This document shows positions 1 through 36,294 of a stretch of 36,294 bases of DNA, piece by piece (position 1 is the stretch's first letter; every line of letters starts with the position of its first letter). The DNA comes from Alistipes sp. (GTDB lineage: Bacteria > Bacteroidota > Bacteroidia > Bacteroidales > Rikenellaceae), in contig JAFTNV010000004.1 in the NCBI GenBank assembly GCA_017451685.1, positions 1-36,294 of the forward strand. Reading direction: 5' to 3'. The translations under genes and the position numbers were made by a program. The notes beneath the pieces are model-generated. The model saw only the letters and a program-made list of their open reading frames with translations, ran no database searches and had not been told where the DNA came from.

Positions 1-32
1 ATGGAGGCGTGAGCAGTGGGGAGGGCGGGGGC

Positions 33-58
33 AAAAAAGAGGCTGCGCATGCGCAGCC
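33..58 (-). terminator. Rho-independent terminator of the LRR lipoprotein gene
   Basis: A perfect 18-bp palindrome (GGCTGCGCA followed by its complement, 41-58) is followed on the minus strand by a run of six T (A-run at 33-38 on the plus strand). It lies about 36 bp beyond the stop codon of the minus-strand lipoprotein gene, as expected for its terminator. Confidence 0.8.
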
Positions 59-94
59 CCAATTTCTCACTACTAATTACTCATTGAACGCAGC

Positions 95-1849
95 TCAAAA
101 CTCGTAGCCAACGATATCTGACGCATAGTCACTCCAATATGCTGCCGACTTATATGCCTCAACAGAAGCTGTAGGAACATAAAGCGCGCACCCAATATTG
201 ACCGAATTCCAACTACGATCATACCATTTGAAAGCATCCTCTCCCAAGCTTGGCGGAGTTGTCGGCTTGCAATATACACTCGTCAGCGAGTCGCAACTAT
301 AGAATGCTTCATTTCCAATAGAAGTAACGCTATCGGGGATAGTTATACTTGTCAGCGAGTTACAATCATAGAATGCAAGATCCCCAATCGAAGTAACGCT
401 ATCGGGAATAGTTACACTTGTCAGCGAGGTGCATTCACGGAATGCATAATCTTCAATTGTAGTTACGCCATCTGGAATAGAATATTCTGTTATTTCATAT
501 GGTGCAAATGAATGTAATACGCCATCAATAATCAGACAACGATTATCTTCTGAGGCAAATTTGCCATTAAAGCTTTCCAGCGAGGTACAATATATGAATG
601 CATAATCTCCAATCGAAGTAACACCATTGCCAATAGTAACATTTGTCAGAGAGTCGCAAGAACCAAATGCATAATTTCCAATCGTAGTAACACTATCGGG
701 AATAGTAACACTTGTCAGAGAGTCGCAATAACCAAAAGCATAATCTCCAATCGTTGTAACACTATCGGGAATAGCTATGCTTACCAGCGAGGTACAACCT
801 GCGAATGCCATCCATCCAATCTCAGTAACACTATCGGGAATAGTTACACTTGTCAGCGAGCTGCAACCATAGAATGCATCATCTCCAATCGTTGTAACAC
901 TATCGGGAATAGCTACATCTGTCAGTGAGGTGCAATAACCAAATGCATAATCTCCAATCGAAGTAACGCTATTGCCAATAGTTACACTTGCAAGCGAGTC
1001 GCAACGATAGAATGCATACCATCCAATCGTTGTAACACTATCGGGAATAGCTATGCTTACCAGCGAGGTACACCAAGAGAATGCGTCATATCCAATAGAA
1101 GTAACACTATCGGGAATAGTTACACTTGTCAGAGAGTTGCAACCAGAGAATGCCTCATACCCAATCGTCCTAACGCACTCGGGAAGGTATACGTTTGTGA
1201 GCGTGGTGCAATCTCTAAAGGCGTTCAATGGGATGGTGGTGACATCGTCGTCGAAGACGATCTTACCGTATCCATCCTCGTAGGTGTGCGACATAACCTT
1301 TCCGCTATAACCCTCTGTTACTTGGAGCTCTATCGGATAGCCATATTTCGTTGTGTACCAGATGTTATTCGCGGGAACGACGGGGTTATCCGTAAAGTCG
1401 CCGTCGCCATCATTGCCACCCTCGTCGCTGCCACTCAACGGGATGGTTATCTCCGTGCCGTCGGCAAGGATAAAGGTCACCTCGTCTTCGCCCACGATAA
1501 CATCCGTAAAGAACGTATCGCCAGGCTCGCCCTGCTCTCCTTGTTCTCCGGTATCGCCTTTTTCACCTTGCTCTCCCTGTTCGCCTTTCTCGCCATCTTT
1601 ACCATGCTTGATGGTTATTGTAGAGCCGTCCGAGAAGTTTACGACAAAGCCATCCTCGGTTTGGGCGACATTGATAATCGTGAGATTATTGGCAAGAGCA
1701 TTGAGCAATGCTTGCTGGGCATCAATCTGCTCCTGCATCTGCTCTTGTTCGTCTTGTATCTGCTCGATTGAGTGTCGTAACTCCGTGTCGTCATACGTAC
1801 AGCCGACCATGAGCCCGAAAGCAATAGGGACAAAAAATAATCTTTTCAT
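95..1849 (-). CDS. BspA-like leucine-rich-repeat surface lipoprotein with collagen-like segment
   Basis: The reading frame is open to 1888, but the ATG at 1849 gives a lipoprotein signal (MKRLFFVPIAFGLMVGC, lipobox Cys 17), and a promoter at 1886-1893 lies over the longer N-terminus, so I start here (584 aa). After the signal comes a Gln/Glu-rich coiled-coil stretch (about residues 22-55), a short beta-rich segment, a G-X-Y collagen-like run (GEKGEQGEQGEKGD type, about 9 triplets), an acidic Gly-rich linker, then about 13 LRR_5 units of 23 residues (AF..C.SL.SV.IPDSV.SIG). One unit is interrupted by an island around SFNGKFASEDNR. BspA-type repeats are known from surface-exposed Bacteroidetes proteins that bind host or matrix ligands; the ligand here is unknown. 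It is a monocistronic gene with its own terminator. Confidence 0.88.
   Translation of the reverse strand: MKRLFFVPIAFGLMVGCTYDDTELRHSIEQIQDEQEQMQEQIDAQQALLNALANNLTIINVAQTEDGFVVNFSDGSTITIKHGKDGEKGEQGEQGEKGDTGEQGEQGEPGDTFFTDVIVGEDEVTFILADGTEITIPLSGSDEGGNDGDGDFTDNPVVPANNIWYTTKYGYPIELQVTEGYSGKVMSHTYEDGYGKIVFDDDVTTIPLNAFRDCTTLTNVYLPECVRTIGYEAFSGCNSLTSVTIPDSVTSIGYDAFSWCTSLVSIAIPDSVTTIGWYAFYRCDSLASVTIGNSVTSIGDYAFGYCTSLTDVAIPDSVTTIGDDAFYGCSSLTSVTIPDSVTEIGWMAFAGCTSLVSIAIPDSVTTIGDYAFGYCDSLTSVTIPDSVTTIGNYAFGSCDSLTNVTIGNGVTSIGDYAFIYCTSLESFNGKFASEDNRCLIIDGVLHSFAPYEITEYSIPDGVTTIEDYAFRECTSLTSVTIPDSVTSIGDLAFYDCNSLTSITIPDSVTSIGNEAFYSCDSLTSVYCKPTTPPSLGEDAFKWYDRSWNSVNIGCALYVPTASVEAYKSAAYWSDYASDIVGYEF
225..1220 (-). 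repeat. Tandem 69-bp repeats coding LRR units
   Basis: The DNA repeats with a 69-bp (23-codon) period. Blocks such as ctatcgggaatagttacact and ccaatcgttgtaacac recur many times. About 13 units are present, the longest deviation being the island around 430-590. Near-identical units make copy-number change by recombination or slippage plausible. Confidence 0.85.
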
Positions 1850-1885
1850 AGTGTATGTGTTTGTATTGTTTGCCAAACAGTTACA

Positions 1886-1893
1886 CAAAATTA
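1886..1893 (-). promoter_or_regulatory. Bacteroidetes-type -7 box for the LRR lipoprotein gene
   Basis: On the minus strand TAATTTTG fits TAnnTTTG, with a TTGT about 19 bp upstream. It gives a leader of about 30 nt to the ATG at 1849. Confidence 0.6.
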
Positions 1894-1948
1894 AGCATTA
1901 TTTCCGAAACGAACAACACTCTCTGGGGGCATTGTTCGTATAGAATAC

Positions 1949-1981
1949 AAAAAAACGCCTCCCGCATAATAACGAGAGGCG
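1949..1981 (-). terminator. Rho-independent terminator after gpmI
   Basis: Minus-strand stem CGCCTCTCG / CGGGAGGCG (arms 1973-1981 and 1956-1964) is followed by seven T (A-run 1949-1955). It lies 22 bp beyond the gpmI stop and ends the alaS-gpmI transcript. Confidence 0.85.
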
Positions 1982-2002
1982 GAATTAGGTTATGTTAGCC
2001 TA

Positions 2003-3529
2003 TTATTTGTACTCCACGAGCGACTTGCCGGTCATCTCGGCGGGCTTAGCAAGGCCCATAAGGTCGAGCACCGTGGGGGCTACGTCGGCAAGGATGCCAT
2101 CCTTAACCTTCGCTACCCTATCCGACACCACAACGATAGGCACAGGGTTGAGCGAGTGTGCCGTATTAGGTGTGCCGTCAGCATTCACAGCGTTGTCGGC
2201 ATTGCCATGGTCGGCAATCTGCACGACCTCGTAGCCGTTAGCCTTGGCAGCCTCGACAACAGCCGCGACGCACTCGTCGACAGCCTTAACAGCCTTCTCG
2301 ATAGCCTCATACACGCCCGTATGGCCTACCATGTCGCCATTAGCAAAGTTCAAGCAAATGAAGTCGTACTTCTGCTCGCCCAGCGCCTCGACCAGCTTAT
2401 CCTTAACCTCGTATGCCGACATCTCGGGCTGGAGGTCGTAGGTTGCAACCTTGGGCGATGCTACGAGGATGCGCTCCTCCTCGGCAAACTTATCCTCGCG
2501 GCCACCGTTAAGGAAGAAGGTCACGTGGGCATACTTCTCCGTCTCGGCAATGCGCAGCTGCTTCAGGCCTTGGTTGGCGATATACTCGCCAATGGTGTTA
2601 GGCACGTTCTCCTTATCGAACAGGATGTGCAAGCCCTCGAACTTAGCATCGTAGGGGGTCATGCAACAGTAGTACAACGGCATGGTGTGCATACCCTCCT
2701 CGGGCATATCCTGCTGCGTGAGCACGATGGTGAGCTCCTTGGCGCGGTCGTTGCGATAGTTGAAGAAGATGACAACATCGTTAGGCTTAATCGTGCCTAT
2801 GGCGTTGCCCTCCGTGTCTACATTCACGATAGGCTTAACGAACTCATCCGTAACGCCCTCGTCGTACGACTTCTGCATAGCCTCGACCATATTTGTCGAC
2901 TTCTCGCCCACGCCATCAACAAGCTGGTCGTAGGCAATCTTAACACGCTCCCAGCGCTTATCGCGATCCATGGCGTAGTAGCGGCCGATGATTGATGCAA
3001 TCTTACCCGTAGACTTTGCCATGTGCTCCTCAAGGGCTGCAATAAAGCCCTTGCCGCTGCGGGGATCGGTGTCGCGGCCATCCATGAAGCAGTGAACATA
3101 GGTATTAGCTATGTCGTAGTACTTGGCAATGTCGCAGAGCTTAAAGAGGTGGTCGAGCGACGAGTGCACGCCACCATCCGACACCAAGCCCATGAAGTGT
3201 ACGTTCACACCCTCGCGCTTGGCGTACTCAAAGGCTGCAACGACCTCCTTATTCTCAAGGATAGAGTTATCACGGCAGGCACGGTTAATCTTCACCAAGT
3301 CCTGGTATACCACACGGCCGGCGCCAATGTTCAGGTGGCCCACCTCCGAGTTACCCATCTGACCCTCGGGGAGGCCTACATTCTCGCCATCGGTCTTAAG
3401 CTCAGCATGGGGGTACTTTGCTGTCATAGCCTCGATATAGGCGGGGTGCATCGTGTAGATAACGTCCGACTTCGAGTGGTCGCCATTACCCCAGCCATCC
3501 AATATCATCAATAAAACCTTATTGCTCAT
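2003..3529 (-). CDS. gpmI: 2,3-bisphosphoglycerate-independent phosphoglycerate mutase
   Basis: Interconverts 3- and 2-phosphoglycerate in glycolysis and gluconeogenesis in the cytoplasm. The 508 residues match the usual length of the alkaline-phosphatase-superfamily iPGM. Visible are the N-terminal metal site (MILDGWG, Asp 11), the phospho-acceptor serine in [16 protein letters not shown] (Ser 61), the phosphotransferase-insert motif [25 protein letters not shown], and the C-terminal metal-binding [11 protein letters not shown] followed by TAHSLNPVP. The start [14 protein letters not shown] is typical. It lies 26 bp downstream of alaS and is probably co-transcribed with it; a strong terminator follows. 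Confidence 0.97.
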
Positions 3530-3555
3530 AATCTTATCTTAGTTAATATCATTCG

Positions 3556-6171
3556 TTACTTAATCTGCGCCATGATAATCTCTACAGCCTTATCTACCGC
3601 AGCCTGCAAGCCCTCGGGGTTCTTGCCACCAGCCGTGGCGTAGTGCTTCTGGCCACCGCCACCGCCATTCATCAGCTTTGCAGCCTCGCGTACCGTAGCT
3701 CCGGCATCTACGCCCATAGCCACAATGTCATCCGAGAGCATCACATTGAGCGTAGGCTTGCCGTCGAAGAGGTTACCTACGACCATGACGAGGCGCTCCG
3801 AGATACGAGCACGCAAAGCAAATGCCAAGTCCTTCATAACCTCGGGAGTGTTGTTTGCCGTGTGCGAGATAAGCTGCACGCCACTGCGCAGTGGCGTATT
3901 CTTGGCAAGGCTCTCGGCAAGCTGCACGACCTTCTCCTTGCGCATCTCTGCCACCTCGCGACCAAGGGCCTCGTTCGACTCCATCATCTTCTCGATAGCC
4001 TGCACGACCTTGGGGTTGTGGACAAGTTGCTCAAGTGAGGTGATCATATCCTGAGCCGAGTAGATGATAGCCTCGGCAGCCTCACCCGTCACAGCCTCGA
4101 TACGGCGCACACCGGCCGAGATAGCACTCTCGGAGATAATCTTGAAGAAGCCGATAGTACCTGTTGCGGATGTATGCGTACCGCCACAAAGCTCCGTCGA
4201 GGGGCCAAAGTTCACGATGCGCACCTTCTCGCCATACTTCTCGCCAAAGAGCATGATAGCACCTGCAGCCTCAGCCTCGGCCATCGTAGCCTCGCGGTTC
4301 TCGACAAGGGGATAGTTCGTGCGAATCATCTTATTCACCAGGCGCTCAACCTCGCGAATCTCCTCGGCCGTAACCTTCTGGAAGTGTGAGAAGTCGAAGC
4401 GCAAGCCCATGGGGCCTACCATCGAGCCCTTCTGCTCGACGTGCGTGCCGAGGACGGTGCGGAGGGCGTAGTCCACAAGGTGCGTTGCCGTGTGGTTGTT
4501 CGCTGCCTTCTGGCGAGCATCTTCGTTTACCACAGCGCGGAACGTAGCCTCGGGGTTCTCCGGAAGGCTCTTAACAATGTGGATGATAAGGCCGTTCTCC
4601 TTCTCCGTAGCCACAATCTCTATCTTCTCGTTGGCGCTCTCGATATAACCTATGTCGCCAATCTGACCGCCCGAGTTGCCATAGAAGGGCGTATGGTCGA
4701 AGACGAGCTGATATGTCACGTTGTTCTTACTCTTAACACGACGGTAGCGGGCAATACGCACATCGGCCGTGAGGGTGTCGTAGCCGATAAACTCGCTCTC
4801 GGTAATAGGCATAACCTCCTGCCAGTCGTCGATATCCTGCGATGCGGCGTTGCGCGAGCGCTCCTTCTGCACCTGAAGCTCCTTCTCGAACTCCTCGATG
4901 TCTACCTCCACGCCCTGCTCCTTGGCGATAAGCTCCGTAAGGTCGATGGGGAAGCCGTAGGTGTCGTACAACACGAAGGCATCCTTACCTGAGATTTTGC
5001 CACCCTGCGACTTCTTAATAACGCCATCCAAGAGGTTAATACCCGTAGCCAACGTGCGGAGGAATGATGCCTCCTCCTCCTCGATGACGCGCTCGATGAG
5101 TGTCTGCTGCGCCACAAGCTCGGGGAACTGGTGTCCCATCTGCTTAACAAGACCATCAACGAGCTTACAGATGAAGGGCTCGGTGAAGCCGAGGTATGTA
5201 TATCCGTAGCGCACGGCACGACGAAGGATGCGACGTATTACGTAGCCCGCCTTGGCATTTGCCGGAAGCTGACCATCGGCAATAGAGAACGATATAGCAC
5301 GAAGGTGGTCGGAGATAACGCGCATAGCCACATCGCACTTATCATCCTTGCCATACTCCTTACCCGAGAGTGCCGCGATGCGTGCAATCGTAGGCTGGAA
5401 TACATCCGTGTCGTAGTTCGACTTCTTGCCCTGGAGAATCATACACAGACGCTCGAAGCCCATACCCGTATCTACGTTCTTCGCGGGCAGCGGCTCCAAC
5501 GAGCCGTTAGCCTTGCGGTTGAACTGCATGAATACGAGGTTCCAAATCTCGATGACCTGCGGGTGGCTCATGTTAACCATGTCGCGACCCGGTATCTTTG
5601 CCACCTCCTCGTCGTCGCGGAGGTCGAAGTGAATCTCGCTGCAAGGGCCACAGGGGCCTGTCTCGCCCATCTCCCAGAAGTTATCCTTCTTATTACCACG
5701 GATGATGTGATCCTCGGGGAGGAACTGCTTCCAGTAGTCGTAGGCCTCCTGGTCGAAGGCTACACCATCCTCCTCGCTACCCTCGAATACGGTAGCATAC
5801 ATGCGGCTCTTGTCGAGTTTGTACACCTCCGTAAGAAGCTCCCATGCCCACTCGATAGCCTCCTTCTTGAAGTAGTCGCCATACGACCAGTTGCCGAGCA
5901 TCTCGAACATCGTGTGGTGGTACGTGTCGTGACCCACCTCCTCGAGGTCGTTATGCTTACCCGATACGCGCAGACACTTCTGCGTGTCGGCCACGCGCGG
6001 CCAACGACGAGGCGCATTGCCAAGGAATATATCCTTGAACTGGTTCATGCCGGCATTGGTAAACATCAGTGTAGGGTCATTCTTTACGACCATCGGAGCC
6101 GAGGCTACAATCTCGTGCTGCTTGGAGCGGAAGAACTCCAAAAACGCTTCTCTAATCTTGTTCGATTCCAT
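3556..6171 (-). CDS. alaS: Alanine--tRNA ligase
   Basis: Charges tRNA-Ala and edits mischarged Ser/Gly. The 871 residues are close to the common bacterial length. The class II catalytic core at the N-terminus shows [14 protein letters not shown] and GCGPCSE-type sequence ([13 protein letters not shown]). The editing domain carries the zinc-binding HxxxH (NNHTATHL, His 560 and His 564) and the downstream ELCGGTH cysteine motif. The C-Ala domain ends with the Gly-rich [15 protein letters not shown]. The start [20 protein letters not shown] aligns with the family start. It is divergent from the M23 peptidase gene across a 113-bp promoter region and is first gene of the alaS-gpmI unit. Confidence 0.98.
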
Positions 6172-6214
6172 ATATATCTTAAAATTATTTTATACCTATA
6201 TTTTATAGCGGTTG

Positions 6215-6222
6215 CAAAATTA
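6215..6222 (-). promoter_or_regulatory. -7 box for alaS-gpmI
   Basis: Minus-strand TAATTTTG (TAnnTTTG type), about 44 bp upstream of the alaS ATG. No strong -33 match was seen. Confidence 0.55.
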
Positions 6223-6234
6223 CACAATTTACTT

Positions 6235-6242
6235 TAATTTTG
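6235..6242 (+). promoter_or_regulatory. -7 box for the M23 peptidase operon
   Basis: TAATTTTG with a TTG at 6212-6214, 20 bp upstream, matches the Bacteroidetes consensus. It lies 43 bp before the ATG. The -33 region of this promoter overlaps the divergent alaS -7 box. Confidence 0.6.
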
Positions 6243-6284
6243 CATCGTTATTAGTGATATTTTTAAGAATTTTTATTTTTCGCA

Positions 6285-7220
6285 ATGAGCAACGTGAAGC
6301 CGAGCATGTTCCGAAGAGTTAAGGAGAGGTACCCGCGAGGGTACGCCATCGCCATGCAACTCGTTGTGAGCCTTATTGTTGCCATTGTCGCCAATATGCT
6401 TATGACCACGTGGCTCGACACTCCCAAGATGGCAAACATACGCCGAGAGAACCGTCAGCTCGTGGCACAGTACGGCATCCTTCAGGATAGGATCCTCTCG
6501 GCCGAGCAGCTGCTCATGGACGTTAAACACCGCGACCAATATGTCTACCGCCCGCTGCTTGGTGTCGACACGCTCGATATTCCACAGGTGTATGCCGAGT
6601 ATAACGACTCGAAATATGCCGACCTGCCAGATGGCGAGTATGGCGAGGCCATTGTCAAGGGTTGGAAGAATATAGATAGACTCACACGCGAGCTCTACTA
6701 CGCCTCGCTGTCGCTCGATGCCACGCAGGACTTGGCAGAAAATAAGGAGGAGTTTTCGACCGTCATACCCGCAATATGGCCTATCGACCGCACGAAGCTA
6801 AACTATGTGAGCAGCCTCTACGGTATGCGCCAGCACCCGAGGTATGGCTATTGGCGCATGCACGAAGGCGTTGACCTCTCGGCCCCCAAGGGCACACCCG
6901 TATACGCTACGGGAAATGCCGTAGTGCTACGCTCAGGATGGCGACCGGGCTATGGTGAGCTCATAGAACTAAACCATGGCTTCGGATATAAGACACGCTA
7001 CGGTCACCTCTCGAAGCGCTATGTCGAGGCAGGCGATAGCGTTACACGTGGCCAGGTTATTGGCGAGGTGGGTAATACGGGTGTATCGTCAGGCTCGCAC
7101 CTGCACTACGAGGTGCGCTTCCGCGACAATACCGTAAACCCGATACACTACTTCAATAAGGATATGTCGCCCGAGGCATATATCGACCTTATGGAGCAAC
7201 TTGACGACACAGCAAAATAG
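6285..7220 (+). CDS. Membrane-anchored M23 family (LytM-type) peptidase
   Basis: Probable zinc endopeptidase acting on peptidoglycan cross-links in the periplasm. The 311-aa protein has a short cytoplasmic basic N-terminus, one transmembrane helix (about residues 20-43, GYAIAMQLVVSLIVAIVANM), a coiled-coil-like region and a C-terminal LytM domain. Zinc ligands are complete: HxxxD in HEGVD (His 193, Asp 197) and HxH in GSHLHYE (His 272, His 274). The downstream gene has the same architecture, so the two look like an old tandem duplication. First gene of a three-gene unit with the next peptidase and a HAD phosphatase. Activity versus a regulatory (EnvC/NlpD-like) role cannot be decided, but the intact ligands favour an enzyme. 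Confidence 0.92.
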   Translation: MSNVKPSMFRRVKERYPRGYAIAMQLVVSLIVAIVANMLMTTWLDTPKMANIRRENRQLVAQYGILQDRILSAEQLLMDVKHRDQYVYRPLLGVDTLDIPQVYAEYNDSKYADLPDGEYGEAIVKGWKNIDRLTRELYYASLSLDATQDLAENKEEFSTVIPAIWPIDRTKLNYVSSLYGMRQHPRYGYWRMHEGVDLSAPKGTPVYATGNAVVLRSGWRPGYGELIELNHGFGYKTRYGHLSKRYVEAGDSVTRGQVIGEVGNTGVSSGSHLHYEVRFRDNTVNPIHYFNKDMSPEAYIDLMEQLDDTAK

Positions 7221-7229
7221 ACTGATTAA

Positions 7230-8174
7230 ATGGCAAATATAGATAACATATCACGCAAAAGTTCACGTAGATTAAGACGCTACATGCCACATATTATTAA
7301 CGTGCTGGTATGGGTTGCCATGGTCGTTGCGTGGTGGGTGGTGCTCACCTTTGCTGTCGACATGCCCGCGGAGTACAAGTTGCGCCACTCGACTGATGGT
7401 CTGAGAGCGGAATACGACAAATTATCAGAGCGTTACGACTCCTTATATGTAGTCTTGGATAATGTTGTGCGTCGCGACGAAAATGTCTTTAGAAAGCTCT
7501 TCGAGTCCAACCCCTACGACCTCAGCTCGGATGTAGATGACAAGCGTATTGAACTTCACGAGGGATTGGTCGGCTTGAGCAGCGACGAACTGATAGATAT
7601 ATTAGCCAACCGTATTGATGATGCTGAGCGCAAGGAGCATGACATTGTCTATGCGCACAACGAGCTGAAATACCACCTCTCAAACGAAACGCTATCAATA
7701 GATTGTGTGCCGGCAATTCAGCCCGTCAACAATAGGCAATTAACTCTTCTGGCTGCGGGTAAAAAGCCTTTAATTAACCCATTCCACCGTGCTATGCGTG
7801 AGCACCATGGCGTTGACTACCTAATACCTGAGGGAACAGCCGTTTTTGCTACCGCAGACGGTAAGGTCAAGTCACTCTCGGAGAAGAACACCTCGCACGG
7901 CAAGGCGATTACCATCGACCACGGCAATGGCTACGAAACATCGTACAGCCACCTGCTCGACATTCGCGTAAGAAGGGGTCAGGAGGTTAAGCGTGGCGAC
8001 ATCATCGCCCTATCGGGCAATAGTGGCCTATCCTTTGCTCCGCACCTGCACTACGAGGTCATCTATAACGACACTCGCGTAGACCCCGTGCACTACTTCT
8101 TCTTGGAGCTCACGCCCGAGGAGTATCAGCGTATAATACGCATATCGCTATCAAGCATGCAATCATTCGATTAA
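7230..8174 (+). CDS. Membrane-anchored M23 family (LytM-type) peptidase, second copy
   Basis: A 314-aa paralogue of the preceding gene, starting 9 bp after it. It has a basic N-terminus (RKSSRRLRRYMPH), a transmembrane helix at about residues 22-45 (VLVWVAMVVAWWVVLTFAV), a coiled-coil middle and a LytM domain. Ligands are present: HHGVD (His 192, Asp 196) and PHLHYE (His 272, His 274). The middle region differs strongly from its neighbour while the domain spacing is kept, suggesting separate substrates or partners. Probably a peptidoglycan DD-endopeptidase; a direct assay would be needed to say which bond it cuts. Confidence 0.92.
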   Translation: MANIDNISRKSSRRLRRYMPHIINVLVWVAMVVAWWVVLTFAVDMPAEYKLRHSTDGLRAEYDKLSERYDSLYVVLDNVVRRDENVFRKLFESNPYDLSSDVDDKRIELHEGLVGLSSDELIDILANRIDDAERKEHDIVYAHNELKYHLSNETLSIDCVPAIQPVNNRQLTLLAAGKKPLINPFHRAMREHHGVDYLIPEGTAVFATADGKVKSLSEKNTSHGKAITIDHGNGYETSYSHLLDIRVRRGQEVKRGDIIALSGNSGLSFAPHLHYEVIYNDTRVDPVHYFFLELTPEEYQRIIRISLSSMQSFD

Positions 8175-8175
8175 T

Positions 8176-8736
8176 ATGCGCGAGATAAAGTTAATTTTAC
8201 TTGACTTCGATGGCACGCTTGTCGACACTCGCAGAGCCAATGCCCTGGCATATATCGCGACACTTGCCGAGGTAGGCATAACACTCACCGAAGATGAGTA
8301 TCTGGCGCGCTACTTCGGTGTGCGCTGCATGGAGTTTATGCGCGCTGTGGGCATCAACGACGAGGCGGAGGTAAGGCGCCTGCGCCAACGTAAGGTTGAA
8401 CTATACCCCAATTACTTCGACTCGGTAAGGCTAAACCAACCACTATGGGATTGGTGTCAGATGATGCGAAAGATGGGCACTCACGTGTGGATAGTATCTA
8501 CAGGTCATATAGATAACATCACTAACGTAATGCGATACTTGAAGTTAGATTCGGGCATCGACGGCATTATCTCGGGTGACGATGTAGCCAAGCCCAAGCC
8601 GTATCCCGACGCATTCCTAAAGGTCATGGAACTCGAAGGCGTAACGCCCGAGGAGAGCATCATATTCGAGGATTCGGAGGTAGGCATCGAGGCAGCACAG
8701 CGCAGTGGCGCACCCTACGTACGCATCAAGATGTAG
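8176..8736 (+). CDS. HAD-superfamily hydrolase (phosphoglycolate phosphatase / beta-phosphoglucomutase-like)
   Basis: A 186-aa cytoplasmic phosphohydrolase that begins 1 bp after the preceding stop. All four HAD motifs are visible: I, LLDFDGTLVDT (Asp 10, Asp 12); II, IVSTGH; III, Lys in KPKPYP; IV, FEDSEVGIEAA. The small cap between motif I and II makes it subfamily IA. The substrate is not determined; sugar phosphates, phosphoglycolate or nucleotides are all possible. The length is a little short of the typical 210-220 aa. It sits with two cell-wall peptidases, but a functional link is inference only. Confidence 0.9.
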   Translation: MREIKLILLDFDGTLVDTRRANALAYIATLAEVGITLTEDEYLARYFGVRCMEFMRAVGINDEAEVRRLRQRKVELYPNYFDSVRLNQPLWDWCQMMRKMGTHVWIVSTGHIDNITNVMRYLKLDSGIDGIISGDDVAKPKPYPDAFLKVMELEGVTPEESIIFEDSEVGIEAAQRSGAPYVRIKM

Positions 8737-8812
8737 AGAAATTACGTTTACCTTTTGGTAGATTCGTTTTTTTTGCTTAATTTTATGCTCTGAAACCTAA
8801 AAAACCGGATTT

Positions 8813-9520
8813 ATGAAAAGGTTTATACTGACACTATGCACCATCATGTGCTCGCTATATGCTACGGCTCAGGAGCCCGAAGCACCCCGAAGTAATCCCA
8901 CAAAGGAGTTTCTGTCGAGCTTCACGGCACTAAACGTGGATGCACCCATCAAGATGGATCTTATCAAGATAGATAGTGGCGAGGCCCCCTATATCATCTA
9001 CGACACCAAGGGCGCCGATTCGAAGTTCACGTTCGACATAGACAACAAAAGCAGAACACTAAAAATCACCGAGCGCTCTGACCCAAAGCGCGAAACGGTC
9101 ACTGAGGTGAAGGTATACTTCAACGAACTCACGGACATTTCCATATCCAAGGCCAAGGTGTCGGTCGAGGGTGTTATAGAGTCGCAGTTGCTCGACCTCT
9201 ACATCTCGAACGATGCTCACTTTATCGCCAAGATTGAGGTTTTAGACCTTATGGCCTTTGCCGGAGGCAAGAGCCGCGTGATGCTCATGGGCAACGCCCG
9301 CTATCACCATGCCGACATATCGGCCTCGGAGTACGATGCCGGCCGTCTTGAAACCACATCAACCATCGCCGAGGCGGGGCATAATGCCGTAGTTAAGGTT
9401 AACGCCACGGAGCGCCTCGAGGCGAAAACGGCCACGGGAGGTAAGGTGTTCTATGTCGTTCGCCCCGTGATACTTAGAAGTGAGGTTACGCTATTTGGCG
9501 GCGAGATATCTCAACTTTAA
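8813..9520 (+). CDS. Secreted GIN-domain (DUF2807-like) protein
   Basis: A 235-aa protein with a clear type I signal peptide (MKRFILTLCTIMCSLYATAQ). The rest is beta-rich with short repeating strands of the type seen in DUF2807/GIN proteins, common exported Bacteroidetes proteins predicted to form a right-handed beta-helix. Residues near the start (FTALNVDAPIKMDLIKIDSGEAPYI) match the usual GIN opening. No catalytic motif is visible; the role is unknown. It lies 12 bp upstream of the addB-like gene, so it may share its transcript. Family assignment rests on general similarity by eye. Confidence 0.72.
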   Translation: MKRFILTLCTIMCSLYATAQEPEAPRSNPTKEFLSSFTALNVDAPIKMDLIKIDSGEAPYIIYDTKGADSKFTFDIDNKSRTLKITERSDPKRETVTEVKVYFNELTDISISKAKVSVEGVIESQLLDLYISNDAHFIAKIEVLDLMAFAGGKSRVMLMGNARYHHADISASEYDAGRLETTSTIAEAGHNAVVKVNATERLEAKTATGGKVFYVVRPVILRSEVTLFGGEISQL

Positions 9521-9532
9521 CCCCTCAATCGT

Positions 9533-12370
9533 ATGCAGACATTTCAGCAGGAGTTGGCACGAACGCTCCTCGATAGGTACGATGGCGACCTATCGCCCTT
9601 CGTTGTACTCTTTCCGTCGCTACGTGCTCGCACCTTCTTCAACGATGCCGTGGCGCAGATTATGGATAAGCCCGTGTGGCAGCCGTCGTGGATGTCGATT
9701 GATGACCTCATGATGCGAGGCTCGGGCCTTGAGCGTGGCGAGCGCATACGACTTATAAGCGAGCTATACGACATCTACGTCAAGCACCACCCCACGGAGA
9801 CATTCGACCGCTTCTACTTCTGGGGCGAGATGCTTATTGCCGACTTCGACATGATTGACAAGTATCTCGTCGATGCCTCTCGCCTACTGCGCAACATCAA
9901 CGATATCAAGGAGATAGAATCCGACCTGTCATATATCCAGGAGCACCAGGCCGACATCCTGCGCTTCTGGAGCAGCATAGCCCCCGGGGAGCCGTTGAGC
10001 ATACACAAGGAGCGATTCTTGAAGGTGTGGCGCTCGTTGCCCACCATCTATCACGAATACCGCGACCGCCTACGCTCACTACGCATAGGCTACCCCGGAA
10101 TGATATACCGCGAGACAGCAGAGCGCATACAGCGTGGCGAGGATATAGACCTTCCCGACAAGCGCTTTATCGTCGCGGGATTTAACGCTCTGTCGAAGAG
10201 CGAGGAGGTGTTATTCAACTACCTCGCACATAGCACACAAGGTGCTGAGTTCTTCTGGGATTACGACAACTACTACACCAAGAACGACAATCACGAGGCG
10301 GGCACATTCCTGCGACACAACCTCGCGAGGTATGGCAGCGCCGAGGGCGTCACACACGATAACTTTACGGGCACGAAGAAACACATTCGCGCCACGGCAT
10401 GCGTATCTAACATCGTGCAGGTGAAGCATGTAGCAGCAATACTCGACGAGTTGCCTGAGGAGGAGCTCGACAAGCGTACGGCCATAGTCCTCACGGACGA
10501 AAACATGCTGATACCACTGCTTCACGCCCTGCCCGAGAGGGTAAAGAGCGTGAATGTGACGATGGGCTACCCGCTGAAGGCGACACTCGCCTACTCGTTC
10601 ATCGAGCGCATAATATCACTCCAGGCTCACAGCCGACCGCACGACGATACGACACTCTTCTACCATCAGGATGTAACAGGGCTACTCACACACCCATACA
10701 TCGTCGATTGCTGCAAGCGCCAAGCCTCGCACTTCCTATCGCACATCACAAAGAATAGGATAACGAATGTTGACGGGGCGATGTTTGCCGACGAGGAGGT
10801 ATTGTCGCATATATTCGCCTGCAAATGTAATGATTGGCAGTCGTTATCTAAATATATCGTTGACATCGTTGGAAAGACCACGGATGCTATGGGTATCGAC
10901 GACATGGCACAGCTCGAGTATCTACGTATCCTCATGACCGAGGTGCGCAAGCTATCGCTATCGATATCGAAGTGTCACGAGCAGCCGACGATAAAAGTAT
11001 ACACATCGCTCCTGCGCCGTCACCTTCAGACCGTGACCATCCCCTTCGAGGGTGAGCCTCTTGAGGGCATTCAGATTATGGGTATCCTCGAGACACGAAA
11101 CATCGACTTTAAGAATGTCATCATCCTCTCGATGACGGATGCCACCTTCCCGGGTGACCGCACCGAGCAGTCGTCGTTCATACCCTACGCCCTGCGCTTG
11201 GGTTATGGCCTACCCACACCCGAGCAGCACGAGGCGATGTACGCTTACTACTTCTACCGCCTCATACAGCGCGCCGAGCGTGTAGACATGCTCTACTGCT
11301 CGAGGGCCGACGACAGGAGCACAGGTGAGCGGAGCAGATATATCTATCAGCTTGATTATGAGTCGCCATACAAGGTTCTTAAGCGCTCCGTAGGTGTTGA
11401 CCTCGGCGTGAGCGCCAAGGAGCCCATCGAGGTGGCAAAGGGTGATAAGGAGATGGAGGTGCTTAAGAGTTACCTCGACCCCGCGTGCGAATATGGGCTC
11501 TCGCCCACGGCACTATCGCGATACATATCGTGCCCGCTGAAGTTCTACTATCACACCATCGCCAAGCTCCGCACGCCCGACGAGTTGAGCGACACGATTG
11601 ATGCCCTCACGTTTGGCAACATCCTCCACGAGGCATTACAGGAGCTCTACGACAAGGATATCATCAACAAGGAGAATCCCGCAGAGCTGATACGCGCCAT
11701 AAAAGAGGAGCGGGTTGCAGAGGTTGTCGACATGATTATATGCAAGCTGCTCCAGAGTGGTAGGCGCGTAGAGATACAGGATATCCCGGGCGACACGCTG
11801 CTTGTGCGCGACATCATCATCAAGTACATCATGCGAGGCATCATGCGCTACGACTCGGAGCGCGAGGGCTACACGATTGTGGGATTGGAGAAGGATGTGG
11901 AGTACGACTACCCCATCTCCGAGGGCCGCAATGTGAAACTTTCGGGGCGTGCCGACCGCATCGACAAGCTTGCAGATGGCACATTGCAGATTATTGATTA
12001 TAAGAGTAATAAGAACTCTCATCTCGAGTGCAAGAGCATCGTCGACCTATTCACCGGAGCACCGGCCGACAGGGCTGAGAATGTGATTCAGACACTGCTA
12101 TATTCGATGATGTTGCATCGTAGGGATGGTGTCGAGACCATGCCCTCACTGTTCTACGTCACGAAGATGCTCGCGGACGATTACGACCCTGCGATTGTTG
12201 ATAAATCGACCAACGAGCGCATGACGAAATATAGCGCTGTTGCCGAGGTATTTGAAGGCGAGCTCACACGAGTCCTCGAGGAGCTCTTCGACCCCACAAC
12301 ACCCTTCCGTCAGGTGGAGGATGAGGCGGCATGCACCTATTGTAACTTCAAAAAGATATGTAGGCGATGA
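9533..12370 (+). CDS. addB: AddB-like subunit, PD-(D/E)XK nuclease with Fe-S cluster cysteines
   Basis: Probable AddB-type partner in double-strand-break resection. The 945-aa protein has an inactivated helicase-like N-terminal half: no Walker A motif is visible. The C-terminal RecB-type nuclease domain has GNILHEALQELY, GRADRID and the catalytic IIDYKSNK (Asp 822). Four cysteines fit the AddB iron-sulphur pattern: Cys 667 (YISCPLKFYYH) and Cys 934-x2-Cys 937-x5-Cys 943 at the extreme C-terminus. Its stop overlaps the start of the helicase gene by 4 bp (ATGA), so the two are translationally coupled. The family is divergent in Bacteroidetes and is often annotated only as a PD-(D/E)XK nuclease. 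Confidence 0.88.
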   Translation: MQTFQQELARTLLDRYDGDLSPFVVLFPSLRARTFFNDAVAQIMDKPVWQPSWMSIDDLMMRGSGLERGERIRLISELYDIYVKHHPTETFDRFYFWGEMLIADFDMIDKYLVDASRLLRNINDIKEIESDLSYIQEHQADILRFWSSIAPGEPLSIHKERFLKVWRSLPTIYHEYRDRLRSLRIGYPGMIYRETAERIQRGEDIDLPDKRFIVAGFNALSKSEEVLFNYLAHSTQGAEFFWDYDNYYTKNDNHEAGTFLRHNLARYGSAEGVTHDNFTGTKKHIRATACVSNIVQVKHVAAILDELPEEELDKRTAIVLTDENMLIPLLHALPERVKSVNVTMGYPLKATLAYSFIERIISLQAHSRPHDDTTLFYHQDVTGLLTHPYIVDCCKRQASHFLSHITKNRITNVDGAMFADEEVLSHIFACKCNDWQSLSKYIVDIVGKTTDAMGIDDMAQLEYLRILMTEVRKLSLSISKCHEQPTIKVYTSLLRRHLQTVTIPFEGEPLEGIQIMGILETRNIDFKNVIILSMTDATFPGDRTEQSSFIPYALRLGYGLPTPEQHEAMYAYYFYRLIQRAERVDMLYCSRADDRSTGERSRYIYQLDYESPYKVLKRSVGVDLGVSAKEPIEVAKGDKEMEVLKSYLDPACEYGLSPTALSRYISCPLKFYYHTIAKLRTPDELSDTIDALTFGNILHEALQELYDKDIINKENPAELIRAIKEERVAEVVDMIICKLLQSGRRVEIQDIPGDTLLVRDIIIKYIMRGIMRYDSEREGYTIVGLEKDVEYDYPISEGRNVKLSGRADRIDKLADGTLQIIDYKSNKNSHLECKSIVDLFTGAPADRAENVIQTLLYSMMLHRRDGVETMPSLFYVTKMLADDYDPAIVDKSTNERMTKYSAVAEVFEGELTRVLEELFDPTTPFRQVEDEAACTYCNFKKICRR

Positions 12371-15300
12371 AGCGAGCAAAGATACTTAGTGCAAGTGCCG
12401 GTTCGGGTAAGACATACCAGCTGGCGTTGAAGTATATGTGCGATATTATCGAGCACCCGGAGCGCTATCGCAACATCCTCGCTGTGACCTTCACGAATAA
12501 GGCTACCGAGGAGATGAAGTCGCGCATATTGAGCGAGATACACATCCTCGCCTCTGGCGCCAAGAGCAAGTACATAGATAACATCTCGGAGGCTCTGGGG
12601 ATGTCCGAGGCGATGATTCGCGAGCGTGCACTCAAGGCCCGCACACGAATATTGCACGACTTCTCGCGCTTCTCGGTGCTCACCATCGACCGCTTCTTTC
12701 AGCGCATCCTGCGTGCCTTTATTCAGGAGCTAAGCCTCGACCTTAACTACAACATCGAGCTCGATGCCACACAGCTATTGGAGCGTGGCGCGGATGCCCT
12801 TGTAGACAGCATAAGCAAGGATAAGGACATCAGGCGCTGGCTGCTCGAGTTTGCCGAGGAGCGCATAAGTGATGGCACACAGTGGGATATGCGTGGCGAG
12901 CTGAGTAAGCTCGGTGCCGAGTTATTTCAGGAGGGCGGCGCCAAGCAGATGAACATGTCGCAAAGCAAGGCGGATATACGCAAGGGTGTTGACGCAATAC
13001 TTGACAAGAGCAAGCGTAATGCGGTGTATATCAAAAACTTAGGCAAGCAAGCCTTGGATATAATGGAGGAGTATGACGTCAACCCGACAAACTTCAAGGG
13101 TAAGAGTCGTAGCTTCGTAACATGTTTTGCGAAGTATGCCTCGGGCGAGCTTATGCCCGCAACCAACGCCATGCTTCAGGCGTGTGACGACCTTGGTGCA
13201 TGGTATAGCACGAAGGATGCCTCGGGCAGTGTCATCACGGCCACGGAGCGCCTTATGCCCATCCTCCGCGATATTGTTGCGCATGTGGACGAGGCTATAA
13301 AGAGCGCCGGCACGGCAAAGATCATTCAATCGCGCTACCGCAGTTTTGCACTCCTTGCCGACCTACAAAAGAGAATTGAGGATATATGCGACCAGGAGAG
13401 CACGATGATTCTCAGCAGCACGAAGGACATCCTCTCGAAGTTCATCGACGACAGCAACGCACCGTTCATATACGAGAAGGTAGGAAACCGCTACGACCAC
13501 TATATGATAGACGAGTTTCAGGATACCTCGGTGCGCGAGTGGCGCAACATGCTACCGCTACTTAAGGAGGCGCTTGCCTCAAACGAGAAGGCCTCGGTAT
13601 TTATCGTGGGCGACATCAAGCAGTCGATATATCGCTGGAGAGGCGGCGACTGGCGACTGCTAAACAGCGTTGCCATCGACGACCTCGGGCGCGAGAATAC
13701 GGAGGTGATACCGCTGAAAGCCAACTACCGCAGTCTGGAGAATATCGTCACCTTCAACAACAAACTTATCGAGAAGGTTGTAGCGAAGGATAACGAACAT
13801 ATCAACGACATTATTACGAGGGCACATAGCGCAGGTAACATCAGCAACCAGACCCACAAATCGTTGCACGACATCCTCACCAGGGCGTATAGCGACCACG
13901 AGCAGCAGGTGGCAAGCAAGGATAAGGAGAAGGGGTACGTGGAGGTGTGCGCCTACAACATGGAGTATGGCGAGTCGCCATTTATCGAGGCTATCGAGAG
14001 TGCCATAGCGCGCGGATATAAGTATAGTGACATTCTTATCCTTGTGCGCACGGCGGAACATGCCCAGAAGATTGCCGACACCCTGTTCCGATATAAGAAT
14101 CAGAAGTTTAGCACCTCGGGCGAGGTGGGCTTCAACATCCTGATGCCCGACAAACTCACGCTCGAGAGTTGCGACATCGTCGAGTTTGCCATCTCGGTGC
14201 TGCGCTTGGCTGTCAACGAGCGTAATGATGTTGAGCGTGGCGTATATAACAGATTCTTGGGCTATCCCGTAGACAGAGCCTTCAGCGACGAGGAGCACGA
14301 CCTGTTACAACAAATCGTACATCTCTCGCCCATGGAGGCCTTCGAGCTTATCGTGGCGCACTTCAAGCTATACGAGCGTAAGCAGGGCATAGCCTTCCTT
14401 CAGGCGCTGCACGAACAGATTATATCGTTCTCGACATCGCGCGTAGCAGACATACAGCACTACTTGACATGGTGGGATGAACGTGGTAAGAAAGAGAGCG
14501 TTAAGGTTGAGATGACCGATGACACCATAGAGATTACGACCATACATAAGGCCAAAGGCCTGGAGCGAGATATTGTCATCATCCCGCATGCGCGCATCTG
14601 GTTGGAGCCGCTGCCGAGCCTTAGCCCCATCGTGTGGTCAAAGACAAATGGCTCGACGCTCGGCAGCTTCCCCGTGATGTACGGCAAGTCGATGGCTACA
14701 TCGACATACGCGGAGGATTACTACAAGGAGCGTGTCATGAGCCACGTGGACGGCATAAACATCCTCTATGTGGCTATCACGCGCGCCTCGCGGGAGTTAT
14801 ACATGTACATCCCAACACGATACGGTGAGCGTAAGTATGGCGAGAGCGTGCCGTCGACCACGCCACTTATCCTCGATGCACTGCCACAGATATGCTCGAC
14901 ACCGGAGCGTAGAATGGATGGCGAGGTTGTTGTATGCGACACGTACCACTATGGCGTGCCCACAACGACCAGAGGTAACAAGGAGAGCGACACGGACACG
15001 GAGTACCTGCTTCTGAACGACTATGTCACCAACAGGCCCACAGTCAAGGTTGTATACCCCTCCTCACGCTTTGCGGAGGAGGGCATAAAGCATGTCGGCT
15101 CGTCACTCAACATGGGCATCCTCCTGCATGGTGTCTTCGAGAAGGCCAAGGATGAGAGTGAACTACACAAGGCCATAGACAGCATGATGCGCAACTGTCG
15201 CATAGACAGTGAGGAGGCCACCACCCTACAGCAGAATGTGCGCGATGCGCTACGACAGCCGAAGGTCAACGAGTGGTTCAATGGCGAGTGGGACGATGTG

Positions 15301-15531
15301 CGCCTCGAGACGGAGATTGCGTACCGCGACATGAAGCTGCGACGTCCTGATAGAGTGATGATTAAGGGCGACCGCGCCGTAGTTGTCGACTACAAGTTTG
15401 GCGAGGTAAGGAGCGCAGAGTACAAACGACAGGTGCGACGCTATATGTCGCTATTGGAGGCCATGGGGCGCTACAAGCATATCGAGGGATATGTGTGGTA
15501 CATAATGCTTGGCGAGGTGGAGGAGGCTTAA
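12367..15531 (+). CDS. addA: AddA-like UvrD-family helicase-nuclease
   Basis: ATP-driven 3'-5' DNA helicase with a C-terminal nuclease, for recombinational repair with AddB. In 1054 aa the SF1 motifs run in order: Walker A SASAGSGKT (residues 8-16), Ia TFTNKATEEM, II DEFQDTS (Asp 382), III VGDIKQSIYRWRGGD, IV ANYRS, V TIHKAKGLERD, VI LYVAITRASREL. The nuclease end shows RRPDRVMI and VVDYKFG (Asp 1008). So both subunits carry nuclease residues, as in AddAB and unlike RecBCD. The start overlaps the addB-like stop. About 50 bp separate it from the next promoter, and I see no clear terminator. Confidence 0.92.
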   Translation: MKRAKILSASAGSGKTYQLALKYMCDIIEHPERYRNILAVTFTNKATEEMKSRILSEIHILASGAKSKYIDNISEALGMSEAMIRERALKARTRILHDFSRFSVLTIDRFFQRILRAFIQELSLDLNYNIELDATQLLERGADALVDSISKDKDIRRWLLEFAEERISDGTQWDMRGELSKLGAELFQEGGAKQMNMSQSKADIRKGVDAILDKSKRNAVYIKNLGKQALDIMEEYDVNPTNFKGKSRSFVTCFAKYASGELMPATNAMLQACDDLGAWYSTKDASGSVITATERLMPILRDIVAHVDEAIKSAGTAKIIQSRYRSFALLADLQKRIEDICDQESTMILSSTKDILSKFIDDSNAPFIYEKVGNRYDHYMIDEFQDTSVREWRNMLPLLKEALASNEKASVFIVGDIKQSIYRWRGGDWRLLNSVAIDDLGRENTEVIPLKANYRSLENIVTFNNKLIEKVVAKDNEHINDIITRAHSAGNISNQTHKSLHDILTRAYSDHEQQVASKDKEKGYVEVCAYNMEYGESPFIEAIESAIARGYKYSDILILVRTAEHAQKIADTLFRYKNQKFSTSGEVGFNILMPDKLTLESCDIVEFAISVLRLAVNERNDVERGVYNRFLGYPVDRAFSDEEHDLLQQIVHLSPMEAFELIVAHFKLYERKQGIAFLQALHEQIISFSTSRVADIQHYLTWWDERGKKESVKVEMTDDTIEITTIHKAKGLERDIVIIPHARIWLEPLPSLSPIVWSKTNGSTLGSFPVMYGKSMATSTYAEDYYKERVMSHVDGINILYVAITRASRELYMYIPTRYGERKYGESVPSTTPLILDALPQICSTPERRMDGEVVVCDTYHYGVPTTTRGNKESDTDTEYLLLNDYVTNRPTVKVVYPSSRFAEEGIKHVGSSLNMGILLHGVFEKAKDESELHKAIDSMMRNCRIDSEEATTLQQNVRDALRQPKVNEWFNGEWDDVRLETEIAYRDMKLRRPDRVMIKGDRAVVVDYKFGEVRSAEYKRQVRRYMSLLEAMGRYKHIEGYVWYIMLGEVEEA

Positions 15532-15568
15532 AACAGCGTAAATAGTTTATTATCTACCAAAATAGTAG

Positions 15569-15576
15569 TATATTTG
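15569..15576 (+). promoter_or_regulatory. -7 box immediately before the ABC exporter ATG
   Basis: TATATTTG ends only 4 bp before the ATG at 15581. The downstream transcript would be leaderless or start within the first codons, unless another start or promoter is used. Confidence 0.5.
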
Positions 15577-15580
15577 CAGC

Positions 15581-17272
15581 ATGAAAGGTCTATGGGATAT
15601 AATACCGCGAAACTATCGTCGTCGTGCCATTGGTGTTACTGCGACGATATTTCTACGCGCATTGCTCAACTTCGTAGGTGTGGCGATGCTCATTCCCATA
15701 TTGACACTCATCCTTGATAGAGAGAGCCTTACATCGAGCAAATATATGCTTTGGGCGTATGAGTGGCTTGGCGTTGACTCGTACGACAGCTTCGTCGTCG
15801 TTGTCTGCGCGGCAGTTGTGGGCATTATCCTATTGAAGAATATCGCTATCCTCGGGCTCTATCGCTACGAGCGAAACTATATCTACTCGCTCTACCGCCA
15901 CCTATCGAAGGCTCTCTTTGTGGCGTACCACAACCGTGGCTACGGCTTTGTCAAGCAGAACAATTCGGCCGTGCTCACGCGCAACGTGAATGTCGTCACG
16001 CTCATGTTCGTGGCGGGCGTGCTGAAGCCCATCGCCACAATCATTGGCGAGGTGTTACTCCTGGCGCTCATCGTCGTTGCCCTCATGTGGTACTCGCCGA
16101 TGGCGGCATTGCTGGCCGCATGTGTATTTATGCCCATCGTGGCGATATTCTATTTCGCTATGCGTCGCAGACTGCACGACATTGGCGAGAGGGAGAATGC
16201 CGCACAGCGCACCAAGAGCCGCATTGTTGCCGAGTGCTTCCGTGGATATGCCGATGTGGAGATCGGGGGTGCCTTCCCCGAGATGTTCAAGCGCTTCGAT
16301 GTGGCGATGAACGAGGTTGTGGCACTTAGAAAGCGTAATGCCACCATCGGCATGCTGCCCAACATGTTCACAGAGGTAGGCTTGGCTGTAGGTCTTGTGG
16401 CACTTGTCATGTTGAGCATATTGTCCAATGGCGACAATGTGGCGCTCATGTTCGGTATCTTTGCCGTGGCAGCCATACGCCTTATCCCTTCAGTGCGAGG
16501 CATAATGTCGGGGTGGAGCACCATACGCTACAACAAATACACGATTGCAACCCTTGCCGACATTTCATTTGCCGACGATAGTCATATCGAGGAGCGTACC
16601 GAGCGCATGCACTTGGAACGTAGCATCGAGTTACGCAACATAGACTTTAGGTTTGACGATGCCGACAGCAATACGATAAGCGACCTATCGCTTAGGATAA
16701 ACAAGGGCGAGCGCCTCGGCATTCGTGGCAGTTCGGGCGTGGGTAAGACCACCCTCTTCAACCTAATCCTCGGCCTATACCGCCCCACGGCAGGAGAGAT
16801 TCGTATTGACGATGTCGTCTTGGACGATAATAACATACGCAGCTGGCAGAATGCCATCGGCTACGTGTCGCAGTCGGTATTTATTGCCGACATGACGTTG
16901 GCCGAGAATATAGCCTTTGGCAGCAGTACCGAAGCGATAGACTATGAGCGTGTGAATGAGGTTATTGAGCTTGCCGACCTCAAGGAGTTTGTAGCGTCGC
17001 TCCACGACGGCATACACAGCCGCATCGGTGAGCAGGGCAGCCGCATATCGGGAGGTCAGCGCCAGCGCATAGGCATCGCCCGAGCGTTGTATAAGGGGTG
17101 CGATGTGCTCTTCTTCGACGAGGCCACATCGTCGCTCGACGGAAAGACTGAGGAGAATATAAACAATGCCATACGCAGACTATCGACAAACAATCGCTCG
17201 TTGACCATCGTCGTCATCGCCCATCGCGATAGTTCGTTGGAGTACTGCGATCGCATAATAACACTTCAATGA
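15581..17272 (+). CDS. ABC exporter, fused membrane and ATPase domains
   Basis: A 563-aa half-transporter. Residues 1-310 form a type IV (ABCB-like) transmembrane domain with about six helices. The C-terminal ATPase has Walker A GSSGVGKT (residues 383-390), Q-loop YVSQSVF, signature ISGGQRQRIGIARAL, Walker B VLFFDEATSSLD and H-loop VIAHRD. No N-terminal C39 peptidase domain is present, so it would not trim a leader itself. It is followed by an overlapping HPrK-like gene (4 bp) and a signal-peptidase-like gene, suggesting a shared peptide or glycolipid export task. The substrate is unknown. MsbA-like lipid export is an alternative. Confidence 0.9.
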   Translation: MKGLWDIIPRNYRRRAIGVTATIFLRALLNFVGVAMLIPILTLILDRESLTSSKYMLWAYEWLGVDSYDSFVVVVCAAVVGIILLKNIAILGLYRYERNYIYSLYRHLSKALFVAYHNRGYGFVKQNNSAVLTRNVNVVTLMFVAGVLKPIATIIGEVLLLALIVVALMWYSPMAALLAACVFMPIVAIFYFAMRRRLHDIGERENAAQRTKSRIVAECFRGYADVEIGGAFPEMFKRFDVAMNEVVALRKRNATIGMLPNMFTEVGLAVGLVALVMLSILSNGDNVALMFGIFAVAAIRLIPSVRGIMSGWSTIRYNKYTIATLADISFADDSHIEERTERMHLERSIELRNIDFRFDDADSNTISDLSLRINKGERLGIRGSSGVGKTTLFNLILGLYRPTAGEIRIDDVVLDDNNIRSWQNAIGYVSQSVFIADMTLAENIAFGSSTEAIDYERVNEVIELADLKEFVASLHDGIHSRIGEQGSRISGGQRQRIGIARALYKGCDVLFFDEATSSLDGKTEENINNAIRRLSTNNRSLTIVVIAHRDSSLEYCDRIITLQ

Positions 17273-18159
17273 TGTACTACGATTATATTATAGCCGATTT
17301 ACGCCTTCGTGCCGATAGAGATCTTGTAGAGGCCGGCATCAGAGGCTTCAGGCCCTTCGCTGTAGATGTTGAGGGCGAGGCCGACTGCACCATCACATGT
17401 GTCGATAGCATAGACATCAAGAGCCTGTGTGTCCGTCGCGAACTATCCACCTCGTACGTTGCCGAGGCCGATGCCGACAGCTCGTTCTCGCGCACGAAGG
17501 AGGGATACCTCTACTCGATACAGCGCAGGAAGCATGGTAGCCCCATGGTGCACTTTTATATAGATAAGGCAAGTGGTCGCGTTATCACCGACATCAAAGC
17601 CTCGGACAATATCGACGTATCGATTATGCGCTTCGGTATATGGGTGATGTTTGGCGTTGTCCTTGCTGCGCACAACGCCATCGCCATACACTCCTCGACC
17701 ATCGTTGCCAGAGGGTGCGGTGTCCTCTTCCTTGGCGAGTCGGGCACGGGCAAGAGCACTCACACACGCCTATGGCGCGAGAATGTCCCTGGCGCCAAGC
17801 TTTTGAATGACGACTCGCCCATAATCCGCGTTACGGACGATGGCGTGCGTGTATACGGCTCACCATGGAGTGGTAAGACACCGTGCTATAAGAACGAGAG
17901 CTACCCCATCGCAGCCTTCTGCCGCCTTGTTCAGGCGCCGCACAATATGATGCTTAGGCTCAGCACTATACTCGCCATCGGAGCAATATTGCCGTCATGT
18001 CCGCCAATATTTGCCCACGACGAATACCTCCAAGATTGCATCTGCACGACGCTCGATGAGGCGATTGCCACAATCCCCGTGTTCCGCTTCGAGTGCCTGC
18101 CCAATGCCGAGGCTGCACATAAAGCGTTCCTCACAACGATAATACTAACCGGAAGATGA
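17269..18159 (+). CDS. HPr kinase-like P-loop protein
   Basis: A 296-aa protein whose ATG overlaps the ABC exporter stop by 4 bp. The C-terminal half resembles the HPr kinase/phosphorylase or PEP-carboxykinase-like fold: AIAIHSSTIV, P-loop GESGTGKS (residues 156-163), then KLLNDDSPIIR. The N-terminal 120 residues are not recognised. Stand-alone HPrK-like proteins of this kind are known in peptide-modification clusters (for example, kinases that tailor lasso peptides). The sequence lacks a recognisable HPr partner, so a carbon-catabolite role is unlikely. Kinase activity is inference from the P-loop and context. Its stop overlaps the following gene's start by 4 bp. Confidence 0.78.
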   Translation: MMYYDYIIADLRLRADRDLVEAGIRGFRPFAVDVEGEADCTITCVDSIDIKSLCVRRELSTSYVAEADADSSFSRTKEGYLYSIQRRKHGSPMVHFYIDKASGRVITDIKASDNIDVSIMRFGIWVMFGVVLAAHNAIAIHSSTIVARGCGVLFLGESGTGKSTHTRLWRENVPGAKLLNDDSPIIRVTDDGVRVYGSPWSGKTPCYKNESYPIAAFCRLVQAPHNMMLRLSTILAIGAILPSCPPIFAHDEYLQDCICTTLDEAIATIPVFRFECLPNAEAAHKAFLTTIILTGR

Positions 18160-18611
18160 TAAGCCAACTTGCGAAGGATAACATCGAGAGCCTCGTGCCC
18201 GCGGGTGAACGATTTAAGATTGTCGTCACGGGCTATAGCATGCTGCCGTTGCTGGGCTACGGGCGCGACACCATCGTCGTGCGCCGTACCGACGACACGG
18301 AGCCGATTATGGGGCGCATCGCCATGTTTCGCGCAAAGGATAGACATATCATCGTGCACCGCGTTATTGCCGTGGATGGCGACAATGTCACCTTCCAGGG
18401 CGATGGCAACCCCTACCAGAGGGAGTACGCCAAGCGTAGCGATGTCGTTGGCGTTGTCGAGGAGGTCATCCGCGAGGATGGGCGCACGGTGAGCTGTACG
18501 ACACGCTGCTGGCAACGTAGGGAGCGTGTGTGGCTATGGCAGCCCACGATTATCCGTCGCTATGCCCTGGCGATACTCAGGCGTATGGCAAACTTAAAAC
18601 GTAAAAAATAG
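18156..18611 (+). CDS. S24/S26 signal peptidase-like protein (Ser/His type, no N-terminal membrane helix)
   Basis: A 151-aa protein, start overlapping the preceding stop by 4 bp. VTGYSMLPLL supplies the nucleophile Ser 28 and IIVHRVIAV a His 68 at the place of the general base, the pattern of the S26B (SipW/Sec11-like) group rather than the Ser/Lys bacterial LepB group. FQGDGNPYQ fits the later conserved GDN-type box. No N-terminal transmembrane segment is present; the C-terminus is basic and aromatic (RRERVWLWQPTIIRRY) and may be membrane-associated. With the exporter and HPrK-like protein it could mature a small peptide. Substrate unknown. Confidence 0.8.
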   Translation: MISQLAKDNIESLVPAGERFKIVVTGYSMLPLLGYGRDTIVVRRTDDTEPIMGRIAMFRAKDRHIIVHRVIAVDGDNVTFQGDGNPYQREYAKRSDVVGVVEEVIREDGRTVSCTTRCWQRRERVWLWQPTIIRRYALAILRRMANLKRKK

Positions 18612-18617
18612 ATAACT

Positions 18618-19097
18618 ATGGACTTAAGAGTAGGTCACGGCTTCGATGTTCACGCCCTGGCAGATGGCTTGCGCCTGGTACTTTGTGGCGTGGAGATTCC
18701 GCATACTAAGGGGTGCGTAGCACACTCCGATGGCGATGTGGCGATACACGCTATATGCGATGCTCTGCTCGGAGCATTGGCCCTTGGCGACATAGGCAAA
18801 CTATTCCCCGATAGCGACCCTAAATATAAGGGCATTGACTCCACCAAACTACTTCAAGAGGTTGTTGAGATTGTGCGTAGTAAAGGTTTTGCTATTAGCA
18901 ATATAGACTGCACTATCTCCATGCAACGCCCGAAGTTGCGTCCCTATATCGATACTATGCGCGAGCGCCTATCTGCCGTTCTCGGCATTGACATAGATAG
19001 AGTATCGGTCAAGGCTACCACCACCGAACACCTCGGCTTCGAGGGCCGCGAGGAGGGAGCGTCGGCCACGGCAGTCGCACTGATAATCAGACATTAA
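18618..19097 (+). CDS. ispF: 2-C-methyl-D-erythritol 2,4-cyclodiphosphate synthase
   Basis: Cyclises CDP-methylerythritol 2-phosphate in the MEP isoprenoid pathway. The 159 aa are typical. Visible zinc and substrate residues: RVGHGFDVH (Asp 10, His 12), CVAHSDGDVAIHAICDALLGA (His 44 region), FPDSD, and the C-terminal TTTEHLGFEGREEGASATAV. It begins 6 bp after the signal-peptidase-like gene and is probably transcribed with that operon, though its function is unrelated. Downstream lies the tRNA-Leu repeat region. Confidence 0.97.
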   Translation: MDLRVGHGFDVHALADGLRLVLCGVEIPHTKGCVAHSDGDVAIHAICDALLGALALGDIGKLFPDSDPKYKGIDSTKLLQEVVEIVRSKGFAISNIDCTISMQRPKLRPYIDTMRERLSAVLGIDIDRVSVKATTTEHLGFEGREEGASATAVALIIRH

Positions 19098-19105
19098 TTA
19101 TTACC

Positions 19106-19154
19106 GACCGAAACGAATCGGTCAGTCAATCATGTACTCGGAGCCGGGGTCGAA
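19106..19154. repeat. Copy 1 of a direct repeat: terminator hairpin plus tRNA-Leu 3' end
   Basis: Positions 19106-19130 match 19422-19446 at 24 of 25 bases (hairpin GACCGA/TCGGTC); four unrelated bases follow; then 20 bases (19135-19154) are identical to 19451-19470, the 3' end of tRNA-Leu up to the T-loop. The offset is 316 bp. Unlike copy 2, this hairpin has no adjoining A/T run on the minus strand, so it is a fragment, not a working tRNA or terminator. It looks like an attachment-site duplication or a truncated tandem copy. Confidence 0.85.
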
Positions 19155-19249
19155 GCGTAGCGACTTTTAGTCGCAAGCTCGCGCGGATACCGCTAAAAAA
19201 GAGCGCAGACCTTTTAAGGTCGAGCAATAAATCATAACCCTATCCGCGC
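19155..19249 (+). ncRNA. Structured element A, tRNA T-loop-associated
   Basis: Hairpin GCGACT-TTT-AGTCGC (19160-19174), with two further pairs outside it, is followed by an outer stem GCGCGGATA (19181-19189) / TATCCGCGC (19241-19249), enclosing a hairpin GACC...GGTC (19208-19221). The segment from GATACC through AGCGCAG, the hairpin and CGAGCAAT to CATAACC resembles element B at 36081-36155, with different but still paired hairpin stems. Strand is inferred from the GAAA tetraloop in element B. No ORF of note. Function unknown; a mobile or regulatory RNA are both possible. Confidence 0.5.
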
Positions 19250-19292
19250 AACCGCCATCAAGTGAGCACCGCGGCAGTGTAATATTGCCGTT

Positions 19293-19397
19293 GTTGGCGA
19301 GATTGCCAGAGGCAACCGCAAATGTGATTAGCCTACTGTGGGCTTGCACACATAGGAGGTTAATCACATTGGCGTGAGGGCATAGCCCCTCGCCAAC
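19293..19397. ncRNA. Candidate four-way-junction RNA
   Basis: Closing stem GTTGGCGAG (19293-19301) / CTCGCCAAC (19389-19397) encloses three hairpins: TTGCC-AGA-GGCAA (19303-19315); a long one with AATGTGATTA (19321-19330) / TAATCACATT (19361-19370) extended by CCTA/TAGG and TGTG/CACA around GGCTTG; and GGGC-ATA-GCCC (19378-19388). All stems are perfect. The arrangement covers nearly every base, which is far more order than expected by chance. Orientation is unresolved because perfect stems read the same on both strands. No known family recognised. Confidence 0.5.
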
Positions 19398-19408
19398 ACT
19401 CTCCCACC

Positions 19409-19443
19409 AAAAAAAAAGACTGACCGAAACAAATCGGTCAGTC
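19409..19443 (-). terminator. Rho-independent terminator of tRNA-Leu
   Basis: Minus-strand 10-bp stem GACTGACCGA / TCGGTCAGTC (19434-19443 and 19418-19427) with a six-base loop is followed by nine T (A-run 19409-19417). It starts 8 bp after the tRNA 3' end. Part of direct-repeat copy 2 (19422-19470). Confidence 0.88.
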
Positions 19444-19450
19444 AATAAAG

Positions 19451-19536
19451 TACTCGGAGCCGGGGTCGAACCGGCACGGGCATTACTGCCCACAGGATTT
19501 TAAGTCCGGCGTGTCTACCTATTCCACCATCCGAGC
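19451..19536 (-). tRNA. tRNA-Leu (anticodon UAA)
   Basis: An 86-nt class II tRNA. Acceptor GCTCGGA pairs with TCCGAGT, with discriminator A and no encoded CCA. The anticodon loop CTTAAAA gives UAA (leucine UUA/UUG). The long variable arm GGGCA/TGCCC and T-arm GCCGG-TTCGACC-CCGGC are intact. The anticodon stem has one C-U mismatch near its base. A strong promoter precedes it and a terminator follows it. Its last 20 nt are duplicated at 19135-19154. Confidence 0.95.
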
Positions 19537-19559
19537 CCTTAGTCTTAGTAAAGACGTCG

Positions 19560-19590
19560 CAAATGTACGATTTTTATTTTATTCTACAAA
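19560..19590 (-). promoter_or_regulatory. Promoter of tRNA-Leu
   Basis: On the minus strand TTTG (19587-19590) and TACATTTG (19560-19567) are separated by exactly 19 bp, a full Bacteroidetes consensus. The -7 box lies 23 bp before the tRNA 5' end. The -33 box falls just past the miaA stop codon. Confidence 0.8.
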
Positions 19591-20519
19591 ATCTTACTAT
19601 CAATATATGCGATAATTTCTTCTATGCGCTCGGGCGCAAACCACCCTATCGTTGTGTCGCGACGAAACCACGTGAGTTGTCGCTTGGCATAGTGGCGCGA
19701 ATTACGCTTGATTAGTTCTATAGCCTCGTCGAGGGTTATCGTGCCATCGAAGTGGTCGAACAGCTCGCGGTAGCCCACGGTTTGCAGGGCGTTAAGGTGG
19801 CGCTTGGGGTACATCGCGCGTGCCTCGTCAACAAGGCCATCTGCGACCATAATATCCACGCGACGGTTGATGCGGTCGTAGAGGATGTCGCGTGGCATGT
19901 CGGTGCCTACCTTTATTATATTAAAGGGGCGCGTGGCTTTCGCGCCATGGCGCTGTGCGGAGTAGGGCCTGCCCGTAGTGAGGCACACCTCCAAGGCGCG
20001 CATAACACGTGCGGGATTGCGCGTGTCGACACTCTCGGCATAGTCGGGGTCTAAGCGCTGAAGTTCCGCAACGAGGGCACCAAGGCCCTCAGCAGCGAGA
20101 CGTTCACGTAGGCTCTCGCGCAGTGTCGCATCGGCCTCGGGGAGGTCGTCCATGCCGTCGCACAATGCCTGAATATAGAGTCCCGAGCCACCAACGGCAA
20201 CGACATAGTCGTTCTTGGCAAAGAGCCTTTCGAGGAGTGCCAACGCCTCGACCTCGTATTTCCCACAATTGAAGTCGTCCTCGACCTCGCGGTCAGCGAT
20301 GAAGTAGTGCGTGGCAGCAGCAAGCTCCTCGGCAGTGGGCTGTGCCGTGCCTATGGGTAGGCCACGGTAGAACTGTCGCGAGTCGGTGGATAGTATAGGG
20401 GCGTGATAGTGGCGGGCGAGGGTCACAGCAAGTGCCGTCTTACCCGAGCCCGTGGGGCCCACGACCACGATAAGCGTACCTCGCTTAGTATTCGTCGTCG
20501 TAGCTGTCATCACCATCAA
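19584..20519 (-). CDS. miaA: tRNA dimethylallyltransferase
   Basis: Transfers a dimethylallyl group to N6 of A37 in tRNAs reading UNN codons. The 311 aa are typical. P-loop GPTGSGKTAL (residues 21-30), DSRQFYRGLPIGTAQPT (substrate tRNA/DMAPP region), VGGSGLYIQAL and the C-terminal KRNSRHYAKRQLTWFRRD are all visible. Three in-frame ATG codons lie within the first four residues; the exact one is undecided. The ORF overlaps the upstream pRiA4b-like gene by 35 bp in another frame, so expression is probably coupled. The neighbouring tRNA-Leu(UAA) is itself an expected substrate. Confidence 0.96.
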   Translation of the reverse strand: MMVMTATTTNTKRGTLIVVVGPTGSGKTALAVTLARHYHAPILSTDSRQFYRGLPIGTAQPTAEELAAATHYFIADREVEDDFNCGKYEVEALALLERLFAKNDYVVAVGGSGLYIQALCDGMDDLPEADATLRESLRERLAAEGLGALVAELQRLDPDYAESVDTRNPARVMRALEVCLTTGRPYSAQRHGAKATRPFNIIKVGTDMPRDILYDRINRRVDIMVADGLVDEARAMYPKRHLNALQTVGYRELFDHFDGTITLDEAIELIKRNSRHYAKRQLTWFRRDTTIGWFAPERIEEIIAYIDSKIL

Positions 20520-20991
20520 ACTCGTTGTAGTCGCTCATCATCTCCTCGAAGATGGAGCCTGACTCCTCCGTAGCCTCGGGGTCGTACTGGTCGGGCACAG
20601 GGGCGTGCTCGAAGACCACACGGGGGTATGTGAGGTCACCTACGGGGCGTTGCATGTCGATAAGCTCGAGGTAGTAGGAACGATTGTTAAGCATATCGAA
20701 GGTATATATCAGGCGGTCGTGGAAGTCGCTATTGACATCCATAAGTCGCACATTATCCATGCAGCGCGGTGCGCCAGGGACATCGTCGCCAAGGTCTATC
20801 TCCGAGAACTCCTCCACGGGGCGCCACTCATTGTCGGCCTTAAAGATCGACACCATGCAGTCGTCGTAGCGCAGGGCACGGAGTATGAAGCGGTGAAACT
20901 CCGTGAGGGTCATGTCGGGGTATACCTCGAAGTCGCGAACAAAATGGTCGCTCTCGTCGCTAAGCATGCGGTATTTGAAGATAATATTCAT
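20485..20991 (-). CDS. pRiA4b ORF-3-like protein of unknown function
   Basis: A 168-aa acidic protein. It opens with MNIIFKYRMLSDESDHFVRDFEVYPDMTLTEFHRFILRALRYDD, the pattern of the pRiA4b ORF-3 family (alpha/beta fold, named after a plasmid ORF and sometimes labelled an IS1096 passenger protein), despite having no transposase nearby. Later YELIDMQRPVGDLTYPRVV also fits. The last 30 residues are Asp/Glu/Tyr-rich (FDGDDSYDDEY). Its 3' end overlaps miaA by 35 bp. Molecular role unknown. The start is supported by the intergenic AT-rich leader upstream. Confidence 0.78.
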   Translation of the reverse strand: MNIIFKYRMLSDESDHFVRDFEVYPDMTLTEFHRFILRALRYDDCMVSIFKADNEWRPVEEFSEIDLGDDVPGAPRCMDNVRLMDVNSDFHDRLIYTFDMLNNRSYYLELIDMQRPVGDLTYPRVVFEHAPVPDQYDPEATEESGSIFEEMMSDYNEFDGDDSYDDEY

Positions 20992-21093
20992 GGTCGATTA
21001 TGTTTTTATGTGTTCTAATCACTACAAATGTAATACATATATTTAGAATATATAGGTACGAGGAGCAAAAATATGAATAAAAGTTCAAAAAAA

Positions 21094-21124
21094 TTGGTAG
21101 TCTTCAAAAAAGATATTATATTTG
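21094..21124 (+). promoter_or_regulatory. Promoter of rho
   Basis: TTGG (21094-21097) and TATATTTG (21117-21124), separated by 19 bp. The -7 box contains the TTG from which a longer reading frame could be drawn, which argues that the longer frame is not translated. Confidence 0.72.
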
Positions 21125-21130
21125 CAGAGC

Positions 21131-21211
21131 AAACGAAAACGTATCCACGTGTCCCGAGTTCCACGTATAGTGTGGTGCTATTCGGGTAATGCGAAAATCA
21201 AAAATAGAAAT
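21131..21211 (+). promoter_or_regulatory. Structured leader of rho
   Basis: About 80 nt of leader. CCCGA (21153-21157) pairs with TCGGG (21182-21186) around an inner CCAC (21161-21164) / GTGG (21172-21175) hairpin. An 11-codon ATG frame (21189-21224) overlaps the rho start out of frame. Rho genes are often autoregulated by attenuation in their leader; a similar role here is inference. Confidence 0.4.
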
Positions 21212-22894
21212 ATGCAGGATTTAACAGCATTGGAGGGTAAGACCATTCTCGAATTGCGCGAAATAGCAAAGGTTCTGGGAATAACACCCTCGAATATGAA
21301 GAAGAAGGAGTTGCTCGAGAGGATTGTTGCAGCAGCAAGTGGCACAGCAAGCCCCGAGCATAGTGCGGAGGAGGCATCTGTTGAAGCCCCGGTAAAGAGA
21401 GGCCGTCGCCCACGCATGATGAGTGTTAAGGTTGGCGGCAACAGTAATAATGCGACACCCACGGAGGAGGGCGAGAGCGCAAATAAGCCCATAGCCGAGC
21501 CTCAGCCCGCAACAACGGAGGATGCCGAGCCCGCCAAGGTGGAGGCGGCACCCCAGCCAAAACGCCGTGGCCGTAAGCCCAAGTGGATAGTGGAGGCCGA
21601 GGAGCGCGAGCACACGGAGGCTGTCGCAGTGGCCGAAGATGTCGACGACGAACTTGTGGAGGCTACGGCAGAGAGCGACAACGAGGAGAGTGTCATAGAT
21701 GCCGACGAGCTCTTTGACGAGGAGTTTGACAGCGCAGACTATGTAGCACGTGAGGAGACAATAACGAAGGACGACTTCACCGCCGAGATTGAGGGCGAGG
21801 GTGTCTTGGAGGTTATGCCTGACGGTTTCGGCTTCCTACGCTCGGCCGACTACAACTACCTAAACTCGCCCGACGATGTATATGTATCGCCCTCGCAGAT
21901 AAAGCTCTTTGGACTGAAGGCTGGTGATACGGTAAGTGGCACGATACGTCCACCTAAGGAGGGCGAGAAGTACTTCCCGCTGGTGCACGTAAACCTTATC
22001 AACGGCCTCAAGCCCGACTACATACGCGACCGTCAGCAGTTCGAGTATCTCACACCACTCTTCCCGAGCGAGAAGTTTAACCTCTCGGCAGGCAGCCACA
22101 ACACCAAGTCTAACCGTATTATCGATCTCTTTGCCCCCATAGGCAAGGGTCAGCGCGCGCTTATCGTGGCACAGCCCAAGACGGGTAAGACGATGCTCCT
22201 ACAGTCGATAGCCAACGCCATTGCCGACAACCACCCCGAGGTATACATGATCGTGTTGCTCATCGACGAGCGCCCCGAGGAGGTGACGGAGATGGCGCGC
22301 CACGTGAAGGCGGAGGTTGTGGCCTCGACATTCGACGAGCAGGCATCGCGCCATGTGAAGGTGGCAGAGATGGTCTTGGAGAAGGCTAAGCGCATGGTCG
22401 AGTGTGGCCATGACGTCGTTATCTTCCTCGACTCGATAACACGCCTTGCACGTGCCTACAACTCGGTGCAGCCCGCCTCGGGTAAGGTGCTCTCGGGTGG
22501 TGTCGACGCCAACGCCCTGCACAAGCCCAAGCGTTTCTTCGGTGCTGCGCGTAACACAGAGGAGAAGGGCTCGCTCACCATCATCGCCACGGCACTTATC
22601 GACACGGGCTCGAAGATGGACGAGGTGATATTTGAGGAGTTCAAGGGCACGGGTAACATGGAGTTGCAGCTCGACCGCAAGTTGGCGAACAAGCGCATCT
22701 ACCCTGCTGTCGATGTTGTTGCCTCGGGCACACGTCGCGAGGACTTGCTCCTCACGCCCAGCGTGATGCAGCGCACATGGATTCTGCGTAAGCACCTCTC
22801 GGACATGACACCCGTGGAGGCTATGGAGTTCTTGCAGAAGCAGATGAACCTCACGAGGGACAACGACGAGTTTTTAGCAACGATGAATCAATAA
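21212..22894 (+). CDS. rho: Transcription termination factor Rho
   Basis: Hexameric RNA-dependent ATPase/helicase that ends transcription. I start at ATG 21212 (561 aa, [20 protein letters not shown]) because the upstream frame opens inside the promoter. Domains: Rho-N helical domain (about 1-45); an acidic, Pro/Ala/Lys-rich insertion of about 140 residues with KRGRRPR and RRGRKPK AT-hook-like patches; cold-shock RNA-binding domain ([18 protein letters not shown]); ATPase with Walker A QPKTGKT (residues 321-327), [10 protein letters not shown], Walker [17 protein letters not shown] and the Q/R-loop region [22 protein letters not shown]. The insertion is typical of Bacteroidetes Rho and absent from the E. 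coli enzyme (419 aa). Confidence 0.96.
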
Positions 22895-22900
22895 TAAGGT

Positions 22901-23674
22901 ATGACGAAGAAGTTATTAACCCTCGCTGTGGCTATGTGTATCGTGCTTAGCGCCTCGGCATGGGGCCCCAAGGGTCACGATACGGTAGCATACATCGCCG
23001 AGAAGCACCTCTCGAAGAAGACACTCAAAAAGGTGCAGGAGGTGTTGGATGGTCACTCGCTGGTATATGTGGCCAACTGGCTCGACAATGCCAGCCACAC
23101 CGAGGAGTATGCCCACACCAAGACGTGGCACTACGTAAATGTAGACCCCTCGGAGGGTACCTACGCTAACTCGGCAAAGGAGAAGAAGGGGGATGCTGTG
23201 GTGGCGATAAACACCATCGTCGAGCACCTCAAGAGTGGCGAGCTCACGCCCGAGGAGGAGAAGGCCGAGTTGATGATGCTCATACACATCGTCGGCGACA
23301 TGCACTGCCCGATGCACGCGGGATATAAGAGCGACCGCGGTGGCAACGGCACACAGGTGAAGTACTTCGGCAAGCAGCGCAAGCTACACTCGGTATGGGA
23401 TAGCGAGATTGTCGAGTCGGCACACCGCTGGGGCTATAGCGAGTGGCAGGAGCAGGTAGACCGCGCCACAAAGAAGGAGCAGAAGGCCATAGCGCAGGGC
23501 ACACCCAACGACTGGATTGAGGAGACCGTGGCCCTCGCCCGCGACATCTACGAGCGCTCGACAACGGGCGGGAACCTATCGTACGACTACGTGGCACACT
23601 ACGCCCCCGTAATCGAACAACAATTCCTTAAAGGAGGCATCCGCCTTGCGACACTCCTCGAGGAGATATACTAA
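22901..23674 (+). CDS. Secreted S1/P1-type nuclease
   Basis: A 257-aa exported protein with a signal peptide ending SASA before Trp 22, so the mature protein would start with Trp, which is a zinc ligand in the S1/P1 family. Other probable zinc ligands follow: WGPKGHD, NWLD, THTKTWHYVN-type H, HIVGDMHCPMH, LHSVWDSEIV. The family cleaves single-stranded DNA/RNA and removes 3'-phosphates in the periplasm, likely for nucleotide scavenging. It begins 6 bp after rho, so it may be co-transcribed with it. A bidirectional terminator follows at once. Confidence 0.93.
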   Translation: MTKKLLTLAVAMCIVLSASAWGPKGHDTVAYIAEKHLSKKTLKKVQEVLDGHSLVYVANWLDNASHTEEYAHTKTWHYVNVDPSEGTYANSAKEKKGDAVVAINTIVEHLKSGELTPEEEKAELMMLIHIVGDMHCPMHAGYKSDRGGNGTQVKYFGKQRKLHSVWDSEIVESAHRWGYSEWQEQVDRATKKEQKAIAQGTPNDWIEETVALARDIYERSTTGGNLSYDYVAHYAPVIEQQFLKGGIRLATLLEEIY

Positions 23675-23715
23675 AAAATTAGAGAAGTCTTTCACATAGA
23701 CTTCTCTAATTTTTT
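23673..23715. terminator. Bidirectional terminator after the S1/P1 nuclease gene
   Basis: An 18-bp stem (23673-23690 and 23698-23715; core AGAGAAGTCT / AGACTTCTCT) with a 7-base loop, flanked by A and T runs that serve both strands. It ends the rho-nuclease transcript. Confidence 0.85.
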
Positions 23716-23756
23716 AATGAGTAATGAGTAATGAGTAATGAGTAGTGAGTAGTGAG
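23715..23756. repeat. Tandem heptamer repeat TAATGAG/TAGTGAG
   Basis: Six consecutive 7-bp units: four TAATGAG then two TAGTGAG, followed by a partial unit. The related string AATGAGTAATTAGTAGTGAG occurs on the minus strand at 67-86, also just after a gene end. Function unknown. Confidence 0.85.
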
Positions 23757-23778
23757 TAATTATTTGGGGCGGTTAATA

Positions 23779-23842
23779 AATATAGGGATAGCGTTATAAA
23801 TAAAAACACTAAACTCTCTAAAATCCTTAAAATCCCTATATT
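23779..23842. repeat. 11-bp inverted repeat upstream of the vor operon
   Basis: AATATAGGGAT (23779-23789) and ATCCCTATATT (23832-23842) are separated by 42 bp. The remaining 23760-23950 segment is AT-rich with no coding frame or other clear feature. It could be a remnant of a small mobile element or an operator region. Confidence 0.5.
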
Positions 23843-23954
23843 CTCTATAAATTCCCATCTCTCTTTTCTTCTACTTTGCCCCTCAAAGCTACAACAAAGT
23901 CACTTTTCGGGAAAATTATTTCGAAAAAGTGTAGGTTGTTTGCAAAAAAATGTG

Positions 23955-23962
23955 TACATTTG
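23955..23962 (+). promoter_or_regulatory. -7 box of the vor operon
   Basis: TACATTTG, with TTG/TTTG sequences about 12-20 bp upstream in a GTTGTTTGC stretch. The leader to the first ATG is about 55 nt and AT-rich. Confidence 0.6.
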
Positions 23963-24024
23963 TTTGGTTAATTCCGCATTAAGAGAAAACCAAAACTATT
24001 AACAACAATAAAAACTACTGTCTT

Positions 24025-24252
24025 ATGGCAAAAATCAAAGGAACAGTTGTTGTCGATACGGAGCATTGCAAGGGTTGCGGTGTGTGTGTAGCATCGTGTC
24101 CTACGAAGACGCTCGGTTTATCGACCGAAGTGAACGGCAAGGGTTACCCCTTCGCTATGATGGTTGAGCCGGATTCTTGTACTGGTTGCGCTTCATGCGC
24201 TATCATCTGTCCGGATAGTTGTCTAACGGTGTATCGCCAAAAATTTGAGTAA
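24025..24252 (+). CDS. 2 x [4Fe-4S] ferredoxin-type (delta) subunit of 2-oxoacid oxidoreductase
   Basis: A 75-aa protein with two complete CxxCxxCxxxCP motifs (CKGCGVCVASCP and CTGCASCAIICP), i.e. a two-cluster ferredoxin. First gene of a four-gene operon with alpha, beta and gamma subunits of a 2-oxoacid:ferredoxin oxidoreductase, so it carries electrons from the thiamine site to free ferredoxin. The operon order delta-alpha-beta-gamma is that of VOR/KOR-type enzymes. Codon use here and across 24.0-30.0 kb is richer in GCT, GGT, GTT than neighbouring genes, suggesting high expression. Confidence 0.9.
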   Translation: MAKIKGTVVVDTEHCKGCGVCVASCPTKTLGLSTEVNGKGYPFAMMVEPDSCTGCASCAIICPDSCLTVYRQKFE

Positions 24253-24255
24253 ACT

Positions 24256-25350
24256 ATGGCAGAGAAAGAGGTAAAACTTATGAAGGGCAACGAGGTGATT
24301 GCTCATGCAGCAATTCGCTACGGTTGCGACGGCTATTTCGGCTACCCCATCACTCCGCAGTCGGAGGTTATGGAGACCCTCATGGAGCTTAAGCCTTGGG
24401 AGACAACAGGTATGGTTGTGCTTCAGGCTGAGAGCGAGGTATCTTCTATCAACATGGTTTACGGCGGTGCTTCAACAGGTAAGCGCGTGATGACATCGTC
24501 ATCATCACCCGGTGTCAGCCTTATGTCTGAGGGCTTGAGCTACCTCGCAGGTGCCGAGCTTCCTTGCGTTATCGTTAACTGCCAGCGTGGTGGCCCAGGT
24601 CTTGGTACCATTCAGCCCTCGCAGTCGGACTACTTCCAGGCATGTAAGGGTGGCGCGCATGGCGACTTCCACCTTATCGTCTTGGCTCCTAACTCAGTTC
24701 AGGAGATGCACGACTTTGTGGCTGACGCCTTCGACCTCGCATTCAAGTATCGCAACCCCGCGATGATCTTGGCTGACGGTTGTATCGGCCAGATGATGGA
24801 GAAGGTTGTATTGGCACCCCAGCGTCCCCGCAAGACTAAGGAGGAGATTGCTGCCGAGTGCAAGAGCTGGGCTCTTATCGGTAAGACCGACGACCGCGAG
24901 CGCAACGTGATCACATCGCTCGAGCTTAAGTCTGAGGTCATGGAGGTTAACAACCAGCGCCTCCAGGCTAAGTACGATGCCATCAAGGAGAACGAGGTAC
25001 GCTACGAGGCTATCGAGTGCGACGATGCAGACTACGTAATCGTAGCCTTCGGTTCGTCATCACGTATATGCTCTGCTACGGTGGAGATGGCTCGCGCCGA
25101 GGGTATCAAACTCGGTTTGTTGCGCCCCATCACCCTCTATCCGTTCCCCACAAAGGCTATCGCAGCGCTTGCTGAGCGTGGCGTGAAGGGCTTCCTCTCG
25201 GCTGAGCTTAACGCAGGTCAGATGGTTGAGGATGTACGTCTTGCAGTAAACGGCAAGGCTCCCGTTGAGCACTTCGGTCGCATGGGTGGCATGTTGTTCT
25301 CACCCGACGAGGTACTTAAAGCAGTTAAAGAGAAACTTATAAATCGATAA
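24256..25350 (+). CDS. vorB: 2-oxoacid:ferredoxin oxidoreductase alpha subunit (VorB-like)
   Basis: A 364-aa pyrimidine-binding (Pyr) subunit with MKGNEVIAHAAIRYGCDGYFGYPITPQSEVME (the conserved YPITPSTE-like site), VLQAESEVSSINMVYGGASTGKRVMTSSSSPG and QRGGPGLGTIQPSQSDY. The C-terminal domain II holds VAFGSSSRICSATV and LRPITLYPFP. Acts in oxidative decarboxylation of a branched-chain 2-oxoacid or 2-oxoglutarate to the acyl-CoA, reducing ferredoxin. The substrate cannot be chosen from sequence alone; VorB is the usual label for this length and order. It starts 3 bp after the ferredoxin gene. Confidence 0.9.
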   Translation: MAEKEVKLMKGNEVIAHAAIRYGCDGYFGYPITPQSEVMETLMELKPWETTGMVVLQAESEVSSINMVYGGASTGKRVMTSSSSPGVSLMSEGLSYLAGAELPCVIVNCQRGGPGLGTIQPSQSDYFQACKGGAHGDFHLIVLAPNSVQEMHDFVADAFDLAFKYRNPAMILADGCIGQMMEKVVLAPQRPRKTKEEIAAECKSWALIGKTDDRERNVITSLELKSEVMEVNNQRLQAKYDAIKENEVRYEAIECDDADYVIVAFGSSSRICSATVEMARAEGIKLGLLRPITLYPFPTKAIAALAERGVKGFLSAELNAGQMVEDVRLAVNGKAPVEHFGRMGGMLFSPDEVLKAVKEKLINR

Positions 25351-25354
25351 GACT

Positions 25355-26122
25355 ATGGCAGAGGTTGAAATCAAAAAGGAGAATTTGGTATTTGGTAAGT
25401 CAAAGCTTATCTTGCCTAACGTAATGCACTACTGCCCCGGCTGTAGCCACGGTACGGTTCACAAGCTCGTTGCCGAGGTTATCGAGGAGATGGGTTTGGA
25501 GCACGACACCATCGGCGTATCGCCCGTGGGCTGCTCGGTATTTGCATACAACTATATTGACATCGACTGGGCACAGGCTGCTCACGGTCGTGCTTGCGCT
25601 GTTGCTACAGCCATCAAGCGTGTTAACCCCGAGAAGATGGTCTTCACCTACCAGGGTGATGGCGATATGTCGGCTATCGGTACGGGCGAGACTATCCACG
25701 CAGCAGCACGTGGCGAGAACATCGTTGCTATCTATATTAATAATGCTATCTACGGTATGACCGGTGGCCAGATGGCGCCTACAACCCTCCTGGGTATGAA
25801 GACCGCAACTACGCCCTATGGTCGTGACCCCAAGCTCAACGGCTATCCCTACAAGATTGCTCAGATGTTGGCACACCTCGATGGCGTATGCTACGTTACT
25901 CGTCAGACTGTTCACACACCCGCAAACGTACGTAAGGCGAAGAAGGCTATACGCCACGCCTTCGAGAACGCTATGGCAGGCAAGGGCTTCAGCCTCGTTG
26001 AGATTGTTGCTACATGTAACAGCGGTTGGAAGCTGTCGCCCGTGGCTGCTAACGAGTGGCTTGAGCAGAACATGTTGCCTTTCTACGAGCCCGGAGATTT
26101 GAAGGACACAACTAAAGAGTAA
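25355..26122 (+). CDS. vorA: 2-oxoacid:ferredoxin oxidoreductase beta subunit, TPP-binding (VorA-like)
   Basis: A 255-aa subunit that binds thiamine diphosphate. MHYCPGCSHGTVHKLV and SPVGCSVFAYNYIDID carry conserved cysteine sites; YQGDGDMSAIGTGETIHAA with IYINNAIYGMTGGQMAPTT is the GDG...NN cofactor motif. Works with the alpha subunit encoded 4 bp upstream and the gamma subunit 5 bp downstream. The enzyme is oxygen-sensitive in known members, in keeping with an anaerobe. Confidence 0.92.
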   Translation: MAEVEIKKENLVFGKSKLILPNVMHYCPGCSHGTVHKLVAEVIEEMGLEHDTIGVSPVGCSVFAYNYIDIDWAQAAHGRACAVATAIKRVNPEKMVFTYQGDGDMSAIGTGETIHAAARGENIVAIYINNAIYGMTGGQMAPTTLLGMKTATTPYGRDPKLNGYPYKIAQMLAHLDGVCYVTRQTVHTPANVRKAKKAIRHAFENAMAGKGFSLVEIVATCNSGWKLSPVAANEWLEQNMLPFYEPGDLKDTTKE

Positions 26123-26127
26123 GCATT

Positions 26128-26673
26128 ATGAAAGAGACTATAATCATTGCAGGTTTCGGAGGACAGGGTGTCCTCACTATGGGTAAGATTTTGGCTTACT
26201 CTGGAATTATGCAGGACATGGAGGTGACATGGATGCCTTCATACGGTCCTGAGATGCGTGGTGGTACGGCTAACGTGACCGTTATCCTCTCGGATAAGGC
26301 TATCTCGTCGCCCATCGCTCATGAGTTCGACTGCGTAGTGGTGCTCAACCAGCAGTCTATGGATAAGTTCGAGGCACAGGTTAAGCCCGGTGGCGTGCTT
26401 ATCTACGACACCAATGGTATCACACACCACCCCACACGTACCGACATCAGCGTTTACCAGATTGATGCTACGGCAGAGTGTGCCCGCTTAGGTCAGGCTA
26501 AGTTGTTCAACACCATGATTCTCGGTGCATACCTCAAGGTGCGCCCCGTGGTTAAGATGGAGAACGTCATGGAGGGTCTTAAGAAGACCTTGCCCGAGCG
26601 CGCATGGAAGATGCTTCCCCAGAACGAGGAGGCTATCAAGCACGGTGGCGAGATCATCCGTCAGGTGCGCTAA
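26128..26673 (+). CDS. 2-oxoacid:ferredoxin oxidoreductase gamma subunit
   Basis: A 181-aa CoA-binding-side subunit. MKETIIIAGFGGQGVLTMGKILAYSG and MPSYGPEMRGGTANVTVILSD are the conserved gamma-domain motifs. Last gene of the four-gene operon. The other 2-oxoacid enzyme, encoded from 27045, carries this domain fused to its alpha subunit, so the window holds both the split and the fused arrangement. The gene ends before a G9 run and a terminator-bearing RNA element. Confidence 0.92.
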   Translation: MKETIIIAGFGGQGVLTMGKILAYSGIMQDMEVTWMPSYGPEMRGGTANVTVILSDKAISSPIAHEFDCVVVLNQQSMDKFEAQVKPGGVLIYDTNGITHHPTRTDISVYQIDATAECARLGQAKLFNTMILGAYLKVRPVVKMENVMEGLKKTLPERAWKMLPQNEEAIKHGGEIIRQVR

Positions 26674-26698
26674 TATAGCATAGGGGGGGGGTAGATTG

Positions 26699-26755
26699 AG
26701 GTGCGAGCAGAGATGCTTGTAGCCAATGTTTACACAGCCACCTAATGCAAACATT
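26699..26755 (+). ncRNA. Compact pseudoknot RNA candidate
   Basis: Stem 1 AGGTG (26699-26703) / CACCT (26739-26743) encloses a 6-bp hairpin CGAGCA-GAGA-TGCTTG (26704-26719, GNRA tetraloop) and AATGTTT (26725-26731), which pairs with AAACATT (26749-26755) beyond stem 1: an H-type pseudoknot. A terminator begins at the next base. No known riboswitch or sRNA family recognised. It may be the 3' end of the vor transcript, a processed small RNA or a terminating riboswitch. Confidence 0.5.
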
Positions 26756-26789
26756 CCCGAGTGGACTTCGGTCTGCTCGGGATTTTTTT
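26756..26789 (+). terminator. UUCG-capped Rho-independent terminator of the vor operon
   Basis: An 11-bp stem with outer arms CCCGAG (26756-26761) and CTCGGG (26776-26781), inner GAC-TTCG-GTC, then A and seven T (26783-26789). Very strong; abuts the pseudoknot directly. Confidence 0.92.
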
Positions 26790-26894
26790 GTAGGAGGGGT
26801 ATTGTAGACGATATCAACTCGAAGAAACTCGCATTAAAACTCGTCGCACGCAAATTTATTTTGCGTTTTAGATACACCCTATTGATATTTTTAT

Positions 26895-26970
26895 TATATT
26901 TGTATGAAATTATGGTGTGCCCATCAAAGGGTGGCCGTATTTCGGTGTGAGCGTGAGGCTTATATATTTG
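26895..26970 (+). promoter_or_regulatory. Two promoter candidates of the kor operon
   Basis: Two TATATTTG -7 boxes, at 26895-26902 and 26963-26970. The second has TTTC at 26940-26943 with 19 bp spacing and leaves a leader of about 65 nt. The rest of 26790-27044 is AT-rich and non-coding, with a small hairpin GAGC/GCTC near 26978-26990. Confidence 0.55.
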
Positions 26971-27044
26971 ACGTTCAGAGCATAACGCTCGCAAATAAGG
27001 TGAAACGAGTAAACTTATAACATAAAACTACAAACTACACTACA

Positions 27045-28886
27045 ATGGACAATGTAAACGTACAGCAGTTGCAAGATGTGGTTATCCGCTTCTCGGGTGA
27101 CTCGGGTGATGGTATGCAGCTCACCGGAACACTCTTCTCGGATACATCGGCACTGTTCGGCAATGGTATCTCGACATTCCCTGACTACCCTGCCGAGATT
27201 CGCGCACCGCAGGGAACTGTAGCAGGTGTCTCAGGCTTCCAGGTACACTTTGGCTCAAGCCGTATCGACAACCCGGGCGACTACTGCGATGTTCTCGTTG
27301 CGATGAACCCCGCAGCCCTTATTGCTAACCGCAAGTGGCTCAAGCCCTCGGCTACGGTTATCGTCGATGGCGACACCATGACCGAGGAGAACATCAAGAA
27401 GGCGGGCTTCAAGACTATGGATCCCATCGCGGAGCTCGGTCTTGAGGGCTACAATGTCGTTATCCCCGACATCACGACGATGACTAAGGAGGCGTTGAAG
27501 GACACGGGCATGGATAACAAGGCGATGGTTAAGTGTAAGAACATGTTCGCCCTTGGTATCTGCTTCTGGATGTATAACCGTCCCGATGACTTCGCCAAGA
27601 GCTTCCTCGACTCGAAGTTCGCGAAGAAGAACCCCCTTGTTGCTGAGGCTAACAAGAAGGTTATCGAGGCAGGATATAACTATGCTGCCAACACGCACCA
27701 GTTTGCAAATAACTACACGGTAGCCCCTGCCGAGTTGGAGAAGGGTGTCTACCGCTCGATAAATGGTAATACGGCTACAGCATGGGGCTTCTGCGCAGCC
27801 TCTGAGAAGTCAGGTCTTCCCCTCTTCTGCGGCTCATACCCCATCACTCCCGCAACCGTAATCCTCGAGGAGCTTGTTAAGCGTAAGGACCTCGGTGTTA
27901 AGACCGTACAGGCTGAGGACGAGATTGCAGGTATCTGTACATCTATCGGTGCTGCCTATGCAGGTAACTTTGCCGTGACGACAACCTCAGGCCCCGGTAT
28001 CTCGCTTAAGAGTGAGGCTATGGGCTTGGCCGTTATGGCAGAGCTTCCGTTGGTTGTTGTTGACGTTCAGCGCGGTGGTCCCTCTACGGGTCTTCCTACG
28101 AAGACGGAGCAGAGTGACCTTAACCAGGCACTCTATGGCCGTAATGGTGAGTGCCCCATGGTTGTTATCGCAGCATCATCACCGAGCGACTGCTTCCACT
28201 ACGCATTCATGGCTGGTAAGATTGCCATGGAGCACATGACACCCGTTATGTTGCTCTCAGACGGCTTCATCGCCAACGGCTCGGAGCCTTGGAAGATTCC
28301 CTCTATGGCCGACTACCCCGCTATCGTTCCTCCCATTGTCGAGCCTCGCTCGGAGGGTGAGTTCATGCCCTATGCACGTAACGAGAAGTTGGCACGTGGC
28401 TGGGCATTCCCCGGCAAAGAGGGCTTGGAGCACCGCATTGGCGGCTTGGAGAAAGATCACATTAAGGGTAGCATCTCGCACGACCCGAAGAACCACCAGG
28501 AGATGGTCACCACTCGTAAGCGCAAGGTTGAGCTTGTTGCTGAGGAGTTGCCCGAGTTGGAGGTATTCGGTGCTAAGGAGGCTGATGTATTGGTTGTTGG
28601 CTGGGGTGGCACACGCGGTCACTTGCACAGCGCCGTTAAGCAGCTTCAGGACGAGGGCAAGAGCGTTGCTCACCTCCACTTCAACTACATCTACCCCTTG
28701 CAGAAGGGCGTTGACGAGATACTCAAGCGCTACAAGCGCATCGTCGTATGCGAGTTGAACGAGGGACAGTTTGCCGGCTACCTCCGTCAGCAGTTCCGCG
28801 ATGTCGTTATCGAGTCGTATGGCAAGACTGAGGGCCAGCCCTTTACCGTTGTTGAGATAAAGGATAAGGTTAACTCAATGTTGTAA
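27045..28886 (+). CDS. korA: 2-oxoglutarate:ferredoxin oxidoreductase, fused gamma-alpha subunit (KorA-like)
   Basis: A 613-aa fusion. Residues 1-190 form the gamma domain (VIRFSGDSGDGMQLTGTLFSDTSALFG, TFPDYPAEIRAPQGTVAGVSGFQVHF). Residues 200-613 form the alpha subunit (GNTATAWGFCAASEKSGLPLFCGSYPITPATVILEELV, QAEDEIAGICTSIGAAYAG, QRGGPSTGLPTKTEQSDL), with a C-terminal domain II (VLVVGWGGTRGHLHSAVKQL, LNEGQFAGYLR). This two-subunit form is that of KorAB, which feeds 2-oxoglutarate to succinyl-CoA (or the reverse carboxylation when ferredoxin is reduced). It precedes the beta gene by 29 bp. Confidence 0.92.
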   Translation: MDNVNVQQLQDVVIRFSGDSGDGMQLTGTLFSDTSALFGNGISTFPDYPAEIRAPQGTVAGVSGFQVHFGSSRIDNPGDYCDVLVAMNPAALIANRKWLKPSATVIVDGDTMTEENIKKAGFKTMDPIAELGLEGYNVVIPDITTMTKEALKDTGMDNKAMVKCKNMFALGICFWMYNRPDDFAKSFLDSKFAKKNPLVAEANKKVIEAGYNYAANTHQFANNYTVAPAELEKGVYRSINGNTATAWGFCAASEKSGLPLFCGSYPITPATVILEELVKRKDLGVKTVQAEDEIAGICTSIGAAYAGNFAVTTTSGPGISLKSEAMGLAVMAELPLVVVDVQRGGPSTGLPTKTEQSDLNQALYGRNGECPMVVIAASSPSDCFHYAFMAGKIAMEHMTPVMLLSDGFIANGSEPWKIPSMADYPAIVPPIVEPRSEGEFMPYARNEKLARGWAFPGKEGLEHRIGGLEKDHIKGSISHDPKNHQEMVTTRKRKVELVAEELPELEVFGAKEADVLVVGWGGTRGHLHSAVKQLQDEGKSVAHLHFNYIYPLQKGVDEILKRYKRIVVCELNEGQFAGYLRQQFRDVVIESYGKTEGQPFTVVEIKDKVNSML

Positions 28887-28915
28887 TAACACCACTTAAT
28901 AATACAGAGAAAACT

Positions 28916-29947
28916 ATGGCAGATTTTAAGTATACACCCGCTGATTTCAAGAGCGATCAACAGGTAAAGTGGTGTCCCGGTTGTGGCGACCACGCCATCC
29001 TTAACGCTGTTCAGCGCGCAATGCCCGAGGTGGCAGATGCCTTGGGCAAGCCCCATAATAAGTTTACGTTCGTGTCGGGTATCGGCTGTTCGTCGCGCTT
29101 CATCTACTATATGAAGACCTTCGGATTCCATACCATCCACGGCCGTGCTAACGCTATCGCTACGGGTATCAAGACGGCAAACCCCGACCTCTCGGTATGG
29201 GTATGCACGGGTGATGGTGACTCGTTGGCTATCGGCGGTAACCACTTCATCCACGCCATTCGTCGTAACATCGACCTCAATGTCATCTTGTTCAACAACG
29301 AGATCTACGGCCTCACGAAGGGTCAGTACTCGCCTACGACAAAGCTCGGCAAGATAACTAAGACATCGCCCTTCGGTACTGTGGAGAAGCCCTTCACGCC
29401 CGGTGAGTTGGTTATCGGCGCTAAGGGTACGTTCTTCGCTCGTACCATCGACCAGGAGGTGATGCTCACGAAGGAGTGCTTGTTGGCAGCCGCCAAGCAT
29501 AAGGGTATGGCTGTTACCGAAGCGTTGGTTAACTGTATGATATTCAACGACAAGACCCACGCATTGTTTGCTGGCGATAAGGCTACACGCGAGGAGCACA
29601 CCATCACGTTGAAGCATGGCGAGAAGATGCTCTTTGGCAAGGATAAGCAGAAGGGCTTGGTATTCGAGAATATGCGCTTGAAGGTTGTCACCATCGGTGA
29701 GGACGGCTATACGCTCGACAACGTGCTCACGCACGATGCTAAGTGCGCCGACACTACGCTTCACTCGATGTTGGCAGCGATGAAGTACCCCGAGTACCCC
29801 GTTGCGGTAGGTGTCATCCGCGATGTTGACGACGAGAATGTCTACGATGTGAAGGTTGCCGAGCAGGTTGAGACTGTTAAGGCTACCGCGAAGATTAAGT
29901 GCGTCGACGACCTGTTGCGCTCGGGCCAGACTTGGGAGATTAAGTAA
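28916..29947 (+). CDS. korB: 2-oxoglutarate:ferredoxin oxidoreductase beta subunit (KorB-like)
   Basis: A 343-aa TPP-binding subunit. VKWCPGCGDHAILNAVQRA and SGIGCSSRFIYYM supply cysteine ligands; CTGDGDSLAIGGNHFIHAIRRNID with LFNNEIYGLTKGQYSPTT is the thiamine-diphosphate motif. Pairs with the fused alpha gene upstream. There is no cognate ferredoxin gene in this operon; cellular ferredoxin, or the delta subunit encoded at 24025, could serve. Ends with a UUCG-capped terminator. Confidence 0.94.
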   Translation: MADFKYTPADFKSDQQVKWCPGCGDHAILNAVQRAMPEVADALGKPHNKFTFVSGIGCSSRFIYYMKTFGFHTIHGRANAIATGIKTANPDLSVWVCTGDGDSLAIGGNHFIHAIRRNIDLNVILFNNEIYGLTKGQYSPTTKLGKITKTSPFGTVEKPFTPGELVIGAKGTFFARTIDQEVMLTKECLLAAAKHKGMAVTEALVNCMIFNDKTHALFAGDKATREEHTITLKHGEKMLFGKDKQKGLVFENMRLKVVTIGEDGYTLDNVLTHDAKCADTTLHSMLAAMKYPEYPVAVGVIRDVDDENVYDVKVAEQVETVKATAKIKCVDDLLRSGQTWEIK

Positions 29948-29966
29948 TCCCGTGTGGGACATTGCA

Positions 29967-29999
29967 TTAGGGCTGTGCTTCGGTACAGCCCTAATTTTT
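29967..29999 (+). terminator. Rho-independent terminator after korB
   Basis: Stem TTAGGGCTGT (29967-29976) / ACAGCCCTAA (29985-29994), extended inward to a TTCG loop, followed by T5. It lies 19 bp after the korB stop. Confidence 0.9.
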
Positions 30000-30088
30000 G
30001 GATGCTATTATTGATGGGTAACTATTGGTTAATATAAGTTTCGATAAAAGAAAATTTCTTTTCAGAAGGGACAGATACCACACTCGAC

Positions 30089-30137
30089 AAAAAAATACGA
30101 ATGGGCTGTACATATACGTACTGCTCATTCGTATTTT
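30089..30137. terminator. Long hairpin between korB and the pseudouridine synthase gene
   Basis: A 12-bp stem AAAATACGAATG (30092-30103) / CATTCGTATTTT (30126-30137) continues inward with further pairs (TAC/GTA). Seven A at 30089-30095 give a U-run for the minus strand, so it serves the minus-strand gene; T4CT4 gives weaker function on the plus strand. Confidence 0.8.
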
Positions 30138-30177
30138 CTTTTGGTAGGGGAAGTAGATACCCCTCACTGACACTAAA

Positions 30178-31401
30178 TTACTCGTATTGACCCGTCTTTA
30201 GACGCATAACCTCATCCTTGGTAAGGAAACGCCATGCACCACGCTTGAGGTTCTTCTTGGTAAGGCCGGCATAGTATACGCGGTCGAGCTTCTGCACGGC
30301 ATAGCCGAGGTGCTCGAACATACGACGCACGATACGGTTGCGACCAGAGTGTATCTCAACGCCTACGGTACGCTTATCCTCCGAGGCGTATGCCACCTCG
30401 TCAGCGAAGATGTCGCCATCGTCGAGCGTTATGCCCTCGGTGAGCGAGTCCATGTCGGCACGTGTGAGAGGCTTGTCGAGTGTCACCTGATATATCTTCT
30501 TCTTACGATTCGAGGGGTGTGTGAGCTGACGTGTGATGTCGCCATCGTTGGTTATGAGGAGCAGTCCCAACGAGTTCTTATCGAGGCGACCTACGGGGTA
30601 TACGCGCTCTGTGCAGGCATCCTTCACAAGATCCATAACCGTCTTGTCGGCATGGGGGTCGTCGAGCGATGTCACATAGCCCTTGGGCTTGTTTAGCACA
30701 ATATATACGTTCTTCTCACCCTGAAGGCGCTCGTCGTTGAAGCGCACCTCGTCGGTGGGAAGTATCTTTGTGCCGAGCTCGGTTACGACAACGCCATTTA
30801 CGGATACCACACCCGCAAGGATGAAGTCGTCAGCCTCACGGCGTGAGCATACGCCCGACTGCGAGATGAAGCGATTAAGACGAATGGCACCATCCACCTT
30901 GTTGGGATTGTACTTGGGATATGTGCGCGGCTTGTCGTCCCTCTTAGGTGCGAATGTGCGCTTCGCGCCACCCTTGAATCCACCACGGCCCTCAGTCGCG
31001 GGGCGACCACCGGCCTTGGGCTTGAAGCCACCTGCGGGCTTACGACCGCGCTCTGGTCTATCCGTGCGGTTGAAGTCGCGCTCGCCACGCTCTACACGGT
31101 TGAAGCTACGCTCCTCGCGGTTGAAGTTACGCTCACCACGCTCCTCAGTGCGACGAGGGCGCTGCTCATACTCAGGGCGCAGACGGTTGTCGGCCGTGAA
31201 GTGGGGGTTGTACGATGTGCGCTGTGAGGGGCGCTGCTCTGTCCTCGCCACACGTGGGCGATACTCTCTCTGGCCCTCGTTGTCGGCCTCACGGCGAGGA
31301 CGGGGGCTACGCTCAACGCGCTCCGCAGTGCTTACACGCTGACGCTTGTCGCGAGCAAAACGCGAAAGGTTTGCCGTTGAGTCTGTGTTGTTGTTTTTCA
31401 T
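30178..31401 (-). CDS. RluB/RsuA-family pseudouridine synthase with Arg-rich N-terminal extension
   Basis: Isomerises uridine to pseudouridine in ribosomal RNA. The 407-aa protein is long: residues 1-165 are a low-complexity, basic extension with repeats of the type RGERNFNREER / RGERDFNRTDR and GGFKPKAGGRP. The S4 RNA-binding domain follows (IRLNRFISQSGVCSRREADDFI), then the catalytic domain with VLNKPKGYVTS and the catalytic Asp in PVGRLDKNSLGLLLITNDGD, and GRNRIVRRMFEHLGYAV. The family assignment to RluB (versus RluE/F or RsuA) is by length and context only. Monocistronic, with its own promoter and terminator, divergent from the MATE gene. Confidence 0.93.
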   Translation of the reverse strand: MKNNNTDSTANLSRFARDKRQRVSTAERVERSPRPRREADNEGQREYRPRVARTEQRPSQRTSYNPHFTADNRLRPEYEQRPRRTEERGERNFNREERSFNRVERGERDFNRTDRPERGRKPAGGFKPKAGGRPATEGRGGFKGGAKRTFAPKRDDKPRTYPKYNPNKVDGAIRLNRFISQSGVCSRREADDFILAGVVSVNGVVVTELGTKILPTDEVRFNDERLQGEKNVYIVLNKPKGYVTSLDDPHADKTVMDLVKDACTERVYPVGRLDKNSLGLLLITNDGDITRQLTHPSNRKKKIYQVTLDKPLTRADMDSLTEGITLDDGDIFADEVAYASEDKRTVGVEIHSGRNRIVRRMFEHLGYAVQKLDRVYYAGLTKKNLKRGAWRFLTKDEVMRLKTGQYE

Positions 31402-31432
31402 CTGTGTAATATTACTTTAATAAGTTGTGCGA

Positions 31433-31440
31433 CAAAGGTA
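31433..31440 (-). promoter_or_regulatory. -7 box for the pseudouridine synthase gene
   Basis: Minus-strand TACCTTTG with a TTG about 18 bp upstream; 32 bp before the ATG. Confidence 0.62.
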
Positions 31441-31503
31441 ACCATTTTTTTTGATATTCAAGATTTTTGCAATCTCCGTGCCACAAAAATTAGCAAAATA
31501 TGC

Positions 31504-31511
31504 TACCTTTG
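31504..31511 (+). promoter_or_regulatory. -7 box for the MATE transporter gene
   Basis: TACCTTTG, followed by GCAG, 18 bp before the ATG at 31530. It excludes the earlier in-frame ATG at 31500 as the start because that lies in the promoter. Confidence 0.65.
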
Positions 31512-31529
31512 CAGCCTAAACGTGAGAAT

Positions 31530-32870
31530 ATGAACAGGGAGATACTACGCATAGCCATACCGAACATCATCTCGAACATCACCGTGCCCCTTATGGGCAT
31601 CGCCTCGACATTCATCGCGGGGCGCGTTGCGGGCGCCGATGGTGCGACAACCATAGGTGCTCTCTCTATCGGCGTGGCGATATTTAACTTCATCTACTGG
31701 AACTGCTCCTTCATACGCATGGGCACAAGCGGCCTCACCGCTCAGGCCTACGGCGCGGATGATAGGCGCGAGTATAGCCTCATGTTGTGGCGTGCCGTAT
31801 GTGTGGCTCTGGCAGTGGGAGTCCTGGCCTTCGCGTTGCAGTGGCCCATAGGTGAGTTCTCGCTGTGGTTTATGTCTACGGGCGATGCCGACAGCCGGGC
31901 GATGATTTCGGATTACTTCTACACGCGCATCTGGGCCGTGCCCGCGGGCATCCTCCTCTTTGGCTTCAACGGCTGGCTTACGGGCATGCAGAATGCCGTG
32001 GTGCCTATGTGTGTGGCCATCTTTGTGAATATCCTGCATGTGGGCTTCAGCTACCTATTCTCCATCGTTGGCAGCTGGGGCCTTAGTGGCATAGCCTTAG
32101 CCTCGGTCGTGGCGCAGTGGTCGGGTGTCGTGGTCATGGTCGTCATCATCTCACTACTCTACCGTCACCGTCTGGTCAAGGTGAGCCTCCGCGAGGTGGT
32201 CGATATGTCGGCTATGCGCCGCTTCTTTCAGATAAATAGCGACATCATCATACGCACATTCTGCCTTGTGGCGGTGTATACGTTCTTTACTAAAGCATCG
32301 GCTGATATGGGCGACAAGAACATCTTGGCGGTCAACACCATACTCCTACAATTATTCACCCTCTTCTCGTATATGAACGATGGCTTTGCCTACGCTGCCG
32401 AGGCACTCACTGGTCGCTTCATTGGAGCCCGCGATGGCGTGTCGCTACGCCGCTGTGTGAAGTTGTGCGTGGTGTGGTGCTTCGTGGTGTCATTCCTCTA
32501 TGTGGGCGTATATGTGGGCTGGTGGCGCGATATCTTCACGCTTCTGGTCGACTCCGAGACGAGCAACGTGGATGAGCTAATTGCCGTTGCGGGAGAGTAT
32601 ATCGGTTGGATTATAGCCATCCCCATCGCCTGCGCTCTACCCTTCGTCATGGACGGCATCATGGTGGGTGCCACACGCAGTCGCATCATGCGCGACTCTA
32701 TGGTGCTATCAACGATTGTCTACTTCGCGATACTCTACGGCCTCGGCTGGCTCATAGGCAACAACGCTATATGGATGGCCTTCACCACGTTTATGTTCGT
32801 GCGTGGCGTATTCCAATTCTTCATGTCGCACCGCCTCAAGGATATATATGCCGAGGCGGAGCGCCCCTAA
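31530..32870 (+). CDS. MATE family efflux transporter
   Basis: A 446-aa inner-membrane protein with about 12 transmembrane helices in two similar halves. It starts at ATG 31530 (MNREILRIAIPNIISNITVPLMGIASTFIAG), downstream of the promoter; the first helix fits the MATE opening. Later ILAVNTILLQLFTLFSYMNDGFAYAAEALTGRFIGARD matches the conserved second-half region. Known relatives (DinF-like) export cationic compounds in exchange for Na+ or H+; the substrate here is unknown. The last 4 bp overlap the convergent fucosidase gene. Confidence 0.92.
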   Translation: MNREILRIAIPNIISNITVPLMGIASTFIAGRVAGADGATTIGALSIGVAIFNFIYWNCSFIRMGTSGLTAQAYGADDRREYSLMLWRAVCVALAVGVLAFALQWPIGEFSLWFMSTGDADSRAMISDYFYTRIWAVPAGILLFGFNGWLTGMQNAVVPMCVAIFVNILHVGFSYLFSIVGSWGLSGIALASVVAQWSGVVVMVVIISLLYRHRLVKVSLREVVDMSAMRRFFQINSDIIIRTFCLVAVYTFFTKASADMGDKNILAVNTILLQLFTLFSYMNDGFAYAAEALTGRFIGARDGVSLRRCVKLCVVWCFVVSFLYVGVYVGWWRDIFTLLVDSETSNVDELIAVAGEYIGWIIAIPIACALPFVMDGIMVGATRSRIMRDSMVLSTIVYFAILYGLGWLIGNNAIWMAFTTFMFVRGVFQFFMSHRLKDIYAEAERP

Positions 32871-34291
32871 TATACCGCTATGCGGTCAATAGCGAGGGTG
32901 CCTCGCGCATCGAGGAAGCGAACACGCATCTGGTCAGTAACAACCTCTTCAAGGGGGATTATACGTTTGTAGCCTATGGTCGTACCCGCGGCCACCTGAT
33001 ACCAAGCGTCACCATCCTTGATGTCGACAGCATACTCACGCACACGTTGTCCCAAGGGTATATACTCCTCTATAACAATATATTTTGCCACGATAGGCTC
33101 TTTCCAACGTAGCACCACATCGCCTGATGTGATGTCATCCTCCGTAGCCCAATAGAGGCTATCCTCACCCTGTATGCCCTCCACCTCGAAGCCACGGCCA
33201 CGCGACGATGTAGCCTCGAAGCGGGCATCCTGTGCCAAGTCTGTCCGGAACGCCTCGTCCACCATCCTGCGCCACGCCATAAGTGACGCCACATCCTCCT
33301 CGGGAATCCTTCCGCGACGGTCGGGCGCGAGGTTTAGGAGAAGCGTGCCACCACGCCCCACCGATGTTAGATATATCTGAAACAGCTCCTCGGGACTCTT
33401 GGGCTCCTCGTAGTCGTGGTAGAACCACCCCGGACGAATAGATACATCGGCCTCGGCAGGTGCCCAGCGCGTGCCATCCTCCTGACCATGACGTAGCACC
33501 GGCATATTGTCGCGACCTCCCGGGTACATATCCTCGGGCGTGGCCATAGCCCAGCAGTGCTCGTCAATAACACCCCTCTCATTGCCACACCAGCGTGCAT
33601 CGGGCAGCGACGAGCTCCAGACGATAGTCTCGGGCGAGAGCTCGCGGATGATGTCGACGACATTCGGCCAGTCGTAATATAGGTAGCCCGACTCCACCAC
33701 ACGCCGCTCGTTAGCGCCACCATAGTAGCCGTCACCACCATTAGCGCCATCGAACCACATCTCGAACACGGGGCCGTAATTCGTGAGGAGCTCACGCACC
33801 TGGTTGCGGTAATACTCCAGGTAAGCCTCCGTGCCGTAGCCCGCATGGTTACGATCCCATGGCGAGAGGTAGATGCCAAACTTGATGCCCTGACGACGGC
33901 ACGCCTCTGCCACCTCACCAACGATATCGCCCTCACCATCCTTGTATGGCGAGTTCTTTATCGAATGCTCGGTGTAGGCACTCGGCCAAAGGCAGAAGCC
34001 ATCGTGATGTTTTGCTGTGAGAATCAACCCCTTGAGATTGGCATCCTTAACGACATTAACAAGCGCATCGGCATCGAAGTCCGTAGGGTCGAACAGCGCG
34101 GGCGACTCATCGCCATAGCCCCACTCCCTATCGGCAAAAGTGTTTATCGTGAAGTGCACAAAGGCATACTGCTCCATCTCGTGCCACGCCACCTGGCGCG
34201 GTGTGGGCACAACACTCATCGGGCGGGGAGCATCGACACCACACGCCACAATGAGGATGAGAGAAAGGATGGTGATGGCTATACGTTTCAT
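32867..34291 (-). CDS. GH29 alpha-L-fucosidase, lipoprotein
   Basis: Releases alpha-linked L-fucose from glycans, probably host mucin or Lewis-type structures. The 474-aa protein has a lipoprotein signal (MKRIAITILSLILIVAC), so it is membrane-anchored. N-terminal WHEMEQYAFVHFTINTFADREWG and LILTAKHHDGFCLWPS are GH29 signatures; the probable nucleophile is Asp 181 in FEMWFDGANGG, which resembles the GH29-B (alpha-1,3/1,4) subgroup. A C-terminal beta-sandwich follows from about residue 345. Encoded 7 bp after the EIIC-like gene, in the same unit. Confidence 0.93.
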   Translation of the reverse strand: MKRIAITILSLILIVACGVDAPRPMSVVPTPRQVAWHEMEQYAFVHFTINTFADREWGYGDESPALFDPTDFDADALVNVVKDANLKGLILTAKHHDGFCLWPSAYTEHSIKNSPYKDGEGDIVGEVAEACRRQGIKFGIYLSPWDRNHAGYGTEAYLEYYRNQVRELLTNYGPVFEMWFDGANGGDGYYGGANERRVVESGYLYYDWPNVVDIIRELSPETIVWSSSLPDARWCGNERGVIDEHCWAMATPEDMYPGGRDNMPVLRHGQEDGTRWAPAEADVSIRPGWFYHDYEEPKSPEELFQIYLTSVGRGGTLLLNLAPDRRGRIPEEDVASLMAWRRMVDEAFRTDLAQDARFEATSSRGRGFEVEGIQGEDSLYWATEDDITSGDVVLRWKEPIVAKYIVIEEYIPLGQRVREYAVDIKDGDAWYQVAAGTTIGYKRIIPLEEVVTDQMRVRFLDARGTLAIDRIAVY

Positions 34292-34297
34292 TGTCGG

Positions 34298-35353
34298 CTA
34301 TCGCTTTAGGCGCATGTCGCCATCCTTAACCCATCCTAAGCGCTTCATGATGATGTGGAAGAAGAGGCTCAGGAGGGCCGGAGCAACAAAATATAACCCT
34401 ATGATTGCAGCAAGGAGCTCATCGTGAGGCATCGTCGCCGACATCGTATCCCAGCAGTTTATCGGGCCCACCAGACCGGCAGTACCCATGCCCGCACCCG
34501 CAGCATTGTTCGTCATACCCAATACCATCGTCGAAATGGGGCCGAGGATGGCCGAGGTGAGCGTGGGTGCCAGCCATATTATAGGCTTACGCGCAATGTT
34601 ACCCACCTGGAGCATCGAGGTGCCAAGACCCTGAGATATTAGACCTCCGATGCCGTTATCCTTGAAGCTGATGACGGCGAAGCCTATCATCTGGGCACAG
34701 CAGCCCGCCGTGGCAGCACCCGCGGCAAGGCCTCCGATACCTATAGATATACATAGTGCCGCAGAGCTGATTGGCAATGTAAGGATGCAACCTACCGATA
34801 CGGACACGACAACGCCCATGATGAAGGGGTTGAGTGTCGTGGCTCTGTTTATCACCTCGCCGAGCGACATCACCCACTCGCCAATGGGCACGCAGCAATA
34901 CTTCGCAAAGATACCGCCTACGACCACCGCCACGAGGGGCGTGATGATGATATCTACGGGTGTGCGCTTCGATACGAGCGAGCCGGCCTCTATGCCGACA
35001 ATGGCGGCAAGATATGCACCTATGGGGTTGCCCGCAATGTCACCCGCAGCACCTCCGAGGGTGTAGCCCATGGCGCCCACAGCCACAGCCGAGATTGTCA
35101 CTAAGGGGTCGCGCTTAAGGCCCAAGGCGATGGCAAGACCTATGGCGCCACCCACAACAAGGTCGGTCTGCAATAGTCGTGCAATGTCGGCAAGGAACTC
35201 CATGCCGTCAATCTTGGCCACCTGCGCCACGATGGTACCGATGATAAGCGAGCCGAAGAGACCCATAGCCATATAACTGAGGGCATCGACGATGTAGGTA
35301 TTGAAGAGGCGACTCATGATGCCGGCACCCTTACGGTTAGTTCTATTTGCCAT
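34298..35353 (-). CDS. PTS EIIC_2-like integral membrane protein
   Basis: A 351-aa protein with about nine or ten hydrophobic segments, rich in Gly/Ala, resembling the PTS_EIIC_2 family (IVDALSYMAMGLFGSLIIGTIVAQ, GAMGYTLGGAAGDIAGNPIGAYLA, GLISQGLGTSMLQVGNI, LGMTNNAAGAGMGTAGLVGPI). No EIIA, EIIB or HPr-like genes are in the window, and Bacteroidales generally lack a sugar PTS, so phosphotransfer is doubtful; it may act as a lone transporter. A second possible ATG at 35317 (MSRLFNTYIVDAL) would remove 12 residues. It sits between the CAT-like gene and the fucosidase gene. Confidence 0.82.
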   Translation of the reverse strand: MANRTNRKGAGIMSRLFNTYIVDALSYMAMGLFGSLIIGTIVAQVAKIDGMEFLADIARLLQTDLVVGGAIGLAIALGLKRDPLVTISAVAVGAMGYTLGGAAGDIAGNPIGAYLAAIVGIEAGSLVSKRTPVDIIITPLVAVVVGGIFAKYCCVPIGEWVMSLGEVINRATTLNPFIMGVVVSVSVGCILTLPISSAALCISIGIGGLAAGAATAGCCAQMIGFAVISFKDNGIGGLISQGLGTSMLQVGNIARKPIIWLAPTLTSAILGPISTMVLGMTNNAAGAGMGTAGLVGPINCWDTMSATMPHDELLAAIIGLYFVAPALLSLFFHIIMKRLGWVKDGDMRLKR

Positions 35354-35366
35354 AATATCAAACTAT

Positions 35367-35993
35367 TTATTTTATCTCTATCTCGTTAAATACTTCCTGC
35401 AGACGGTTTAGGAAGGCTGTAGATACGGGGCCATCCATCTGCGTATGATGAAACTGGAACGATACGGGGAGCGTGGTACGGAATAGCCCCTTACGATACT
35501 TGCCCCACACAACAAAGGGGTTGTTGTAGAAGCCGGCATAGAGGTTAACCACCGAGTCCAACTCGCACTTTGTGAGCGCTGAGGTACCGATGACCATGTA
35601 GTCGTCGCCAAGATTAATCTCTTGGTCACTGCGTGCAGCCTCTGCCGTAAGTCGCGCATAATCTGTCGCAAACTGACGAATATCCCGCGTGAAGGGTATG
35701 TCGCACGTGTTGATGCCACCCGACAATGTGCGTACTATCGTGTTGATTGCCAAGTGGTCAAACTGCATCAACTTATCTCCTACGGGAAGTAGATAAAACT
35801 CCTCGAAGTCGCTCGCAGCACACCCTATGGCGTAACACATCAGCATGTTGAGCTTCGCCCCGCTACGACGTGCCACACGCCTAAGATGCGTGATGTCGTA
35901 GGTCTTTGTCATCGTCACCATGGGCATGGGCGAGCGCATCCACAGGTCGAAGGCCTTGGCGCGACTTGTTGTCTTGGGGTCTATCTCTCTCAT
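35367..35993 (-). CDS. Chloramphenicol acetyltransferase-like O-acyltransferase
   Basis: A 208-aa CAT-family protein. The frame stays open upstream to 36161, but that part runs through element B and a promoter; the ATG at 35993 (MREIDPKTTSRAKAFDLW) lies 19 bp after the -7 box at 36012-36019 and gives the normal family length. The catalytic HHxxxDG motif is present (HHTQMDG, residues 182-188). FNEFYxRF-like FDLWMRSPMPMVTMTKTYD fits the N-terminus. Such proteins acetylate chloramphenicol or, in other family members, unrelated acceptors; chromosomal context with a fucosidase does not say which. Head of the three-gene operon. Confidence 0.88.
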   Translation of the reverse strand: MREIDPKTTSRAKAFDLWMRSPMPMVTMTKTYDITHLRRVARRSGAKLNMLMCYAIGCAASDFEEFYLLPVGDKLMQFDHLAINTIVRTLSGGINTCDIPFTRDIRQFATDYARLTAEAARSDQEINLGDDYMVIGTSALTKCELDSVVNLYAGFYNNPFVVWGKYRKGLFRTTLPVSFQFHHTQMDGPVSTAFLNRLQEVFNEIEIK

Positions 35994-36011
35994 CTCGAAG
36001 GGTTTTATATG

Positions 36012-36019
36012 CAAAGATA
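36012..36019 (-). promoter_or_regulatory. -7 box for the CAT-like/EIIC/fucosidase operon
   Basis: Minus-strand TATCTTTG followed by GCA, 18 bp before the ATG at 35993. It fixes the shorter start of the CAT-like gene. Confidence 0.65.
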
Positions 36020-36080
36020 GTAATTTTTGGCGAGGATGGTTTCGAAAAGGATGAAAAATGCGTAGGGAAGATGGGATTCG

Positions 36081-36155
36081 AACGGCGTTAGCCGTAGAGC
36101 CGATACCTAAATAAATAGCGCAGGGCGAAAGCCCGAGCAATGAAGCATAATCCCG
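36081..36155 (+). ncRNA. Structured element B, related to the tRNA-Leu-linked element A
   Basis: After GGGATTCGAA (36073-36082, a tRNA T-loop-like string) come hairpins CGGC-GTTA-GCCG (36083-36094) and GGGC-GAAA-GCCC (36123-36134, GNRA tetraloop). Shared blocks with element A: GATACC, TAAA then AGCGCAG, CGAGCAAT and CATAA-CCC. Both hairpins differ in sequence from element A yet stay paired. The tetraloop suggests the plus strand. No intact tRNA lies within the remaining window; a G7 run (36174-36180) follows. Confidence 0.5.
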
Positions 36156-36194
36156 GGACACCCGAAAAGAGGTGGGGGGGAAATAAAAAAATAG

Positions 36195-36202
36195 TATCTT
36201 TG
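36195..36202 (+). promoter_or_regulatory. -7 box before the partial right-edge gene
   Basis: TATCTTTG, 4 bp before the ATG at 36207. Leader very short, as at the ABC exporter gene. Confidence 0.5.
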
Positions 36203-36206
36203 TATT

Positions 36207-36294
36207 ATGAATACAGATATACTACTCTCCCTGGTAAGCTTGATGCTACCAACCGATATGCTTACAGCCTTTAATGTTGTAAAGGTTGAAAATG
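36207..36294 (+). CDS. Partial gene, possibly a transposase N-region ORF
   Basis: The window ends inside this frame: 29 codons reading MNTDILLSLVSLMLPTDM then LTAFNVVKVEN. The opening is reminiscent of the short N-region proteins of ISAon1-like Bacteroidetes transposases, but 29 residues are too few for certainty. If so, an insertion sequence starts between 36160 and 36207. I could not find its terminal inverted repeat. A small unrelated protein is the alternative. Confidence 0.4.
   Translation, partial: MNTDILLSLVSLMLPTDMLTAFNVVKVEN

Follow-up and report, generated by a model that had tools for sequence, protein, structure and literature searches.

Background

Genes for tRNA are common landing sites for mobile DNA, with the T-loop as one crossover site of tRNA-targeting integrases, and to our knowledge the known tRNA-targeting mobile elements bring their own integrase. 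Among short repeats, REP/BIME elements are moved by RAYTs (REP-associated tyrosine transposases, relatives of IS200/IS605), and the Rickettsia palindromic elements are dispersed palindromic repeats, located inside or beside genes, whose mechanism is obscure. In the hairpin formed by an integron attC site, the 5' base has the box RYYYAAC and the 3' base the box GTTRRRY. Integration is described as leaving partial tRNA copies (PMC9897764), and palindromic candidate RNAs, one of them near phage integrase domains, have been described in Bacteroidetes (PMC8040213).

The window analysed here, the whole stretch of 36,294 nucleotides from Alistipes sp. (contig JAFTNV010000004.1), contains a gene-free unit of ~250 bases that recurs in many members of the gut genus Alistipes, located behind tRNA genes at the T-loop. 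Judging from sequence, we give a probability of about 50% to the reading that these units form a family of mobile DNA, non-autonomous and without genes, that inserts at the T-loop of tRNA genes in Alistipes.

Results and discussion

Anatomy of the units in the window

Two hairpin elements were confirmed in the window, at 19155-19240 and 36081-36155. As the preliminary description had it, the blocks GATACC, TAAA, AGCGCAG, CGAGCAAT and CATAA are present in order in both copies, both are preceded by TCGAA (19150-19154 and 36078-36082), and the stems differ but still pair, hairpin 1 being GCGACT/AGTCGC (19160-19165/19169-19174) in the first copy and CGGC/GCCG (36083-36086/36091-36094) in the second, and hairpin 2 GACC/GGTC (19208-19211/19218-19221) and GGGC/GCCC (36123-36126/36131-36134), respectively. 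A pattern derived from the blocks matched 16 of 200 genomes of the same family and its reversed form none of the 200, so the similarity of the two copies exceeds chance. The first copy is furthermore closed by a 9-bp stem, P1 (19181-19189/19241-19249), which was absent from the preliminary description. In the second the partner strand of P1 is lost, and no tRNA gene was found in the 131 bases between it and the contig end; since this copy is damaged, the first is the informative one.

All features of the first unit lie on the minus strand. Its host gene is an intact tRNA-Leu with anticodon TAA (19450-19536; ARAGORN, Rfam RF00005), the 3' half of which, counted from the T-loop, occupies 19450-19470. 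Directly behind the gene a terminator-like hairpin (19418-19443) and a T run (19409-19417) were identified, followed by the X region, a long imperfect hairpin with the arms gttggcgag/ctcgccaac (19293-19397) and the tip GCAAGC (19342-19347). A degenerate copy of the 3' part of the tRNA in inverted orientation (19250-19275), recognised by reading and backed by a permutation test at the level of the family, contains the recurrent CTCAC block (gtgag on the plus strand, 19262-19266) and a T-stem-like GG before the Y core. The latter, at 19150-19253 (79.4 bits with model R1, and supported by covariation), consists of P1, P2 (19209-19211/19218-19220) and H1 (19160-19165/19169-19174). The T-loop-like string noted earlier belongs to a 21-base duplicate of the tRNA-Leu 3' half, running from TTCGA of the T-loop to the 3' end of the tRNA (19134-19154) and identical to 19450-19470, and behind it follows a second copy of the terminator hairpin (19103-19128), the first three ten-base windows behind the two tails matching at 8, 9 and 9 of 10 positions. 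In the second unit, likewise on the minus strand, Y (36078-36163; 66.8 bits with R1) has intact P2 and H1 but has lost the 5' strand of P1, and it stands beside a 3' half (36066-36082) which, read by comparison, resembles tRNA-His. Along the tRNA strand the 3' half of the host tRNA is followed in turn by the terminator, the hairpin X, the inverted tRNA copy and Y, and the displaced 3' half comes last.

Occurrence in Alistipes and placement at tRNA genes

The covariance-model search proposed with the preliminary description was performed with two models, which matched 91 and 105 of 180 Alistipes genomes and jointly 112, leaving 68 without a match to either, while two samples from the order, of 393 and 384 genomes, gave matches only in the window's own genome. 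In the large model runs at most 11-29 candidates were scored per genome under strict filters, so copy numbers and absence from other genera are lower-bound statements. The 127 model matches gave 116 distinct cores after removal of 11 that were repeats or lay too close to the start of the locus. These further matches are not random hairpins, as they have the blocks in common and 88 of the 116 lie downstream of an intact tRNA gene predicted on the same strand, at no more than 420 nt from it, with 22 tRNA species represented. The earlier reading of a dispersed, tRNA-targeting non-coding element is thereby supported, with dispersal holding for many Alistipes genomes but not seen across Bacteroidales, that is, for one genus as far as searched. 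Among the other 28 cores, nine are separated from a tRNA by 422-496 nt, where the second unit of a row would be expected, 12 lie on contigs that end too soon or are part of such a cut array, one is 628 nt from a tRNA and six have none near. No match was obtained when plasmid and phage records were searched by blastn with window positions 19137-19470, nor when three core patterns were run against viral contigs (0 matches each).

Both tRNA copies follow the host gene. Outside TTCGA the direct copy is on average more like its own tRNA than other species (identity 0.805 compared with 0.422), and for the inverted copy the own tRNA is also the better match, with a species-level score of 5.94 against 4.12 when permuted (sd 0.169; 0 of 5000 permutations). 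T-stem pairing across Y is often imperfect, all five pairs being formed in 22 of the 88 units. In 80 units the tRNA is followed within 75 nt by a T run, which a hairpin precedes in 70, and an X-type tip closed by three pairs was identified in 47. In 31 units the copied 3' half lacks more than the last 3 bases of the tRNA, and in 27 it continues more than 15 bases past the end of the tRNA, in some of them since another unit follows. Such variation in tail length differs from what a fixed att site predicts in the absence of later erosion.

Base pairing of Y and the question of DNA or RNA

The reading of a non-coding element selected for base pairing is supported by 114 distinct cores, in which standard pairs make up 95.9% of the cells, compared with 76.5% in shuffled cores and 33-41% when the partners were slid (the cores were not weighted for relatedness). 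Covariation was found in P1, P2 and H1, and the pair changes are compensatory. The alignment A2 comprises 65 of 69 listed cores, omitting a nested double in L079 and one each in L093, L066 and L095, and eight further cores were skipped when the 69 were listed; in A2 the invariance of GATACC, AGCGCAG and CGAGCAAT arises by construction, because the search pattern was strict and admits no variation in its blocks.

Selection on an RNA or on hairpin DNA, as first suggested, thus agrees with the pairing kept, though the anatomy is larger than two hairpins. A structured RNA, non-coding and transcribed either together with the tRNA as its extension or from a promoter of its own, in which Y and X would be functional folds, e.g. 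a ribozyme, a mimic of the tRNA end or a signal for processing, would fit the covariation of all three stems and the strong folding of the X spacers, which in 30 of 30 units sampled from the 88 fold better than shuffles (z of -3 or lower). The mismatches, 22 G-T and 15 A-C among 1777 cells, are without clear strand bias: in H1 the G-T cells outnumber A-C (15 and 3), which would suit an RNA, but in P1 they are balanced (7 and 6) and in P2 the bias is opposite (0 and 6). When analysing promoters, the box TAnnTTTG was found before 79 of the 88 tRNAs, and inside the units the sense box shows no clear excess (15 of 88 compared with 11.15 in shuffles) while the antisense box does (10 compared with 3.35), the latter being in favour of an RNA and, like the imperfect T-stem pairing, fitting a mobile unit less well. 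Against an RNA, a terminator-like hairpin with a T run stands before Y in 70 of the 88 units, an RNA function has no need of host tRNA copies in both orientations, and Rfam at gathering level found only tRNA in the window and five further loci, in line with the earlier statement that no named family has this pattern; with E up to 5, window positions 19000-19600 gave, besides tRNA, sub-gathering matches only. On these grounds we consider an RNA function unlikely and, given the lack of clear strand bias, the terminator before Y and the few sense promoter boxes, lean moderately towards Y acting as a DNA hairpin. In a limited literature search no paper was recognised as describing such an element, and Y may overlap the palindromic candidates described in PMC8040213.

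Turnover and relationship of the units

Orthologous tRNA loci were found empty or with single or double units. At tRNA-Ser(GCT) a unit is present in genome G147 and missing in G246, with similar flanks, and at the ispF/tRNA-Leu/miaA locus (12 of 30 retrieved loci inspected) the window has one unit and G118 has two, and none is seen in G174 and G246 within the 560 bases inspected. In G054 the units at tRNA-Ser(GGA) and tRNA-Ser(TGA) are 91.4% identical over 210 bases, while the 200 bases upstream of them are dissimilar and each unit has the 3' half of its own host. Matches of the whole interior across tRNA species were seen in two (G054 and G205) of 14 genomes in which selected loci were compared, and in G205 the two matching units have the same tail. 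The nearest neighbour of a core came from the same tRNA species, across genomes, in 22 of 57 cases (3.4 when permuted, 0 of 2000) and from the same genome in 5 of 57 (2.4 when permuted, 255 of 2000). Since the cores cluster by tRNA species and not by genome, movement between tRNA species is rare or old, and frequent hopping is argued against.

This clustering is what would be expected if a cis element were maintained by the host and inherited with its locus, selected for instance as a decoy 3' half for phages and islands, and in G147 what appears to be an integrated element, its sequence recurring behind other genes for tRNA-Ser, does start at the spare 3' half instead of at the tRNA itself. 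The patchy presence at orthologous genes, the truncated, nested and tandem cores and the 68 of 180 Alistipes genomes without a match speak against such a role, which also leaves the conserved core sequence unexplained, and we judge it improbable.

Remodelled tandem inversion duplications, made by polymerase template switching between the palindromes of T-arm and terminator, would yield the order T, X, inverted T, Y, T with turns at the T-arm and behind the terminator, and the inverted repeat does continue past the tRNA, 45 of 88 units reaching a local score of at least 10 compared with 12.3% of cross-species pairs, but we find this origin very improbable, as the junctions are accompanied by a conserved Y core at 22 tRNA species, which independent accidents would not give, and by a second core type, Y', common to many loci.

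Comparison with described systems and candidate enzymes

Among the closest described systems are the islands and prophages integrated in tRNA genes by tyrosine recombinases, with which the Alistipes units share insertion at a fixed site in the 3' part of tRNA genes, the restored gene and the 3' fragment at the far end. In contrast to these they have no gene in their ~250 bases, hairpin cores that covary, a further copy of the target in inverted orientation, and tails of varying length that fit the host tRNA across 22 species, and in two unit-rich genomes only XerC/XerD-like recombinases were found. Like REP/BIME elements the units are short, gene-free, hairpin-bearing and present several times per genome, and many Y cores start with GTAG on the plus strand, but GTAG is not constant and the placement is tied to tRNA T-loops. 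With integrons they share folded hairpin sites, tandem cassette-like arrays and a GTTRRRY-like start (GTTGAGC in many Y, GTTAAGC in most Y'); an attC site was rejected because the box order is reversed, Y and Y' having GTT at the 5' base on the tRNA strand when inspected by eye, and no cassette genes were seen and the target is a T-loop. The Rickettsia palindromic elements differ from the units, which occupy one position in tRNA genes and have direct and inverted copies derived from the target. With regard to a MITE of a DDE transposon, which has short inverted repeats at its ends and a short target duplication of fixed size, the inverted repeats of the unit fit the target itself and the direct copy varies in length.

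To the enzymes searched for belongs the IS200-type (Y1) transposase PF01797, found in none of 20 unit-rich genomes and in one of 20 genomes without matches, and REP/RAYT or IS200-type transposition was therefore rejected. Reverse transcription, with the tRNA 3' end as primer or template, was rejected since reverse transcriptase PF00078 occurs in 9 of the 20 unit-rich genomes (one below the curated cut-off) and in 8 of the 20 without matches, and since tails from tRNA genes without encoded CCA, e.g. Ser and Gln, show no CCA. Tyrosine recombinases number a median of 5 in the 20 unit-rich genomes compared with 9 in the 20 without matches, which speaks against an integrase belonging to the unit, as does its length, ~250 bases leaving no room for such a gene. 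The unit-rich genomes G095 and G089, 98% and 97% complete, harbour two tyrosine recombinases each, with XerD and XerC as best matches, and besides these no dedicated integrase was found in them. Movement may depend on a host recombinase (XerC/XerD, for example), on an enzyme acting in trans, or on replication itself.

Proposed mode of insertion

The reading as mobile DNA draws on the observed anatomy, the pairing of Y, the species-specific direct and inverted copies, presence and absence at orthologous genes, tandem units and the two related units of G054. In such a unit Y and X would act as DNA hairpins that an enzyme of recombination or replication recognises, and at some stage the unit might be a circle or dumbbell, recombining by way of the homology from T-loop to 3' end. 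As recombination would run through this homology, the tRNA gene would stay whole and the old 3' half be displaced outward. A more specific and tentative possibility is a circular dumbbell with X and Y as caps and a copy of the host tRNA tail as stem, homing to T-loops by the stem with no dedicated enzyme in the host genome and with exchangeable caps (Y, Y' and others), which would constitute a new class of minimal mobile DNA.

If true, a unit at the T-loops of 22 tRNA species would serve as a simple and testable model for the recognition and movement of hairpin DNA, in which the tRNA is kept whole by a carried or copied right tail and the hairpins are kept by compensatory change. For genome annotation it should be noted that the spare tails resemble tRNA fragments, and several of the draft-genome contigs retrieved end in or near these repeats.

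Structure of the unit and its link to tRNA genes

Inspection of the window confirmed both elements of the preliminary description (19155–19240 and 36081–36155), with the blocks that had been described for them. They belong to a gene-free unit of ~250 bases found behind tRNA genes, which we read, with a probability of about one half, as a small non-autonomous mobile DNA. The first copy is associated with tRNA-Leu(TAA) at 19450–19536 on the minus strand (ARAGORN and Rfam, a single tRNA detected) and the second, which lies near the contig end, adjoins a tRNA-His-like tail and has lost one strand of the P1 stem, is a decayed unit.

On the tRNA strand the intact tRNA gene is followed by a terminator-like hairpin with a T run and then by a long imperfect hairpin region, X, with a GCAAGC-like tip in 47 of 88 units by the rule applied. 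Thereafter come a short block, often CTCAC, T-stem-like bases with a GGTT end, the covarying hairpin core Y and a repeat of the host tRNA's 3' half, beginning at the T-loop TTCGA. Y consists of P1 (9 bp), conserved internal blocks and a small hairpin P2, with a further helix, H1, between P1 and TTCGA, and in other lineages it is short (~60 bases) and lacks P2. Cores nested in the H1 loop of another Y were seen in the fetched loci L141, L093 (2984–3102), L079 and L096, and tandem Y cores with ~79-base spacing in L087 (6003–6248).

For 88 of the 116 distinct cores preceded by 59 or more bases, ARAGORN places a tRNA gene on the same strand no more than 420 nt upstream, with 22 tRNA species represented. 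Of the other 28, nine lie 422–496 nt from a tRNA, a distance compatible with second units, ten have fewer than 420 bases before the contig end, two more are in such cut arrays, one follows another unit, 628 nt away from a tRNA, and six are without a near tRNA despite ample upstream sequence (two in L091, three in L079 and one in L171).

Outside TTCGA, the match of the copied tail is 0.805 to its own tRNA and 0.422 to other tRNA species. The segment before Y is an inverted copy of the 3' part of the same tRNA, its own score exceeding the other-species mean in 77 of 88 units and reaching 5.94 versus 4.12 (sd 0.169) at the species level (0 of 5000 permutations, 22 species). This inverted copy is worn. 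In 37/88 the host is matched at all three outer T-stem bases before GG (mean 2.23, other species 1.08), and a complete set of five T-stem pairs across Y is present in 22/88 (mean 3.81, other species 3.18). Within units, sequence behind the tRNA also pairs with that before Y (own-unit score 9.67 versus 7.44, the own value being the higher one in 54 of 88). With T standing for the tRNA tail, the direct tail copy, the inverted copy and the within-unit pairing together give the order T, X, inverted T, Y, T. Relative to the end of the tRNA, the copied tail falls short by more than 3 bases in 31 of the 88 units and stops close to it in 25. It overruns by 6–15 bases in 5 units and by more than 15 in 27, in some of these because a further unit follows.

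Pairing in the Y core and a second core

In 65 cores standard pairs made up 96.0% of the pair cells, compared with 79.8% in shuffles and 30–39% when the partner was slid, and 144 cells had changed on both sides where shuffles gave 32.2. In 13 short cores (12 distinct) the corresponding values were 100% and 86.9%. These two sets support the Y fold in different lineages. For 127 model matches (114 distinct) standard pairs reached 95.9% versus 76.5% in shuffles and double changes 296 versus 75.6, further pair types being no more numerous than in shuffles (30 versus 30.7); since this alignment was structure-fitted and the cores are related to one another, the figures back the fold but do not prove it.

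When analysing the fetched loci, another core, GGCGT.AAGC...AGCCAA followed by T-stem bases, was found in the T-loop position of Y at 22 distinct places (L009, L010, L014, L020, L028, L048, L068, L069, L087, L093, L169, L194, L195, L197, L208, L210, L211, L218, L219, L231 and L232). This structured core (GGCGTTAAGC ... AGTAGCCAA) has 13 different paired hairpin stems identified by script, only 3 bp long in 5 of the 22, and an upstream tRNA gene is present on the locus in 19/22, 157–613 nt away. As this core takes the position of Y and in some loci (e.g. L009) stands in a row with a Y unit, the plan is modular.

Distribution

The shared-block pattern matched 16 of 200 family genomes, all of them from the genus of the window, and its reversed version matched none of the 200. 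A slightly longer pattern searched against 84,980 species genomes revealed 67 stretches, 66 of them in records titled Alistipes sp. or Rikenellaceae bacterium and one, with an Alistipes core, on a 4.9-kb contig titled Clostridia bacterium (L092) that is probably misbinned. With two covariance models of Y, R1 and R2, matches were obtained in 91 and 105 of 180 genus genomes (112 by either). In order samples, where 11 (R1) and 14 (R2) candidates per genome were scored at E ≤ 1e-4, the models matched 1/393 and 1/384 genomes, in both cases the window's own, in which R1 has seven matches. Searches of viral contigs, plasmids and phages found no copy of the element. Behind tRNA-Leu(TAA), L265 and L273 carry units of the same plan in which matching stem strands enclose other cores that look unrelated; as the models were not built on such cores, the counts are probably underestimates.

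Turnover and possible transfer

A tRNA-Ser(GCT) gene carries a unit in genome G147 and none in G246, the downstream sequences being 83% identical (query bases 1–581) and the upstream flanks looking alike. Orthology is better supported by the upstream side, because the downstream flank of G147 is seen again at further tRNA-Ser genes and probably represents an integrated element. Behind the tRNA-Ser genes of several species (L187 1501–2311, L189, L194–L202) lies a recurrent flank with a CTACAA..TTGTAG hairpin and TTGCACCAAAAATGCACC-like repeats, which is likely one end of an integrative element and which in G147 starts at the unit's spare 3' half.

At the tRNA-Leu locus between what we take, from the sequence, to be ispF and miaA, 12 of 30 loci were inspected: the window has one unit and G118 two, none was seen in G174 and G246, and G184 keeps the tRNA plus an apparent X remnant. 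The tRNA-Leu(TAA) behind ispF has opposite orientations in the window (18618–19536) and some relatives (L254–L256, L266 and L269) versus other species (L259, L265, L273, L275 and L280).

The strongest indication that a unit was transferred and took its tail from the target comes from G054. In this genome the tRNA-Ser(GGA) and tRNA-Ser(TGA) units, with interiors of 221 and 226 bases, share 91.4% identity over 210 bases; each carries the tail of its own host, and the 200 bases upstream of the two show no similarity. Among selected loci of 14 genomes the only other pair at different tRNA species alike over most of the interior, in G205, is 83.7% identical over 209 bases with the same tail, and several further such pairs have partial interior matches. 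For 57 cores from 27 named MAGs the nearest core came from another genome and the same tRNA species in 22 cases (permuted 3.4; 0/2000) and from another tRNA of the same genome in only 5 (permuted 2.4; 255/2000). Nearest cores thus group by tRNA species, not by genome, so moves between tRNA species are rare or old. This grouping and the variable ends of the copied tails speak against easy movement.

DNA or RNA, and a possible mechanism

In 80 of 88 units the first 75 nt behind the tRNA contain a T run of at least 5, preceded by a hairpin in 70, and spacer folding gave a median z of -6.1 (30 units sampled from the 88; mononucleotide shuffles). The box TAnnTTTG precedes the tRNA in 79/88 and is present inside 15 of the 88 units in sense (shuffles 11.15) and inside 10 in antisense (3.35). 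Non-standard cells among the 1777 cells of the three helices include 22 G-T and 15 A-C. An RNA fold tolerates G-U on its own strand, and H1 leans in that direction (15 G-T, 3 A-C), mainly at its innermost pair, but P1 (7 and 6) and P2 (0 and 6) show no such lean. Overall, it seems rather improbable that the fold of Y and X acts as RNA. Taken together, the T runs, promoter boxes and G-T/A-C balance moderately favour DNA.

As mobile DNA, the unit would have its hairpins recognised as DNA and would enter via that end of the tRNA tail which lies in the T-loop. A putative circle or dumbbell intermediate, with T as its stem and X and Y as its caps, would recombine through a single crossover in T. 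Such a crossover would yield the main features, including tandem rows and clean empty sites, and would leave the tail exchange on moves to other tRNAs unexplained.

When 20 unit-rich genomes were compared with 20 without matches, none of the three families examined provided a dedicated enzyme common to the former: Y1 transposase was found in 0 and 1 genomes, reverse transcriptase in 9 (one below cut-off) and 8, and all 40 had tyrosine recombinases (median 5 and 9, respectively). The unit-rich genomes G095 and G089 have only two tyrosine recombinases each, with XerD and XerC as best NCBIfam matches, names that denote the best match, one of the four passing the equivalog cut-off.
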